From Bacteroidaceae bacterium (GTDB taxonomy: Bacteria > Bacteroidota > Bacteroidia > Bacteroidales > Bacteroidaceae), in NCBI GenBank assembly GCA_017965425.1, contig JAGCPY010000007.1:1-64000 (forward strand): DNA of 64,000 nt. Direction: 5' to 3'. The notes under the pieces are model-generated. The model saw only the letters and a program-made list of their open reading frames with translations. It did not search any database and was not told the DNA's origin. This document shows, one piece after another, positions 1-64,000 of the stretch (the stretch's first letter is position 1; each line of letters opens with the position of its first letter). A program made the translations under genes and the position numbers.

Positions 1-1278
1 TATGCCGTAGGCAAGACCTACTACCAGATGCACACTGACTACTACAATGAGGTTGGGCATAAGTACGGTCTGGAGCGTGGTGATGACATTGCCATGCTGC
101 CAAGTGAGGAACGGCGTGAACGTGTCCACAAGAGTAAGGCTGTTTTGGAGGCAGAACGTCAGGCAAAGGATGCCATTGTCAGGATCCAAATGGAAAATGA
201 GCGTCTGGAAGGTCAGAAGGAAAAGATGGCGAGTGAGGTGCAGGACATGAAAAAGCAGAAGGACCGTTTGGAAGAGCAGAAAGACAAGTTAGAGGGGGAG
301 ATACAAAACAAGGTGCAGCATAAGGAAAGGCTGGAAGGCAACATCTCACAATTGGAAGATTATGCTGCGGCATTGGACATCAAGGAAGAAGACCTGATAG
401 TACCAACCTTGAATACCAATCCACTCGTAAAGAATGACTGGAACGATATAAAAGAAGAACTGAGCAAGCCTATTCCTGCATTCGGGCAGAAAGAATGGCG
501 CGAGGAACGACGTAAGGCTATTAAGACCATTCTCAAAGATTTACAGGCCACACTCATGGAAGCCAAGGAAGCCCATAATAAGGATATTCTGAAGTTGGGA
601 AAGTCGCTTTACCACAAAGCTATGCAGAATGCAAGTGCCATTATCGAGCAGAACAAGCAACTGCAAAAGGAGAACGGTCGATTGACTGAAGAAAACGATG
701 TCCTCAGAAAACGGATAGCGTCAATAGATGAGAATGCCATTACTCGGCTTCGGGACAAGAAAGATGCAGAAATCAAGGAACTACAGGAGCGAGTTGGCAA
801 AGCTGAGTCCGAGGCTGTCCGTTCAGGCAACAAGGCGTATAGTGAGCATCAGCGAGCCGAAAACGCAGAGAACCAAGTCCGGGAAATGCTGGGCATCCCA
901 GAAATCAAAGAAATCTGGGAGAGCATACAGCAGAAAAAGGAAGCCTTCTCGAAGCAGATTGACAAATGGATTGAAGATGGTATCGCAGCCATCAGGGATT
1001 ACGCAGATGGCAAAGACAACGACTTCCGACCAGAAGCTGGCAACGCTGTTGCTTGGGGCATCATTGCAAAAGCATTTGAGTATGGCCTTGATCCAACTGA
1101 CATGAAGCAACGCAGGATAGCTGCAGCCTATCTGTTAGAGAAAGTGTCGTGGACTGGCATCTCATCAGATTTCAAAATTAGTCTTACTGTTTCTCGTACC
1201 CAACAACTTTGCGATGCGATGACTATTCCCAAAGATTTGATGGCGAATCTAATCCTTGCTGTTGGTTGTAAATGTTGA
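1..1278 (+). CDS. MobV-family relaxase (Mob/Pre), 3' part
   Basis: The frame is open from base 1 (it reads YAVGKTYYQMHTDYY), so the start lies upstream and only the C-terminal portion is seen. The segment HTDYYNEVGHKYGLERG resembles the conserved region just after the catalytic part of MobV/Pre plasmid mobilisation relaxases, which nick oriT and pilot mobilizable plasmids and elements in Bacteroidota. It is followed by about 300 residues of charged heptad-like coiled coil (roughly residues 40-330 from the HTDYY methionine), usual for this family. The catalytic N-terminus is outside the window. The last residues (NLILAVGCKC) may be encoded by flanking DNA rather than by the original element, because the opposite strand there reads as a peptidase fragment. 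This suggests the end of an integrated mobilizable element. Confidence 0.75.
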   Translation, partial: YAVGKTYYQMHTDYYNEVGHKYGLERGDDIAMLPSEERRERVHKSKAVLEAERQAKDAIVRIQMENERLEGQKEKMASEVQDMKKQKDRLEEQKDKLEGEIQNKVQHKERLEGNISQLEDYAAALDIKEEDLIVPTLNTNPLVKNDWNDIKEELSKPIPAFGQKEWREERRKAIKTILKDLQATLMEAKEAHNKDILKLGKSLYHKAMQNASAIIEQNKQLQKENGRLTEENDVLRKRIASIDENAITRLRDKKDAEIKELQERVGKAESEAVRSGNKAYSEHQRAENAENQVREMLGIPEIKEIWESIQQKKEAFSKQIDKWIEDGIAAIRDYADGKDNDFRPEAGNAVAWGIIAKAFEYGLDPTDMKQRRIAAAYLLEKVSWTGISSDFKISLTVSRTQQLCDAMTIPKDLMANLILAVGCKC

Positions 1279-1405
1279 CATGTGAGCCGGTGGTGGTGCG
1301 AGCCAGTTCGCGATAGAGGTCGTAAATGGTGATGGAGGGGTTCTTGAAGACTTCCTCGCGGAGGGTGCGGGCAAAGGCGTTGGAGAGATAAACCCAGGGG
1401 ATTAT
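1223..1405 (-). pseudogene. fragment of a C13 (legumain-like) peptidase gene
   Basis: Read on the minus strand, this stretch encodes PWVYLSNAFARTLREEVF, then KNPSITIYDLYRELART and TGSHVNIYN, before a stop at 1225-1223. The pattern (basic/aromatic helix, NP-[ST]-hydrophobic-x-[DE]-LY, then GSHVxxYN) is what I associate with the C-terminal part of the catalytic domain of bacterial C13 legumain-like cysteine peptidases. No start codon or upstream catalytic His/Cys region is present: the frame is cut by the TAA near 1420, next to the end of the GH95 gene. It is therefore a remnant trapped between the MobV gene and the GH95 gene. The family assignment is from memory of motifs, not from a search. 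Confidence 0.5.
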
Positions 1406-3939
1406 AGGGGGTCCCCGACCTTAACCCTGCCATTCTCTATGTAAAGCCCTTTGTGTGGACGTCGGGAGAGTCGGCGACCGATAAGGTCGAAGAAGTAGTT
1501 TGTATTCTTTTGCGCCATCATGCTCATATCATTTATGCTATTAGAAGTATTGACTATGACGGTGTAGGTGCTGGCAGCTGTGGTGTGGAAAGATAATAGT
1601 TTGTTACCTTCTTGAGTGCTGGACATGAGCAGTCCCTCTTCATTCCAGACTTCAACCTGCTTATCTTCAGGTACAATGATGCTACAATCTTTGCCTGCCA
1701 CCGAAAGGATGTCAGCTTGGACGACCTGCTTGTCCCATCGGATATCCACCTGGAACCCGCCTTCTGCGCGCAGACCTGTGATGCTTCCACCAGCATTCCA
1801 CGCGCCGGGCAGTGCTGGCAGCAGCCGCAGTGTCTCACCCTGACTTTGCAGCAGCATTTCTGTGATACCCGCCGTAGTGCCCAGATTGCCGTCTATTTGG
1901 AACGGTGGATGGGCAGAGAAAAGGTTGCAATAGATTCCTGAGTTTTTGGGGTCTGTACTGATGTTATAGGTCTTCGCATGTTTCAGGGCACCGCGCAGAA
2001 TGTCGTGGCAGCGTTCACCTTCGCCCATTCGTGCCCAAAGGCAGAGTTTCCAAGCCATTGACCACCCAGTGTTGCGTTCACCCCGAAGGAGCATACTATT
2101 GCGCACAGCAGTTGTCAGTTCTGTGTTGTCTTTCAGCATATTGAAAGGATAGAGGCAAAGGAGGTGCGAGACATGGCGGTGTTGTTGTTCCGTAGCGTTA
2201 GTATATGGGTAATGCTTCCATTCGCGCAGCAGTAGGTCACCTCGGCTGACCCCGTTCACTTTGTTGCCGTAAGCACCCGTATAGGTTTCGGTGTGCAACC
2301 CGTTGTCCAGTTCTGCGAACTTCCGTCGGATGGCAATGAGCCTGTCATTGTTGATTCCAGCCTCTTGCATACCAATAATATCTATGGCCTTCAGGGTGAA
2401 GTCGAAGAGGTTCCATACACATTGCTGCGTGTGTGACGTGCCGTCATCCAGAGGTCCCTGCTCAGGACTCCACTCGCCTGGAGCCACCCATTGTCCATCC
2501 TCCTTATCGCGTACCAATCGCTCCATCCAGAAATCGATGGTACCGAGCATCACGGGCAGTGCCCTCGTGCGCAGGAAGTCCATGTCCTGCGAATAGACAT
2601 AGTGCTGCCAGAGGTGCCAGCAGAACCAAGCAGGTGTCGCACAATAGAAGTGGTTAGCAGACCAAGGAGCGCTGTGGCCCAATGGGGTGCAGGCATAGGA
2701 ACAGAGCCATCCTTCGGTGATATCTGTCATCTTCCAAGCATAGTCGCGCCAGAAAGGTTGTTCCATGACACCCGTGTATATATAGTTGAGCAGTGGCGCT
2801 GTTGTCTCTGCCAGATTTGTTGGTTCTGCCGCCCAGTAATTCATTTCCACATTGATGTCCGAGACGATGGCACAACGCCACGGTGGCGTGTTGCTGTTGC
2901 ACCAGATGCCTTGCAGATTGCTGGGTACGGCACCATCGCGGGAAGTAGCAATCTGCAGGTAACGGCCATAATCAAAGTATAACTGCTGTAGGAAGCAAAG
3001 TTCATTGGCCGTTGCAGATTCAGCCTCCATCACCAATTCATCGGTGGGCCGTTCGCAGTGGGCATCGTCCAAAGTAAAAGAGACACGCTGGAACAAACGC
3101 TGGTAATCCCTCACATGCTCATCCCTCAAGGCGTTCCACCCGCAGATCGCAGCATTTGAGATGCGTTGCCGTGCCGTTTTCATAGTATCGTAACTGCGAT
3201 TCACATACCCCACGACCGAGGGCTGGTAGTTCGTCTCGGTTGTCAACACCACGGTCATCTCTCGGGCGTTGCTCACCGTCAGTCCATTCTCTGTCGCCTG
3301 AATACCTGCGCCATCGTTCACAAGCACTTGTACGACCGTCGATGCAACAATACGCTCCAGCGTTGTCTGCATGATGATGCTGTTTCCGCTGTAACTGATG
3401 GTCTCGCCGTGTGTCCCTTCCAGGCGGATGCGTTGCTGAAAGCCTGCCGGACGGGTAGCCGTCTGATGAATGACGAGGCATCTTGCCGGCCAGCTACACA
3501 GATATTCCTTGCGTATATGTCCACCCTTGCCTGCCGACTCCCATTCCGTCTCTGCAACAGCTGTCTGCAGATTCAGGGCGAAGTGGTAGTCAGAGACATC
3601 AGATGGCGACAAATCCTCAATATACAGATAACCCAGATTCTGGTAGTTGCCATATTCTGTGTCACTCCCTTCCCACAGCGTTTTCTCGTTCAACTGGATA
3701 ACATCCTTATCAATGCCACCGGAAAGCATAGCGCCCAAATGTCCGTTGCCCAATGGCAAATAGTATTCCATCCATGAATTTCTGGAATTGTGCTGGTCGG
3801 CTGGCAGCAAGTACCATAGTGTCTGTTCGTTAGCGGGTTGATAGTTTCTGCTGCCTTCCACGTTGATGGCAGCACCGTATGTGCCGCAGAGCAGCATCCA
3901 TAAGGTCACAAGAGTAGATTTCATTCGTTGCATAGTCAT
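1402..3939 (-). CDS. GH95-family alpha-L-fucosidase, secreted
   Basis: Glycoside hydrolase family 95 enzymes remove alpha-linked L-fucose (or, in some members, L-galactose) from glycans. The protein has the family layout: N-terminal beta domain beginning near WMEYYLPLGNGHLGAM, then an (alpha/alpha)6 barrel with SRDGAVPSNLQGIWCN, DINVEMNYWAAEPTNL, APGEWSPEQG, RHVSHLLCLYP and PFQIDGNLGTTAGITEML, all typical GH95 landmarks, at close to the normal length. A signal peptide follows MKSTLVTLWMLLCGTYGA. Two earlier in-frame Met codons exist upstream, but a TAACTTTG promoter element at 3974-3967 puts transcription start downstream of 3967, so I choose 3939 (3933 or 3924 are also possible). The C-terminus carries FFDLIGRRL and KGLYIENGRVKV, a tail seen on many exported Prevotella proteins, then an odd GDPL that may be created by the rearranged junction with the C13 fragment. 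Confidence 0.88.
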   Translation of the reverse strand: MTMQRMKSTLVTLWMLLCGTYGAAINVEGSRNYQPANEQTLWYLLPADQHNSRNSWMEYYLPLGNGHLGAMLSGGIDKDVIQLNEKTLWEGSDTEYGNYQNLGYLYIEDLSPSDVSDYHFALNLQTAVAETEWESAGKGGHIRKEYLCSWPARCLVIHQTATRPAGFQQRIRLEGTHGETISYSGNSIIMQTTLERIVASTVVQVLVNDGAGIQATENGLTVSNAREMTVVLTTETNYQPSVVGYVNRSYDTMKTARQRISNAAICGWNALRDEHVRDYQRLFQRVSFTLDDAHCERPTDELVMEAESATANELCFLQQLYFDYGRYLQIATSRDGAVPSNLQGIWCNSNTPPWRCAIVSDINVEMNYWAAEPTNLAETTAPLLNYIYTGVMEQPFWRDYAWKMTDITEGWLCSYACTPLGHSAPWSANHFYCATPAWFCWHLWQHYVYSQDMDFLRTRALPVMLGTIDFWMERLVRDKEDGQWVAPGEWSPEQGPLDDGTSHTQQCVWNLFDFTLKAIDIIGMQEAGINNDRLIAIRRKFAELDNGLHTETYTGAYGNKVNGVSRGDLLLREWKHYPYTNATEQQHRHVSHLLCLYPFNMLKDNTELTTAVRNSMLLRGERNTGWSMAWKLCLWARMGEGERCHDILRGALKHAKTYNISTDPKNSGIYCNLFSAHPPFQIDGNLGTTAGITEMLLQSQGETLRLLPALPGAWNAGGSITGLRAEGGFQVDIRWDKQVVQADILSVAGKDCSIIVPEDKQVEVWNEEGLLMSSTQEGNKLLSFHTTAASTYTVIVNTSNSINDMSMMAQKNTNYFFDLIGRRLSRRPHKGLYIENGRVKVGDPL

Positions 3940-3966
3940 TACTTTTTTGAGTGTTGATAACTGCTG

Positions 3967-3974
3967 CAAAGTTA
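3967..3974 (-). promoter_or_regulatory. -7 element for the GH95 gene
   Basis: The minus strand reads TAACTTTG, matching the Bacteroidota -7 consensus TAnnTTTG, 28 bases ahead of the chosen start. No clear TTG box is seen 19-21 bases upstream. It argues against the longer N-terminus at 3969. Confidence 0.5.
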
Positions 3975-4058
3975 CTCCCGACGGCTTGAATAAGCAGCTA
4001 TCAGCTCATGGAAAACACTAATGACATAATATGCTAACTCATAGACATATATAAGGTA

Positions 4059-4099
4059 ATCCCCCAGGCCACTCATGGAATAAATGTAGCTTGGGGGAT
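4059..4099. repeat. 11-bp inverted repeat between TPR regulator and GH95 gene
   Basis: ATCCCCCAGGC (4059-4069) pairs with GCTTGGGGGAT (4089-4099) with one mismatch and a 19-base loop. It sits just past the stop of the minus-strand regulator gene and could end its transcript, but there is no T-run on either side, so it is only a weak terminator candidate. Confidence 0.3.
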
Positions 4100-4186
4100 G
4101 GAACCATCCACATAACAGACTTTTTCCCACCAACGGTAGAATCCGTGCAATCTGTGAAATCTGTGATAAAATAAGAAATGCCGACC

Positions 4187-5626
4187 CTACAAGGTGTTGA
4201 GCACCTGTTCAAAAGGAATGTCGGGATCTTCCTCATGGAAGATGTCTTTCTTGATGCGGAGTTTGCGATGCTGAACGGCCGAGATGCTGACCCCATAGAT
4301 GTTGCCGATGGCTCGGTTGGTGAGACGCAGACGGGTGAGGATGCAGAGTTGAAGGTCCTCTTCCTTCAGTTCTGGGTAGCGTTGGCGCAACCGTGCAAAG
4401 CGTTCATCATCAATAGCATTCAGCGTACGCTCTATCTCTGTCCACTCCCGTTGCAGGAGGGTGATGTGCCGCTCGCTGCTGGCATCCAGTTTTTGGATGA
4501 CGGCTGAACGCTCCAGGATGAAATTCTTCAGGAATTCAATGGCTCCGTCGCGCTGCCGCAGTTGTTCTCGCTGTGCCTCGGCCTCTTGCCGATGCAGTTG
4601 CAGCTCATGCTGATGTCGTTGTACCTCCTGTTCATGCAGCAAGGCTTTTTGCCGGAGCCGGCTGCGAACGGTGTAGGCGCCAGCCGCCAGCAGCACCAAC
4701 GCCAGCAACAAACCACCCCAGAACATGCGTCGCTGGAGAGCGGCCTTGTAGTGCAATCGCTCGTTTTCCCGTTCCTGTTGGAGGGCGGTCTGATAATAGT
4801 CATCTTTCTGGCGGAGAGCCTGATAGTAAAGTTCCTCAGCGTTCTGGAAGGCGGAATCAATGGCCGCCTCAGCGGTTTTCGTGTCGCTGCGTCGCAGGGC
4901 CAGTTTGGCGAGGTTGCTCTGGATGATGTAGGTGGTTTTCAGGTCCTCTGCAGGCTGCATACGCCGATAGACCGACTCAGCCGCAGATAGGGAGTCACAA
5001 CTCACAAGGCAGCGCGCCAAGATCTGCTGGGTGCCTAACAAGAGGTCTTCTGGTGCAAAGGCCTCTGCCTGACGGGCATAGCGGAGGGCGGTCTTGAAAT
5101 CTTCCATTGCCCAATGGATGTTTGCGAGGCTGGTAAGCGTCTGGCACACCTGTTCCGTGCCCAGGCTGTCACGGGAGGCGAGGGCGAGTTCGTAGGCGAG
5201 GCGGGTATAAGTAAGGGCTTCGTCAAACGAACTGTCTTCGTTGAAGGCCAGCTGGCTCGCGTACGTACCTATATAATCTAATATGATGATTCGGTTGCGT
5301 TCGCTGTCAGGTCGCCGTTCGTAGGTGGCCAGTGCCTGCTTGGCCAGTTCGAGGGCGGCGGCGGTGTTGCCCCAGGCAAGGCTCTCCGCCAACCGCAACT
5401 CAGCCAAATAGCGTGTATGGAGGTCACCCTCCCGTTCTGCCTGTGTGATAGCTTTTCTAAGCAAACTCTCTCCCTGTCGAACGCTGTCCTGCTCCAAAGC
5501 GTTCAGTGCTTGTTCATATTGCTCTTTTGCAGACACACCAGCGCCCGGCGGTTGCTCAGAACCATTGCTACAAGCCACGCAGCACCACATGACCATCAGC
5601 ATCAAGATATTGATCACACTTCTCAT
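4187..5626 (-). CDS. Membrane-anchored TPR regulator with C-terminal HTH
   Basis: This is the Bacteroidota one-protein regulator layout: an N-terminal lipoprotein-type or signal sequence (CCVAC, Cys at residue 19 from the chosen start), about 270 residues of tetratricopeptide-like helices (for example SLLRKAITQAEREGD and EALTYTRLAYELALAS), one transmembrane helix (MFWGGLLLALVLLAAGAYTV), a cytoplasmic coiled coil rich in Gln/Glu/Arg, and a LuxR-like helix-turn-helix (LTNRAIGNIYGVSISAVQHR). It may sense a periplasmic or envelope signal and act on DNA from the membrane. I chose Met at 5626 because MRSVINILMLMVMW directly starts the hydrophobic segment; Met at 5650 is possible. It lies about 35 bases after the stop of the secreted protein upstream and probably shares its transcript. 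Its target genes are not indicated by sequence. Confidence 0.7.
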   Translation of the reverse strand: MRSVINILMLMVMWCCVACSNGSEQPPGAGVSAKEQYEQALNALEQDSVRQGESLLRKAITQAEREGDLHTRYLAELRLAESLAWGNTAAALELAKQALATYERRPDSERNRIIILDYIGTYASQLAFNEDSSFDEALTYTRLAYELALASRDSLGTEQVCQTLTSLANIHWAMEDFKTALRYARQAEAFAPEDLLLGTQQILARCLVSCDSLSAAESVYRRMQPAEDLKTTYIIQSNLAKLALRRSDTKTAEAAIDSAFQNAEELYYQALRQKDDYYQTALQQERENERLHYKAALQRRMFWGGLLLALVLLAAGAYTVRSRLRQKALLHEQEVQRHQHELQLHRQEAEAQREQLRQRDGAIEFLKNFILERSAVIQKLDASSERHITLLQREWTEIERTLNAIDDERFARLRQRYPELKEEDLQLCILTRLRLTNRAIGNIYGVSISAVQHRKLRIKKDIFHEEDPDIPFEQVLNTL

Positions 5627-5661
5627 GGAAATATAAATTGTTTTCACCACGAATATGATGG

Positions 5662-7107
5662 CTACTGTGCCACCCGTACCCGCCCATCCTCGATATAGAT
5701 TCCCTTGGCGGGTGGTGTGTTGAGGCGGCGACCCGTAAGGTCAAAGAATCTACCATTTGACCATTTATCATTTATCATTTGAGGGGAGCTAACGGCATCG
5801 TCATCAAGAGGGAGCGGGAGTGTGAGGTAGGCTGTATATTGCTCTTCACTGTTTTCGATGGTGAGAGTATAGAGGCCTTCTTTATAGTTTCTCAGGTCTG
5901 AGTTCAGTGCCACAACATTGCTCGTTAGGACCTCCTTGTGATACACTTTTTGACCAGCCTCGTCCAGCATGGTGATGAAATATAACCCCGACAACGGATT
6001 CAGATTCACAAAGAGTCTTGTGTCTGAATAATCGCCCGAAAGCGTCTCTCCTTCGCCACCATTTGCACCTGTAGTTTCCTTGGAAGACGTGAGAAGTGAG
6101 ATGTGCGATTGGCCAGCCCCTTTGGCAGGAGCCTTGGGACGCGGCTTGGTCACATGCGTGAAGTCCAGCCATTGCTTTTTGACATATAACTTGTTTGGGA
6201 TGCAGTCTTCTCTTAGATAGATGACTTCATCACCCAAGGAACAGGAAATGAGTATCTCATTTCTGAGACCTGTTTGGGAAGAATCAAAGACGCTTTCCAT
6301 GGGACTATGAAAACCACCGACACCTTCCATCCAGTAAGTCACAATCTCCTCTGTATCTCCTTTGACTTTAATATAGGTATAATTACCCTTATAAGCGTCA
6401 TCCGTGCTCTTTACCCTGCATGTAATAGTGTATAGGTCTCCATTTATTTTGAGATCCGTTCCTTCAGGCGACTCGAAGTCATAGAGAAGTGCCAAATGAC
6501 TTTCCCCCTGCTTGGCACCATACACCTTGTGTCCTTCCTCGTACATAGCTCCAACATACAGCGTATCAATGGGAGTATAAGCCCCTCCAATGGGCTTCAG
6601 CTTACTGACTCCAAGCACACAACATGTCTTCCCGTCTAAAACAGTATCACCATACAAGCAATATTCATACTGCTCCGAAAAGCCGTCACTTGAATCGATT
6701 CCCGTCCTCCATACTTTCCCGTTTTCTAAGAAGGGATGATAGTTATCATCCGAACAATACCACGACCTCAAATAATAATAACCTTTCGTGTCAAGTACGT
6801 CCGAATACATGGCACAATCGCCGTATGATATACCAAAGAATAGTCTGTCGTCGTAGTCGAATAGAACCTCTATTGGTTCTTTGATTATTTCCGATGGAAT
6901 ATTTTTAAGTTTCCGAAGAGAATCTAACGCAGTATCAAAATCACTGCCGATTCTTCCAATAAATTCAAGCGTCTCACCGGGGGCTTCTTTCAGCCTGATT
7001 CGGGTCAAATCAGGAGGCGTTATAGGATGGTCGTAAGACAGGGTATCCTGTGCCTGTACGCCCAAAGCCAACAGGAAAAACAAAGGTAAGATAAAAGAGC
7101 GTTTCAT
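5662..7107 (-). CDS. Secreted protein of unknown function with C-terminal beta module
   Basis: I do not recognise the main body. It starts with a clear signal peptide (MKRSFILPLFFLLALGVQAQ). About 330 residues of mixed, aromatic- and Asp-rich sequence follow, with GDTVLDGKTCCVLGVSK and several short beta-strand patterns. Residues about 360-430 (SGLYFITMLDEAGQKVYHK, then YKEGLYTLTIEN) look like a DUF3244-type or T9SS-adjacent beta-sandwich. The C-terminus is FFDLTGRRLNTPPAKGIYIE followed by DGRVRVAQ, nearly the same tail as the GH95 enzyme, which suggests a shared export or anchoring route. It appears to be co-transcribed with the TPR/HTH regulator downstream. Confidence 0.65.
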   Translation of the reverse strand: MKRSFILPLFFLLALGVQAQDTLSYDHPITPPDLTRIRLKEAPGETLEFIGRIGSDFDTALDSLRKLKNIPSEIIKEPIEVLFDYDDRLFFGISYGDCAMYSDVLDTKGYYYLRSWYCSDDNYHPFLENGKVWRTGIDSSDGFSEQYEYCLYGDTVLDGKTCCVLGVSKLKPIGGAYTPIDTLYVGAMYEEGHKVYGAKQGESHLALLYDFESPEGTDLKINGDLYTITCRVKSTDDAYKGNYTYIKVKGDTEEIVTYWMEGVGGFHSPMESVFDSSQTGLRNEILISCSLGDEVIYLREDCIPNKLYVKKQWLDFTHVTKPRPKAPAKGAGQSHISLLTSSKETTGANGGEGETLSGDYSDTRLFVNLNPLSGLYFITMLDEAGQKVYHKEVLTSNVVALNSDLRNYKEGLYTLTIENSEEQYTAYLTLPLPLDDDAVSSPQMINDKWSNGRFFDLTGRRLNTPPAKGIYIEDGRVRVAQ

Positions 7108-7153
7108 AGTAGTAATTGTTTTGGTTTTGTTGATTTATCGTTGGAATCTGCGG

Positions 7154-7161
7154 CAAAGGTA
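7154..7161 (-). promoter_or_regulatory. -7 element for the secreted protein/TPR regulator pair
   Basis: The minus strand reads TACCTTTG, an exact TAnnTTTG match, 47 bases before the ATG at 7107. No clear upstream TTG box. The rest of the 296-base gap holds the terminator at 7308-7335. Confidence 0.5.
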
Positions 7162-7307
7162 CTGCTTTTTCACGTAGGTTTAATCACCTACCCCGTGGAA
7201 AATTCAATGCAACGAACAATGATTGAACTGGTTGAAGCAGAAGAACATAGCACTTTAACACGCATCCGCACTCATGGAAAAGTTCAGGGACAGCGATGGA
7301 AACACGA

Positions 7308-7335
7308 AAAAGAGCGCTCCTGTGGGCGCTCTTTT
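7308..7335 (-). terminator. Terminator after the FadL-type porin gene
   Basis: AAAAGAGCGC (7308-7317) and GCGCTCTTTT (7326-7335) form a perfect 10-bp stem with an 8-base loop. It is symmetrical, so it would stop transcription from either side; the gene it serves ends at 7404 on the minus strand. Confidence 0.75.
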
Positions 7336-7403
7336 AGGATGTGTTCTGCCTTCCATTCAGGAGGTGAACACCAAAAGTTGTTCAGACTTTGTCCTTGACG
7401 TCA

Positions 7404-9056
7404 TCAGAATTTACAGCCAAGTGTGACAGCGATATTGTGGCGGTCGAAGTTGACTTCCGTCGGTGAGAGCTGTACATCCTTGAGATTGGGGTTTTCGGCA
7501 ATGAAATAGCTGTTATAGGACGTGAAGTTGTCGTCGAAGGAATAGTAGTCGCCGCGCTGATATCGATACTTGTAGGCGACATCTGCAAAGAAGTGTTTGC
7601 CTTGGTAACCAAGTCCGAGGGTGATGAGGTGTGCGGCGCCAAGGTTGATGTAGTCGGTGTTGATGAGATAGTTGATGGCCGATGACTGGCAGGTCTGGTC
7701 GAGACGGGCATCGTCTTTGAAAACCTTGCTGTAGAAGTTATATCCTGCACGGATGGCAAACTGTCTGATGGGCTTGACCTCGAAACCTGCGCGAATATTG
7801 TGCACTCCGCGTACGTTGCGTTTGGTCATTTCGTTCATGTATTTATCCTTGGTCATGGATATGTTGAAATCTCTGCCATAGAAGCCATTGAAATCATCGT
7901 TGTCGGGGTAGCCCATCTTTGTGAAGTTGTTCATGGAGTATTCGTATTCCACATCCCATACGAGGAAGTCTTCCACGCTGGATCCAACACTGGCACGGAA
8001 CTTCCAAGGCGTATAGAGGTTATATTCCAAGTAGTTGTCACGGTCGTATGAATCATTGCTCTGGCCAGAGTACATGTTGTAATAATCATCCATAGGGTAT
8101 GCGCGTTCGTATCTGCCGTCGTCGCCCACAGCGGCCAGATAGCCCCATGAGGTGTGCTTGAGGGAGAACCATGTGGGTGTTTCCACGGTAATGCCGAAGC
8201 GTAAGGGACTGTCTTCAACTGGTCGTATGATGGTGCCGACCTTGACGTTGAATCCCGTTCCCTTCAGGTTCTGGTCTTGATAGAGGATGTAGGAGCCTTC
8301 GGGTACGTCGGCAATCTGTTCATAAGAAGATGAAGACTTATAGTTCAAGCGGTCGAGACCCACGGTCAATCCGAAGAAGTAGCGGTCTTCGACACTTCCA
8401 CTGACATTGAAGTCAAAGCCATTGAGCCAGCCGCTGGTATTGCGGTAGAAACGTCCTGTTTCTCCAGCGATGGGCGAGCGGTAGTATGAAGAACCGTCAG
8501 CTGCTCGATTGGGGCTCAGCTCAAAGACTCCTCTTTGCTCGAATGCGTTGAACACAGGGTTGGAAAAACCGAGAAAGTTGTCGTTGCTCCCGAATCTTTC
8601 CTTGTCGCCGGCCACCCATGAGAACAGGTCGCCTTGTGCGAGTCCTTTGAGCGGTTGTGTGGCATACATGCTATGGTTAAAGTTTGCCTTTTTCTGGTAA
8701 TTGAAAGCGAAGTTGAGGCGTCCGTCGTCGTCGGCTCCCAGGCTGAAGACAGCACCGATCTGGTCGAAGGTGAAGGTGCCGCGGCTGTCGCCATAAGCTG
8801 GTTCGGAATCCTGGATTTGTCCTCCGAGGGTGAACGATAAATTTCCATTTCGGATGATGCCTATGCCAGCAGGGTTGTTGCTAATGACGGAGATGTTTCC
8901 TCCCAATGCGCCCATAGCTCCTCCCATGCCCACATATTGTGCAGTTCCAATCACATCGGACGTGTTGGTAGCCCGGTCGTTGAGGTAGGTTTCTTGTGCC
9001 TGTGCGATTTGAGCGGCGGAGAAGGCAATGATTGCCATGCCAAGTATCTTTTTCAT
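7404..9056 (-). CDS. OmpP1/FadL-family outer membrane protein
   Basis: FadL/OmpP1/TodX proteins are 14-strand outer membrane barrels that admit hydrophobic molecules; Bacteroidota members are often loosely called hemin receptors. A signal peptide (MKKILGMAIIAFSAAQIAQAQ) is followed by the family's N-terminal hatch region: SDVIGTAQYVGMGGAMGAL then NISVISNNPAGIGI, the NPAG motif being characteristic. The remainder has alternating beta-strand patterns and ends in a strand (FDRHNIAVTLGCKF) with terminal Phe, as expected for BAM-dependent insertion. The 550-residue length is normal for the Bacteroidota branch. It lies 72 bases after the Tyr/Gly-rich protein gene and has no obvious promoter of its own, so the two may be co-transcribed. 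The substrate cannot be told. Confidence 0.82.
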   Translation of the reverse strand: MKKILGMAIIAFSAAQIAQAQETYLNDRATNTSDVIGTAQYVGMGGAMGALGGNISVISNNPAGIGIIRNGNLSFTLGGQIQDSEPAYGDSRGTFTFDQIGAVFSLGADDDGRLNFAFNYQKKANFNHSMYATQPLKGLAQGDLFSWVAGDKERFGSNDNFLGFSNPVFNAFEQRGVFELSPNRAADGSSYYRSPIAGETGRFYRNTSGWLNGFDFNVSGSVEDRYFFGLTVGLDRLNYKSSSSYEQIADVPEGSYILYQDQNLKGTGFNVKVGTIIRPVEDSPLRFGITVETPTWFSLKHTSWGYLAAVGDDGRYERAYPMDDYYNMYSGQSNDSYDRDNYLEYNLYTPWKFRASVGSSVEDFLVWDVEYEYSMNNFTKMGYPDNDDFNGFYGRDFNISMTKDKYMNEMTKRNVRGVHNIRAGFEVKPIRQFAIRAGYNFYSKVFKDDARLDQTCQSSAINYLINTDYINLGAAHLITLGLGYQGKHFFADVAYKYRYQRGDYYSFDDNFTSYNSYFIAENPNLKDVQLSPTEVNFDRHNIAVTLGCKF

Positions 9057-9128
9057 AGGTTAATGGTCTTTTTTTTAGTGTTTGCTATTCAAGATTCTTA
9101 TACAGGTTTGTCTGTTGGATGGTCAAGG

Positions 9129-10340
9129 TTATCTGCGTGAGCCGCCTCCACGGCTACCGCCACCTCCACCGCCGACGCGGCTTCCACCTCCACCGCCGAA
9201 GCCTCCGCCTCCAAAGCTTCCGCCTCCACGGCTGCTGCCACCACTGCTGCCGCCGAAGCTGCCACTGCTGCGTGTGCTGCTGCCACCACTTGAGACAGAA
9301 CGGCTGCTGGAGTTGCCACCTCCAATGCGGCTGCCACCATAGATGCTGGAGGACCGGCTGCTGGAAGAAGAGCCGCTGCGAACGCTGTTCGAGGAGTTGG
9401 AACGGTTGGAGAGACCGGAGTTGCGGCCAGCGTCAGTCGTGGTGCGATTGCTGCGTCCACTGATTTCTCCTAAGGGAGCATTCTGACCGCGGCGCACGGA
9501 AGGCACACCCGAGTTGGCAGCTCCCGGACGACCATTGCGTCCGAATGTGCGGTTGTTGGCATAGCGGTCTGACACACGGCTATCGTAGGAACCACGTCTG
9601 TAGCCGCCTCTGCCGTGATAGTATCCACCGCCGCCATAGTGGTGGTGGTAGCGTGAACCGCCGTAGTAGCCGCCGTAGCGGTAAGGACGGTACCAGCTAT
9701 AGTAGCCGCCATACCAGTAGGGATCGTAGCCCCATCTCCAACTTACATAGCCCCAATATGGACGATGCCATCCGTAGTAGCCGCCATACCAATAAGGGTC
9801 ATAGCCCCAGTACCAGCCGTCGTAGAGATAAGGGTCGTAGCAGCTATAGCGCCAAGGTGAAGCATAGATGCTACTGTAGCCAAAGCGTGCGAGGCGGTTG
9901 CTGTAGGCGAAGTCTTCTCCATCAGCATAGCCTTCGTCATAGCCCTGTGAATAGAGGTCATCGGCGAAACGGCGCGTGGTGATAGCCGTGGTGTCATCGA
10001 CGACGTAGAGGGTGTCCTTGCCAGATACACGATAAGAGAAGGTGCCGTCAGGGTTCTCCACGAGGCGTCCTTGAGCGCCAGACTGGCTGCGGACGGCCCG
10101 ACGGTTATACTCGTCGATGTCGCGGTTGGAACCTGAAATGCCCTCGATGTTATCGTCGTCGTCGTCCACGTAGATAACCTCCACGTTAGAGTAGCGCCTG
10201 ACTGGTTGGGCTTTCTTTTCAGACTTGGCCTCGCGGTCTTTCTTCGATGCGAAGTACATGTCATCCTGGCCCCAGACAGTGAGTGGAAGGATGGCGAGCA
10301 GCAGAGCTGCGAAAAGATTGCGTAAGTTCATCTTATTCAT
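9129..10340 (-). CDS. Secreted Tyr/Gly/Ser-rich low-complexity protein
   Basis: Signal peptide at the N-terminus (LFAALLLAILPLTVWGQ). Residues about 30-165 are acidic and polar with VEVIYVDDDDDNIEG. Residues about 165-250 are aromatic-rich with an imperfect repeat of YDPYWYGGYY followed by WHRPYWG or WYRPYRYGG and then His/Gly (YHHHYGGGGYY). Residues about 290-403 are Ser/Arg/Asn-rich, passing into an almost pure Gly/Ser/Arg tail (GGGGFGGGGGSRVGGGGGG). Similar proteins are common in Bacteroidales and are sometimes mislabelled vitellogenin. The composition suggests an exported, flexible, possibly surface-coating or envelope-stress protein. No enzyme motif is visible. Confidence 0.65.
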   Translation of the reverse strand: MNKMNLRNLFAALLLAILPLTVWGQDDMYFASKKDREAKSEKKAQPVRRYSNVEVIYVDDDDDNIEGISGSNRDIDEYNRRAVRSQSGAQGRLVENPDGTFSYRVSGKDTLYVVDDTTAITTRRFADDLYSQGYDEGYADGEDFAYSNRLARFGYSSIYASPWRYSCYDPYLYDGWYWGYDPYWYGGYYGWHRPYWGYVSWRWGYDPYWYGGYYSWYRPYRYGGYYGGSRYHHHYGGGGYYHGRGGYRRGSYDSRVSDRYANNRTFGRNGRPGAANSGVPSVRRGQNAPLGEISGRSNRTTTDAGRNSGLSNRSNSSNSVRSGSSSSSRSSSIYGGSRIGGGNSSSRSVSSGGSSTRSSGSFGGSSGGSSRGGGSFGGGGFGGGGGSRVGGGGGGSRGGGSRR

Positions 10341-10381
10341 TTTTCCTTTGGTTTAAGCGTTATTAAAATGTTTTGACGGTG

Positions 10382-10412
10382 CAAAGGTAGAGCCTTCTGC
10401 CAAGCCGTGCAA
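10382..10412 (-). promoter_or_regulatory. Promoter of the Tyr/Gly-rich protein gene
   Basis: On the minus strand a TTG (10412-10410) stands 20 bases ahead of TACCTTTG (10389-10382), a good match to the Bacteroidota two-box promoter. The leader to the ATG at 10340 is about 35-40 bases. Confidence 0.6.
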
Positions 10413-10969
10413 GGGAAAAATCCTACTCTTTCGGAGAGATTTCCCTATCTTTCTTCGGCAAAAGTATAAAGAAATCACAAACCACGCAAGTCTTTTTGAG
10501 AAGATTAACATCTGAGAAAGGTTTTCGCCCAAGCGCGCAGGCGCGAGCCACCTTATCCGTAAGAATGGAAAAACTTAGACATGGCGCATGGAAGGTGAAG
10601 ACGTTCCTGCCGGAAGGTGTACACGTTCAGACCGGAAGGTGCACACGTTCCATGTTTTGTGGTTGTGGTGGTGCAGTATTGTTCGTTTTGCTTGTCGTTC
10701 AACGTTTTGACGATCTGAAATTCGTACAAACGGAGACGGCACCAGCCGTTAAACCTTCTTTTTTCTTTATTTTTCTCTTTAAAGGGGGTATGGGGGAACA
10801 TTTCTCTTTTTCTTTCCTTTTTCTTGGAAATTTTCTTTACACATTCCCCTGCTAGTTACTTTGAAATTCACTTTGTGCTTCTTTTCGCTAATTGTGGTTG
10901 ATTTTTCGGAGTAGGAAAAAAAGTGAGGGGAAAACAGGTTAAAAAGACACAAGTCTCGAAAAAAATGTG
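10413..10969. other. Gene-free divergent spacer upstream of fabD
   Basis: This spacer separates the divergent minus-strand envelope genes from fabD. I see no credible gene: the open frame from 10496 to 10855 is low-complexity, Phe-rich and out of keeping with neighbouring codon use. It holds the three-unit 22-bp repeat at 10590-10651. The remainder (10654-10969) is T-rich with no structure I can defend. Confidence 0.6.
10590..10651. repeat. Three-unit 22-bp palindromic repeat, copy 1
   Basis: Three units begin at 10590, 10612 and 10634, exactly 22 bases apart: GGAAGGTGAAGACGTTCC, GGAAGGTGTACACGTTC and GGAAGGTGCACACGTTCC. Each is a near-palindrome centred on GTGTACAC. The block is bracketed by CATG at both ends. 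Related blocks occur at 31834-31892, 50482-50541 and 62485-62542. This copy has no adjacent CCCTCACC hairpin. Confidence 0.8.
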
Positions 10970-10977
10970 TATCTTTG
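10970..10977 (+). promoter_or_regulatory. -7 element of the fabD operon
   Basis: TATCTTTG followed by CAC matches TAnnTTTG; it leaves a leader of about 50 bases before the fabD ATG. No clear TTG box upstream. Confidence 0.5.
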
Positions 10978-11034
10978 CACCCGATTAAGCGAGAATGAAT
11001 CAAAATCAACAATTATAAAAAAGTACGTAAAGTT

Positions 11035-11937
11035 ATGAAAGCATTTGTTTTTCCTGGTCAGGGTGCCCAGTTTCCGGGCATGGGCAAAGACCTCTATGAA
11101 AGTAACCCCGAGGCTCGCCGCCTGTTCGACAAAGCCAATGAGATCTTAGGCTTCGACATCACGAAGATTATGTTCGACGGCACAGCCGAAGAGCTGAAAG
11201 AGACAAAGGTCACTCAACCAGCCGTATTCCTTCACAGCGTCATCTCAGCCATCTGCCTGGGCGACAAGTTCCAGCCAGACATGGTGGGTGGTCACTCTTT
11301 GGGCGAGTTCAGTGCCCTTGTGGCCGCTGGAGCCCTTTCGTTCGAGGATGGTCTTCGTCTTGTGAGCGCCCGCGCTCAAGCCATGCAGAAGGCCTGCGAG
11401 GCACAGCCGTCCACGATGGCCGCCATCATCGCCCTTCCCGACGAGACGGTTGAACAAATCTGCGCCGAAGTGTCGAAGGAGATGGGTGTTTGCGTGCCCG
11501 CCAACTATAATTGTCCAGGCCAGCTGGTCATCAGCGGTGCCGTCGAGGCCATCAACGAAGCTTGCTCACGCCTGAAGGCTGCTGGCGCCAAGCGTGCCCT
11601 GCCCCTGGCCGTGGGAGGAGCTTTCCATAGCCCGCTGATGCAACCTGCAAAGGATGAGCTGCAAGCTGCCATCGAGGCCACCGAGTTCCGTACACCTCAG
11701 TGCCCGGTCTATCAGAACGTCGATGGCAAGGCTCACACCGAACCCGCTGAAATCAAACAAAACCTCATCGCACAGCTCACAGCCAGCGTCCGTTGGACAC
11801 AAGAGGTCGAAGCCATGCTCGAAGCCGGTGCCACCGAGTTCGTTGAATGCGGACCCGGCAAGGCCTTGCAGGGAATGATCTCTAAGATTGCCAAAGGCGT
11901 CGAGGGGCTCGTGGTATGCGGTGCCACAGAGTTGTAA
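11035..11937 (+). CDS. fabD: Malonyl CoA-acyl carrier protein transacylase
   Basis: FabD moves malonate from CoA to acyl carrier protein, supplying the extender unit for fatty acid synthesis in the cytoplasm. The oxyanion-hole motif FPGQGAQ is at residues 6-12, the nucleophile elbow GGHSLGEFSA has Ser88, and the partner His198 sits in GGAFHSPLM. The length of 300 residues is normal and the GTxxH-like C-terminal signature is replaced by the usual ECGPGKALQGM. It is first in a closely packed plus-strand run; the next start is three bases after its stop. Why a fatty acid gene leads a run of amylase, pyrimidine/arginine and sulfur genes is not evident from sequence. Confidence 0.95.
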   Translation: MKAFVFPGQGAQFPGMGKDLYESNPEARRLFDKANEILGFDITKIMFDGTAEELKETKVTQPAVFLHSVISAICLGDKFQPDMVGGHSLGEFSALVAAGALSFEDGLRLVSARAQAMQKACEAQPSTMAAIIALPDETVEQICAEVSKEMGVCVPANYNCPGQLVISGAVEAINEACSRLKAAGAKRALPLAVGGAFHSPLMQPAKDELQAAIEATEFRTPQCPVYQNVDGKAHTEPAEIKQNLIAQLTASVRWTQEVEAMLEAGATEFVECGPGKALQGMISKIAKGVEGLVVCGATEL

Positions 11938-11940
11938 CCA

Positions 11941-13722
11941 ATGAGAAAAACGACACTCTTCACTCAAGCTTGCATCGGACTCTTGATGGGTCTGACGCAA
12001 GCTTGTTCTTCACCCACCCAACCAGAGGAAATGGAAAAACCCATTGTCTATCAAGTCTTCACACGCCTCTTCGGCAACGACAGGGAAATCAATCAGCACG
12101 ACGGCGACCTCGCTGCCAACGGATGTGGCAAGATGGCCGACTTTACGCCCAAGGCGCTCGAAGAAATACGCCGCCTCGGTGCCACACACATCTGGTACAC
12201 CGGCATCATCGAACATGCCACCCAGACCGACTACTCCTCCTTCGGCATCGCTCGCGACCACCACGCCATTGTCAAGGGAAAAGCAGGCTCGGCCTACGCC
12301 ATCAAGGATTATTACGACGTTGACCCCGACCTCGCCATCAGCGTGCCTGCACGCATGGCGGAGTTTGAAGCACTGGTCCAACGCACACACGACGCCGGCT
12401 TGAAGGTCATCATCGACTTCGTCCCCAACCACGTGGCACGCCAATACCACAGCGACGCCTGCCCTGAAGGCATCGAGGACCTCGGAGCAGCAGACGACAC
12501 CACACAGCATTTCTCGCCAGAGAATAACTTCTACTATTTCCCGGGCGAACCTTTCCGTGCCGACTTCAATCTGCAGCAGGACGAAGCCCAGCCCTATCAG
12601 GAGCAGCCAGCACGTGCCACGGGCAACGACGTCTTCTCTGCCTTTGCCAACCACAACGACTGGTACGAGACAGTCAAGCTCAACTATGGCGTCGATTATC
12701 TCGATGGACGCTCCACGCATTTCGACCCCGTTCCCTCTACGTGGCAGAAAATGACCGACATCCTTCGCTTTTGGGCGTCCAAGGGAGTCGATGGCTTCCG
12801 ATGCGACATGGCCGAGATGGTTCCCGCAGAGTTCTGGGGATGGGCCATTCCACGCGTGAAGCAGGAATATCCACGCATCATCTTTATCGCCGAAATCTAT
12901 GGTCCGGATGCCTATCGCCGCTACATCCACGAAGGCGGGTTCGACTACCTCTATGACAAAGTGGGACTCTACGACACCCTGCGTGCCGTGACCGTCGGCT
13001 ATGCAAACGCCGAGAGCATCACGCAATGCTGGCGAGCCGTAGATGACATACGTGACCACATGCTCTCTTTCCTCGAGAACCACGACGAACAACGCATCGC
13101 TTCGGATTTCTTTGCCGGCAGTCCTGAATACGGACGTGCCCCCATGCTCGTGGCAGCAACCATCAGCCGAGGTCCCGTCATGGTGTATTTCGGTCAGGAA
13201 TTGGGCGAACGGGGCATGGACGACGAGGGCTTTAGCGGACGCGACGGACGCACGACGATCTTCGATTACTGGACCGTTGACGCCGTCAATCGATGGCGCA
13301 ACAAAGGTAAGTTCGACGGCCATCGGCTGACAAAGCAAGAGATTGAAATCCAGAAATTCTACACCACGATCCTCAACCTCTGCTCGAAGGAAAAAGCAAT
13401 CTACGAGGGCGACTTCTATGACCTCATGTACGCTAACCCGCAGAGCAACCGTTTCAATCCTCATCGCCAGTATGCCTTCCTGCGCAGGGCTGGCAAAGAA
13501 GTGCTGTTCATCGTGGCCAATTTCGACAAGGAAGACGCTGTCCTTGACGTACAGATTCCATCGCACGTCTTTGAACTTTATTCGCTAAAGCCCGCTTCTA
13601 AGATACGGGCCACCAACCTCCTGACAGGTGACATCGTGCAGACCAGTTTCACAGACGAAAGCCCCATGCACGTCGTGGTTCCGGCACTGAACGGTATCGT
13701 CCTAAAGATTCGCACCCGCTGA
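11941..13722 (+). CDS. GH13 alpha-amylase-family lipoprotein
   Basis: A glycoside hydrolase family 13 (beta/alpha)8 enzyme acting on alpha-glucans or related alpha-glucosides. The four conserved regions are visible: DFVPNHV (region I), GFRCDMAEM with nucleophile Asp289, FIAEIYG with acid/base Glu318, and ENHDEQR with Asp382. The N-terminus is a lipoprotein-like signal ending LTQAC (Cys22), so it probably sits in the periplasm or at the surface. A C-terminal all-beta domain follows from about residue 500. The sequence between regions I and II contains a long insertion (about residues 165-250, including FYYFPGEPFRADFNLQQDEA), so the exact specificity is unclear. The start is three bases after fabD, implying one transcript. 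Confidence 0.88.
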   Translation: MRKTTLFTQACIGLLMGLTQACSSPTQPEEMEKPIVYQVFTRLFGNDREINQHDGDLAANGCGKMADFTPKALEEIRRLGATHIWYTGIIEHATQTDYSSFGIARDHHAIVKGKAGSAYAIKDYYDVDPDLAISVPARMAEFEALVQRTHDAGLKVIIDFVPNHVARQYHSDACPEGIEDLGAADDTTQHFSPENNFYYFPGEPFRADFNLQQDEAQPYQEQPARATGNDVFSAFANHNDWYETVKLNYGVDYLDGRSTHFDPVPSTWQKMTDILRFWASKGVDGFRCDMAEMVPAEFWGWAIPRVKQEYPRIIFIAEIYGPDAYRRYIHEGGFDYLYDKVGLYDTLRAVTVGYANAESITQCWRAVDDIRDHMLSFLENHDEQRIASDFFAGSPEYGRAPMLVAATISRGPVMVYFGQELGERGMDDEGFSGRDGRTTIFDYWTVDAVNRWRNKGKFDGHRLTKQEIEIQKFYTTILNLCSKEKAIYEGDFYDLMYANPQSNRFNPHRQYAFLRRAGKEVLFIVANFDKEDAVLDVQIPSHVFELYSLKPASKIRATNLLTGDIVQTSFTDESPMHVVVPALNGIVLKIRTR

Positions 13723-13750
13723 GTTTATCCTCCAAGCACACAGACAACCA

Positions 13751-16700
13751 ATGAAAAACGTGACTCTCATTCTCGACGACGGCAGCCGTTTCCACGGCCA
13801 GTCGTTCGGCTACGAAAAGCCCGTGGCAGGCGAAGTAGTTTTCAACACGGCCATGATGGGCTACCCCGAATCGCTCACCGATCCCAGCTACGCCGGCCAG
13901 CTCATGACGCTGACCTATCCGCTCGTTGGCAATTATGGCGTTCCACCTTTTACCTTCGAGGAGAACGGCCTGCCAACGTTCATGGAAAGCGACCGCATCT
14001 ACGCTTCAGCCATCATCGTGGCCGACTACAGCGAAGAGTTCTCACACTGGAACGCCAAGGAGTCGTTGGCAGAATGGCTCAAACGCGAGCATGTTCCGGG
14101 CATCACTGGCATCGACACGCGCCAACTGACAAAGGTGTTGCGCGAGCATGGTGTCATGATGGGCAAAATCGTTTTCGACGACGCCGAAGACATGCAGAAT
14201 GCTGAGATCACGGAGAAGTATGATTCTGTGAACTGGGTGGAACGGGTAAGCTGCAAGGAGGTCATCACTTACAAGCCAGACAACCAGGCAAAAGATGCCC
14301 GTTCGCCCAAGGTGGTTCTTGTCGATTGCGGCGTGAAAGCCAATATCATTCGTTGTCTGTTGAGACGAGGAATGGAGGTCATCCGTGTACCTTGGGACTA
14401 CGACTTCAACCAGCTCGAATTTGATGGCCTTTTCCTGGCCAACGGCCCAGGTGACCCCGACTTGTGCGAGGCTGCTGTGCAGAACATCCGCCGGTTCCTC
14501 CTCACGGAAGAAGCCAAGGCTGCCGAAGGCGGTTCCGTCCGCCCCGTCATGGGCATCTGCATGGGCAACCAGCTTTTGTCCAAGGCCGCAGGAGCCAGTA
14601 TCTACAAACTGAAATACGGCCACCGCAGCCATAATCAGCCTGTGCGTCAAGTGGGCACCACGCGTTGTTTCATCACTTCACAGAATCACGGTTATGCCGT
14701 CGATACGACCACGTTGGGGGCCGAATGGGAACCGCTGTTCGTGAATATGAACGACGGTTCCAACGAGGGCATCCGCCACAAGCGCTTCCCTTGGTTCTCA
14801 GCTCAGTTCCATCCCGAAGCCTGTTCCGGCCCCGTGGACACCGAATGGCTGTTTGATGAATTTGTCAATTGCCTCAATCCCCAACACCCTCTTCACGAGA
14901 CGAGGTTGAACAAATGTGCTCAGGATACTGAACGACAAATTGAGGGAACCACTACCCCACTCCTCTTGAAAGGAGGAAAAGGCGAGATCAGCAAGGTGCT
15001 CCTCCTCGGTTCCGGAGCCCTGAAGATTGGAGAAGCAGGCGAATTCGACTACAGCGGTTCACAAGCTCTGAAAGCGCTGAGAGAAGAAGGCATCGAAACG
15101 ATTCTCATTAACCCGAACATTGCCACCGTTCAGACTTCGGAGGGTGTAGCCGATCAGATCTACTTCCTGCCCGTGACACCTTATTTTGTAGAACGTGTCA
15201 TTGAAAAGGAACGCCCTCAAGGCATTCTGCTTGCTTTCGGTGGACAGACAGCCCTCAACTGTGGCGTGGAACTCTACAAAAGCGGAGTGCTGGAAAAATA
15301 TGGCGTGCAGGTGCTGGGAACGCCCGTTCAGGCCATCATCGACACCGAGGACCGTGAGTTGTTCGTGAAGAAACTCGACGAAATAGGAGTCAAAACCATC
15401 AAGAGTCAAGCCTGCGAGACCATTGAGGAAGCTCGTCAGGCTGCTGCCTTCTTGGGCTATCCTGTCATCCTCCGTGCGGCCTACGCCCTTGGCGGCTTGG
15501 GCAGTGGTTTCTGCGACAACGAAGAAGAACTGAACCGGCTCGCAGAAAAAGCGTTCTCCTTCTCGCCTCAAGTGCTGGTGGAAAAGAGCTTGAAGGGATG
15601 GAAGGAAATCGAGTATGAAGTCGTCCGTGACCGCTACGACAACTGCATCACCGTCTGCAACATGGAGAATTTTGACCCGCTGGGCATCCACACAGGAGAA
15701 AGCATCGTCATCGCTCCCTCGCAGACCCTGACCAACAGCGAATATCACAAGTTGCGCGCCTTGTCCATCAAGATCATACGTCATATCGGCATCGTGGGCG
15801 AGTGTAATGTGCAGTATGCTTTTGACCCTGAGAGCGAAGACTATCGTGTTATCGAAGTCAATGCCCGATTGAGCCGTTCGTCAGCCTTGGCCAGCAAGGC
15901 CACAGGCTATCCTCTTGCTTTCGTTGCTGCCAAGCTTGGCCTTGGCTATGGATTGTTTGAACTGAAGAACTCCGTGACCAAGACCACATCTGCCTTCTTT
16001 GAACCGGCCTTGGACTATGTGGTCTGCAAGATTCCACGTTGGGATCTGGGCAAGTTCAGGGGAGTGGATCGCGAACTGGGCAGTTCCATGAAGAGTGTGG
16101 GTGAGGTGATGGCCATCGGACGTACCTTTGAGGAAGCTATCCAAAAAGGCATACGCATGATAGGACAAGGCCTGCACGGCTTCGTGGAAAACAAGGAAAT
16201 TGAAATCGAGGACATCGATGCCGCCTTACGTGAACCCACCGACAAGCGCATCATCATCATCTCCAAAGCGATGCGTCAGGGCTACACTGTTGACCAGATA
16301 CACGAACTGACAAAGATCGACCGCTGGTTCCTGCAAAAGTTGGCCGGCATCATGCGAACGGATCTGAAGTTGCATTACATGGGGCACATCAATCAGATGG
16401 AAAACGATTTGCTGTTGAGGGCCAAAGTTCAGGGCTTCACGGATTTCCAGATTGCACGTGCATTGGGAATGGAGACAGACATGGACATCGAGGATGCGGT
16501 GTTAATCATCCGCAATCGCCGCAAGCAGGCTGGCATCCTGCCTGTGGTGAAGCAAATCGATACCCTCGCCGCTGAGTACCCCGCACAGACCAACTATCTG
16601 TACCTGACTTATCAAGGCTGTTCGGTATGCCGCAACATCGTTTCGCCCTCTTCCCACGATCTCCATTTCGAGAACGACCGCCGCTCCATCGTCGTACTCG

Positions 16701-18229
16701 GTTCAGGTGCATACCGCATCGGATCCAGCGTTGAATTTGACTGGTGCGGCGTTCAAGCCCTGAACACCATCCGTCAGGAAGGGTTCCGCTCTGTAATGAT
16801 CAACTACAACCCGGAAACCGTATCGACGGACTATGATATGTGTGACCGTCTTTACTTCGATGAGTTGACCTTCGAGCGTGTCATGGATATCATCGACCTG
16901 GAAGCGCCGCGCGGCGTCATCGTATCTACTGGTGGACAGATTCCCAACAATCTCGCCATGAAACTCGATGCTCAACGTGTGCCCATCCTTGGCACAGCAG
17001 CTCGCTACATCGACAATGCCGAGGATCGCGAGAAGTTCTCAGCCATGCTTGGGCGCATCGGCGTGGATCAACCAGAATGGAGTGCACTGACCAACATGGA
17101 AGATGTGAACGCTTTCATCCAACGGGTTGGGTTCCCCGTTCTTGTCCGTCCGAGCTACGTGCTCAGCGGAGCAGCCATGAACGTTTGTTCCAACCAAGAA
17201 GAGCTGGAGCGTTTCTTGCAGTTAGCCGCCAACGTATCGCAGAAACACCCCGTCGTCATTTCAAAGTTCATGCTCAACACGAAAGAGGTCGAGATGGATG
17301 CCGTAGCTCGCGACGGAGAAATCATTGCATACGCCATCTCGGAGCATATAGAGTTTGCGGGTGTTCATTCAGGCGATGCCACGATTCAGTTCCCCGCTCA
17401 GAAGCTTTACGTGGAAACCGTACGCCGAATCAAGAAAATCAGTGGGCAGATTGCGCGTGAACTTCACATCAGCGGTCCTTTCAACATCCAATACCTCGCA
17501 CGAGACAATGAAATCAAGGTCATTGAATGCAACCTGCGTGCCTCGCGTAGCTTCCCGTTTGTGTCTAAGGTGCTGAAGATTAACCTCATCGAACTGGCCA
17601 CAAAGGTGATGCTGGGCTTGCCCGTGGAGAAACCAAACAAGAGCCTCTTTGACTTTGACTATGTGGGCATCAAGGCCAGTCAGTTTAGCTTCAACCGCTT
17701 GCAGAAAGCCGACCCCGTGCTTGGAGTCGATATGGCTTCGACGGGAGAGGTAGGCTGTCTGGGCGATGACACTAATTCGGCGCTCATGCAAGCCATGCTC
17801 TCTGTCGGACAACGCATCCCCAAGAAAGCCGTGCTCCTTTCCACCGGCGGTGCCAAGGAGAAGGCGGCCATGCTCGATGCCGCACGCCTGTTGCACGAAA
17901 AAGGTTATGCTCTCTACGCCACGGGAGGTACCAGCCGTTACCTGACAGCCAACGAAATTCCCAATACCCTCGTTCACTGGCCATCAGACGAAGGACGCAA
18001 ACCGCAAGCGCTCGACCTCATGCACGCGCATGAAATAGATATGGTGGTGAATATCCCCAAGGATCTCACGGCTGGCGAACTGACCAATGGTTACAAGATC
18101 CGTCGGGCAGCCGTTGACTTGAACATCCCGCTCCTCACCAATACACGACTGGCCTCTGCCTTTATCCAAGCTTTCTGTAACATCACACCTGACGATCTCG
18201 CCATCAAGAGTTGGAGCGAATATAAGTAA
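13751..18229 (+). CDS. carAB: Single-chain carbamoyl phosphate synthase (CarA-CarB fusion)
   Basis: One 1492-residue chain holds both subunits of glutamine-dependent carbamoyl phosphate synthase, which makes carbamoyl phosphate for pyrimidines and arginine. Residues 1-180 are the CarA N-domain and about 186-375 the class I amidotransferase with Cys270 in GICMGNQLL and His354/Glu356 in AQFHPEA, so glutaminase should be active. A linker (about 376-412, including TTTPLLLKGGKG) leads into CarB: first synthetase half from LLLGSGALKIGEAGEFDYSG, oligomerisation region, second half from VLGSGAYRIGSSVEFDW, and an MGS-like allosteric domain from about 1356 (LLSTGGAKEK to LLTNTRLASAF). Long stretches such as KSLKGWKEIEYEVVRD and NPETVSTDYDMCDRLYFDE resemble animal CAD. 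Most bacteria keep carA and carB separate. The gene is 28 bases after the GH13 gene. Confidence 0.95.
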   Translation: MKNVTLILDDGSRFHGQSFGYEKPVAGEVVFNTAMMGYPESLTDPSYAGQLMTLTYPLVGNYGVPPFTFEENGLPTFMESDRIYASAIIVADYSEEFSHWNAKESLAEWLKREHVPGITGIDTRQLTKVLREHGVMMGKIVFDDAEDMQNAEITEKYDSVNWVERVSCKEVITYKPDNQAKDARSPKVVLVDCGVKANIIRCLLRRGMEVIRVPWDYDFNQLEFDGLFLANGPGDPDLCEAAVQNIRRFLLTEEAKAAEGGSVRPVMGICMGNQLLSKAAGASIYKLKYGHRSHNQPVRQVGTTRCFITSQNHGYAVDTTTLGAEWEPLFVNMNDGSNEGIRHKRFPWFSAQFHPEACSGPVDTEWLFDEFVNCLNPQHPLHETRLNKCAQDTERQIEGTTTPLLLKGGKGEISKVLLLGSGALKIGEAGEFDYSGSQALKALREEGIETILINPNIATVQTSEGVADQIYFLPVTPYFVERVIEKERPQGILLAFGGQTALNCGVELYKSGVLEKYGVQVLGTPVQAIIDTEDRELFVKKLDEIGVKTIKSQACETIEEARQAAAFLGYPVILRAAYALGGLGSGFCDNEEELNRLAEKAFSFSPQVLVEKSLKGWKEIEYEVVRDRYDNCITVCNMENFDPLGIHTGESIVIAPSQTLTNSEYHKLRALSIKIIRHIGIVGECNVQYAFDPESEDYRVIEVNARLSRSSALASKATGYPLAFVAAKLGLGYGLFELKNSVTKTTSAFFEPALDYVVCKIPRWDLGKFRGVDRELGSSMKSVGEVMAIGRTFEEAIQKGIRMIGQGLHGFVENKEIEIEDIDAALREPTDKRIIIISKAMRQGYTVDQIHELTKIDRWFLQKLAGIMRTDLKLHYMGHINQMENDLLLRAKVQGFTDFQIARALGMETDMDIEDAVLIIRNRRKQAGILPVVKQIDTLAAEYPAQTNYLYLTYQGCSVCRNIVSPSSHDLHFENDRRSIVVLGSGAYRIGSSVEFDWCGVQALNTIRQEGFRSVMINYNPETVSTDYDMCDRLYFDELTFERVMDIIDLEAPRGVIVSTGGQIPNNLAMKLDAQRVPILGTAARYIDNAEDREKFSAMLGRIGVDQPEWSALTNMEDVNAFIQRVGFPVLVRPSYVLSGAAMNVCSNQEELERFLQLAANVSQKHPVVISKFMLNTKEVEMDAVARDGEIIAYAISEHIEFAGVHSGDATIQFPAQKLYVETVRRIKKISGQIARELHISGPFNIQYLARDNEIKVIECNLRASRSFPFVSKVLKINLIELATKVMLGLPVEKPNKSLFDFDYVGIKASQFSFNRLQKADPVLGVDMASTGEVGCLGDDTNSALMQAMLSVGQRIPKKAVLLSTGGAKEKAAMLDAARLLHEKGYALYATGGTSRYLTANEIPNTLVHWPSDEGRKPQALDLMHAHEIDMVVNIPKDLTAGELTNGYKIRRAAVDLNIPLLTNTRLASAFIQAFCNITPDDLAIKSWSEYK

Positions 18230-18249
18230 TCGGAGCGAATAGAGATATC

Positions 18250-19908
18250 ATGTCCTTTCCTGTCATATACGTAGCGATTATCCTCATCTTCATGCTCGTT
18301 GCATTGATGAGGGAATGCTTGCGTCCAGGCCTGATTCTTTTCACGGCCGTCGTGCTTCTTCTCGTGGCAGGCATCATCACCCCCGAGGAAGCCATCAAGG
18401 GATTCTCCAACAAAGGCATGATAACGGTCGCGCTGCTCTATCTCGTCAGTGAAGGCGTGCGCAAGAGCGGCCTCCTGGAACGCATCGTCTTTCGCATGTT
18501 GCCCAAGAAAAATGCCTCCATCACCTCTGCCGGGCTCCGCTTCTACCCTATCGTTACTTTCATCTCTGCCTTCTTCAACAACACTCCCGTCGTCGTCATC
18601 TTTGCGCCGATGATTAAGAACTGGGCACGCAAGATGAAACTGCCGCCCACCAAGTTCCTCATCCCTCTTTCCTACGCCACCGTCATCGGAGGCATCTGCA
18701 CGCTCATCGGCACGACCACCAACCTTGTGCTTCACGGTATGCTCCTGCAAGAGGCCAAAGACGAAGCCGCCATTGTAGCTAACGGCGGCAATGAAGGAAT
18801 CCTCATGCGCTTCGGCATTGACGGAATGTCGATGTTTGAGCTCACGAAAGTCGGCATATTTATTGCTTTGGCTGGACTCATCTATCTCATTTTCTTCTCG
18901 AAATACTTGCTTCCGGACAACCGACGCAGCGAAGAAGAAGCTCAAGAGCAAGACCTCGCCCCAGGAATGACCAGACATGAAGTCCTCCTCGGCAACCGCT
19001 TTCCTGGCTTGGGAAAGACCCTTCACGAGTTCGACTTCTTCCGCCATTACGGGGCTCATGTTCGCGCCATCAGCCGAGGAGGCAATATCCTCATTGGCGA
19101 CTATATGAACATGAAACTCACCCATGAAGACACACTCATCATCGACGCCGACGACACTTTCATGAAAGCGTGGGGAGATAGCCGTGTCTTCTGGATGATC
19201 AACCGTGTCGGCGACTATGAACCACCCTTGGGCAAAAAGAAGCGATGGCTGGCTCTTATTTTGCTCATCCTCATGGTCGTTGGAGCCACCGTTGGTGAGC
19301 TGGAACCCGTGAAACTGTGGCTCGCCCAACAATCCTTCGTTCAACAACACATGCCGGCGCTGAAGCTCGACATGTTCTTCTTCGTTTGTGTGACCACCAT
19401 CATCATGGCGTGGACACGCATGTTCTCACCTCGTAAGTACACCAAATTCTTCTCATGGGACGTCCTCATCACCATCGCCTGTGCGTTTGCCATCTCAACG
19501 GCTATGACTCGCTCGGGTTTTGCCGATTACATGGCAGGTTACATCATATCCCTGACCGGCATCGTGCAGGGAACAGACTACGGTATCTACGTCATCCTCG
19601 CCGCCCTCTTCCTCATCACCAACATCTTCACTGAACTCATCACCAACAACGCCGCTGCCGCTCTCGCCTTTCCGCTTGCATTAGCCGTCAGCGAAAAGCT
19701 CGGAGCAAACCCCATGCCTTTTGTCGTCTGTGTTTGCTTCGCTGCCAGTGCTGCCTTCTCCACACCTATCGGGTATCAGACAAATCTTATCGTGCAAGGC
19801 GTGGGAGGCTATAAGTTCAAGGACTTCCTCAAGGTGGGTCTGCCCATGAACATCATCGTTTTCATCCTCACGGTCACACTCATACCTTTATTCTATCAGT
19901 TGAACTAA
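18250..19908 (+). CDS. SLC13/DASS-family transporter with RCK-type domain, probable sulfate carrier
   Basis: A polytopic inner membrane carrier of the SLC13 (DASS) type. Hydrophobic helices run from residue 5, with FFNNTPVVVIFAPMI and then ATVIGGICTLIGTTTNLVLH, the usual SNT-like motifs of this family; the second half has ELITNNAAAALAFPLAL and FSTPIGYQTNLIVQGVGGY. A soluble insert of about residues 228-325 contains a TrkA-C (RCK) like domain (HVRAISRGGNILIGDYMNMK). This plan is common in bacterial sulfate permeases. Position supports sulfate: its stop overlaps the cysC start by one base (TAATG). It is 20 bases after carAB. Substrate is inferred from context. Confidence 0.82.
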   Translation: MSFPVIYVAIILIFMLVALMRECLRPGLILFTAVVLLLVAGIITPEEAIKGFSNKGMITVALLYLVSEGVRKSGLLERIVFRMLPKKNASITSAGLRFYPIVTFISAFFNNTPVVVIFAPMIKNWARKMKLPPTKFLIPLSYATVIGGICTLIGTTTNLVLHGMLLQEAKDEAAIVANGGNEGILMRFGIDGMSMFELTKVGIFIALAGLIYLIFFSKYLLPDNRRSEEEAQEQDLAPGMTRHEVLLGNRFPGLGKTLHEFDFFRHYGAHVRAISRGGNILIGDYMNMKLTHEDTLIIDADDTFMKAWGDSRVFWMINRVGDYEPPLGKKKRWLALILLILMVVGATVGELEPVKLWLAQQSFVQQHMPALKLDMFFFVCVTTIIMAWTRMFSPRKYTKFFSWDVLITIACAFAISTAMTRSGFADYMAGYIISLTGIVQGTDYGIYVILAALFLITNIFTELITNNAAAALAFPLALAVSEKLGANPMPFVVCVCFAASAAFSTPIGYQTNLIVQGVGGYKFKDFLKVGLPMNIIVFILTVTLIPLFYQLN

Positions 19909-20576
19909 TGAAACCAGATACATGCAACCCGTCAAATGCTAATAGCTCCCTTTCTGACAGGAAAGACGGGACTGGTGGCACTCTTTATCCTGTTGCCACC
20001 ATGACTCGCTCCGATAAAGAGCAACTTCTTCACCAGCACGGCATGATGATTTGGTTCACCGGCCTTTCCGGCTCTGGCAAGAGCACCATCGCCCTTGGCG
20101 TAGAACGTGAACTTCATCGCCGTGGCCTCCTTTGCCGAATCCTTGACGGCGACAACATACGCACAGGCATCAATGCCGGACTCAGCTTCTCTCCAGAAGA
20201 CCGACGCGAAAACATCCGGCGCATTGCTGAGGTCGGCAAGCTCTTTGTTGATACTGGCATCATCACGCTTGCAGCCTTCGTCTCGCCTACGAACGAATAC
20301 CGTCAGTTGGCACGCAACATCATCGGCAATGCAGATTTCTTTGAGATTTATGTCAGTACGCCCCTCCAAGAATGTGAACGACGCGATGTCAAAGGACTTT
20401 ATGCTCGTGCACGACGAGGAGAAATCAAAGACTTCACCGGAATCAGCGCACCCTTTGAAGCACCTTTACGTCCTGCGCTCGATATCGACACCAGCCAGCT
20501 TCCTCTGCAAGAGAGCGTCAGGCGTGTCCTTCAACTCATCGATAACATCCAACAACCCACTGTCAACTCATTATAG
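19908..20576 (+). CDS. cysC: Adenylylsulfate (APS) kinase
   Basis: CysC phosphorylates APS to PAPS, the universal sulfonate donor. The P-loop GLSGSGKST is at residues 52-60, DGDNIR (80-85) is the APS-contacting motif, followed by FSPEDRRENIRRIAEV and YVSTPLQECERRDVKGLY, all standard. The start overlaps the transporter stop by one base, so translation is probably coupled. The first about 30 residues (MKPDTCNPSNANSSLSDRKD and on) are extra and poorly conserved-looking; Met32 in VATMTRSDK could be the functional start. Twelve bases separate it from cysD. Confidence 0.95.
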   Translation: MKPDTCNPSNANSSLSDRKDGTGGTLYPVATMTRSDKEQLLHQHGMMIWFTGLSGSGKSTIALGVERELHRRGLLCRILDGDNIRTGINAGLSFSPEDRRENIRRIAEVGKLFVDTGIITLAAFVSPTNEYRQLARNIIGNADFFEIYVSTPLQECERRDVKGLYARARRGEIKDFTGISAPFEAPLRPALDIDTSQLPLQESVRRVLQLIDNIQQPTVNSL

Positions 20577-20588
20577 TCAACTCAACTC

Positions 20589-21560
20589 ATGGTGTCAGAT
20601 ATAATCCGTCAAATGCATTCAACACCCCCAATTACAGGAACAGTAGAGAGGGATACCACCTATTCCCTCTCCCACCTTCAGGAACTCGAAGCCGAGAGCA
20701 TACACATTATCCGCGAAGTAGCCGCCGAGTTTGAAAACCCCGTCATGCTCTATAGCATCGGCAAGGACAGCTCAGTCATGGTGCGACTGGCCGAGAAAGC
20801 CTTTGCACCAGGCAAAGTGCCCTTCCCCCTCATGCACATTGATTCCAAGTGGAAGTTTAAGGAAATGATTCAGTTCCGCGACGAATATGCCAGGCAGCAC
20901 GGCTGGAACCTCATCGTGGAGAGTAATATGGAAGCCTTCCGCGCTGGTGTCGGTCCCTTCACCCACGGCTCCAAGGTCCACACCGATCTCATGAAGACCA
21001 AAGCTCTGCTCGACGCACTCAACAAGTATAAGTTCGATGCTGCCTTTGGAGGAGCACGGCGCGACGAAGAGAAAAGCCGTGCCAAGGAACGCATCTTCTC
21101 TTTCCGTGACCAGTTCCAGCAATGGGACCCCAAGAACCAGCGCCCTGAATTGTGGGACATCTACAACGCCCGCATCCACAAGGGCGAGTCCATCCGCGTC
21201 TTTCCACTCTCAAACTGGACAGAACTCGACATCTGGCAGTATATCCGTCTTGAACATATTCCCATCGTGCCGCTCTATTATGCCAAGGAACGCCCCTGTG
21301 TCGAAATCGACGGTAACCTCATCATGGCCGACGACGACCGTTTGCCAGAAAAATATCGTCCACTTATCCGTCCGCGCATGGTACGCTTCCGCACTCTCGG
21401 CTGTTGGCCGCTCACAGGAGCTGTAGAGAGCACGGCCACCACCATCGAGGAAATCGTAGAAGAGATGATGACAACAACCAAGAGCGAACGCACGACTCGT
21501 GTCATCGACTTCGACCAAGAAGCGTCCATGGAGCAAAAGAAACGCGAAGGATACTTCTGA
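20589..21560 (+). CDS. cysD: Sulfate adenylyltransferase subunit 2
   Basis: CysD is the PP-loop ATP pyrophosphatase subunit of ATP sulfurylase; with the GTPase CysN it makes APS from sulfate and ATP. The PP-loop is [10 protein letters not shown] (residues 55-64), followed by [20 protein letters not shown] and [13 protein letters not shown], all diagnostic. The length is normal. Met9 (at 20613) is an equally plausible start. The partner cysN is not adjacent: a 3.9-kb helicase-nuclease gene lies between them, although cysDN are normally contiguous. Confidence 0.95.
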
Positions 21561-21584
21561 AGCAGAGCATCTGTCACTGCACTA

Positions 21585-21634
21585 CATTTAGCCCTATCTC
21601 CTTACGTTATCCTATAGCGTTTGTAGGCTAAATG
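21585..21634. repeat. Inverted repeat at the end of the cysD transcript
   Basis: CATTTAGCC (21585-21593) pairs perfectly with GGCTAAATG (21626-21634) around a 32-base loop, 24 bases after cysD. There is no T-run, so it may be an mRNA 3' stem or a scar at the edge of inserted DNA rather than a classic terminator. Confidence 0.35.
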
Positions 21635-21769
21635 CTTATGAGAATGCCATTGATGGTAAACAAGAGTATCATTAGTGGTAAACGGTGTGAGGACTTGATG
21701 TTTGCGACAAAATACGTTAATGGAGGGAAGTTCTTGCGCAAAAAAATTCGTCGTCTGCTGATTTTGTTG

Positions 21770-21777
21770 TAACTTTG
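21770..21777 (+). promoter_or_regulatory. -7 element for the helicase-nuclease gene
   Basis: TAACTTTG matches TAnnTTTG, 28 bases before the ATG at 21806. It gives the gene its own promoter within the sulfur cluster. Confidence 0.5.
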
Positions 21778-21805
21778 TAGCCTAAAAATCTCAATACTAT
21801 CTTCT

Positions 21806-24800
21806 ATGGACGAGATGCTTCACGCACAGGCCGAGGCGCTTCAAGCACAGGAAGGGGCAGAACCTGTCGCCCTCGATTCCGAGGAAGCCGCCTTACGTAT
21901 CGACGAACGACAACTCACCCGGCAAGCTCTTTGGGAACGCAAGCTCCTGGACTTCAGTCTGCGTAACAACCTGCTGAATACCCGTCTGGGCAAGCGGGCT
22001 GTGCAGTTTATCTCTTTCGGAGTCAACCACATGGAAGACCTCTTGCAGACGGGAGAGAACTATACCATTCAGACGTGGCCGGAAGAGCGTAAGAAACTGG
22101 AAACAGAGGATGGCATCTACCACTCGGCCACGCAAGCGGCTCCGCTGCAAGAGCAATTCGAAAGCGACATCAAGAATCATAAACTTTCGACATTCCTAAC
22201 GGCTTCCGAGTTGAAACCTGTGCTGACCAACCTCTATCGCGGTGCCCGCACGGCACTGGAAGAGAATGGTGCCAACTCGCTGTTCATTGCCATTGGCATG
22301 TTGAAGTGGTATGTTACTGAGAAGAGCGAACAACCGCGGTTTGCTCCAATTCTTCTGCTGCCCGTCAGTTTGGTCAGAAACGGTGCCGGTTATGTTGTCA
22401 GGATGCGCGACGAAGAAACCATCCTCAACGTGACGCTCAATGAATTCCTGCGCCAACAGTTCAAGCTCCTCGTGCCGAACTTCGACCCGCTTCCGAAGGA
22501 CGAGAGCGGCGTAGATGTTCCTAAGATCTTTGCCGCCATGCGTCAAGCCATTTCCCAACACAAGCGGTGGGAAATACTGGACGAGAGTGTCCTCGGACTG
22601 TTCTCGTTCAACAAGTTTGTCATGTGGAACGACATCCACAGCAACGCCGCCAAGCTGCAAGAAAGCCCCATCGTACAGAGTCTTGTGGAACGACGGCTGA
22701 CCATCACCAGCGAGGGCAAGGCTGTTGACGCGCGCGACTTTGATCAGACAACCCGTCCCGCAGATGTGGCAACCCCCATCAGTGTCGATTCGTCACAGCT
22801 GGAGGCGGTCATCGAAAGCGGATACGGCAACAGCTTCATCCTCTATGGACCTCCTGGAACAGGCAAGTCGCAGACAATCACCAATATGATTGCCAATGCG
22901 CTGTATCAAGGACGACGCGTCCTCTTTGTGGCAGAGAAGATGGCGGCCTTGCAAGTCGTGCAAAAACGATTGACACAAATAGGTTTGGATCCGTTCTGCC
23001 TTGAGCTCCACTCCAACAAAGTCACCAAGAGCCATTTCCTCGAACAGTTACAACAAGCGTTGGACGTGACTCACGGACATTTGAACGAAGACTTCCAGAA
23101 GCGGTCTGAAGAACTGTTTGGCCTGCGTCAACAGCTCAATAAGCACATACAGGTCATGCACCAGAAGAGCACTTGTGGGCTTTCGCTCTATGACTGCATC
23201 GAAAAATATGAAGACCTCTCGCCGCAGCCACCTATGGAAGCAGATTGCAGTCAACTGGCCGAAAAACTGGACAATGCACAGCTCGAATCGCTCTCCGACG
23301 AACTGACCCAATTGGATGCGCTGTTCCGTGTGAGCGGACATCCAGCCGGACATCCGCTCACGGGACTTGTCCTCACAGATGACCGCCGTGAGGCATTGGA
23401 GAAAACGGCAGCCCTGCTGACCAGCTTCCAAAGCCACAATGCAGAACAACCATCATTGCTCGCGGCAGAATGGGAACAGATTCAGACAAAATGGTTCCTG
23501 CCGCGCTTCCTGGCACAGCGCAGCTTCCTCAGCCGACTGCAACGCTACCAGCCGTCGCTGACAAAGGCTGGCATCGACAGCTTTATCCACGACATCGCCA
23601 CGATTCACCATACCGAGGCCATCCCGACATGGCTTGCTCACAAAGCGGAATGGCGTGAGTGGGCTCAATGGTCGCAGCGAAGGCTGTCACTCATTGACCG
23701 TGGTTTGCAGCCGGTAGTCGATTACATCGAAGCCGGGCACAGCGGAGAAGAGGCAGCCCGTACCCTTGCGTGCACCATGTATAAAGAGTGGGCTTTGCGC
23801 ATGATTGATTCCGATGACAGCCTCCGCCGCTTCAACGGACTTGTCTTTGAGGACGTCATCGCCCGCTACAGACAACTGACCAGTCACTTCCAGGAACTCA
23901 CCAAGAAAGAACTTTATTGCCGGCTGGCCGCCCGAATACCTAACATCAGCATCGAAGCCGCCACCAGTTCAGAGGTCAACATCCTCAAGCGCAACATAGC
24001 TAACGGCGGGCGGGGCACCAGCATCCGTCACATCATCGACCAGATACCCAATCTGCTGCCGAAGCTTTGCCCCTGTATGCTCATGAGTCCCATTTCCGTG
24101 GCTCAGTTCATAGACCTCAGCTGGCCGAAGTTTGACCTTGTCATCTTCGACGAAGCCTCCCAGATGCCGACCGCAGAAGCGATTGGCGCCATAGGTCGTG
24201 GCCAGGCGCTCATCGTCGTTGGCGACAACAAGCAGATGCCGCCTACCAGTTTCTTCGCCACTCAACAGGTTGACGACGAAGATGCAGAGCTCGATGATCT
24301 GGACAGCATACTCGACGACTGCCAGGCTTTATCTGTGCCCGACCATTATTTGGCGTTCCACTACCGTTCCAAACACGAGTCGCTCATCGCGTTCTCCAAT
24401 CAAGAGTACTACGATGGTCGCCTCTTTACCTTCCCCTCAGCCGACGACCGCGTGTCGAAAGTGTCGCTGGTGAAAATCGAAGGCACCTACGACAAGGGCG
24501 GCAAACGCAGTAACCGCGCAGAGGCAGAGGCCGTTGTCAGTGAGATCATACGACGGCTGGCCGACGACAACCTCTGCAAGCGCAGCATAGGAGTCGTGGC
24601 TTTCTCGGTGGCTCAGCAAAACCTCATCGAGGACGTGCTCATGGAAGTTATCAGCGGTAAACCTGAACTGGAACGTAGAGCCTTCTCCTGCGAAGAGCCC
24701 ATCTTCATCAAGAATCTGGAAAACGTGCAGGGCGACGAACGCGATGTCATTCTGTTCTCCATCGGCTATGGTCCGGACAAGGACGGAAACGTCAGTATGA

Positions 24801-25684
24801 ACTTTGGCCCGCTCAATAACCGTGGTGGTGAACGCCGATTGAACGTGGCCGTTTCACGCGCACGCTATGAAATGATGGTCTTCTCCACCCTCCGTGCAGA
24901 GCATATCGACCTCAAACGTTCTAATGCCGCCGGAGTCGAAGGCCTGAAAAAGTTCCTGAAGTATGCCGAGACGGGCGTACTTCCTAAGGACAATCAAGAA
25001 ACAGCCAAAGCCGAGGCTACCACCCAACAGGCGACGGACGCCTTGGCGCGTTCTGTGGTCACGGCGCTCAAAGAGCTGGGCTACGAAGCCACCACATCCG
25101 TTGGACGCTCGAAGTTCAAGGTGGATGTGGCGGTCGTAGATCCGAAAGACAAAGAACGCTATCTCCTGGGTATCCTCATCGATGGCCATTCGCGTCTGAC
25201 GACCAAGATTGCACGCGACCGCGAACTCACGCAACCGTCCGTCCTTCAGAACCTTGGATGGAAAGTTCTTCGGGTATGGGGTGTTGACTGGATGCAGAAT
25301 CGTCAGCGCGTCCTCGAGACCATCGTCCATGCCATTGAGGAAAACAAGTCCTCTTCTCAAGACGACGGGCCACTGAACCTCACCACACCTAAGATTGTGG
25401 AAGAGAAAACCAAGCAGGCTGCTCCTGCAGCCACACTCTTGGCGAAAACAGACGGGAAGGCCGATATCGACGACATCCCTGTTCAGATGGTCGATGAAGC
25501 CATCCTCCAAGTGGTGAACACCCAGGTTGCCCTTCCCCTCGAAGATTTGCTGCGCGCAGCCACACGTCAACTGGGCTATGCCCGACGCACGAAACGAATT
25601 GACACCACCCTCGTCAAGCGAATTGGTTCACTCATCGTGGAGAAGAAAATCCTGCGTGACGGCGAAAACATCAAAGCTCTATAA
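21806..25684 (+). CDS. DUF4011-type SF1 helicase with nuclease-like and DUF3320 domains
   Basis: A 1292-residue protein. Order of parts: DUF4011-like N-domain (about 37-300, with RQALWERKLLDFSLRNNLLN), Walker A GPPGTGKSQT (348-357), a long helical insertion (about 410-720), Walker B FDEASQMP (781-788), GDNKQMPPTSFF, then the second RecA-like domain with LENVQGDERDVILFSIGYG and LNVAVSRARYEM. A REase_MTES_1575/Vsr-like domain spans about 1050-1160 (KFKVDVAVVDPKDK, RDRELTQPSVLQNLGWKVLR). A DUF3320-like C-terminus follows. This architecture recurs in anti-phage defence settings. In the nuclease domain, the spot where I expect Glu before DG reads GILIDG, so catalysis may be altered or use another residue. 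It has its own promoter and splits cysD from cysN. Confidence 0.85.
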   Translation: MDEMLHAQAEALQAQEGAEPVALDSEEAALRIDERQLTRQALWERKLLDFSLRNNLLNTRLGKRAVQFISFGVNHMEDLLQTGENYTIQTWPEERKKLETEDGIYHSATQAAPLQEQFESDIKNHKLSTFLTASELKPVLTNLYRGARTALEENGANSLFIAIGMLKWYVTEKSEQPRFAPILLLPVSLVRNGAGYVVRMRDEETILNVTLNEFLRQQFKLLVPNFDPLPKDESGVDVPKIFAAMRQAISQHKRWEILDESVLGLFSFNKFVMWNDIHSNAAKLQESPIVQSLVERRLTITSEGKAVDARDFDQTTRPADVATPISVDSSQLEAVIESGYGNSFILYGPPGTGKSQTITNMIANALYQGRRVLFVAEKMAALQVVQKRLTQIGLDPFCLELHSNKVTKSHFLEQLQQALDVTHGHLNEDFQKRSEELFGLRQQLNKHIQVMHQKSTCGLSLYDCIEKYEDLSPQPPMEADCSQLAEKLDNAQLESLSDELTQLDALFRVSGHPAGHPLTGLVLTDDRREALEKTAALLTSFQSHNAEQPSLLAAEWEQIQTKWFLPRFLAQRSFLSRLQRYQPSLTKAGIDSFIHDIATIHHTEAIPTWLAHKAEWREWAQWSQRRLSLIDRGLQPVVDYIEAGHSGEEAARTLACTMYKEWALRMIDSDDSLRRFNGLVFEDVIARYRQLTSHFQELTKKELYCRLAARIPNISIEAATSSEVNILKRNIANGGRGTSIRHIIDQIPNLLPKLCPCMLMSPISVAQFIDLSWPKFDLVIFDEASQMPTAEAIGAIGRGQALIVVGDNKQMPPTSFFATQQVDDEDAELDDLDSILDDCQALSVPDHYLAFHYRSKHESLIAFSNQEYYDGRLFTFPSADDRVSKVSLVKIEGTYDKGGKRSNRAEAEAVVSEIIRRLADDNLCKRSIGVVAFSVAQQNLIEDVLMEVISGKPELERRAFSCEEPIFIKNLENVQGDERDVILFSIGYGPDKDGNVSMNFGPLNNRGGERRLNVAVSRARYEMMVFSTLRAEHIDLKRSNAAGVEGLKKFLKYAETGVLPKDNQETAKAEATTQQATDALARSVVTALKELGYEATTSVGRSKFKVDVAVVDPKDKERYLLGILIDGHSRLTTKIARDRELTQPSVLQNLGWKVLRVWGVDWMQNRQRVLETIVHAIEENKSSSQDDGPLNLTTPKIVEEKTKQAAPAATLLAKTDGKADIDDIPVQMVDEAILQVVNTQVALPLEDLLRAATRQLGYARRTKRIDTTLVKRIGSLIVEKKILRDGENIKAL

Positions 25685-25751
25685 TATTCCCGTGAGGCTC
25701 GTGAGTCCTTATGATTCCATGAGTCTCATGAACCCCATATAACATTTCATT

Positions 25752-27245
25752 ATGAATAAAGACTTAGATATCAAAGCCTACCTCGATGCCGACGAACAGA
25801 AAGATCTTCTTCGACTGCTGACCGCTGGAAGCGTCGATGATGGCAAATCCACCCTCATCGGACGACTGCTCTTCGACTCAAAGAAACTCTACGACGATCA
25901 GCTGGCCGCTCTTGAACGCGACTCCAAGCGCGTGGGCAATGCTGGAGATCATATCGATTATGCTTTGTTGCTTGACGGATTGAAGGCCGAGCGTGAAGAG
26001 GGCATTACCATCGACGTAGCCTATCGCTACTTCTCCACAAACCGCCGCAAGTTCATCATTGCCGACACCCCGGGACACGAACAATACACCCGCAACATGA
26101 TTACAGGCGGTTCCACGGCCAACCTTGCCATCATCCTTGTGGATGCCCGCACGGGTGTCATCACACAGACACGCCGCCACACCTACCTCGTCTCGTTGCT
26201 CGGCATCAAACATATTGTCTTGGCTGTGAACAAGATGGACCTTGTGGACTTCGACCAGCACGTGTTCGACAAGATTGTGGCAGATTACAAACAACTCACA
26301 GACAGTCTTGGCATTGACGATGTCACTTGCTTCCCCCTCTCGGCCCTCGACGGCGACAACGTCGTCGAACGCAGCGAACGCACTCCGTGGTATGACGGCC
26401 CTGCCCTACTCGATTTCCTTGAGACGGTTCCCATCCACGCCGACCGCAACTATCGCGATTTCCGCTTTCCTGTGCAGTATGTTCTTCGTCCCAACCTCGA
26501 TTTCAGGGGCTTCTCGGGGAAAGTGGCCAGCGGCATCATCCGCGTCGGCGATGAAGTCATGGCTTTGCCCAGCATGAAGCGCAGTCACGTTAAGAGCATC
26601 GTACTTCCCTATAGTCCCCAAGCGGGTGACGATTCCTGCGACCCCGATCATCCTCAACGGGGAGCAGAGGGCGACGTCGCTTTCCCACCCCAATCTGTCA
26701 CCATCACACTCGAAGACGAGATTGACATCAGTCGTGGTGAGATGATAGTCCACCCAGACAACGTGCCATCTATCGGACGCCATTTCACGACCATGCTTGT
26801 CTGGATGGACGAAGAACCGATGGACACGGGCAAGCAGTTCTTCCTTAAACACAATACCAACACCACGCGTGCCACCATCGCTGCCATCCGTCATCGAGTG
26901 GATGTCAACACGTTGGAGAAAAAGCCTGGGCAGCCGTTCGTGTTGAACGAAATCGGGCAAGTGGATATGCTCACGGCAAAGACGCTTTTCTTCGATGCCT
27001 ACAACGATAACAGACAGACGGGAGCTTTTATTCTCATCGACCCCATCACGAACAACACTTCGGCGGTCGGGATGATACTTGCTCCACTCGACGAGAGCAC
27101 ACTTGCCACGGATATCGTGCCCACCCTCGACCTTCAGAAATTGGGCATCGAGCCAGAACATTACGACGCAATAGAGATTATCGTCAAAGAGCTTGCACGT
27201 CAAGGTATTGAAGTGAAAGTGAAAACTCCTTCATCCTCCTTTTGA
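25752..27245 (+). CDS. cysN: Sulfate adenylyltransferase subunit 1 (GTPase)
   Basis: CysN couples GTP hydrolysis to APS formation by CysD. The translation-factor-like G domain shows GSVDDGKST (26-34), DTPGHEQY (105-112) and NKMD (160-163), then beta-barrel domains from about residue 245. The length, 497 residues, is slightly above the E. coli protein; no fused APS kinase domain is present, fitting the separate cysC upstream. It begins 67 bases after the helicase gene, in a gap with no good promoter match, so it may depend on read-through from the helicase promoter. Confidence 0.95.
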
Positions 27246-27354
27246 GAGAGTTGCCACCTTCATCAATAGGTATTCATCATGTTTAACACGACAGCCTTCG
27301 CCCACCAAGGTATGATTTTCCGCTCTATATGGAAGATGAAGGGTGGGAACATTC

Positions 27355-28464
27355 ATGGGAGTTCTGAAATTTGAAAATTTACCAATCAATCCACTCGTCG
27401 GGGCAGACTGGAAGACCTTTAAGGAAATGGCTGCCGGACAGCCCATCGACAAAGGGTATTGGTCCAAGTATTTGTTGACGAAAGCAATCTGCCGGTTGCT
27501 TTCTACGGTCGCACCCATTCAAGAACGCCGCTACCAGAAGCTCTTGGCCAACAAGCCTTTGGAGCACGACCCTCTGTTCATTCTCGGACACTGGCGCAGC
27601 GGCACGACCTTCGTTCATAACATCTTCGCACAGGACAAGCACTTTGGACACACTACCACCTATCAGACCGTCTTTCCCCACCTGATGATGTTCGGACAAG
27701 GTTTCATCAAGCCCATCATGAACTTCTTCATCCCTGATCATCGACCAACCGACGGCATGGAGTTAACGCCTGACTTGCCACAGGAAGAGGAATTCGCGCT
27801 CAGCAATACGACACCATACTCCTACTACGACTTCTGGTATTTTCCAAAGCGTATGCTCGACTATTGTGACCGTTACCTGACTTTCGAGAAAATCTCGGAG
27901 GCCGAGAAGCGTGCCTATCAGGATGCATTCATGAAGATTGTCAAGATTTCGCTTTGGAATACGGGCGGAACGCAATATCTTTCCAAGAATCCGCCTCACA
28001 CGGGACATGTTCAAGCTCTGGTCGAAATGTTTCCAGATGCAAAGTTCATCTACCTCATGCGCAATCCTTACACGGTCTTCGAATCCACCCGGTCTTTCTT
28101 CACACAGACCATTGCCCCACTCAAGCTTCAGGATGTCAGCGACGACCAAATAGAGATGAACGCCATCGAGGTGTACCCGAGACTCTACAGGGCATATCAG
28201 CAACAGAAAAAGTGCATCCCCGAAGGACATCTCTATGAGGTGAAGTTCGAGGATTTTGAACACGATGCATACGCCGTGACCAAAGACATCTATGAGAAAC
28301 TGAATCTTCCTGGCTGGGAAGCGTCAGAAGAAGCCATCCGCTCCTATATTGAAAGCAAGCGTGGCTATAAGAAGAATCGTTACGAATATAAACCCCGTAC
28401 CATCCAACTCGTCAACGACCACTGGGGAGAGGCCATTGACGATTGGGGGTACGAACGTCACTAA
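27355..28464 (+). CDS. PAPS-dependent sulfotransferase
   Basis: A cytosolic-type sulfotransferase (Sulfotransfer_3 class) that would pass the sulfonate group from PAPS to an acceptor. The 5'-phosphosulfate loop is GHWRSGTTFVHN (78-89 from the chosen start); the 3'-phosphate contact region is LMRNPYTVFESTRSFF with Arg236 and Arg246; LSKNPPHTGH lies between. No signal peptide. I chose ATG at 27355; a GTG twelve bases earlier is possible. It lies 109 bases after cysN and ends a PAPS-making gene set, so acceptor sulfonation is the likely purpose of the cluster. In gut Bacteroides a comparable PAPS/sulfotransferase locus (BT_0416 region of B. thetaiotaomicron, from memory) sulfonates sterols. Whether this enzyme shares that substrate is not visible. 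Confidence 0.85.
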   Translation: MGVLKFENLPINPLVGADWKTFKEMAAGQPIDKGYWSKYLLTKAICRLLSTVAPIQERRYQKLLANKPLEHDPLFILGHWRSGTTFVHNIFAQDKHFGHTTTYQTVFPHLMMFGQGFIKPIMNFFIPDHRPTDGMELTPDLPQEEEFALSNTTPYSYYDFWYFPKRMLDYCDRYLTFEKISEAEKRAYQDAFMKIVKISLWNTGGTQYLSKNPPHTGHVQALVEMFPDAKFIYLMRNPYTVFESTRSFFTQTIAPLKLQDVSDDQIEMNAIEVYPRLYRAYQQQKKCIPEGHLYEVKFEDFEHDAYAVTKDIYEKLNLPGWEASEEAIRSYIESKRGYKKNRYEYKPRTIQLVNDHWGEAIDDWGYERH

Positions 28465-28478
28465 GTGCTTTTGTGCGC

Positions 28479-28904
28479 TCAGGTAAGGGCCTGTAGGTCA
28501 TTCTCGTTAATGACTTGCAGGCCACTTTCTTTGATGATAACTTGTGCACGCTCTGTATTGTCTGTACGGAAGATGAGCACGCCTTTTCCACCAAGCAGGA
28601 AGGAATAGAGATAGACGATGCCGACCCCTTCTTGTGCAAAAGCCGCGATGGCGTCAGCAGCACTGCCGGGATGGTTGTCCAATTGGATGGCAAAGACTTC
28701 ATTGAGGTTGGCACTCATTCCCGCTTCTTGCAGGATTGTACATGCCAGTTGCGGCTGAGTGGCAATGATGCGACAGATGCCGTAGTCCATCGTATCGACG
28801 ATGTTGGTGGCCACAAGCTGGATACCGGCATTCTTCAATAGCTCCAGAATTTGGAGCAGCGTGCCGGACTTGTTTTCTATAAAGACAGAGAGTTGATGTA
28901 TCAT
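28479..28904 (-). CDS. Tandem ACT-domain protein
   Basis: A 141-residue protein made of two ACT folds: residues 1-68 (IHQLSVFIENKSGTLLQILE, then AGIQLVATNIVDT) and 70-137 (FAIQLDNHPGSAADAIAAFA, then GIVYLYSFLLGGKGVLIF). ACT domains bind amino acids and regulate metabolism; this type regularly sits beside phenylacetate-CoA ligase in Bacteroidota and archaea, where it probably senses aromatic amino acids. It is convergent with the sulfotransferase gene (14 bases between stops). The 115-base gap to the ligase gene contains an inverted repeat. Confidence 0.85.
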   Translation of the reverse strand: MIHQLSVFIENKSGTLLQILELLKNAGIQLVATNIVDTMDYGICRIIATQPQLACTILQEAGMSANLNEVFAIQLDNHPGSAADAIAAFAQEGVGIVYLYSFLLGGKGVLIFRTDNTERAQVIIKESGLQVINENDLQALT

Positions 28905-28945
28905 AGGAGAATGAAAAAAGATAAGAGTTAGAATTTAAAATGATG

Positions 28946-29002
28946 GCGTGAAAAATGTTTAGGGAAAAGTGGAGAGTGAATCGAATCTGTTTCTTTTCAC
29001 GC
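28946..29002. repeat. Inverted repeat in the ligase-ACT gene gap
   Basis: GCGTGAAAA (28946-28954) pairs with TTTTCACGC (28994-29002). Inside it, GGAAAAGTG and CACTTTCC-like segments add partial pairing. It may be a processing or attenuation stem between the two minus-strand genes. Confidence 0.35.
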
Positions 29003-29019
29003 TTTCACTTTCCTTTTTC

Positions 29020-30318
29020 TTATAGCTTTCGGTTGTCGATGACGCGACGGCTCTTGCCCTGACTGCGTTCCAAAGTACCTTGAGGCAACAATTGCACCTT
29101 GGCACGAATGCTGAGAACGCTCTTCAGTTTCTCTGAGAGCTTATTCTCCAGGGCGGCCAGTTCTGGCAGCAGGTCGGTCATGTATTCATTGCGCAGTTCG
29201 ACACGCACGGTGAGGCGATCGAGATTGTCAATGCGATCAACGATAAGCTGGTACTGTGGCTCAAATTCCTTGGTGGAGAGGATGACGCTTTCGACCTGCG
29301 ACGGGAAGACGTTGATGCCTCGGATGATGAGCATGTCGTCGGAACGTCCCATGATGCGACTCATGCGAATGGACGTGCGACCGCACTCGCAGTCGCCTTC
29401 CATTAGGGAGCAGAGGTCGCGGGTGCGATAGCGCAGCAAGGGCATACCTTCCTTTGTCAGCGTCGTGAACACGAGTTCGCCGTGCTGGCCGTTGGGCAGG
29501 GGTTGGAGCGTATCTGGATTGATAATCTCGGGGAAGAAATGGTCTTCACAGATGTGGGAACCGTTCTTGCACTCACATTCGTAGCTGACACACGGCCCCA
29601 TGATCTCGCTCAGTCCATAGAGGTTGAAGCCTTGCAGGCCAAGACGGTTCTCAATTTCGCGACGCATGTCTTCGGTCCAAGGTTCGGCTCCGAAAGCTCC
29701 AACTCGCAAACGAATCTCCTCTTTCTTAATGCCCATTTTGTCCATCGTTTCGGCCAGATGCAGGGCGTAGGAAGGTGTGCAGGCGATGCCAGTGATATGG
29801 AGATCGCGGATGAGTCGCAGATGTTTCTCGGTATTGCCAGTGGAGGCTGGCACGACGGTTGCACCCAGGTTCTCGACGCCATAGTGGGCTCCGAGACCGC
29901 CAGTGAAGAGACCATAGCCGTAGGCCACGGAGAACGTGTCTTCTCGCGTGATGCCATAGGCGGTGAGGCAACGGCTCATGCACTCGCTCCAAACTCCTAC
30001 ATCCTTGCGCGTATAACCCACGATGGTGGGATTGCCGGTGGTGCCGCTGGAGGCGTGAACACGCACGATCTCGCTTTGCGGTGCAGCCTGCAGGCCATAC
30101 GGATAGTTGTCGCGCAAATCCTGTTTGGTCGTGAAAGGAAGCTTCACGATGTCGTCGATTGATTTGATGTCGTCTGGCTCGATGTCCATTTCCTGTAGCT
30201 TGTGGCGGTAGAACGGGACATTGTGATAGACATAATCTACGATTTTGTGCAGGCGTCTTCCCTGAAGCTCGCGCATCTCATCGCGGCTCATGCATTCTTT
30301 GTTCGGATTCCAAATCAT
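29020..30318 (-). CDS. Phenylacetate-CoA ligase-family enzyme
   Basis: An AMP-forming aryl-CoA ligase of the PaaK type, activating phenylacetate or related aryl acids with ATP and CoA. The nucleotide loop is SSGTTGNPTIVGYT (residues 90-103); YGLSEIMGPCVSYEC, YRTRDLCSL and GRSDDMLIIRGINVFPSQVE are standard adenylate-forming motifs. Two CxC pairs (YECECKNGSHIC, DCECGRTS) could bind a metal. The length of 432 is normal for anaerobic Bacteroidota and archaeal forms, which work with indolepyruvate:ferredoxin oxidoreductase in aryl acid/aromatic amino acid exchange. It starts three bases after the aminotransferase stop, so they form one operon. No oxidoreductase gene is in the window. Confidence 0.9.
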   Translation of the reverse strand: MIWNPNKECMSRDEMRELQGRRLHKIVDYVYHNVPFYRHKLQEMDIEPDDIKSIDDIVKLPFTTKQDLRDNYPYGLQAAPQSEIVRVHASSGTTGNPTIVGYTRKDVGVWSECMSRCLTAYGITREDTFSVAYGYGLFTGGLGAHYGVENLGATVVPASTGNTEKHLRLIRDLHITGIACTPSYALHLAETMDKMGIKKEEIRLRVGAFGAEPWTEDMRREIENRLGLQGFNLYGLSEIMGPCVSYECECKNGSHICEDHFFPEIINPDTLQPLPNGQHGELVFTTLTKEGMPLLRYRTRDLCSLMEGDCECGRTSIRMSRIMGRSDDMLIIRGINVFPSQVESVILSTKEFEPQYQLIVDRIDNLDRLTVRVELRNEYMTDLLPELAALENKLSEKLKSVLSIRAKVQLLPQGTLERSQGKSRRVIDNRKL

Positions 30319-30321
30319 GTT

Positions 30322-31629
30322 TTATCGGTTTTGTTGATGTTCTTTATGAAATTCCTCCATCCTCTGTTCCAGCGAGGGCAGAAGGTCGTCGCGCATGTGG
30401 CTGACGCAGATACGCAGTCCTTCCTGATGAGAGCCAGTCGTGATGAGGTTGATGGCCGAGACACCGTAGTAGAGCAATTCGCGCGCGAGTTGGCTTCCCG
30501 TCATGTCGCCATAGCCTATGGTGAAGTAGAAGCCGTCGGCCACGGGACGGTCCAGGTCGCGATCATAAACGATGTGGAAGCCGTGGCGTTGGAAGATGTC
30601 CTTCATTCGGCGCGCGCGTTCGCCATATACCTTGATCTCATCGTGGAAGCAGTAGGTGCCGTCGGCAGCTGCACGCATGATGGCCGCCAACGCATATTGT
30701 GCCGAATGGCTCGTACCGGCGGACAGGGCATAGAGCATTCGCGTGGAAAACACGATGCCAAAGGGCAACCCCTCGTAACGGGCACTCAAATCATCGTAGT
30801 GGCGAGAGAAAAGCGCATTGCTGATGCAAACCACACCGATGCGTTCACCAGCATAAGAGAATGCTTTAGAACCGCTGATGAGCAGCATGTAGTTGTCCGT
30901 GTAGCGTGCCACGGTCGGCTGATAGGGTGGCTGGAAAGGTACGCTCAAGTCCTCGCGGAAGTCCATCGCGAAGTAGGCCAAGTCCTCGATGACAATGCAG
31001 TCGTACTGGGTGGCCAGCCGACCAATGGTCTGCAACTCATCCTCCGTCAGACAAATCCAAGCCGGATTGTTGGGGTTGGAGTAAACAATGGCACAGATGT
31101 TGCCTTTCTGCAAATAGCTTTCCAGCTTGTCGTGAAGCTGATCTCCACGAAAGTCGTAAACGTCGAAGGTCTCGAAGCCAACGCCCATGACCTTCAGCTG
31201 CATCTTCTGAACAGGGAAACCGGGGTCGATGAACAGCACCGTGTCTTTCCGCTTGTCAGCCTGCGAACAGGTGAGGAACGAGGCAAAGGTGCCCTGCATG
31301 GAACCGCACACGGGGACGCAACCCTGTGCATCGACGTCCACGCCCACGAATGCCTTCACAAATCGCGAGGCCTGCTGCTTCAGCTCGGGCTGACCTTGAA
31401 TGTCGGGATAGAAACGTGCCACCCCGTCTTCCAGCGCCTTGATTTGCGCTTTCACGCCAATCTCTGCTGCCGGCAAACCAGGAACGCCCATCTCCAGTTT
31501 GATGAACTCCACGCCGCTCTGCTGCTCGGCCAACGCCGCCACCTGCTTCACCTCACGAATGGTGGCTTTGGCAAAGTCTTGAATGCCGAGCTGGTCGATA
31601 AGACGGTCTATGATTTTTCTTTCTATCAT
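30322..31629 (-). CDS. PLP-dependent class I/II aminotransferase
   Basis: A fold-type I aminotransferase. The cofactor Lys255 is in ISGSKAFSYAGERIG; SNPNNPAWICL (about 184-194) and EDLAYFAMDFRED are the usual substrate/PLP pocket segments. At 435 residues it is a little longer than average for the family. Its position three bases ahead of the aryl-CoA ligase, with the ACT protein next, suggests it interconverts aromatic amino acids and 2-oxo acids, but sequence alone does not fix the substrate. Confidence 0.85.
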   Translation of the reverse strand: MIERKIIDRLIDQLGIQDFAKATIREVKQVAALAEQQSGVEFIKLEMGVPGLPAAEIGVKAQIKALEDGVARFYPDIQGQPELKQQASRFVKAFVGVDVDAQGCVPVCGSMQGTFASFLTCSQADKRKDTVLFIDPGFPVQKMQLKVMGVGFETFDVYDFRGDQLHDKLESYLQKGNICAIVYSNPNNPAWICLTEDELQTIGRLATQYDCIVIEDLAYFAMDFREDLSVPFQPPYQPTVARYTDNYMLLISGSKAFSYAGERIGVVCISNALFSRHYDDLSARYEGLPFGIVFSTRMLYALSAGTSHSAQYALAAIMRAAADGTYCFHDEIKVYGERARRMKDIFQRHGFHIVYDRDLDRPVADGFYFTIGYGDMTGSQLARELLYYGVSAINLITTGSHQEGLRICVSHMRDDLLPSLEQRMEEFHKEHQQNR

Positions 31630-31673
31630 AAAATCTTTATTTCAACATGTCGCGCTTTTTGCTTTTTCGGCTG

Positions 31674-31681
31674 CAAAGTTA
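31674..31681 (-). promoter_or_regulatory. -7 element for the aminotransferase-ligase-ACT operon
   Basis: The minus strand reads TAACTTTG then GCAGCC, an exact TAnnTTTG match, about 45 bases before the ATG at 31629. Confidence 0.5.
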
Positions 31682-31833
31682 CAACTTTTTCGCGAGAGCG
31701 GCGAACAATTTGACAGAAAACTGATGCGATGAAGAAAAAACGATAGTGACGAATGCGGATTCCGTCTGAATGATAGTCCAGGAAATCGGTTGCTCTTGAT
31801 GGAAAGCGTTTGAAGAAGTGGCCGTTCATGGCA

Positions 31834-31892
31834 GAACGTGTACACGTTCACAATGAAAGGTGTACACCTTCACGCCATCACGTGCAAACGTT
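31834..31892. repeat. Three-unit 22-bp palindromic repeat, copy 2
   Basis: The cores GTGTACAC (31838-31845), GTGTACAC (31860-31867) and GTGCAAAC (31882-31889) are exactly 22 bases apart. The first unit, GAACGTGTACACGTTC, is a perfect palindrome and the second, GAAAGGTGTACACCTTC, nearly so. It stands 54 bases from the nested hairpin repeat at 31946-32135. Confidence 0.8.
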
Positions 31893-31945
31893 CATCCCTG
31901 ACCGCTTCGACCGTCCACCCTCTCCTTGTGTTTTTCTGGAAAAAG

Positions 31946-32135
31946 CCTCAATCCCTCACCTTCCACTTCATTTTACTGAGAACGAGTCACTTACGCGTGA
32001 GAGATTGGTGAGGAATAGGTGAGGGATGGTGAGGAATTTCCGTATCTCTCACCATCCCTCACCTATTCCTCACCAATCCCTCACCATTAAACGTTTATGC
32101 CTCAATGGGATACGTCTAAAGGTGAGGGATTGAGG
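31946..32135. repeat. Nested CCCTCACC hairpin repeat, copy 2
   Basis: Outer arms CCTCAATCCCTCACC (31946-31960) and its exact complement (32121-32135) enclose an inner 37-base inverted repeat (31997-32033 with 32048-32084, one mismatch, 14-base loop) built of GGTGAGGGATT-type words. The whole could fold as a long stem within a stem. It lies beyond the 3' end of the fasciclin/SusCD operon, so it may also stop that transcript. Together with the 22-bp block it fills most of the 539-base gap; I see no gene here. Confidence 0.8.
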
Positions 32136-32168
32136 GATTTCAGCAGGAAAAGTATAGGCAGATGTCTT

Positions 32169-34388
32169 TTATTTGCCTATTTGCCCTTTCCAGCTGACAA
32201 ACCAATTTCGACGGTCGCTGAGACGGCCCAAGAGCGAAGGCTCGCGACGTGCCACTTTTTCAGCAAGATAGGTGGCATTGCCCTTGCGATAGGCTGCACG
32301 CATGAGGGCGCCGAAGCGGAAACCTTCGAACGGAGTCTCGAGAGCAGACTCGACGTCCAAAAGGCTGTCGAGCACTACGAGTTGACGTTCATGAACCTGT
32401 GGGATGCCGTAGTCGCGATACCAAATGGTGGCAGCTGTCACCCAAGCTTCATAGAGACTGTCGGCAAAAGCTGACAAGTTGGCTTGATATGCGTCCAAGG
32501 CGTTTCCCCATTGCTCGTGATTACTATTGAAGTCCTCCAGTTGCGGGAAGGCATAGCCGGCGGCTTCTGCCAGCACAATCAGCTCAGGATTACTTTCCTG
32601 AATGTTAGCTGCTTTCTGTGCTGCTGTATTGCCCTTTGTCTCCACGAAGAAAGGAGGCTCTTCTGGAAAGCCAGTCCAATCTGCAGGCTGGTCATTCATG
32701 GGGTCATAATAGTAATCGTTGTTGAAGGCTTCGCCGGATCCACGTGCGTGCAATCCCATCTGGTTGATGCCTAATTGTGAAATGAGGTTGGCGTCCTGAG
32801 TTCTGTTGATGGAGGAATAAGTGACTCCGCCAACGGTCGTGATCATGTCGATGCGGGTGCGGTAATAGATGGTGGGGAAGTCGAAATACTCGACGAAAGC
32901 GCTGTCTAAGGCATTGGTACACTGAGGCAGGACGATACCGTTGATGACCGTGTTGTCGAGTCCTGTAGTGAGGATGGCGAGTGCGAACTTGGGGAAGCCG
33001 GCATAGTTCAACGCCTCGGCCATACGGAGATAGACATCGCCACGGCGATAGACAATCACATCCTGCGGATAATATGCCTTGGAAATCATCTGTGACTCGA
33101 AGGTGTTTTGTCCACGCTGAGACATGCTGATGTTGGTGGGCAGACGAAGATCGCCCAGGAAGTGACGCTGGAGCTGTTGTTCGGTCAGCTGTCCGGTTCC
33201 AATCGTGGCATCTGCAAAGCCATCGCCACTGGCATAGACGGCATAGTAGGTCTGGGAGTCACTATAGTCGAAGCAGGCCTGAGAGGGTGAGAAACTTGCT
33301 TCGACTTTTTCGTCTTCGAGGTTGTAGCAGTAGAGATAACGAAGCTCATTGAAATGTCCTTCGCTGGAAGCCGAATCCATGGCGATGGCAGCGATGACCT
33401 CTGAATCCTTTCGGCCAAAAGAACGGGTGGAGAACCAGAGGGAATTAACGCTCAAAGCCAAATTGAAGTTGCCACTCGTGAAACTGCTGAGAGGCCATAC
33501 GCAAGCATCCAAACCTGTCGTGGTCTTCACCTTGTAGCTCTCATTGTTGAGCAAGCCTACATCTGTTGGAATCCAATCGATGTAGTCATAGTAGCACTTG
33601 GCGGCTTCGCGAGCCAGCATGGGATTCTGATGGATGCTGGCGCTCCAGAGGTAGAGGTCGCCCAGAACCAGCTGGATGGGAAGAACGGCCATGCGAGAGG
33701 GCATTTCAGAGTTGTAGCCGATGTAGGCGGGATTGCCATGATAGGGATAGGTGAACCAGGGAACGTATGGCTTCAGGTCGTCGATGAAATAGTCGCAGAG
33801 GCCAACGAGGTCTTTCTTCGGGGCGTTGTCCAATGCTTTATCGGCATCTTCGAGCGAGAGAATGGGCTGCGTCACCAGAGGGATGTTCTCGCCATAGATT
33901 TGCCCCAACTGGAGATATACCCATGCACGAATGGCACGGACGGCGGTGTATTCGGCACGGAAGACATAGAAGTCGGACTTGACGCCATTGGTGAAAGCCG
34001 TCTCGCGGAGGGTCGTGTCGGCGTTTGCCAAGTAGTAGTTGCAGTTGTTGATAACGGCGTAATAGTCGCGCGGATTGTTGTAGGCATTGTCGTCCGTGAC
34101 CTCGAAGTTGGCAATGGCTTTCAGGTCGGCATTGGCATTGAGGTTGACGGTGGTGAGGTCGCCACGCAGTTCGCCAAAAAGGTTTGTGCGGACGGCAATC
34201 TTCTGAAGCTGTGCGAGAATGCCCACGAAGGAGTTGACGGTGTCGTTGCCTTGGGTGAGATGATTCTCGTCGGCATAAAGCATGTCGTCATTGCCCATGT
34301 CAAGCATGTCGTCACAAGACATGATGGCGGTTCCCGCAAGAGCCAGGGTCAGGGCAGGCAAAATATATTTAATGCGTTTCATAATCAT
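32169..34388 (-). CDS. SusD/RagB-family surface lipoprotein, long form
   Basis: A SusD-type ligand-capture lipoprotein that would form the lid on the neighbouring SusC barrel. The lipoprotein signal ends AIMSC (Cys25) followed by DDML, an acidic surface-export-like signal. TPR-like helices with VYLQLGQIYGENIPLV and VLGDLYLWSASIH, and YRRGDVYLRMAEALNYAG near the middle, are typical SusD features. At 739 residues it is well above the usual 500-600, the extra length lying in the C-terminal third. Last gene of the seven-gene minus-strand operon, six bases after its SusC partner. Met3 at 34382 may be the true start. Confidence 0.85.
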   Translation of the reverse strand: MIMKRIKYILPALTLALAGTAIMSCDDMLDMGNDDMLYADENHLTQGNDTVNSFVGILAQLQKIAVRTNLFGELRGDLTTVNLNANADLKAIANFEVTDDNAYNNPRDYYAVINNCNYYLANADTTLRETAFTNGVKSDFYVFRAEYTAVRAIRAWVYLQLGQIYGENIPLVTQPILSLEDADKALDNAPKKDLVGLCDYFIDDLKPYVPWFTYPYHGNPAYIGYNSEMPSRMAVLPIQLVLGDLYLWSASIHQNPMLAREAAKCYYDYIDWIPTDVGLLNNESYKVKTTTGLDACVWPLSSFTSGNFNLALSVNSLWFSTRSFGRKDSEVIAAIAMDSASSEGHFNELRYLYCYNLEDEKVEASFSPSQACFDYSDSQTYYAVYASGDGFADATIGTGQLTEQQLQRHFLGDLRLPTNISMSQRGQNTFESQMISKAYYPQDVIVYRRGDVYLRMAEALNYAGFPKFALAILTTGLDNTVINGIVLPQCTNALDSAFVEYFDFPTIYYRTRIDMITTVGGVTYSSINRTQDANLISQLGINQMGLHARGSGEAFNNDYYYDPMNDQPADWTGFPEEPPFFVETKGNTAAQKAANIQESNPELIVLAEAAGYAFPQLEDFNSNHEQWGNALDAYQANLSAFADSLYEAWVTAATIWYRDYGIPQVHERQLVVLDSLLDVESALETPFEGFRFGALMRAAYRKGNATYLAEKVARREPSLLGRLSDRRNWFVSWKGQIGK

Positions 34389-34394
34389 TATGTA

Positions 34395-37300
34395 TTAGAG
34401 GTTGATCTTTACACCCAGATTAAACGTTCGTCCAGCAGTGAGGAATCCGCGGTCGATGCCCTGAGACATCACGCTGTTGCTCATCGAGAATTCGGGGTCG
34501 AGACCCAGATAGCGGGTGAGGGTGAAGACATTGGTGGCACGTGCCCAGACAGAGATGCCTTGGATATATGTGTTGTTGATGGGCAGCTTGTAGCTGATAG
34601 TCACATTCTTCAGACGAAGGTAGCTGCCATCTTCAATCCAACGGTCACTGAAAGCACTGTTGCCCATCGGATCGCCATAGGTGGCTCGGGGAATGTCTGT
34701 CACTTGTCCTTCATAGCTCCAACGGCTGACGAGTGCTGTGGTCTGATTCATGAAACGTGAACCGGACTCGAGTTGCTGACGCATGTAGTTATATACGTCA
34801 CCACCTAAGCTATAATTGAAGCCGAGGTCGAGGGTCAGGCGTTTGTAGCTGAGGCTGGTCCAGATATTACCATAGGCATCTGGATTGGCATCGCCGATGA
34901 TGGTGCGGTCGTTCGCGTCGATCTTCCCGTCTTGGTTCAAGTCTGCATACTTTACATCACCAGCTGAGAAATAATTACGCGTCACGCCGTCGGCGGCCAG
35001 ACGGTAGAGCCCGTCGGCAGCCGCTTCCTCGGAAGTGGCATAAACACAGGTGCCGCTCTTTGTCTGAGCTGTACTCAAACCATAGAACTGATTGATGGAA
35101 CTGCCAACCTGGCTGCGGATGGTGGCACCGAGCACCTCATGGTCTTCGTAAGCTGCGCCGTCGGGCAACTCTGTCAATGTGTTGACATAGTGACCAACGG
35201 ATGCTCCAACGCTCCAATTCCAGTCGTTGCCGGAAATCAGATGTGCGGTCAGGTTCATGTCGAAGCCTTGGTTCTTGAGCTTGCCTCCATTGCTCCAGTT
35301 CTGTTCAATACCCGACAGGAAATTGAGAGAGCGAAGAGTCAGAAGGTCGCTCGTCCAACTGTGGAAGTAATTGAACCCAACGGCCAGACGGTTATTCAGG
35401 AAACGACCTTCAATACCGGCATTGAAGCGGCGGGTAGTTTCCCACTTGAGCTTGGTGTTGCCAATGTTCTCGAGGCTGAGACCTGGAATCTGCCCAAGGA
35501 ACAGGCTGCTCTTGAAATAGGTGTGAGAAGCATCGAACGGCAGATTGTCATTACCGCTGAGGCCATAACCGGCTACCAACTTCATGTAATCAATGCCATC
35601 GTAGTCGAACCACTCTTCGTTGCTCATGACCCAACCGGCTTGAATGCTGGGGAAGATGCCCCAGACCACTCCGCCAAGCTTGAGGCCACTGGCATCGCGA
35701 CCGAACTGTGAGTTGGTCTCCATAGAGAGGTCGCCTTGCAAATAGTAGCGGTTGGCATAGTTGTATCGTGCCTGACCATACCACGTGAACGTAGCCCAGT
35801 TCTCATGGCTGCCGTCGATTTGTTTTTGGTCGGTGCCAGAGATGAGGGGCGTCTTGTCGTTACCTGTATTGTAACCATTCTGCTGGGTCAGGGAATAGCT
35901 TTCGTTCATGAAGCGGAAGCCACCCAAAAGGTTGATACTGTGTGCATCGTAGCGGTTGTTCCATTCAATCTTCGTATCGGAAAGTACGCTGTTTTGCTTG
36001 GAATAGAGCGAGCCTATCATGTTGTCCATCTTCAGATGGAAGGCCTGTACCCAGAATTGAGGAACGCCGTTCATAGGTACGTAGCGTTTCTCGTTGGTAT
36101 TGACCAAGGAGTAGCTGAACAGAGAACTGAATTTCAGATGCTTGTTGGGATGCCAACTGGGCGTGATGGACAGGTTGACGTAGGAATTATCATAGTAGTT
36201 CTTGTTCTGCGCCGTGCCGTATTCAAGGATGGCGACGGGATTGGCCAACTCATAATTGGAGTTACGCAACTGACTGACCTGTGCCAGATAGTCTTCATCC
36301 TCAATGTCGAGGTGAGCCGTGCTGATGATGCCTGCGCCTTTGTCGGCAGCCACGAAACTATAAGGACTGAGCATGGAAGACTTGGCAAAACTGAGGAAGT
36401 TGAGCGACGTGATGGTGCTTTGGTCATAATCCTCGGGGGCGGCCATGTCATAGAGCTTGCGCGTGGAGTTGCTAAACGAAGCGTCGAAGCGCATGTCAAT
36501 CCAATCGGTAATCTTAATATCTGTATTGAAGCGGACATTCAGACGATTGTAGTTGGCTTCTTTGATGGTTTCGTCAGCATGATTGTAACCAATGGAAAGC
36601 ATGTAGTTCGCCACGTCACCACCACCTTGCACGCTCAGGCCATAGCGTTGGATGATGGCCTGCTGGTAAATCTCATCTGCCCAGTTGGTGTTGTTGGCAT
36701 ACTTGTTATAATAATAGTTGTAGTTATAAGGATCAGCCGGATTGAAAGGCCGCTCATCCAGGAACTTGAAGCTCTGGAGCATGGTGCCTGTGCTCTGTAA
36801 AAGACTGCTGGCGTAGGTCTTGAACTGGGAACCACTCAGCATATTATATGTGCGAGGCATCAGTTCAATGCCCACACTGGCTGTCGCATCAATGCGTGTA
36901 GCCAACGAACGGTTACGTTTGGTTTTGATGAGAATAACGCCATTGGCACCTTTCGCACCGTAGATGGCTGTTCCGTTCTTCATGACCTCAACACTCTCGA
37001 TGTCGTTGACATTGAAGTTTGAAAGCACATCATTGTAGAAGCCCGAGTGAATCATCTCACGACCATACTGCATCTCGGTGATGACTCCGTCGATGACGAT
37101 GAGCGGCTGGGAGTTGACCATATAGCTGTTGACACCATTGACTTGCAAGTAGGCTCCTAAACCCTTGATGCCGCCGCGTTCCACCGCACGGACTTCACCC
37201 CCCAGTCGGTCTTCGACTTCGGAAGCCACGCTGATGGAGTTGGAGTAGTCAAAGCCTGACGCTTTTGCTACGTTCATGATGTTATCATCGTCGCCATAAA

Positions 37301-37682
37301 GGGGGCGGGCAGCCTCGCTTTGCATGACAATCTCACGCAACAAGCCGGATTCATTGAGACCTACACGCACTTTGTTATATCCAGGAATAGTCACTTCCAC
37401 AGCCGAGCTGTAGAGTGGCACCTGAAGGCTGAAGGAACCGTCCTCGGCGGTGAGGGCTGAATATCCTTCGCCAGCAACAGACCGTACGAGCACACCTGCC
37501 AGAGGAGCACGACCTTGCTGGCTCACTACGCGGCCACGAATCGTGCGCGTAGCCTCCGTCTTCTTCACAGTCTTGCGGACATGCTGAACTTCAGCAGCAT
37601 CCTCTTCAACCTCGTCCTGTGCAAAGCTCACTACTGGCCATGCCAAAAACAAGGGGAGACAAATTAAGGCAGCTGTTTTCAT
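34395..37682 (-). CDS. SusC/RagA-family TonB-dependent transporter
   Basis: Outer membrane TonB-linked importer. Signal peptide to SFAQ; carboxypeptidase-regulatory-like domain (about 46-118, IRGRVVSQQGRAPLAGVLV); plug domain (about 140-258) with SQPLIVIDGVI and VEVMKNGTAIYGAKGANGV; then a 22-strand type barrel ending in AGRTFNLGVKINL. The segment before the VIDG box (AYLQVNGVNSYMVNS) departs from the common LRG consensus. Its ATG overlaps the upstream fasciclin gene stop (ATGA), implying translational coupling. Cargo is unknown. Confidence 0.92.
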   Translation of the reverse strand: MKTAALICLPLFLAWPVVSFAQDEVEEDAAEVQHVRKTVKKTEATRTIRGRVVSQQGRAPLAGVLVRSVAGEGYSALTAEDGSFSLQVPLYSSAVEVTIPGYNKVRVGLNESGLLREIVMQSEAARPLYGDDDNIMNVAKASGFDYSNSISVASEVEDRLGGEVRAVERGGIKGLGAYLQVNGVNSYMVNSQPLIVIDGVITEMQYGREMIHSGFYNDVLSNFNVNDIESVEVMKNGTAIYGAKGANGVILIKTKRNRSLATRIDATASVGIELMPRTYNMLSGSQFKTYASSLLQSTGTMLQSFKFLDERPFNPADPYNYNYYYNKYANNTNWADEIYQQAIIQRYGLSVQGGGDVANYMLSIGYNHADETIKEANYNRLNVRFNTDIKITDWIDMRFDASFSNSTRKLYDMAAPEDYDQSTITSLNFLSFAKSSMLSPYSFVAADKGAGIISTAHLDIEDEDYLAQVSQLRNSNYELANPVAILEYGTAQNKNYYDNSYVNLSITPSWHPNKHLKFSSLFSYSLVNTNEKRYVPMNGVPQFWVQAFHLKMDNMIGSLYSKQNSVLSDTKIEWNNRYDAHSINLLGGFRFMNESYSLTQQNGYNTGNDKTPLISGTDQKQIDGSHENWATFTWYGQARYNYANRYYLQGDLSMETNSQFGRDASGLKLGGVVWGIFPSIQAGWVMSNEEWFDYDGIDYMKLVAGYGLSGNDNLPFDASHTYFKSSLFLGQIPGLSLENIGNTKLKWETTRRFNAGIEGRFLNNRLAVGFNYFHSWTSDLLTLRSLNFLSGIEQNWSNGGKLKNQGFDMNLTAHLISGNDWNWSVGASVGHYVNTLTELPDGAAYEDHEVLGATIRSQVGSSINQFYGLSTAQTKSGTCVYATSEEAAADGLYRLAADGVTRNYFSAGDVKYADLNQDGKIDANDRTIIGDANPDAYGNIWTSLSYKRLTLDLGFNYSLGGDVYNYMRQQLESGSRFMNQTTALVSRWSYEGQVTDIPRATYGDPMGNSAFSDRWIEDGSYLRLKNVTISYKLPINNTYIQGISVWARATNVFTLTRYLGLDPEFSMSNSVMSQGIDRGFLTAGRTFNLGVKINL

Positions 37683-39553
37683 TCTATTACGTTGAATTCT
37701 TTGAGATTAGACAAATCGAGTACAAAGTTGTTCGCCTCTTCTTCCGTCGTGAACGGAATGTAGATGAGGCGGTTGATGCGCATGACATTCGTCTGCACAT
37801 AGTTGGTAAGGTCAGGCGTGCGGACATTGGACGTCACACGATAACGCATGACAGGTTCACTGGTTCCTTCCAAATTATAGCCCGACAATTCTGGTTTGCG
37901 TGCGCGGTCGATGCAGATGATATCGATGTCATTACCAGATGTCAGGAAATAACGGCCACCAGACTTGTATTGATCTTGTCCGTCAGGAACATCCAAAGCA
38001 CGCTCCGATGTCGGAGAAGTGAATTCCACGTCATCATTGGGATTGTCGGACACGGATGTGCGTGGCGTAGCCAAACGTTCATTATAATAGACTTGGAAAC
38101 GCGTTGGCAGGACGTCCGTGGATGCCGAAGACATCGAGAAATCGGTGGAGGCGAAAGCCGGAACCGTCACCAAGTAAACATTGTAATAAAGGTTGGAATA
38201 GGTGTTCTGTAAATAGAAATACATGGAACTGTTGGGGTTCGACGTCGAATAAGAAATGGGCTTCATCTCCATGAAACTCTTTTCCTTGAGTTCGCGGAAG
38301 TCGAAGAACTTTCCATTGTAAGTTATGGAATCGCGGATAGACCGAACAGTCACTGACACCTGAGGTTGTGCTGCGGAACCGACCATAATCTGAGGAGTCT
38401 TGCGAACAGCAGGTGATGAAGCAAGGATATAGCGGTTCTCCAAGAACGTGAGCTTGGGATCTATCAACCCTATAGTATCTATCATCACCTGACCATTGGA
38501 GCATGACCACGGCGTCAATCCATGAAGGATGCCACCCTCGTCATAAGGTCTTTTAAATACGTTCAGGCCGTAGTAGTTGGCCGAGTTCCTATGAAGAGTG
38601 TTGCAGATAGAATCCTGAATGCTCTTCTGATCACGAAGGTTGAAGAAGCGACCGCGAATCAGCGCCAACCAAGCATTGTCGGTGGCCAATTGCTCACGAC
38701 CTTCCAACGTGTTCTTATAGTTGAAGTACGTTTTATATACAGGCAATTCGCGAGCCACCAAAGAGTCACTCGGAGCAAGGAAAAGGTACAGACTGTCTTC
38801 TCTGTTGATCCAGCCAAAGAGCCTGTACAACTGATTCGAAAGCGTCAGGACAGAGTCGGCATAGACAATCTTGCCATCCACGATTCCTCGCTGTACGGAC
38901 GCCGACTCATCCAAGTTGTATTCGTCTGCCTTACGAAACATATTCTGATACAGGGAACGCAGCTGACCGTTCAAGTCAACAAATTCGCGGACATTAGGCA
39001 TGAACTGCTGCTTCCCATCGAGTTTGTAAAGGATGCCGTTACAGCCAACGATGTTCTTTGCGGTAAAAGGAATGCCATTCAGTTGGTTCTCCTGAAGCAA
39101 CATATACTTGCCATTCATCATGCAGATAGAATCTTTTATTCCTGCATAGACAGAACGTCCGAAAAGGGCTATATGGTTCTGAACAAACTGTGTAATGGCC
39201 TTGTTGTCCTTGTCCTGAATATATCGCATGCTGCTGTCAGGCATCATGATGAGTGACACTTTCTGCTCATCATATAAAGCGATGATGCTGTCTGCTTCAG
39301 CTTCCGTGAGTCTTGGCGCCCATACAGTCAATGACTGCGGTGAGCCCAACACCTTGTCATAGCCGATATGTTCTATTACGCGGCAGAACTGATTGAGTTG
39401 GTTATCGGCCTTGATTAACTCATACAACGTAGGTCCGTCACCCACGTTCCCTTCATAGTGCTTGTCCCATTCATCGGAACATGAAGTAACCGTTATTGCC
39501 GAGACAGCCAGAAGGGTTGCTACTGATAATGTAATATAATGAGATGTTTTCAT
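37679..39553 (-). CDS. Fasciclin (FAS1)-domain lipoprotein, 624 aa
   Basis: Lipoprotein signal ending TVTSC (Cys25) with SDEWD after it, a surface-export-like signal. Two FAS1-like regions follow: about 40-185 (LYELIKADNQLNQFCRVIEH, then LTVWAPRLTEAEADSII) and about 195-370 (LYLFLAPSDSLVA, NGILYKLDG-like closing strands). Residues about 375-600 are beta-rich without a recognised domain (VSVTVRSIRDSITYNGKFF, YLQNTYSNLYYNVYLV). FAS1 domains mediate adhesion or ligand binding in many kingdoms. Here it is translationally coupled to SusC, in the place where polysaccharide loci carry a surface glycan-binding protein, so an accessory ligand-binding role is likely. Confidence 0.82.
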   Translation of the reverse strand: MKTSHYITLSVATLLAVSAITVTSCSDEWDKHYEGNVGDGPTLYELIKADNQLNQFCRVIEHIGYDKVLGSPQSLTVWAPRLTEAEADSIIALYDEQKVSLIMMPDSSMRYIQDKDNKAITQFVQNHIALFGRSVYAGIKDSICMMNGKYMLLQENQLNGIPFTAKNIVGCNGILYKLDGKQQFMPNVREFVDLNGQLRSLYQNMFRKADEYNLDESASVQRGIVDGKIVYADSVLTLSNQLYRLFGWINREDSLYLFLAPSDSLVARELPVYKTYFNYKNTLEGREQLATDNAWLALIRGRFFNLRDQKSIQDSICNTLHRNSANYYGLNVFKRPYDEGGILHGLTPWSCSNGQVMIDTIGLIDPKLTFLENRYILASSPAVRKTPQIMVGSAAQPQVSVTVRSIRDSITYNGKFFDFRELKEKSFMEMKPISYSTSNPNSSMYFYLQNTYSNLYYNVYLVTVPAFASTDFSMSSASTDVLPTRFQVYYNERLATPRTSVSDNPNDDVEFTSPTSERALDVPDGQDQYKSGGRYFLTSGNDIDIICIDRARKPELSGYNLEGTSEPVMRYRVTSNVRTPDLTNYVQTNVMRINRLIYIPFTTEEEANNFVLDLSNLKEFNVIE

Positions 39554-39593
39554 ACGTTGAATCTTTCAAAGATTGAAAAGATGATGTCGGGAT

Positions 39594-41741
39594 TTATAAA
39601 TCATCCTCGCCCTTGCCTTCTTCCTCAATGCCATAGACACTCTTCGGAACAAACTCCAGATAGTCGAGCATCAGCTCGGCTCCACCGATGGCAAGTACTG
39701 AACGGATACGCATCGTATGCTGAATATTACCGTCCAGCGGACCTTCATAGATGACCTTTCGGACGATATTTGGTGCATTACAGGTCGCATCTGAATTGCT
39801 GGTTGACAAAAGCTTGTCGTTTTTAACAGCACTCTGATGGTTGCTACTAGTGTGACTCGTTCGGAAACTCCTCGGTCCATGATACCATCCTTTGTTGTGC
39901 ATGTTTTTCTTCATTTGTTCACGCGCTTCGTCGTTGTTCTTGATAGATGCGTCATCCAAAGCTTTCCAACCTCCAATGCGCTGGTGGAACGCATCAAGAT
40001 TAGTCTGACGCATATCCAAAGGAATTCCCTGAGGCACACCATCCACATAGAACTGTGCGATGCCACGCCGTGCCATAGCGGTGAAACCAAGACGGATCTG
40101 ATATTGTCCCGTCGGCACACTGGGGAGAGGGAAGGTGATGTCGTATGAGTTGTTATCTGAACGAAGATTGAACTCATCACCTTCATAACTCCAGAAGTAG
40201 TTACGACAGTTTTGCAGGAAGAAATCACCATCCTCATCCATGTCCACATTGTCAAGATAACCCGGCGGGAAAATGAAATTCTTAGCATCTGCCGTGGGGT
40301 CTTCAGTTGCCTTTCCACCACCATCGGTTTTGTCGGTGCGGAAGTCATTGTTCATCATTTCGGGGAAAAGACTATAAAGATCCATGCGCATACGGCAGTT
40401 AAACACTGTGTTCTGAGTCTTCTCACCGTAATCTATCAGGCGATCAATATAGTAATATACGCCATTGCGAGCAATCTGGGTCAACCCCTCATTAACTGTT
40501 TTGCTGATCATAGCTCCGCGCTGATACATTCCCGGACGTTCACGGTCATAGCAATGATTCAGATAGAGATTATTGAGTTTCTCTTCTCCACTGCGGAAAC
40601 GGACGTTCTTCTCTGAAATATATTCCACTTTCAAGGTTGAATGCGGATTCATTGTGGAATACCATTCTATTGGGTTGATGTCGTTGCAATAGATGGAGCA
40701 GAAAGTAAAAAGCTTATCATATAGCCCTTTACGGTCAAGGAGATGGTAAGAAATGAGCTTGCGCAACGGGTTCAGGGGATTTGTCAAAGACGTTGGCGAG
40801 GTGCCATACACTGGATCGTTTTCATCAAGGTCAAGACCAGGATAGTACTTCTCACAACCATATTTGTAAAGCCCCTTCCAGTCAGTGATGTTGTATTCTT
40901 TTTCAAGAATCTCGTCAGGAACGGCAAATGCGGTATAGCCATAGTTGCGTTGGTCTGGGACATGGCAATAGTCTTCTTGTGCACCCGTAGGATATAAGCC
41001 TTCCATTTTCTTTTTCTCACGCCAATAACGTGGATTAAAGGAAAGGTCTTGAATCCGATGCATCTCTGCGGCAAGTCCGGTCATCTCCAAACATAAGTTG
41101 AAAAGACTGATACTCTTGTCTTCTTTCATGACAAGAGGCAACGTCAGTGTGGAAGTCGCCACAAGCCCATCAACAGGCTGAATTACGCCATTCTCGACCG
41201 AGTCATTTGCCAAGGTGTAAACAATTAGGCCTGAACGGTTGATGCGATATGTCACCACCGAATCAATCTTCGTATGACCATCCACGTCTTCACTTTCAAT
41301 GGCAACTTGAACGGGTTCCAACATCAGGCTGTTACCTAACATGTTGTTCTGAGGTAGGTTCATACGTCCGTCAAGGTCAATTAAATAATAAATCCTATCG
41401 ACGATGGCCGTACGGGTAATCGTATCGCAGTCTTCTACCGAGAGCTCGTCCACAGAAGACAGGCCAACTGATTGGAGATAGGTCTTAACAGCTTCATTCG
41501 TCGGCGCAAAGCACGTATAGGTACCATACGTACCGAGAAGATCCATCTTGCCTGCTTTCTCCACAATCTTGGCAAACTCCGAAAAACGTTCATTCTTACG
41601 GAGATAATCGCTCATCATATCGGTCTTATATGTATAGAGGCTCTCTGCAGGAATGTCATCTGAACAAGCGGTGAGAGCCGTAGCCATCAACACCAATGAA
41701 CAGATTGCAATATTGATGAGGTTGATATGTATCTTTTTCAT
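39594..41741 (-). CDS. Fasciclin (FAS1)-domain lipoprotein with C-terminal beta module, 715 aa
   Basis: Lipoprotein signal ending ALTAC (Cys26) then SDD. FAS1 region 1 about 42-205 with MMSDYLRKNERFSEFAKIVE and the box YTCFAPTNEAVKTYL (75-89). FAS1 region 2 about 210-445 (YTAFAVPDEILEKEY, RKLISYHLLDRKG, IARNGVYYYIDRLI). Residues about 500-700 look like a jelly-roll or carbohydrate-binding-like beta module (NSYDITFPLPSVPTGQYQIR, GIAQFYVDGVPQGIPL, GGAELMLDYLEFVP). It lies between the first SusD and the second fasciclin gene, with 15- and 40-base gaps. Role inferred as extracellular ligand binding; no catalytic motif is visible. Confidence 0.82.
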   Translation of the reverse strand: MKKIHINLINIAICSLVLMATALTACSDDIPAESLYTYKTDMMSDYLRKNERFSEFAKIVEKAGKMDLLGTYGTYTCFAPTNEAVKTYLQSVGLSSVDELSVEDCDTITRTAIVDRIYYLIDLDGRMNLPQNNMLGNSLMLEPVQVAIESEDVDGHTKIDSVVTYRINRSGLIVYTLANDSVENGVIQPVDGLVATSTLTLPLVMKEDKSISLFNLCLEMTGLAAEMHRIQDLSFNPRYWREKKKMEGLYPTGAQEDYCHVPDQRNYGYTAFAVPDEILEKEYNITDWKGLYKYGCEKYYPGLDLDENDPVYGTSPTSLTNPLNPLRKLISYHLLDRKGLYDKLFTFCSIYCNDINPIEWYSTMNPHSTLKVEYISEKNVRFRSGEEKLNNLYLNHCYDRERPGMYQRGAMISKTVNEGLTQIARNGVYYYIDRLIDYGEKTQNTVFNCRMRMDLYSLFPEMMNNDFRTDKTDGGGKATEDPTADAKNFIFPPGYLDNVDMDEDGDFFLQNCRNYFWSYEGDEFNLRSDNNSYDITFPLPSVPTGQYQIRLGFTAMARRGIAQFYVDGVPQGIPLDMRQTNLDAFHQRIGGWKALDDASIKNNDEAREQMKKNMHNKGWYHGPRSFRTSHTSSNHQSAVKNDKLLSTSNSDATCNAPNIVRKVIYEGPLDGNIQHTMRIRSVLAIGGAELMLDYLEFVPKSVYGIEEEGKGEDDL

Positions 41742-41756
41742 AACAATTAGTATTGA

Positions 41757-43565
41757 TTAATTCATTTCATACTCTTCACCACCTTCTTTAGAATAGATTG
41801 CTTTCTGGTGGAGTAAGGTGTCAACTTTCAGCTCATCCTTATTGTAAGGCCAATATAGAGATTCCATACTGCTAAAGCGGTTGGCTCCACTTTCACTGGA
41901 GAGTTTGCCAGGAACAGTGGCACGCACAACATCTGGTTGACCATCACGTCTTGCATAGCGAACCAAGTCGAACCAACGTTTTCCTTCATACATAAGTTCT
42001 CGATTTCGCTCCTCACGAAGCAGTTTCTGCATCGTACCGCGATTCTTGTAGGAATTGAATGAGAGATCTTTACTTGGGTTGACCAAAGAACGATAATGGA
42101 CAAGGTAAATCAAATCAAAAGCTTGATGTAACAGTTCGGTGTTCTCAGGCGTGTCTTCGTCCGTTGTCTTCATCAAGAGAGCTTCGGCTTCCATCAGCAT
42201 GACATCTGTCAAACGATAGAAAATCCAATTGCGGTTCATGTATCCAGGCAACAAGAAAGCACTTGCACTATAGTTGTTGTAAGGAACGGTGGATGCTGTG
42301 GAACCAGAATTCTGCTGAATATTGAACGTTGAGGCAACACCTTTTCTTACGAAACCTTCACCATATTGATCATCCGTCGCCCTGAAACTGTTGTAAAAGC
42401 GAACATCATACTCATGGATGAAATATGAGAAAGACTTGTCCTTTACTTCAGAAACCATTGAAGGATTCACAGCAAGGAAGCCAATTCCGGAATTAGGTTT
42501 CAAGCCACCAATCTCTTGTGTAATACCAGCTCCATAAAGACGGCCTAACGCTGTACTCATCACATAGTTTGTGTTTGAAGACGTGTAGTTATAGCTTAAC
42601 TCGAAAACACTTTCAAAGCTATTACCAATTCCGAAGATGGCATCAAATGAATTGGACAGGTCAGATACAGTATTTACGTACAAAGGTACGGTGCGTCCGA
42701 ATCGTCCTGTTACCTCTTGAGGACCCGAATTCCTCATAGAGGTACTGTTGCTAAACTGTTCCTTATAATCCTTACGTTTCTGTGCGATGATTTCTTCTGC
42801 ACATTCAATGGTCTTATCATAGTTACCCTGCCATAAATACATGTCAGCCAACATGGCAGTAATGGATGTACGAGTGATGCGATTGCAAGAACTATTATAG
42901 TTCTTCCCTACTCCATCATTGTCGGATGTTGCATAATGTACCAAAGCATCATTCTTGACACTTTCAAGGTCTTTAATGATTTCACCAAGTATGTAATCAA
43001 AACTGGAAGCAGGCAAATAAAGAACCTCGCTTTCCTGCTGGATGGCTTCTCTGTAGAAAGGTACAGCTTCAAAGGCACGGATGAGGTAGAAGTAGCACAA
43101 AGAACGAAGAGCTGTCATTTCTGCAATGGTTGCTTTGACATCGCTATCACGATAAGAGGGGTCTTTAGCACTGACCTCTGAAGCCATGCGAATCACGGAA
43201 TTACATTTGTCAATGACATGGTAGAAGTCCACCCAACGGGTGTAGGAATTGGTGGACAACAGGTTTTCGCGAAGGATCTGATAAAGATCATAGCTTCCTG
43301 ATTCCACGTAGGGGCCAGGGAAAAGGTTGTCGCTTCTGACTTCTCCCCAAACGATACACCTGCTAATGAAAGCTTCGCTTTGCATAGCAGTATAGCATCC
43401 TGCGACAAACTGATCAATGTCGGTGCGCTCGTTCCAGAAGTTGTCCTCTGTCACGATGTCACGCGGCTTGATGTTCAGGAAATCACTACAACTAACGAGC
43501 GTCATACCCAGTAAAATCGTCAGTGCAATGTTTCTCAAATATTGAAATATAATATACTGTCTCAT
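41757..43565 (-). CDS. SusD/RagB-family surface lipoprotein
   Basis: Canonical SusD/RagB protein of 602 residues: lipoprotein signal ending TLVSC (Cys26) then SDFLNIKPRDIVTEDNFW, the classic SusD N-terminal motif; TPR helices (RSLCYFYLIRAFEAVPFYRE, AMLADMYLWQGNYDKTIE); and the C-terminal LREERNRELMYEGKRWFDLV signature. It pairs with the SusC gene 21 bases upstream. The TonB-dependent pair would bind and import an oligomeric ligand. Confidence 0.92.
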   Translation of the reverse strand: MRQYIIFQYLRNIALTILLGMTLVSCSDFLNIKPRDIVTEDNFWNERTDIDQFVAGCYTAMQSEAFISRCIVWGEVRSDNLFPGPYVESGSYDLYQILRENLLSTNSYTRWVDFYHVIDKCNSVIRMASEVSAKDPSYRDSDVKATIAEMTALRSLCYFYLIRAFEAVPFYREAIQQESEVLYLPASSFDYILGEIIKDLESVKNDALVHYATSDNDGVGKNYNSSCNRITRTSITAMLADMYLWQGNYDKTIECAEEIIAQKRKDYKEQFSNSTSMRNSGPQEVTGRFGRTVPLYVNTVSDLSNSFDAIFGIGNSFESVFELSYNYTSSNTNYVMSTALGRLYGAGITQEIGGLKPNSGIGFLAVNPSMVSEVKDKSFSYFIHEYDVRFYNSFRATDDQYGEGFVRKGVASTFNIQQNSGSTASTVPYNNYSASAFLLPGYMNRNWIFYRLTDVMLMEAEALLMKTTDEDTPENTELLHQAFDLIYLVHYRSLVNPSKDLSFNSYKNRGTMQKLLREERNRELMYEGKRWFDLVRYARRDGQPDVVRATVPGKLSSESGANRFSSMESLYWPYNKDELKVDTLLHQKAIYSKEGGEEYEMN

Positions 43566-43586
43566 AACGAAATCATGCTTTGAAGA

Positions 43587-46500
43587 TTAGAAACCAATGG
43601 TCACACCTACGGTATAAGACTTGGAGCGCGGTGTCTTGGAACTATCTGTTGTCACGCCGTAACCTCCATAGCCGATTTCCGGATCCACACCCGTGTATTT
43701 GGTAAGGCAAAAGAGGTTGTTGGCACTGGCATAGAAATTCAAAGTCTTCATGTGAAGGTTCTTAAGTTTCTTAGGATCGAAACTGTAGTTAAGTTGCAAA
43801 TAGTTCAGACGCAAGAAGGAACCATCCTCAACAAAGCGGTCGCTGATGAGGGTGTTGTAGTTCGTTCCATTGCCAAACATCGCACGTGGGATAGACGTGA
43901 CATCGCCCTCCTTACGCCAACGGTAATTGACCGCCTGACTTTGGTTGTTGTTGCTGACCATCGCTTCCATATCAAGACGAGCCATGTTGACGATGTCATA
44001 GTCGATGCGGTAGTTGAAGTTGGCACGCAAAGCCCAACGGTCATAGTGGAGTGTGAAACCGAAACCACCCGTAAGTCGTGGCAGAGAGTTACCGAGGTAA
44101 ACGATGTCGAGCTGGTTGATGTTGCCATCGTGATTGATGTCTTCATAGATGGCATCACCACCTTTAAAATAATAACCGCTGTTCGTTTCCGTCTTATAAG
44201 CAAAGCGCATCTGTATGGGGTCGCCTTCACCATTGAGAACTACCTTTCCATCGGCATTGAGGGCAACAGGATAGGTCACGCCTGCGTTAATTCTGTCTTG
44301 CAAGATGGTTGTACCGTTTTCTGCATCCGCTCTGGCGAGTTCACGCGCGGTATCATATTGGTATTGGTAAACACCCTTATAACGGAAGCCGTAAATGGAA
44401 CCGAATGGGTTGTCAATCTGAACACGCTGTACCGTATTCCTGTTGCCTTCTGACCAGTCCCGATTCAATGCTTTGAGGATTAACGGATCCATTTTGGTAA
44501 TGACGTTACGGTTGTTTGCAAAGTTTACGTATAAGTCTGCTGAAAACTTTCCCTTCTTGAACAAGCGGTCGCCCATGACCTGCACCTCCCATCCATCGTT
44601 GCGCATGTCGCCGACATTGGCATAGGCCAGGCCACCCCATCCGTTAGACGTCGGAATGCCGGCATTATTCATCAACATATCCTTGGTGTCACGACGGTAG
44701 AGGTCAACCACAAATTTCAGACGGTCATCAAAGAAATAGAGGTCAATACCAAGGTTATAGGTATAGATGTTTTCCCACTTCAGCTCGGTCAACTTCAAAC
44801 CACTGGGGTTCATCGACACCTGGTTCAGATAACGAGTACCTTGTGAATAGCGATTCATGTAGAGGTAGTCGGTATTGGGGGCATTACCCACGCGTCCCCA
44901 TCCTGGACGGAGAGAGAACATACTGACTTTCGCCTTCTCACGAACAGCTTTCATCCACGGCTCGTCGATGACGTTCCAACGACCAGAGACAGCAGGGAAA
45001 AAGCCCCAGCGGCTATTCGGGCCGAACTTGGTGGTGGCATCGACACGCATGGAGAAGTCGAACATGTATCGACTTTTGTAGCTGTAGTGGGTGGAGAAGG
45101 TATAATAGAGCGAACGCCATTCATTGAATCCGCTACCCATACCAGAGACAAAACCACCAGCCGTTACACTTTCCAGCCGAGAAGGCAAACGATAGATGTT
45201 GGTACTCTGACTGCTGGAACTGCCACTGACAAGCTGGAAACGCCCGAGTGCCATCAAGAAATGGTCTTCATTCTTGAAGTGAGGCTGGAAGGTCAGCGTG
45301 TGTGTCGTCGTGAAAGCAAGGTTCTTTCGACTGGAACTAGCCGCTCGTCCGTTTTCGTGGTAGTTGGTGGAAAGCAGTGAACGTGGATAGCTTGAATCGG
45401 CATAGTCATTATAGACATTCATGACCACTCGACCGTTATAGCGAAGTTGCGTCTTGCTGTCATCCAGTCCCAAGAGTTTGTATTCCAGTTCCAATTCAGG
45501 CGTGATGTCGTACGTTGTCTGGACATTAGTAGCTATGTTCGCGCTAGCAATGGGATTCACCAAATCTCGCTGGTCGTCAAAGTTCTTGCTTTGTCCGTCA
45601 GTCAGTCGTCCGTGGTTGGTGAAAGCATATCGTGGAACGATGTAATACTCACCCGTGTTATACTCTTGCCCATAGGCGTCATATTCATAACGATAAGGCG
45701 AGAGATTCGGCATCTTCATGTAGGCGATACCGAGCAAACCATCGGCGTTTCGGTTGTTCTTTGTGTAAGTGAGCGCAAAGTTGGAAATAATCTTGATGCG
45801 GTCATTGACATAGTAGTCAAGTGCCATACGTGTGGAGAGTCGGTCGAGCTTCTGCTTGATGATAGTTCCCGTCTCATGGTCATAACCTGCACCTATGCGG
45901 AAGAGCGTTTTCTCGTCACCGCCGGATATGCTAATGTAGTGGTTTTGGCGCAAGCCGTTCTGCTTGACTAGATCTACCCAATTCGTGTTTTTGTTGAACA
46001 TCAGGAATTCAGAATCATTCTCATCGTAGTTCAACTCTTTCACATCGCCAACGTATGTATTCTGCTGTGGATTGAAATAGCTTTCCTTGAGCAGCATGGT
46101 GTATTGGTCACCTGTGAGCAAATCAATACCGTCAGGCTGGTGGGTCATGGTCATTTTCAAAGAATAGTTTACTTGCGGAGCACCACGAGTACCACGTTTT
46201 GTTGTAATCTCTATCACACCGTTGGCACCTTGTGAACCCCAGATGGCCGTGGCAGCAGCATCCTTCAGGACTTTAATGTCTGCGATGTCCTCGGTATTGA
46301 CATTCAGCAACTGTGCAAACTTCTCTTCGTTGGCGGTAGCAGAGTCAAAGTCACTCAAGTCAACGTTCCACACATTGCCGTTCACAACGATGAGGGGTTC
46401 GTTTGACGTGAGCGTAGATACAGTAGAAGCACCACGCAGACGCATACTCGTTCCAGCTCCAAGGTCGCCCGAATTGGCCACGATGTCCAAACCGGCAATA

Positions 46501-46961
46501 CGTCCTTGCAGAGCCTCGTCAACGGACGTGATGCCCAGTCCCTCAAATTCCTTGGCCGAGATGCCCTGAGCGGAGAAGCTGACCTCACGTTCTGGAATTT
46601 CCAAACCCGAAGTCTTCATCTTCTTTTTGGCTGTAACGACCACTTCTTTGATTTGCTTGGTGTTGTCTTGCATCACGACCTTGAAGACATTCTTGTTGAT
46701 GGGTAGTTCCTGTGTCTTATACCCCATGTAGCTAATGCGCAACTTGTTTTTGGGGCTCTTGACAGGCAGAACGAAATTACCATTCATGTCCGTGATGGTA
46801 GCATTCACAATACGGTTGGAGGCATCTACCTCCGTCACACTGGCACCTGGCAGCACGTCAATTTCGTCACTAACAGTACCGCTGATGCGTGTGATCTGAG
46901 CCCCAGCAAGTGCTGACACAAGTAAGAGGCTGCATAGCATGAAATATCTCAATGTTTTCAT
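43587..46961 (-). CDS. SusC/RagA-family TonB-dependent transporter
   Basis: Signal peptide (MKTLRYFMLCSLLLVSALAG), carboxypeptidase-regulatory-like domain (about 24-98, RISGTVSDEIDVLPGASV), plug domain (about 125-255) with LRGASTVSTLTSNEPLIVVN and IKVLKDAAATAIWGSQGANG, and a large barrel ending SKSYTVGVTIGF. All are standard for SusC. The start overlaps the stop of the 988-residue fasciclin gene by four bases (ATGA), the same coupling as in the second pair of this operon. Confidence 0.93.
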   Translation of the reverse strand: MKTLRYFMLCSLLLVSALAGAQITRISGTVSDEIDVLPGASVTEVDASNRIVNATITDMNGNFVLPVKSPKNKLRISYMGYKTQELPINKNVFKVVMQDNTKQIKEVVVTAKKKMKTSGLEIPEREVSFSAQGISAKEFEGLGITSVDEALQGRIAGLDIVANSGDLGAGTSMRLRGASTVSTLTSNEPLIVVNGNVWNVDLSDFDSATANEEKFAQLLNVNTEDIADIKVLKDAAATAIWGSQGANGVIEITTKRGTRGAPQVNYSLKMTMTHQPDGIDLLTGDQYTMLLKESYFNPQQNTYVGDVKELNYDENDSEFLMFNKNTNWVDLVKQNGLRQNHYISISGGDEKTLFRIGAGYDHETGTIIKQKLDRLSTRMALDYYVNDRIKIISNFALTYTKNNRNADGLLGIAYMKMPNLSPYRYEYDAYGQEYNTGEYYIVPRYAFTNHGRLTDGQSKNFDDQRDLVNPIASANIATNVQTTYDITPELELEYKLLGLDDSKTQLRYNGRVVMNVYNDYADSSYPRSLLSTNYHENGRAASSSRKNLAFTTTHTLTFQPHFKNEDHFLMALGRFQLVSGSSSSQSTNIYRLPSRLESVTAGGFVSGMGSGFNEWRSLYYTFSTHYSYKSRYMFDFSMRVDATTKFGPNSRWGFFPAVSGRWNVIDEPWMKAVREKAKVSMFSLRPGWGRVGNAPNTDYLYMNRYSQGTRYLNQVSMNPSGLKLTELKWENIYTYNLGIDLYFFDDRLKFVVDLYRRDTKDMLMNNAGIPTSNGWGGLAYANVGDMRNDGWEVQVMGDRLFKKGKFSADLYVNFANNRNVITKMDPLILKALNRDWSEGNRNTVQRVQIDNPFGSIYGFRYKGVYQYQYDTARELARADAENGTTILQDRINAGVTYPVALNADGKVVLNGEGDPIQMRFAYKTETNSGYYFKGGDAIYEDINHDGNINQLDIVYLGNSLPRLTGGFGFTLHYDRWALRANFNYRIDYDIVNMARLDMEAMVSNNNQSQAVNYRWRKEGDVTSIPRAMFGNGTNYNTLISDRFVEDGSFLRLNYLQLNYSFDPKKLKNLHMKTLNFYASANNLFCLTKYTGVDPEIGYGGYGVTTDSSKTPRSKSYTVGVTIGF

Positions 46962-49924
46962 CTTCTCTTAGATACAGGGTTAGGTTGACGTGAATTGGCC
47001 CAGTCTTCCAACCATTCTGGTGTCGTTGGTTGTGGGAAGTCCTTTGGCAGGAATTGGAAAGTCGGATTCTCAGGATCATCGTCATCTGGATTATCGTCAT
47101 ACACCAGAGGTCTGTCAATTTGATGGATGACGACATAGGAAGAACTGAAGATTTGACGTGTAGAACCTTGCTCGGAACCTCCGAACAGATATTGTCGTCC
47201 CATCAGGTTACTATTGTCACCCGCGATGACATTTGCCGCCGTTTTACCAGCCTGATCAGTCACACGAATGGCACCCGCTTGGTTGTCAACCGTTAATCTG
47301 CGGAAACGCATCGTGGTCGTGTCGATTGCAGCCGTCTCATGCATTTCACCATTCACTTTTTCTCCACCCAGATAGACAGATCCGTCTTGGATGTGATAGC
47401 GAAGGAAGTTGCTGATGACGTTCCTGATTTCATTCTTCGCTGTATAGATGGAAAGCAGAAGGCTGTCTGCACGTGCTTCCAACGCCTCCACCTCTGCGAT
47501 CGCAGCTTCATAGGCATCGCTCGTCAGCTGATTGTTCTTCAGTTGTGATTCAATGTCGCCCAGACGAACCTTCAAGTCTGAATAATAGTCATCCAGCAAA
47601 TCTTGAATCTCCTGCCAGGCATCGAGTGTCCGACCTGTGGGCAGCCATCCCTTGTTGACAAGGCCCTCAATGGCCTCGTTCGTAGGAACATAAATCGTAT
47701 AATGATAGTTACCCATTGTCTTGAAGGCGAAGTCCATTGTAGGGTGTCCGTCCACATTGGTGTCTATCATGCCCAAACTGTCGGTGTTGACCAACAAATC
47801 CACGAAAGCAGAGAAGTCGGGGTGAGCCACGCTGTCACGCAAGATTGAATAGGGACTCATGTAGGTGCTGATGGGAATGCTGTCCAGCACATAGGAAACA
47901 CCGTTACCTGACTCGCGCTGGTCGAACGTCGTTTCCTCAGAGACAGGAATCCACCAGCCTTTGGATGCATGATAGGAACCGGCAATGCCCGTCACCTTGT
48001 CACCTTCGAAACGCACCTTGATGGGTCCGCCTGCCTTGTTCAGGTAGATCTCCTGGTCAGGATGGAAGGTCTGTACGCCACGGAGGCCGTGCACGATAAT
48101 CAGATTATCCAACAGGTCTTGCAAACGGTTGTTCACCAATCCTAAGCCGCCAGCAGAAGCCGTAGCCGCCGGTTGTACTGTTGCCGGCTTATCTGTCACC
48201 ACCATAGCGCCGCCGGTCGTATCCACAGACATGGCCTGTGCACGAACAGGGAAAATCGTGTTTTCGCCATCGAGATAATAGCGGTAGGCAATGGGCTTCT
48301 TTTCATATAATGAATAAGGATCAATGCAGTTGAAGCCTTCAGGGCTGGATGCGAAAGCAGCATCTTTCGGGAGCATAAGCGTATAGGTGCTACCCATTGA
48401 ATTGACATAGGCACGGTACTCATTCAGCGTCCAGTAATACTGCTCATAATTCGAGTCGTAGCGTTTATCTGCAATCATCTGGTGCATGATGGCCAAGTCT
48501 TCATCTGAGCGCAATACTGCAGGGAAGAACACGGATTGGTGTTCTGGAGCCACAAAGACTTTACCCAACTGGTACACCACGCCGTTGCAGGCCATGAAAC
48601 AACGTTCAACGTCACCCGGAACAATGCCCATGTCTTCAGCTGCCGTATTCTTGACCGAGCCGAACTTGCTCGGTGTTGAACTTGTGAAGCTGTTCTGCAT
48701 ACAGTTGTTCAAGAAAGGTAATACCACGTCATCCGGCACGTTACGCCAGTCATAGCCATATTTGGCACCGATGGCAGCACCTTCGCCATGAAGATATTCC
48801 TCCATCCACTCGTTGGTCGGAACCAACATAGCACCACCGTCGTTCTGGAAGGTAATATCGGTGTTACCCGTTTGAGGGCGATATCGGTTCCATCCCGGAT
48901 CCATCGCAAGCGTTGTAGATACCACGCGACCTGTTTCCGATATCTTGTTCAGGGCATTGTCTTTATGGCCTTGGTTAAAATAACGCTTCACGAACAAAGA
49001 ATCACGCTTCCCGTCCATCACCTGTACTGTCCACAATTCAGGATAGCTGAAACGGTCCAACAGTTCACTGAAAATTGACATCTGAGGTTCACGGTGGATA
49101 ATTTCGGCCATGTTCGGCAATTGCTCAGGAACCTCCTCCAACACATGAATGTAACCATTCTGGCAAGTCACATCCTTCTCAACTACTTTCAGTCCATTGA
49201 TATAAGCAGAATTACCTACGTCCGAGGATTTACCGTTCGACAACTTCATGAGGTCTTCGCTTGTCAGATCATTCTTGGTCATGAAATCCGGAAGGAAATG
49301 CACCATCGGAGTCGAATAGTTATCCTTAAATATCTTGATGCTCGCGCGATCGCGGACAGCGCTCCAATAGTCAATCTGCTCACCCGTCGTCTTGTCCACG
49401 CGAGCAGGATTTAGCTTCGGAAACTCGCTTGCCATCATCACGGGGATAGAATCCAGGACATCCACACGTGAAGCACGTCGCAGACACGCGCCCTCGGTAG
49501 GAGGATCACCTGGCAAGTTGCTTAGCAACTCTATCAGATAGGCATTGTTGATCATCGCCCCTTTCAGGAGATTCTTCTTCTCCGATTTGGGCAGTTGCTT
49601 CACACTGGTGAAACCTCGCTTGCTCAAGTAGCGGTTCCACGCGTCGTCGTCAGCTACGAACATCGTCATGCTGCCTGTTCGGCTCAGCATCTCACGATAG
49701 TTCGCATCTGCGAGGTCTGGGTCGTTGATGAGATCCAGCGTCTGCTGGAAATTTCCACGATTCTCCAGTTCCTCGTAAACGCTGCTTCCCAACCACGACG
49801 GCATACCTGTCAATAATTCATCTTGACACGATGAAAAGACAAGCGTACCGCCCAGCAGCACGAAAGCAGCACAAGCACAACTTGCGCCTCGCACAAGTCT
49901 TCGCTTTGCAATACTGTTATTCAT
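46958..49924 (-). CDS. Large multi-fasciclin lipoprotein with coiled-coil insertion, 988 aa
   Basis: First gene of the seven-gene operon. Lipoprotein signal with Cys33 (VFSSCQDEL). Four FAS1-type boxes can be picked out: MTMFVADDDAWNRYL (86-100), AMLVPTNEWMEEYL (365-378), YTLMLPKDAAF (514-524) and YTIYVPTNEAIEGL (742-755), so three or four FAS1 domains are likely, the third being divergent. The last domain is interrupted by a helical, probably coiled-coil segment (about 768-835; SQLKNNQLTSDAYEAAIAEV). The C-terminus is Asp/Pro-rich (DDNPDDDDPENPTF). It is translationally coupled to the SusC below. A function in surface capture or adhesion is inferred from domains and context only. Confidence 0.82.
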   Translation of the reverse strand: MNNSIAKRRLVRGASCACAAFVLLGGTLVFSSCQDELLTGMPSWLGSSVYEELENRGNFQQTLDLINDPDLADANYREMLSRTGSMTMFVADDDAWNRYLSKRGFTSVKQLPKSEKKNLLKGAMINNAYLIELLSNLPGDPPTEGACLRRASRVDVLDSIPVMMASEFPKLNPARVDKTTGEQIDYWSAVRDRASIKIFKDNYSTPMVHFLPDFMTKNDLTSEDLMKLSNGKSSDVGNSAYINGLKVVEKDVTCQNGYIHVLEEVPEQLPNMAEIIHREPQMSIFSELLDRFSYPELWTVQVMDGKRDSLFVKRYFNQGHKDNALNKISETGRVVSTTLAMDPGWNRYRPQTGNTDITFQNDGGAMLVPTNEWMEEYLHGEGAAIGAKYGYDWRNVPDDVVLPFLNNCMQNSFTSSTPSKFGSVKNTAAEDMGIVPGDVERCFMACNGVVYQLGKVFVAPEHQSVFFPAVLRSDEDLAIMHQMIADKRYDSNYEQYYWTLNEYRAYVNSMGSTYTLMLPKDAAFASSPEGFNCIDPYSLYEKKPIAYRYYLDGENTIFPVRAQAMSVDTTGGAMVVTDKPATVQPAATASAGGLGLVNNRLQDLLDNLIIVHGLRGVQTFHPDQEIYLNKAGGPIKVRFEGDKVTGIAGSYHASKGWWIPVSEETTFDQRESGNGVSYVLDSIPISTYMSPYSILRDSVAHPDFSAFVDLLVNTDSLGMIDTNVDGHPTMDFAFKTMGNYHYTIYVPTNEAIEGLVNKGWLPTGRTLDAWQEIQDLLDDYYSDLKVRLGDIESQLKNNQLTSDAYEAAIAEVEALEARADSLLLSIYTAKNEIRNVISNFLRYHIQDGSVYLGGEKVNGEMHETAAIDTTTMRFRRLTVDNQAGAIRVTDQAGKTAANVIAGDNSNLMGRQYLFGGSEQGSTRQIFSSSYVVIHQIDRPLVYDDNPDDDDPENPTFQFLPKDFPQPTTPEWLEDWANSRQPNPVSKRR

Positions 49925-50204
49925 GTACGTTTTTAAGATATTGAATGAGTTGATTTCCTTTTGGTTATCGTAAGATTGTCACCATAAAACGATGAAAGTG
50001 TAGTCTATACACCCCTTTCGTTTTTCGCAGCGAATTTATAACATTATTTCAGAACGCTAAGCATTTTTTTATTAAAAAGTTTTCAATTTGTGTTGCATAA
50101 CATAAATATCAATGCTGAAAGACTCCCCTCCTCCATCACCAAACGTTCAAAAAGCACTATTATATCGTTTCTACCCCACGACTCAACAACCTGTTTTTTC
50201 CTGA
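49925..50204. other. Leader region of the fasciclin/SusCD operon
   Basis: AT-rich region upstream of the minus-strand operon, in a 659-base gap otherwise filled by the repeats at 50210-50419 and 50482-50541. I find no exact TAnnTTTG element on the minus strand; TACACTTTC near 50003-49995 is the nearest thing. No regulator gene (HTCS, SusR, ECF sigma/anti-sigma) adjoins the operon. Confidence 0.4.
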
Positions 50205-50209
50205 AAAAC

Positions 50210-50419
50210 CCTCAATCCCTCACCTTTTTAGGTAATCGTCTGAAAGAAACAGGTTTGCAGGTGAGGAATTGGTGAGGGATAGGTGAGGGATGGTGAGGGA
50301 TTGCATTTTTTTCAGCTTCAGGACTCAATCCCTCACAATCCTCCACCAATCCCTCACCAAAATCTCACCCGTAATGCATTGTTTCACAAATCAATGGCTA
50401 AAAAGGTGAGGGATTGAGG
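50210..50419. repeat. Nested CCCTCACC hairpin repeat, copy 3
   Basis: Same plan as copy 2: outer arms CCTCAATCCCTCACC (50210-50224) and its exact complement (50405-50419); inner arms 50260-50302 and 50327-50369 pair imperfectly around a 24-base loop. The 22-bp block lies on the right here, so the composite is in the opposite orientation to copy 2. Confidence 0.8.
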
Positions 50420-50481
50420 GATTTTTGGCTAAAAAGCCATGTATAGAGGGTGGAGCAAGTAGTGACAAGACCATTTATGCA

Positions 50482-50541
50482 GAACGTGTACTCCTTACTG
50501 GTAGAAGGTGTACACGTTCCAGTCAAACCGTGTTCATGTCC
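50482..50541. repeat. Three-unit 22-bp palindromic repeat, copy 3
   Basis: Cores GTGTACTC (50486-50493), GTGTACAC (50508-50515) and GTGTTCAT (50530-50537), again exactly 22 bases apart; the middle unit (GAAGGTGTACACGTTCC) is the best conserved. Confidence 0.75.
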
Positions 50542-50583
50542 ACGGTCTCAGATGCTCCATTCGGGAGCTTGTTGTGTAAGAAT

Positions 50584-51348
50584 TCAGTTGTTCACTATTT
50601 CAAATGAATCGGCATCCTCCAACACCGGGAACTTGGCCTCATAATGGCGCAGGAAGGGGATGTCGATTTCTGCCGATGCGGCCCACTCCGTCTTGTCCGG
50701 ACAATCCATGATAGTCTCGCCGTAGGGGTGTATGATGGCAGAACGGCCAAAATACTCGCATTGCTGGTCAGTGCCAATGCGGTTGCAAGCTGCCACATAA
50801 CATTGATTTTCAATGGCACGAGCACGGATAAGTGTACGCCAGGCCGTATCGCGACTAATCGGGAAATTGGCCGCATAAAGAATGCAGTCATAGTCGCCGC
50901 GTTGGCGTGACCACAAGGGATAGCGCAAGTCATAGCACACTTGCAGCAGGAAGCGCGCGCCCCGCCATTCCACGATGACGCGCTCGTGGCCAGACGTATA
51001 TTGCTTGGCCTCGCCACCATAGGCAAAGAGGTGACGTTTGTCGTAGCAGGTCACTGTGCCGTCGGGACGTACGAAATGCAACCGGTTGTAGCAGTGTCCT
51101 CCGTCTTCTGTGGCAATGCTGCCCACAACGGCTGCATCCAGTTCCTTTGCCTTGGCTTGCATCCAAGCCAGAATACGAGGTTGCTCGTCAACAATATCAT
51201 AGGCGACATTGTTCAGTCCCGTGGCAAACATCTCCGGAAGAAGCAGGAGATCCGTGCGAGGCAGTGTTTGGATCAAAGTATCCAGATGAGCCAGATTATG
51301 ATCAACCTGGCACCAAGCAATGTCGTGTTGTAAAATGGTTACTTGCAT
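50584..51348 (-). CDS. Nitrilase-superfamily omega-amidase
   Basis: A carbon-nitrogen hydrolase with the Glu-Lys-Cys triad: Glu39 in LLLLPEMF, Lys104 in CYDKRHLF, Cys138 in LLQVCYDLRYPLW. At 254 residues and with these motif variants it fits the YafV/NIT2 omega-amidase branch, which hydrolyses alpha-ketoglutaramate and similar omega-amides left by glutamine transamination. Cytoplasmic; no signal peptide. It is divergent from the creatininase-family gene, 139 bases away. Confidence 0.85.
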   Translation of the reverse strand: MQVTILQHDIAWCQVDHNLAHLDTLIQTLPRTDLLLLPEMFATGLNNVAYDIVDEQPRILAWMQAKAKELDAAVVGSIATEDGGHCYNRLHFVRPDGTVTCYDKRHLFAYGGEAKQYTSGHERVIVEWRGARFLLQVCYDLRYPLWSRQRGDYDCILYAANFPISRDTAWRTLIRARAIENQCYVAACNRIGTDQQCEYFGRSAIIHPYGETIMDCPDKTEWAASAEIDIPFLRHYEAKFPVLEDADSFEIVNN

Positions 51349-51390
51349 AATAGAGCGGACTGATTAAACGTTTGTGCTACATTTTGGCTG

Positions 51391-51398
51391 CAAAATTA
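51391..51398 (-). promoter_or_regulatory. Possible -7 element for the omega-amidase gene
   Basis: The minus strand reads TAATTTTG then CAGCC, fitting TAnnTTTG, 43 bases before the ATG. The spacing to any upstream TTG is not canonical. Confidence 0.35.
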
Positions 51399-51441
51399 GC
51401 ATTTATTTCGCACAAATATAGCATACAACTCAAAAAAGTTG

Positions 51442-51449
51442 TACTTTTG
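51442..51449 (+). promoter_or_regulatory. Possible -7 element for the creatininase-family operon
   Basis: TACTTTTG fits TAnnTTTG and lies 38 bases before the ATG at 51488, divergent from the omega-amidase promoter. Confidence 0.4.
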
Positions 51450-51487
51450 TCACGCATTATTTACAAAAATCAAATAAAAACAGTATC

Positions 51488-52264
51488 ATGAACCGAGAAA
51501 TTGACTTGAGCGTCAGCGCTTACGGCATCACTCGTCCACTCGAGTATGATTTAGCCATCCTGCCATGGGGCGCTACGGAACCACACAACCTCCATCTCCC
51601 CTACCTCACCGATGCCATCCTCTCCCACGACGTGGCCGTTGATGCCGCTCAGATGGCATTAGAGCAATATGGAGTGCGCGCGATGGTGCTGCCATCTGTC
51701 ATGATGGGTGCCCAGAATCCTGGCCAGCGAGACCTGAAATTCTGCATCCATTACCGCTATGAGACACAGCGTGCCATCCTTACAGACATCGTCGCCTCAT
51801 TGCATCATCAAGGGTTACGAAAGCTATTGATTGTCAATGGTCACGGAGGCAATTCCTTCAAGAGCATGATTCGTGACCTCGCCGTGGATTATCCAGATTT
51901 CATCCTCCTTTCAAGTGAATGGTACACCGTCCTTCCTGGAAAAGATTGGTTTGACGCTCCTGGCGACCATGCCGATGAACTGGAGACCTCTGTCATGATG
52001 CACTACCACCCTGAACTGGTACGCCTTGAAGAAGCAGGCTCTGGCGATGCCCGTCCGTTCGCATTGCAAAGTCTGCTCGAGAAAGTGGCTTGGCTGCCAA
52101 GGCATTGGACGAAGGTGACCGACGACACGGGCATTGGCAATCCCCGTCTCGCGACTGCCGAAAAGGGTCATCGCTTTGCCGAAGCCGTTGCCAGGAAATA
52201 TGCCTTCCTGCTGAAAGAACTGGCCTCTGTCAAGGACGCAGACGACATGTATGAACGGTCATAA
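51488..52264 (+). CDS. Creatininase-family amidohydrolase
   Basis: The creatininase/FAPy-deformylase fold is a dinuclear metal amidohydrolase. Metal ligands typical of the family are visible: Glu31 and His33 in WGATEPHNLHLP, Asp42 in LTDAI, His119 in VNGHGGN, and Glu in DHADELETS. The length of 258 is normal. Substrates in the family range from creatinine to N-formyl and pterin-like amides; this protein's substrate is not evident. Its stop is two bases before the likely start of the UvrA-like gene, so the two are probably co-translated. Confidence 0.85.
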   Translation: MNREIDLSVSAYGITRPLEYDLAILPWGATEPHNLHLPYLTDAILSHDVAVDAAQMALEQYGVRAMVLPSVMMGAQNPGQRDLKFCIHYRYETQRAILTDIVASLHHQGLRKLLIVNGHGGNSFKSMIRDLAVDYPDFILLSSEWYTVLPGKDWFDAPGDHADELETSVMMHYHPELVRLEEAGSGDARPFALQSLLEKVAWLPRHWTKVTDDTGIGNPRLATAEKGHRFAEAVARKYAFLLKELASVKDADDMYERS

Positions 52265-52265
52265 A

Positions 52266-54542
52266 ATGACAAACGACTGCATCATTATCCGTGGCGCGCG
52301 GGAAAACAACCTGAAAGATGTCTCTCTGATAATCCCCAAACACCAGATCACCGTCTTCACGGGAGTATCAGGTTCGGGAAAAAGTTCATTGGTCATGGAC
52401 ACCATCGCCGCCAAGTCGCGGCGTGAGCTGAACGACACCTTCCCCACCTTCGTACAGCAATACCTCCCGAAGTACGGACGTCCTCATGTTGACGCCATTG
52501 AGAACTTGCCCATCGCCATTGTCATCGATCAGAAGAAACCGGCACAAAATTCACGTTCGACCGTAGGCACATACACCGACATCTACGCACTGCTGAGACT
52601 CCTCTTCTCGCGTGTCGGCAAGCCATTCGTCGGTTATGCCGAAAGTTTCAGCTTCAATCATCCAGAAGGCAGCTGTCCACGTTGTTCGGGTCTCGGCGAA
52701 ATCCGTGAACTGGACATCCACAAACTCGTGGACTTCGACAAGAGCCTGAACGACGAAGACACCATCCATTACATCGCTTTCGGCAAAGGCGGATGGCGAT
52801 GGATACGCTATGCACACAGTGGCCTCTTTGATCTCGACAAGAAAATCCGCGACTACACACCCGAAGAGCTGGACCTGTTCCTCAACAGCCCGCAAATCAA
52901 GCTCAAGAATCCGCCGGCCAACTGGCCAAAGACGGCCAAGTACGAAGGGCTTATTCCACGTATGTATCGCAGCATCATCAATTCCGAAGAAGGTTTGCTG
53001 CACGCTTCTGTGCTGAACCCGATGTTGCGAATGGGCACTTGCCCTGACTGTGGAGGCTCGCGCGTATGTGAAAGAATAAGGTCATGCAGGATCGAAGGAC
53101 TCAACATCGCCGAAGTACGTGCCATGAGCATCACACGGCTGAATGGTTGGATTCAGAGCATTGCATCCCCTTTGGCCGTGGATTTGAAGGATGCCATTGG
53201 CGCACGTCTGACGGCTCTGGAAGAAATCGGTCTTGGCTATCTGAGTCTTGACCGAGCTGTCGGCACGCTTTCAGGTGGCGAAGCTCAACGCTGCAAGATA
53301 GCCAAATATATCAACTCATCTCTTTCCGATGTCCTCTACATTCTGGATGAACCCAGCGTGGGACTGCATCCGCGTGACATAGAACTGATGAAACACAGTG
53401 TACGACGTCTGCGCGACGCAGGCAACACCGTCCTTTTGGTGGAACATCACCGCGAGATGATTCGCATTGCCGATCACATCGTGGATATGGGACCAGGGCC
53501 AGGTATCGATGGCGGTCATATCGTGTTTCAAGGCACGTATGAAGCGTTGTTGAAAAGCGGGACAGCGACAGGCAACTGCCTGAAGGATGCTCTTTCATCC
53601 CGTCAAATGGATTCCTCTTCTTTCCTAACAAGACGCGCGGAAGGTGAATCTGCTTTTTCCTTTACAGCCTCGCTCCACAATCTCCATGAAGTATCCGTTC
53701 GTCTGCCGATGAACTGTTTTGCCGTGGTCGCCGGTGTTGCCGGTTCTGGCAAGAGCTCTTTGATGGAATGTTTCCGGCGTGCATATCCAAAGCCAGAGGA
53801 TGTGGTCTATATCAGTCAGAAAAATATTGGTGTCAGCCTGCGTTCTACTCCTGGCACCTACATGGACGTGGCCTCCGACATCCGCAAGCGTTTTGCCAAA
53901 GCCCATCATCTGAAAGAAGCCTATTTTACATTTAATGGTGCCGGCGCTTGCCCTGTCTGCGGCGGCAAAGGGGTCGTTATCTCCGAAATGGCCTTCATGG
54001 ACAACATCGAAACTGTCTGCGAAGCATGTGGAGGGCTGAGATTCAACAAAGAAGCGCTTGAATATAAGATCAAGTCAGGTGACAAGGAAGCCAACATCGC
54101 CCAGGTCTTTGACCTCAGCGTCCGTCTGGCAAGCGAATTTTTCCGTGGCACATCCATCGAAGAGAAACTGCGTCCGCTGATGCGCGTTGGCTTAGGTTAC
54201 CTGCATCTCAACCAAGCTTTGTCCACCCTTTCTGGCGGTGAGCTGCAACGTCTAAAAATGGCTTCCTACCTTGGTGAACGCGGAAAGATTTTCATCATCG
54301 ATGAACCTACAGACGGTCTGCATTTGCGCGATGTACACCGCATTATCGGTCTCATTCGCGAACTCGTCGAAGAAGGCAATACGATTTACGTCATTGAGCA
54401 TCACACAGATGTCATACGTGCAGCCGACTACGTCATTGAGCTCGGACCGGGGGCAGGAGAGAATGGTGGACAAATCATCTTCACAGGAACACCCGAAGAG
54501 ATGGCACACAGTTCCATGTCCGTCACGGCACCCTACCTCTGA
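52266..54542 (+). CDS. Short UvrA-like ABC ATPase lacking the UvrB-binding domain
   Basis: A tandem ABC ATPase of the UvrA family. Half 1: GVSGSGKSS Walker A, LSGGEAQRCK signature, LDEPSVGLHPRD Walker B. Half 2: GVAGSGKSS, LSGGELQRLK, DEPTDGLHLRD. Zinc motifs include CPRC, CPDC and CPVC with CEAC. At about 758 residues it is roughly 180 shorter than housekeeping UvrA: after RLLFSRVGKPFVGYAESFSF it passes directly to HPEGSCPRC, so the first zinc module/UvrB-binding region is missing. Such paralogues may act in repair or drug self-protection; a role in UvrB loading is unlikely. I chose Met at 52266, two bases after the creatininase-family stop; 52251 would overlap it. Confidence 0.85.
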   Translation: MTNDCIIIRGARENNLKDVSLIIPKHQITVFTGVSGSGKSSLVMDTIAAKSRRELNDTFPTFVQQYLPKYGRPHVDAIENLPIAIVIDQKKPAQNSRSTVGTYTDIYALLRLLFSRVGKPFVGYAESFSFNHPEGSCPRCSGLGEIRELDIHKLVDFDKSLNDEDTIHYIAFGKGGWRWIRYAHSGLFDLDKKIRDYTPEELDLFLNSPQIKLKNPPANWPKTAKYEGLIPRMYRSIINSEEGLLHASVLNPMLRMGTCPDCGGSRVCERIRSCRIEGLNIAEVRAMSITRLNGWIQSIASPLAVDLKDAIGARLTALEEIGLGYLSLDRAVGTLSGGEAQRCKIAKYINSSLSDVLYILDEPSVGLHPRDIELMKHSVRRLRDAGNTVLLVEHHREMIRIADHIVDMGPGPGIDGGHIVFQGTYEALLKSGTATGNCLKDALSSRQMDSSSFLTRRAEGESAFSFTASLHNLHEVSVRLPMNCFAVVAGVAGSGKSSLMECFRRAYPKPEDVVYISQKNIGVSLRSTPGTYMDVASDIRKRFAKAHHLKEAYFTFNGAGACPVCGGKGVVISEMAFMDNIETVCEACGGLRFNKEALEYKIKSGDKEANIAQVFDLSVRLASEFFRGTSIEEKLRPLMRVGLGYLHLNQALSTLSGGELQRLKMASYLGERGKIFIIDEPTDGLHLRDVHRIIGLIRELVEEGNTIYVIEHHTDVIRAADYVIELGPGAGENGGQIIFTGTPEEMAHSSMSVTAPYL

Positions 54543-54569
54543 ACCCCCCCATTATATACTTACATTTTC

Positions 54570-55334
54570 ATGATTGATATGACAGACGAAAAAGACATTT
54601 TCAACCGAACAGAACGACTCGTGGGCAAGGCAATCCTGGAGGAAATCTCGCGAAAGCAAGTCATCATCTTTGGCATTGGCGGTGTCGGCAGCTGGTGTGC
54701 TGAGAGTCTTGTGAGAAGTGGCATCAGACAACTGACCATCGTCGATGCCGACAACGTGTGCGCTACGAACGTCAACCGACAAAGCATGGCAACCATGAAA
54801 ACCATCGGAATGGTAAAGGTAGATGCCTTGAAATCAAAGTTATTAGACATAAACCCTCAAGCAGAGATTAAAGCAATAAAAGGAGTTTACAAGGCCGAAA
54901 CACGTGACGACTTTCAGCTGGAAAGATATGACTATGTCGTGGATGCCATCGATAGCTTGGAGTGCAAGAAGGAACTGATTCTTCACGCCACATCATTGCC
55001 CTCACATGTAAAATTCTTTTCCTCAATGGGCGCAGCTTTGAAAATGGATCCGACACTGGTGGAGGCCGATGAATTCTGGAACGTAAAAGGTTGTCCGTTG
55101 GCTCGTGCCTTGCGACAGAAGTTCAAACGTGCTCACATGTTCCCCAAACGCAAATTCCAAGTGGTCTATTCGCCCGAAGTGCTGCCCAACTTAGGGCAAG
55201 ATGTTGTCAATGACACCACTGCCGATATAGGACCAAAAGCTTCCATCAACGGCACAATGGCGCATATCACGGCCATTTTCGGGTTCACGTTGGCAGGTCT
55301 CATCCTACAAGATATTTATCAAAAAGGGCTATAA
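54570..55334 (+). CDS. tcdA: tRNA threonylcarbamoyladenosine dehydratase
   Basis: TcdA (CsdL/YgdL), an E1-like ThiF-family enzyme, uses ATP to cyclise t6A37 of tRNA to ct6A. The nucleotide loop is FGIGGVGSWCAESLVRSG, followed by VDADNVCATNVNRQ and VVDAIDSLECKKEL, which are typical. No C-terminal rhodanese domain is present, as expected for TcdA. The length of 254 is normal; Met4 is an alternative start. It lies 27 bases after the UvrA-like gene. Confidence 0.9.
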   Translation: MIDMTDEKDIFNRTERLVGKAILEEISRKQVIIFGIGGVGSWCAESLVRSGIRQLTIVDADNVCATNVNRQSMATMKTIGMVKVDALKSKLLDINPQAEIKAIKGVYKAETRDDFQLERYDYVVDAIDSLECKKELILHATSLPSHVKFFSSMGAALKMDPTLVEADEFWNVKGCPLARALRQKFKRAHMFPKRKFQVVYSPEVLPNLGQDVVNDTTADIGPKASINGTMAHITAIFGFTLAGLILQDIYQKGL

Positions 55335-55402
55335 GCTGACCTACTTTCGCACGCGTTTACCTTTTTTAGCGTTTATTATTCGCAAATTCGGCGTCTTTGC
55401 AC

Positions 55403-55410
55403 TACCTTTG
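55403..55410 (+). promoter_or_regulatory. -7 element for the PPi-PFK operon
   Basis: TACCTTTG followed by CAC matches TAnnTTTG, 44 bases before the ATG at 55455. Confidence 0.5.
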
Positions 55411-55454
55411 CACGCGAAAACGACACATAACTTAACATTATCATTCTATTCACT

Positions 55455-57092
55455 ATGACAAAAAGTGCATTGCAAATCGCACGGGCTGCCTATCAGCCCA
55501 AGCTTCCAAAGGCCTTGCAAGGCCCAGTAGCAGCCAAGGAAGGAGCTGCCACACAGAGCGTTGGCGATCAAGCCAAAATTAAAGAACTCTTCCCCAACAC
55601 CTATGGACTCCCTGTCATCGAGTTCGAGGCTGGAAAGGCACAACAGTATGAGCCCATTAACGTGGGTGTCATTCTTTCCGGCGGTCAGGCTCCTGGCGGA
55701 CACAACGTCATCAGCGGTCTTTTCGACGGTGTAAAGAGCATCAATCCCGAGAGCAAGCTGTATGGTTTCATCCTCGGCCCTGGTGGTCTTGTTGACCACA
55801 AGTACATGGAATTGACAGCCGACATCATCGATGAATATCGTAATACAGGTGGCTTCGACATCATTGGCAGCGGACGTACCAAGCTGGAGAAGGAAGAACA
55901 GTTCGAGAAAGGCATCGAGATTCTGCGTGAGCTGAACATCAAAGCCCTTGTCATCATCGGCGGTGATGACAGCAACACCAATGCCTGCGTGCTGGCTGAG
56001 TATTACGCAGCCAAGAAGTATGGCGTACAGGTCATCGGCTGTCCAAAGACCATCGACGGCGACCTGAAGAACGAGCAGATCGAAACCAGTTTTGGCTTCG
56101 ACACCGCCTGCAAGACTTACAGCGAGCTCATCGGCAACATCCAGCGCGACTGCAACAGTGCCCGCAAGTACTGGCATTTCATCAAACTCATGGGTCGTAG
56201 CGCCAGCCACATCGCTCTCGAATGTGCCCTGCAGACACAGCCCAATATCTGCCTCGTCAGCGAAGAGGTGGAACAGAAGGAAATGAGTCTCGACGACGTT
56301 GTCAACTACATTGCTGACATCGTTGCCGCACGTGCTGAACAAGGAAACCACTTCGGCACTGTGCTGATTCCTGAAGGCCTTATCGAGTTCATCCCTGCTA
56401 TCAAGAAGCTTATCAAGGAACTCAATGAAGTCCTTACTGATCCCACTACGGGTGAACCGCGTGAGTTCGAAAGCCCCGAGGCACAAATCGATTTCGTCAA
56501 GAAGAACATTGCCAAGGACAATCTTGCCGTTCTCAACAGTCTTCCCGAAGATGTGGCACGCCAGCTCTGCCTCGACCGCGACCCTCACGGCAATGTGCAA
56601 GTCTCTCTGATCGAGACCGAGAAGCTGCTCAGCCGCATGGTAGCCAAGAAACTGAAGGAAACAGGTCGTGCTCCAAAGTTCAGCACACAACACCACTTCT
56701 TCGGTTACGAAGGACGTTGTGCTGCCCCCTCCAACTACGATGCCGATTACTGCTACAGCCTCGGTTACAACGCCAGCCGTTTGATTGCTAACGGTAAAAC
56801 AGGTTACATGAGCATCATCAAGAACACGACGGCACCCGCTGCAGAGTGGATTGCCGGTGGCGTGCCCATCACCATGATGATGAACATCGAGCGCCGCAAT
56901 GGTGCCGACAAGCCCGTCATCCGCAAGGCTCTCGTGGAACTGGACGGTGCACCCTTCAAGTTCTTCGCTTCACATCGTGAGGAGTGGGCAAAGAATACAT
57001 CCTATGTCTATCCTGGTCCCATCCAGTACTTTGGTCCTACCGAGGTCTGCGACCAGACGACCAAGACCTTGCAGCTTGAACAAGCCAAGTAA
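55455..57092 (+). CDS. pfp: Pyrophosphate-fructose 6-phosphate 1-phosphotransferase
   Basis: A reversible, PPi-dependent phosphofructokinase of glycolysis/gluconeogenesis. [15 protein letters not shown] and [12 protein letters not shown] open the active site; [11 protein letters not shown] carries Asp in place of the second Gly of the ATP-PFK GGDGS motif, and PKTIDGDL has the Lys typical of PPi users. [14 protein letters not shown] and [17 protein letters not shown] are long-form PFP features; the length of 545 is normal for it. Its 3' end overlaps the probable start of the GH25 gene. Confidence 0.95.
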
Positions 57093-58017
57093 CAATACGA
57101 AATCCAATAGCAAACGCGCGGCTTCGGACTCTGCCTCAAAGCAGAAAACCACGAAGTCGCGCGCTTCCACGACACGGCATTCCCACAGCCAAAGCCGAAA
57201 GAAAACGAACTCGGTTTCGCGGTGGAGAAGGTTGCCATCTCGTGCGATGATGTTCACGATTATTGCCGGCATAGGATTGGCAATAGCCTTGTATGTCTTC
57301 GTACTCATCCACTTTTTTGTCGATCCCTTCTCTTTCCGTTGGAAAGCTATTTACGGCGATGGCGTCAACCCCGACGGATACGAAGTGAGAGGCATCGACA
57401 TCAGTCATTATCAAAGCCGCATCGACTGGCCACGCTTACGCAACGCCAATATCAATGGACAACCCATCCGTTTCGTCTTTATCAAAGCCACGGAAGGATG
57501 CACGCTCATAGACGAGAACTTTAATGAGAATTTCTATCAATCTCGCAGGAACGACCTGATAAGAGGTGCCTATCATTTCTTTCTGCCTTCTGCCGATGCC
57601 CGCAAGCAAGCAGAATTCTTTCTGCGTCAAGTGCATCTCGAAGCAGGCGATCTGCCACCCGTGCTGGACGTGGAGAAACAAACGCCTCTCTCGCCCGAAG
57701 GCTTGCGCAAGGCGGTCAAACAATGGTTGCAGGTCGTCGAAAAACACTACGGCGTGAAACCTATTATTTACACCGGTTACCGCTTCAAGCAACAATTCTT
57801 GAGCGACTCGACGTTTAACTCATATCCCTATTGGATTGCCCACTACTACATTCAGGAATTAGAGTACAAAGGACCTTGGATGTTCTGGCAATATACTGAT
57901 GTTGGTCATGTTGACGGCATCAACGGCTACGTCGATTGCAATATCTTCAACGGTGATTTGCAACAACTCCATGCACTCACCATCAAGGAAGAAGACATCG
58001 ACCAGATTGGTCTTTGA
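57076..58017 (+). CDS. GH25 lysozyme-type muramidase, membrane-anchored
   Basis: GH25 enzymes cleave the MurNAc-GlcNAc bond of peptidoglycan. [27 protein letters not shown] and PPVLDVEKQ carry the expected acidic residues; IIYTGYRF and [14 protein letters not shown] close the barrel. Before it come a very basic tail (about 50 residues, Lys/Arg/Ser/Thr) and one transmembrane helix ([20 protein letters not shown]). The first ATG after pfp, at 57247, would remove the basic tail, which is usual in Bacteroidota homologues. A TTG at 57076, reading [16 protein letters not shown] and overlapping pfp by 17 bases, is therefore the start I prefer. Confidence 0.85.
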
Positions 58018-58029
58018 AATAACAAAACA

Positions 58030-58983
58030 ATGAAAAGATTCGTTTTCCTAAACCTCTTGCTGCTGACGGTCAGTCTTTCTGTCAGCGCACAATCAACACA
58101 ACTCAAATACAGCGATTTCGACAGCTGGATTACACGCGACATCAAAGAAAGTATCATCATAGGAGGCAAGAAACAAGAACTCTACGAGATTGGTCCAACC
58201 GGGACATGGGATGGCAAGAAGCCCTACACGAATCAGGGTGGTTCGCCGTGGGCAAACAGCAACATCATGGCCAAGGTGGCGGGAGTCGTCAAGACCAACG
58301 TTTCCGTCTATCCAGAGCCCCGTGGTGATGGCCAGTGTGTCAAAATGGTTAGCCACATCGTTGGCGTGAAAGTGCTCGGCTTGGTCAACATCCACGTTCT
58401 TGCAGCCGGATCTATCTATGTGGGCAAGATGCTCGAACCCATTACCAGCAGTTCCAATCCCTTTGGATATCTCGACTATGGCATTCCTTTCACGCAGAAA
58501 CCGAAAGCCGTGCAATTTGACTACAAAGTGAAACTCTCCGACAAGCCCGACCGCATCCGTCAGACGGGATTCAGCCCCGTCAAGAGAATACCAGGAAAGG
58601 ACATGCCCGGCATGATTCTTCTCCTTCAGAAACGTTGGGAAGACGAGAAAGGCAATCTATATGCCCGTCGCATCGGCACCGTTTTCCATCGCTTCGGGAA
58701 AGATACCGATTGGGTCAACGGCGCACAGTTCGAGATTCACTATGGCGACATCACCCATGAATCTTTCTTTCAGCCCTATATGAACCTCTTCTCTGGAGGC
58801 GACGACCAGAAGTATGCCCTCAACAGCAAAGGAAAAATTGTCCCTGTCAAGGAAGTGGAATGGGGCACGGCTGATGACACTCCTACTCACCTCTGCCTTC
58901 AGTTTGCCAGCAGCTTCGGCACAGCATACGTGGGGGCTGTCGGAACAACGTTATGGATTGATAACCTCAAGCTCATCTACTGA
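58030..58983 (+). CDS. Secreted PCMD-domain protein
   Basis: Signal peptide (FLNLLLLTVSLSVSAQ). The rest resembles the PCMD (putative carbohydrate metabolism) beta-sandwich found in Bacteroidota: FDSWI near the start, GGSPWANSN, then AVQFDYKVKL and a final strand GTTLWIDNLKLIY. The family's function is not established; glycan or surface binding is assumed. It starts 12 bases after the GH25 gene and its stop overlaps the nspC start by one base (TGATG), so the three genes are probably one transcript. Confidence 0.7.
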   Translation: MKRFVFLNLLLLTVSLSVSAQSTQLKYSDFDSWITRDIKESIIIGGKKQELYEIGPTGTWDGKKPYTNQGGSPWANSNIMAKVAGVVKTNVSVYPEPRGDGQCVKMVSHIVGVKVLGLVNIHVLAAGSIYVGKMLEPITSSSNPFGYLDYGIPFTQKPKAVQFDYKVKLSDKPDRIRQTGFSPVKRIPGKDMPGMILLLQKRWEDEKGNLYARRIGTVFHRFGKDTDWVNGAQFEIHYGDITHESFFQPYMNLFSGGDDQKYALNSKGKIVPVKEVEWGTADDTPTHLCLQFASSFGTAYVGAVGTTLWIDNLKLIY

Positions 58984-60188
58984 TGCAAACTCCTTATTAT
59001 CTCCTCGAAGAAGACAAACTGCGTCGCAACCTCAGCCTCATTCGTGATGTTGCCGACCGTTCTGGTGCAGAAATCATCTTGGCTTTCAAGGCATTTGCTC
59101 TTTGGAAGACCTTCCACATCTTTCGCGAGTATATCCACGCCACCACGGCTTCCTCACCTGATGAAGCTCGTCTTGCCCTTGAGGAATTTGGCACGCCAGC
59201 TCATACCTACAGCCCGGCCTACACCGAACGAGACTTTCCCGAAATTCTTCGCTGTTCTTCCCACATCACGTTCAACTCGTTGTCGCAGTATCGGAGATTC
59301 AGGACTTGTGGAGAGTCCGTGTCTTTCGGCCTTCGCGTCAACCCCGAATACAGCGAGATAGAAACCGAGCTCTATAACCCCTGTGCTCCAGGCTCACGCT
59401 TTGGTGTCCTTGCCGAGGACCTCCCACGTCCAGAAGACTTCCCTGCCGACATAGAAGGCTTCCACATCCATTGCCATTGCGAGAGCGGTGCCGATGTTTT
59501 CGCGCGCACGCTCGTACATATAATAAATAAATTCTCTCCTTGGTTTTCCCGTCTCAAGTGGATTAACTTTGGCGGTGGCCACCTCATGACCCGCAGGGAT
59601 TATGACGTGGAACTTCTCGTCCAAACCTTGCGCGATTTCCATATCCGCTTCCCCCATCTACGTATGATTCTTGAACCTGGAAGCGCCTTTGCATGGCAGA
59701 CAGGTCCCTTGGTCGCCTCCATTGTGGATATCGTCGAGAACCACGGAATCAAGACGGCCATCCTCGATGTCAGTTTCACATGCCACATGCCCGACTGCCT
59801 CGAAATGCCCTATCATCCAACCATTAAGACCCGCATATCTTCCCAATCTTCTGAAGAGGTGGACTATATAACTGCTCAACTTCTGGATTCCGACCTCTCT
59901 GAACATTCTTCTTGTCTTTTCTGTAAGACTTTGGACAAGGCTCCATATCCCTACCGCCTCGGAGGCAATTCGTGTCTTGCAGGCGACTTCATGGGCACAT
60001 GGCTTTTCCCCCACCCTCTTCACGTAGGCGACGAGATTATTTTCGAGGACATGATTCACTACACCACCGTCAAGACGACTACTTTTAACGGCGTCCATCA
60101 TCCCAGCATCGCTTTCAAGCGTCTCGACGGCACCATTGAATTGCTTCGTGAGTTCCGTTACAAGGATTATAGAGACAGAATGGATTAA
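58983..60188 (+). CDS. nspC: Carboxynorspermidine/carboxyspermidine decarboxylase
   Basis: NspC removes CO2 from carboxyspermidine in the alternative polyamine route used by Bacteroidota. It is a fold III PLP enzyme: Lys36 in ILAFKAFALW binds PLP; HIHCHCESG, INFGGGHLMTRRDYD and LEPGSAFAWQTG are typical; TCHMPDCLEMPYHP and GNSCLAGDFMGTW hold the substrate-site residues. The length of 401 is normal. Its start overlaps the PCMD gene stop, so its dose is tied to an apparently unrelated envelope gene. The partner dehydrogenase gene is not in the window. Confidence 0.94.
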   Translation: MQTPYYLLEEDKLRRNLSLIRDVADRSGAEIILAFKAFALWKTFHIFREYIHATTASSPDEARLALEEFGTPAHTYSPAYTERDFPEILRCSSHITFNSLSQYRRFRTCGESVSFGLRVNPEYSEIETELYNPCAPGSRFGVLAEDLPRPEDFPADIEGFHIHCHCESGADVFARTLVHIINKFSPWFSRLKWINFGGGHLMTRRDYDVELLVQTLRDFHIRFPHLRMILEPGSAFAWQTGPLVASIVDIVENHGIKTAILDVSFTCHMPDCLEMPYHPTIKTRISSQSSEEVDYITAQLLDSDLSEHSSCLFCKTLDKAPYPYRLGGNSCLAGDFMGTWLFPHPLHVGDEIIFEDMIHYTTVKTTTFNGVHHPSIAFKRLDGTIELLREFRYKDYRDRMD

Positions 60189-60282
60189 GCATATTCTGGT
60201 GAACACTTACCCACAAATTCACGTATGGGTGGTCGCAAAAACAAAAAAAATGCATGGTCGATGAAAAAAAACAAAAAAACGC

Positions 60283-60312
60283 TTGCCAATTCAAGAAAAA
60301 GCTGTACCTTTG
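60283..60312 (+). promoter_or_regulatory. Promoter of the tRNA cluster
   Basis: TTG (60283-60285), exactly 19 bases, then TACCTTTG (60305-60312): a full match to the Bacteroidota two-box promoter, about 60 bases before the first tRNA. Confidence 0.7.
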
Positions 60313-60371
60313 CACCCGCAAACGAGATTTGCAGACGATAATTGACTTCTTGAACAACTAAATAGGATGAT

Positions 60372-60444
<73 letters not shown>

Positions 60445-60482
60445 CTCATCTACGAGGAAAACTTTACAGTCATGTAGAGCCT

Positions 60483-60563
60483 GCCCAGGTGGCGGAATGG
60501 TAGACGCGCTCGTTTCAGGTGCGAGTGTTGAGAGACGTGCAGGTTCGAGTCCTGTTCTGGGCA
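60483..60563 (+). tRNA. tRNA-Leu (CAG)
   Basis: Acceptor arms GCCCAGG and TCTGGGC, anticodon stem CTCGT/GCGAG with loop TTCAGGT (anticodon CAG), a long variable arm (GTTGAGAGACGT) and T-loop TTCGAGT, as expected for a class II tRNA. CCA is not encoded. Confidence 0.93.
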
Positions 60564-60595
60564 CTGAGTCGGACAGTAAAGTATGACCTCACCAT

Positions 60596-60679
60596 GGAGA
60601 GGTGGCGGAATTGGTAGACGCGCTACTTTGAGGGGGTAGTGTCGATTATGACGTGGGAGTTCGAGTCTCCTCCTCTTCA
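60596..60679 (+). tRNA. tRNA-Leu (GAG)
   Basis: Acceptor arms GGAGAGG and CCTCTTC (one G-T pair), anticodon stem CTACT/GGTAG with loop TTGAGGG (anticodon GAG), long variable arm, T-loop TTCGAGT. Second leucine tRNA of the cluster, probably on the same transcript. Confidence 0.93.
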
Positions 60680-60710
60680 CAACAATAGTTGTTCAAGAAT
60701 AAACGAAGAA

Positions 60711-60738
60711 ACATCAGCATTACTGCTGGTGTTTTTTT
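60711..60738 (+). terminator. Terminator of the tRNA cluster
   Basis: ACATCAGCA pairs with TGCTGGTGT around a TTAC loop (one T-G pair), followed by TTTTTTT. A standard intrinsic terminator. Confidence 0.85.
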
Positions 60739-60834
60739 GTATTTATATATGTACGGAACAATGTCCTTATTTATTCTTTTGCCCGTTTAGGTGAAAAAGT
60801 AAAAGAAATATTAGGTTGTTTCGTTTAAATTCGT

Positions 60835-60842
60835 TACCTTTG
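60835..60842 (+). promoter_or_regulatory. -7 element of trpB2
   Basis: TACCTTTG followed by CACCGC; a TTG at 60816-60818 is 16 bases upstream, slightly short of the usual spacing. Confidence 0.5.
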
Positions 60843-60880
60843 CACCGCATAACACTTACAAACCATAAATATTAACCATT

Positions 60881-62248
60881 ATGAGCAGCAGACAAAAGCG
60901 CTTCTTCTTGCAAGAGAGTGAGATTCCAACACAGTGGTACAACATCCAGGCAGACATGGTCAACAAACCCATGCCTCCTCTCCATCCCGGAACCAAACAG
61001 CCGCTAAAGGCCGAAGATCTCTTCCCCATCTTCGCCGAAGAACTGGCACGACAGGAACTGAACCAAACCGACGCATGGATAGACATCCCGGAACCCGTGC
61101 TCGAAATGTACAAGTACTACCGTTCTACCCCACTCGTCCGGGCATACGGATTGGAAAAGGCATTGGGCACGCCCGCACACATCTATTTTAAGAACGAGAG
61201 CGTCAGCCCTGTAGGTAGTCACAAACTGAACTCGGCTCTGCCACAGGCCTACTACAACAAGATGCAGGGTGTAACGAACATCACCACAGAAACAGGTGCA
61301 GGCCAGTGGGGGGCAGCCCTTTCCTACGCCGCCAAGGTATTCGGACTTGAATGTGCTGTTTATCAGGTGAAGATTTCGTATAATCAGAAACCTTATCGTC
61401 GTAGCATCATGCAGACCTTTGGTGCCACTGTGGAAGCATCGCCCTCGATGTCCACCCGTGCCGGCAAAGACATCATCACCCGCGATCCGATGAACCAAGG
61501 CTCGCTCGGCACAGCCATCAGTGAAGCCATTGAATTGGCTATGAGCACGCCCAACTGCAAGTACACGCTCGGATCTGTTTTGAATCACGTAGCATTGCAC
61601 CAGAGCATCATCGGCTTGGAAGCTGAAAAGCAGATGGCTATGGCCGGTGAGTACCCCGATATGGTGATTGCCTGCTTCGGTGGCGGTTCCAACTTCGGCG
61701 GCGTGGCCTTCCCCTTCATGCGTCACAATATTCTCGAAGGAAAAAAGACTCAGTTCATAGCAGCCGAACCCTCTTCCTGTCCGAAGCTCACACGCGGTGT
61801 GTTCCAATATGACTTTGGCGACGAAGCTGGCTATACCCCCTTGTTGCCCATGTACACGCTTGGACACAACTTCATGCCTGCCAACATCCATGCCGGCGGT
61901 CTCCGTTATCATGGTGCCGGTGTCATCGTCAGTCAGCTTCTGAAGGACGGATACATGAGTGCTGTTGATATTCCACAGCTCGAAACCTTTGAGGCAGGAA
62001 CGCTCTTCGCACGTGCAGAAGGCATCATCCCAGCCCCCGAAAGCAGCCACGCCATCGCTGCCACCATTCGCGAGGCTCTCAAGTGCAAGGAAACGGGCGA
62101 AGAAAAAGTCATCCTCTTCAACCTCAGCGGTCATGGGCTCATCGACATGAGTGCCTACGACCAGTATCTTTCTGGCAACCTCCAGAACTATGAGGTGACC
62201 GACGAACTGGTGGCCGAAAACATCGCCAAGCTCGAAAAGGTCCTCTGA
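60881..62248 (+). CDS. trpB2: TrpB2-type tryptophan synthase beta chain
   Basis: PLP-dependent beta-replacement enzyme of the TrpB2 (long TrpB) class, which condenses indole with serine and often works without a TrpA partner. Lys115 in VGSHKLNSA binds PLP; TETGAGQWGAAL, FGGGSNFGG and NLSGHGLIDMSAY are conserved; the N-terminal extension (about 80 residues) and the 455-residue length separate it from TrpB1. It is monocistronic here, with its own promoter and terminator and no other trp gene nearby, which fits salvage of indole rather than an operon role. Confidence 0.93.
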   Translation: MSSRQKRFFLQESEIPTQWYNIQADMVNKPMPPLHPGTKQPLKAEDLFPIFAEELARQELNQTDAWIDIPEPVLEMYKYYRSTPLVRAYGLEKALGTPAHIYFKNESVSPVGSHKLNSALPQAYYNKMQGVTNITTETGAGQWGAALSYAAKVFGLECAVYQVKISYNQKPYRRSIMQTFGATVEASPSMSTRAGKDIITRDPMNQGSLGTAISEAIELAMSTPNCKYTLGSVLNHVALHQSIIGLEAEKQMAMAGEYPDMVIACFGGGSNFGGVAFPFMRHNILEGKKTQFIAAEPSSCPKLTRGVFQYDFGDEAGYTPLLPMYTLGHNFMPANIHAGGLRYHGAGVIVSQLLKDGYMSAVDIPQLETFEAGTLFARAEGIIPAPESSHAIAATIREALKCKETGEEKVILFNLSGHGLIDMSAYDQYLSGNLQNYEVTDELVAENIAKLEKVL

Positions 62249-62266
62249 TTTTCAAGGAATCATTCT

Positions 62267-62306
62267 GCGTGGACGGAGTTTTTTACTTCGTCCACGCTTG
62301 ATTTTT
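62267..62306 (+). terminator. Terminator of trpB2
   Basis: GCGTGGACG (62267-62275) pairs perfectly with CGTCCACGC (62289-62297), extendable by GAG/CTT, followed by TTGATTTTT. Confidence 0.8.
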
Positions 62307-62484
62307 GTATGCACGAAAGAAGGTCTATTCCATCAACATTCATCATCAAGCATCTTACAATCTACTGCCAAAAGAACCAGAAATGACATTGAAATGATTG
62401 AAAAAGCAGGATTATTGCATAATTCTTACACCGAACTCACGTTAAAAAACACGTTTCATCCCACATCTCTTCGCGATTTTCGGT

Positions 62485-62542
62485 GAACGTATAGACGAGT
62501 CGGTGAGAAGGTGTACACCTTCCGACATTATTATGCATACAC
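62485..62542. repeat. Three-unit 22-bp palindromic repeat, copy 4 (degenerate)
   Basis: The middle core GTGTACAC (62511-62518), in GAAGGTGTACACCTTCC, is perfect; the flanking cores are decayed (GTATAGAC at 62489-62496 and ATGCATAC at 62533-62540) but keep the exact 22-base phase. Confidence 0.65.
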
Positions 62543-62772
62543 CCGTAAATTGCCAAAAAAAGCCTCAATCCCTCACCGATAGCGATAAGAAGCAGACTAT
62601 GAGATATTTACAGGTGAGGGATTGGTGAGGGAATGGTGAGGGATGGTGAGGGTTTTCTCCATCGAGAGTAAAAAACGACTATCAAGAAGACGAAAAACAG
62701 CAAACGAAGGTACTTAACTTGCATTATTCATGAAGATTTAATCACTTTTTATAAGACACGAATTACCATTAC

Positions 62773-63060
62773 TGAGTCCACTTGAAAAAGTCTATATATA
62801 TGCTTTTGCCCTTTCAGGGCGCGTTTGTTGGGCGCATACGTACCCAGGGCGATGCCCTGGGCTGACTGCTTGCTGCCCTTTCAGGGCGTTTCGTTGCTGT
62901 TTGTTCATTCTTGCAAAACTTGATTAATGAGCCCACTTTAAAAAGTCCTGACAGGTCTGTAAGCCCTTAGCCCAGGGCAACACCTTGGGTCATAATCAAC
63001 AGGTTATGATTCGCCCTGCAAGGGCAAAAACGTTCGTTTTAACTTTTTCAAGTGGACTCA
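62773..63060. mobile_element. MITE-like element with TGAGTCCACTTG terminal repeats
   Basis: TGAGTCCACTTGAAAAAGT (62773-62791) is repeated inverted and without mismatch at 63042-63060. Inside are palindromes GCCCTTTCAGGGC (62808-62820) and CCCAGGGCGATGCCCTGGG (62843-62861). Non-coding. It interlocks with the next element rather than nesting cleanly. Confidence 0.55.
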
Positions 63061-63258
63061 TTAATTGAGCCCACTGTAAAAAGTCCTATGCTCGGCCCAA
63101 AGGAACGCTCCACACATGAAGAAAGGGCTATAAACGCCGAAACGCCCCAACGGGGCAGAAAGCACTCAGCCCAGGGCAGCGCCCTGGGTACGTATGCACC
63201 CAACAATCTCGCCCTGTAAGGGCAGAAGCACTCATTTTGACTTTTTAAAGTGGGCTCA
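62928..63258. mobile_element. Interlocking MITE-like element with TGAGCCCACTTT terminal repeats
   Basis: TGAGCCCACTTTAAAAAGTC (62928-62947) is matched exactly by its complement at 63239-63258. An additional forward copy, TGAGCCCACTGTAAAAAGTC, starts at 63066. Internal CCCAGGGC/GCCCTGGG palindromes recur at 63169-63188. Non-coding; any transposase would act in trans. Confidence 0.55.
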
Positions 63259-63520
63259 TTTATTTATTTAACGAATTATTAGTATCCGCTAAAAAAAGCG
63301 GAAAGTCCAATAAGCACATAGCCCAGTTGGGGCGCTTCGTTGCTGCGTATTCAGACATCTGAAACTTGATTTTTGTAGCTGATTATCGAATGCTTTCTGC
63401 CTCATTCTCATTTGGTTAATGCCAATCCCTCACCTCCCCTCACCAATCCCTCACCAATCCCTCACCTGCAAATGCCTTTCTTTCAGTTGATTATGGCATT
63501 CGGTGAGGGATTGAGGGATT

Positions 63521-63805
63521 TATTGGAAAAATGAAGGGAGGTGGGTATTGCAGCAGTGAACTCTTTCATGAAAACAGAAGATTGCTGCATCGATGTGGCG
63601 CTTCGTTACTGCGTTTGTAATTCGTCACTTTGCACTGCGTATTCATTCTTCCGATACTTGACTTAATGAATAGAACACGCTCACGAAAACGACGGTATTT
63701 CTACGCTTCGACTGTTCAAAAAACACTAATTACAGGTGACGGACTCGAAGAGACGCTTACACGACGGATTGAACGTTGAAAATGAGCTGAAATGGAGAGG
63801 CGATA
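63521..63805. other. Gene-free DNA after the split hairpin repeat
   Basis: I see no gene, RNA or clear repeat here apart from a short GGCGCTTCGTTACTGCGT word (around 63598) that resembles GGGCGCTTCGTTGCTGCGT near 63330. Confidence 0.45.
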
Positions 63806-63837
63806 TTTGGCAATTATAGGACAAAACCTTACCTTTG
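63806..63837 (+). promoter_or_regulatory. Promoter upstream of the gene at the window end
   Basis: TTTG (63806-63809), 20 bases, TACCTTTG (63830-63837) followed by CAC: a good two-box match, about 150 bases before the ATG at 63988. Confidence 0.5.
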
Positions 63838-63904
63838 CACCCGTAATCCAGCATTTCCTCGTGTACCACATCACTATTTTCTAACATTTTCCTTTCCTTT
63901 TTTA

Positions 63905-63932
63905 TTGTAATCAAAACTTTTCCTTACCTTTG
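63905..63932 (+). promoter_or_regulatory. Proximal promoter of the gene at the window end
   Basis: TTG (63905-63907), 17 bases, TACCTTTG (63925-63932), about 55 bases before the ATG. Confidence 0.5.
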
Positions 63933-63987
63933 CGGCAGTAAGCAAACAAAATCGTTTCACCCCAAGCCTAATCAATAATCTTTCATT

Positions 63988-64000
63988 ATGAAGAAACTAT
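63988..64000 (+). CDS. Start of a gene cut by the window end
   Basis: ATGAAGAAACTAT begins at 63988 (Met-Lys-Lys-Leu), a typical signal peptide beginning, placed properly after two promoter matches. Only four codons are visible, so no function can be given. Confidence 0.5.

What the first reader, a model, noticed from the sequence alone, without database searches (positions are those of the whole stretch)
32169..49924. Enzyme-free seven-gene operon: three fasciclin lipoproteins with two SusC/SusD pairs
Gene order (transcribed right to left) is FAS1(988)-SusC-SusD-FAS1(715)-FAS1(624)-SusC-SusD, with gaps of 40 bases or less and the same ATGA stop/start overlap between a fasciclin gene and the SusC after it, twice. 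Polysaccharide loci normally bring hydrolases, lyases or peptidases and a regulator; none is recognisable here or next to it. The fasciclin proteins stand where glycan-binding surface proteins usually are. Inference: a surface capture/import system for a ligand that needs no local depolymerisation, or one working with enzymes encoded elsewhere.
Basis: partly seen in the sequence, partly recalled or inferred. Interest (0 to 1): 0.75.

Follow-up and report, generated by a model that had tools for sequence, protein, structure and literature searches.

The report
Conserved fasciclin-SusCD glycan import cassette
Rumen and gut Bacteroidales carry a seven-gene surface import cassette made of fasciclin-type binding lipoproteins and two SusC/SusD pairs, here without enzymes beside it, that most likely takes up plant cell-wall (pectin or arabinogalactan) fragments cut by enzymes encoded elsewhere in the genome.

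Summary
In detail: seven genes on the minus strand at 32169-49924, gaps of 40 bp or less, two ATGA overlaps. It is no chance assembly. Of 80 named relatives, 66 hold all seven genes in order, 12 are colinear but incomplete, and 2 are solo genes. The window's SusC1 falls in a 52-row group, 30 of them beside panB/ileS; few of its flanks show an enzyme (L075, L077, L072), though not all were annotated. F715 and F624 are modelled as FAS1 domains followed by a CBM35/MiXBM-like sandwich, not an enzyme. Related cassettes in Prevotella/Xylanibacter have GH51, PL11, GH43, GH30-like, GH95, esterase or HExxH/DUF6055 genes alongside. In the host genus the cassette tracks PL11 (19/19 genomes with it, 4/18 without) and DUF6055 (19/19, 6/18); incomplete MAGs and relatedness weaken this. 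Best reading: a portable double-SusCD capture/import module for pectic or arabinogalactan fragments, served here in trans. The ligand is inferred. Open-access searches found no description of this layout.

The parts
46958..49924 (-). F988: FAS1-repeat lipoprotein, first gene of the operon; C-terminal part not modelled
   Evidence: Pfam Fasciclin 2.2e-18, three stretches; Cys33 invariant in 21 rows; profile similarity to the F715 N-terminus, hhalign 96.8%
43587..46961 (-). SusC1, TonB-linked outer-membrane transporter
   Evidence: TIGR04056 687.6 bits; Plug and CarbopepD_reg_2
41757..43565 (-). SusD1 surface lipoprotein
   Evidence: SusD_RagB 1.4e-22
39594..41741 (-). F715: lipoprotein modelled as FAS1-FAS1-CBM-like
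37679..39553 (-). F624: lipoprotein modelled as FAS1-FAS1-CBM35/MiXBM-like; FAS1 not seen by Pfam
34395..37682 (-). SusC2, TonB-linked outer-membrane transporter, 23% identical to SusC1
   Evidence: TIGR04056 565.2 bits
32169..34388 (-). SusD2 surface lipoprotein, divergent
   Evidence: sub-cutoff Pfam SusD; family profile hits solved SusD chains; Cys25 invariant in 21 rows
50216..50413 (.). cluster of GGTGAGGGA/TCCCTCACC dispersed repeats upstream of the operon (not specific to it)
31952..32129 (.). cluster of the same dispersed repeats downstream of the operon (not specific to it)

Best explanation
The locus is a complete, self-standing outer-membrane capture-and-import module. Three surface lipoproteins built from FAS1 domains (two of them with a C-terminal carbohydrate-binding-module-like sandwich) act as surface glycan-binding proteins. 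They hand ligand to two diverged SusC/SusD transporters, which import it in a TonB-driven way. The ligand is most likely a fragment of plant cell-wall rhamnogalacturonan-I side chains or arabinogalactan (arabinan/AG, perhaps still on protein). Depolymerising enzymes are encoded elsewhere in this genome, whereas in many related cassettes of Prevotella/Xylanibacter they sit next to the cassette. Shown: gene content, conserved order, predicted folds, linkage of relatives to enzymes, genome co-occurrence. Inferred: surface location, joint complex, different specificities of the two pairs, ligand, in-trans partnership.
For: Conserved seven-gene order: 66 complete of 80, 12 colinear but incomplete, 2 solo. 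Four-base overlaps at 43/68 F988-SusC1 and 21/75 F624-SusC2 junctions. CBM-like C-termini in F715 and F624. Invariant Cys with a conserved Asp two positions on (that this marks surface export is recalled). Of ten cassettes in four genomes with up to 20 kb flanks, eight have a predicted degradative gene within 250 bp on the same strand: GH51 at 29 and at 8 bp, PL11 at 240 bp, GH43 at 91 and 214 bp, GH30-like at 62 bp, Glyco_hydro_cc at 42 bp, an esterase at 60 bp, and an HEGIH-motif protein at 19 bp (motif only). The own genome's second cassette on C80 has Glyco_hydro_cc (about 750 bp) and GH43 genes upstream. Own genome: PL11 matches on contigs C22, C26, C37, C39, C47 and C88, 25 GH43 matches, 4 GH51-type (ASD1) matches and 2 DUF6055 matches; no PL11 or DUF6055 on the cassette contig. 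Across 37 genus genomes cassette vs PL11 19/19 against 4/18 (p 5e-7), DUF6055 19/19 against 6/18 (p 1e-5), comparison family GH10 17/19 against 10/18 (p 0.03). On an rpoB tree of 19 of them the cassette label needs 5 changes, at least 3 by supported branches.
Against: No binding, growth or expression data. Linked genes are diverse (pectin backbone, arabinan, fucosidase, esterase, peptidase-like), so paralogous cassettes may differ in ligand and do not fix the window's ligand. The nearest sister group is linked mainly to DUF6055 (HExxH), not pectinases. In the window's own group the few degradative neighbours seen are DUF6055 (L075, 278 bp) and GH5 (L077, 246 bp; L072, below the Pfam cut-off, 904 bp), not pectinases. 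The Fisher p-values ignore relatedness, and even GH10 differs (p 0.03). Genomes are mostly incomplete MAGs, so absences are weak; G034 has 6 PL11 matches and no cassette found. The CBM-like match is a common fold. Two of ten wide-flanked cassettes have no degradative gene within 250 bp. A GH43 match does lie on the cassette contig, about 100 kb away (C78:151347).
Confidence: 0.48

Rival explanations
1. Glycoprotein or peptide import: the cassette captures and imports peptides or glycopeptides released by secreted HExxH metallopeptidases (DUF6055/M106-like and a second HExxH family), not pectic glycans.
For: In the nearest sister group 14 of 21 SusC rows are beside genes of the DUF6055 cluster (three of them scanned with Pfam, the rest placed by BLAST clustering; HE(L/I/V)GH motif), and a roughly 690-770-aa HEGIH protein lies upstream in several of the same loci. 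L075, in the window's own group, has DUF6055 278 bp upstream. DUF6055 tracks the cassette in the genus, 19/19 against 6/18. A fungal DUF6055 protein was assigned to MEROPS M106 (PMC11241649, one passage read).
Against: F715 and F624 end in CBM-like domains. More distant cassettes are linked to GH51, PL11, GH43, GH30-like and GH95 genes. PL11 tracks the cassette at least as well.
Confidence: 0.23
2. Adhesion first: the FAS1 lipoproteins mainly attach the cell to plant fibre, and the SusC/SusD pairs are general importers co-transcribed with them.
For: FAS1 is a known adhesion fold (recalled; top structural hits are TGFBIp and periostin). F715-like genes occur alone, without SusC/SusD, up to about 20 matches per genome in some relatives.
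Against: Strict co-conservation with two SusC/SusD pairs and recurring 4-bp overlaps.
Confidence: 0.12
3. Import of a ready-made small ligand (cofactor, siderophore-like compound or oligosaccharide released by other microbes) that needs no depolymerisation by the cell.
For: 30 of 52 SusC rows in the window's group sit beside panB/ileS, and few of the flanks seen there show an enzyme.
Against: Relatives of the same cassette are enzyme-linked, and the host genus shows PL11 co-occurrence.
Confidence: 0.08

Closest known systems
Polysaccharide utilization loci (SusC/SusD-based PULs)
   Same: SusC/SusD pairs with extra surface lipoproteins in one operon; related cassettes have linked CAZymes and, in four loci, a two-component-propeller gene (one scanned with Pfam, three by BLAST cluster)
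   Different: No enzyme or regulator next to the window locus; three FAS1 proteins; fixed double-SusCD layout
Xylan PUL with tandem susC/D (B. xylanisolvens PUL 43; passages of PMC4855328 read)
   Same: two tandem susC/D pairs; a second locus whose enzymes are co-regulated with it
   Different: No FAS1 protein in the passages seen; PUL 43 has 12 GH genes in the locus
FAS1 protein in a Gramella cellulose/hemicellulose-like PUL (PMC4891872, section 19 with the Fig. 6 legend read)
   Same: a FAS1 domain protein drawn in a SusD-containing PUL
   Different: described with GH5/GH9/GH26 enzymes; no triple-FAS1 double-SusCD cassette in the text seen (figures are not held)
Solved FAS1 proteins (TGFBIp, periostin, stabilin-2) and CBM35/MiXBM modules
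   Same: predicted folds of the N- and C-terminal parts of F715 and F624
   Different: FAS1 and a CBM-like domain together in one lipoprotein; low identity (4-24% in the lists)

Membership tests
SusC/SusD-based PUL | adjacent susC and susD homologues | tested here: met
SusC/SusD-based PUL | depolymerising enzyme(s) in the locus | tested here: not met
   none in or next to 32169-49924; met in many related cassettes
SusC/SusD-based PUL | linked regulator | tested here: not met
   no regulator among the adjacent genes scanned; a Reg_prop gene lies near four relatives' loci
Surface glycan-binding protein (SGBP) | surface lipoprotein that binds the glycan | tested here: inconclusive
   conserved lipobox Cys and CBM-like fold; binding and surface location not tested
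FAS1 (fasciclin) domain proteins | FAS1 domain by profile or fold | tested here: met
   Pfam for F988 and F715; fold only for F624
Tandem-susCD xylan PUL | xylanase or other xylan enzymes linked to the two SusC/D pairs | tested here: not met
   none next to the operon; the own genome's one GH10 match is on contig C88
Pectin/RG-I utilisation system | binds or is induced by RG-I/arabinan/AG | not testable with these tools
   only linkage and co-occurrence

The most novel reading that the evidence does not exclude
The three FAS1 lipoproteins and two different SusC/SusD pairs form one obligate 'double utilisome': F988 is a scaffold, and the FAS1-FAS1-CBM proteins bridge the two transporters. It is a new standard assembly that Bacteroidales copied and re-aimed by swapping neighbouring enzymes, with arabinogalactan proteins (including plant fasciclin-like ones) as the original target.
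Probability: 0.15. Interest if true: 0.82.

Novelty: new variant of a known kind. Interest (0 to 1): 0.6.

Why it matters
It points to a widespread class of import cassette in rumen and gut Bacteroidales whose surface binders are FAS1-CBM-like lipoproteins and which keeps a fixed double-SusCD layout whether or not enzymes are attached. Substrate prediction from neighbouring CAZymes would miss or mis-assign members like this one. It also makes a testable case that binding/import genes and depolymerase genes can be kept apart in the genome.

Tried and rejected
Enzyme hidden in the C-termini: not supported for F715 and F624, where the best matches are CBM-type modules. The second FAS1 of each protein rests on multi-domain hits with high rmsd (7.5-11) and is less well tested.

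Chance adjacency: rejected. Recent tandem duplication of the two pairs: rejected, SusC1 and SusC2 are 23% identical. Mobile cassette bracketed by its own repeats: the TCCCTCACC clusters flank the operon, but the paired motif occurs 207+200 times in the genome (0 in the reversed control), so it is a general dispersed repeat.

SusC census per genome: inconclusive, only 11 candidates per genome were scored. Bacteroides-type promoter pattern: no match upstream of F988. Rfam: three tRNAs only. A script count of acidic residues after the lipobox picked wrong cysteines in many rows; the alignment columns are used instead.

Literature: seven searches on fasciclin/FAS1 with SusC/SusD, Prevotella, Bacteroidetes, PUL or TonB-dependent listed no paper on such a cassette. 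Passages read: PMC10199937 (FAS1 gene highly transcribed in a Urechidicola symbiont that also has SusCD pairs, adhesion proposed), PMC2668756, PMC7661554, PMC12008871, PMC11784079 (S. copri PULs, no 'fasciclin'); for PMC4891872 the abstract and section 19. Other listed papers were seen as listings only. Open-access library only.

Weak points: the 80 named loci are the best 80 of 299 confirmed, and several are the same genomes as unnamed G handles. Only 16 of the 80 were followed into whole genomes; wide flanks were fetched for ten cassettes in four genomes chosen by me. The rpoB tree holds 19 of 37 genus genomes: 6 of the 25 searched had no hit and 12 were not searched. G014 has a solo F715 homologue and was counted as cassette-negative. 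Of the 18 loci not complete at first, L091, L092 and L100 were complete (hidden by antisense ORFs) and L108 has all genes with F715 in two frames; L082 and L084 are solo; the other 12 are cut at a contig end, and L113 also has a short F988 piece and split F624. In one search context labels come from short, unequal flanks (about 2 kb upstream), the root is the midpoint, and two long rows (L222, L225) are unsafely placed. PanB and IleS were checked by Pfam on one gene each (the second as a class I tRNA synthetase, the name IleS being recalled), the rest by BLAST cluster.

Full report
OBSERVATION. Gaps in order of transcription are -4, 21, 15, 40, -4 and 6 bp. Pfam and NCBIfam confirm FAS1 in F988 and F715, both SusCs and SusD1. 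SusD2 scores below the Pfam cut-off, but its family profile hits solved SusD chains. F624 has no Pfam hit; its fold decides the matter (below). Neighbours are an aminotransferase and AMP-binding enzyme downstream and a CN-hydrolase upstream. An alpha-amylase-family gene (11941-13722) and a GH25 gene (56899-58017) are farther off.

CONSERVATION. A search of 61 genomes with F715 found orthologues in the host genus. Eighteen relatives' loci show the same order: 14 with all seven genes full-length in the ORF list, three cut by contig ends, and one (L048) with its last gene hidden by an antisense ORF (the same region is complete as L092). A scan of named genomes confirmed 299 relatives and kept the best 80: Bacteroidaceae/Prevotellaceae/Bacteroidales MAGs, many labelled rumen, omasum, colon or faeces, plus the isolate Xylanibacter rodentium PROD (one contig, L100, is labelled Clostridium). 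Of the 80, 62 were complete in a first pass; a second pass on the other 18 raised this to 66, with 12 colinear but incomplete and 2 solo F715 genes. The 4-bp overlaps recur in 43 of 68 F988-SusC1 and 21 of 75 F624-SusC2 junctions. The two SusCs are 23% identical, so the double pair is not a recent duplication.

FAMILY OF CASSETTES. The same genome has a second, eight-gene cassette (two F715 genes) on contig C80, with Glyco_hydro_cc and GH43 genes upstream on the same strand. Sixteen genomes followed up hold 2-14 Fasciclin matches each. Twenty cassette regions were then fetched, some of them cores of cassettes already seen. In one search, 17 of the 20 show all seven gene types or the order cut by the stretch's end (L216, L223 and L226 with two F715 genes), L217 lacks a visible F624 (an antisense ORF sits there), L225 has an unclassified protein in that place, and L215 holds only a solo F715. 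Other relatives (for example G006) carry many solo F715-like genes without SusC/SusD.

TREE AND CONTEXT. On a 92-row SusC1 tree (midpoint root, quick method) the window lies in a 52-row group; 30 of its rows show panB upstream and/or ileS downstream, one change on the tree. Its flanks were not fully annotated: those seen are short, and a check of ten genes near these loci found one PanB and one class I tRNA synthetase, but also DUF6055 278 bp upstream in L075, GH5 246 bp upstream in L077, a GH5-like gene (below cut-off) 904 bp upstream in L072, and an FGE-sulfatase-type gene 270 bp downstream in L062. So the group is largely, not wholly, without enzyme neighbours. The sister 21-row group has 14 rows with genes of the DUF6055 cluster downstream and three with GH51-related labels. 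In ten cassettes of four genomes examined with up to 20 kb flanks, eight have a same-strand predicted degradative gene within 250 bp: GH51 (29 and 8 bp), PL11 (240 bp), GH43 (91 and 214 bp), GH30-like (62 bp), Glyco_hydro_cc (42 bp), esterase (60 bp), HEGIH-motif protein (19 bp, motif only; no Pfam family in the one relative scanned). The other two (G061 C34, G067 C6) have none within 250 bp. Outside these ten, GH95 lies 109 bp upstream of L222's cassette and an esterase, then PL11, downstream of L210's. Members of the DUF6055 cluster longer than 140 aa keep HExxH. One paper assigns a fungal DUF6055 protein to MEROPS M106 while calling that family poorly described (PMC11241649, one passage read).

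CO-OCCURRENCE. In 37 genus genomes (19 with cassette) PL11 is present in 19/19 with and 4/18 without (G013, G022, G027, G034), p 5e-7; DUF6055 in 19/19 and 6/18, p 1e-5; the comparison family GH10 in 17/19 and 10/18, p 0.03. These p-values ignore relatedness. An rpoB tree of 19 of the genomes needs 5 changes of the cassette label (at least 3 forced by supported branches), so the pattern is not one event. MAG incompleteness weakens every absence. In the own genome PL11 lies on contigs C22, C26, C37, C39, C47 and C88 and DUF6055 on C21 and C32, not on the cassette contig C78; one GH43 match is on C78, about 100 kb away.

MECHANISM. Most likely the FAS1(-CBM) lipoproteins capture, and two SusC/SusD pairs import, fragments of plant pectic side chains or arabinogalactan, with depolymerases acting in trans here and in cis in many related cassettes. 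The glycan class is inferred from linkage and co-occurrence. A glycoprotein/peptide ligand is the main rival, because the closest sister group is linked to HExxH proteins.

NOVELTY. Tandem susC/D pairs (PMC4855328, passages) and a FAS1 gene in a PUL (PMC4891872, section 19) are known. Ten open-access searches were made, seven of them on FAS1/fasciclin; none listed a description of this cassette. It is a new variant of SusCD import loci, not a new kind.

Noticed in passing
window 18250-28464 (+): DASS/CitMHS-type symporter, APS kinase, CysD, a DUF4011 helicase-like gene, CysN and a Sulfotransfer_3 gene in a row: resembles the B. thetaiotaomicron BT_0412-BT_0416 sulfate/PAPS/cholesterol-sulfotransferase cluster (PMC9417993, passages), with the helicase-like gene between CysD and CysN.
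   Followed up: partly
window 31952-32129, 50216-50413, 62569-62643, 63426-63510: Clusters of TCCCTCACC/GGTGAGGGA, 19 in the window against 0.3 expected; the paired motif has 207+200 matches genome-wide and 0 in the reversed control. A large dispersed repeat family of unknown role.
   Followed up: partly
L134-L149 (G006), L152, L153: Solo F715-like genes without SusC/SusD, next to varied proteins; up to about 20 matches per genome.
   Followed up: partly
L107, L111, L114, L116, L119, L120, L124, L126, L128, L130 (upstream of F988): A large protein (about 690-770 aa where least cut) with a VHEGIH HExxH motif just upstream of the cassette; no Pfam family in the one scanned (L107). Possible undescribed metallopeptidase family.
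   Followed up: partly
window 51488-55334 (+): Creatininase-like gene, a large ABC ATPase gene and a ThiF-family gene in a row, upstream of the operon on the other strand.
   Followed up: no
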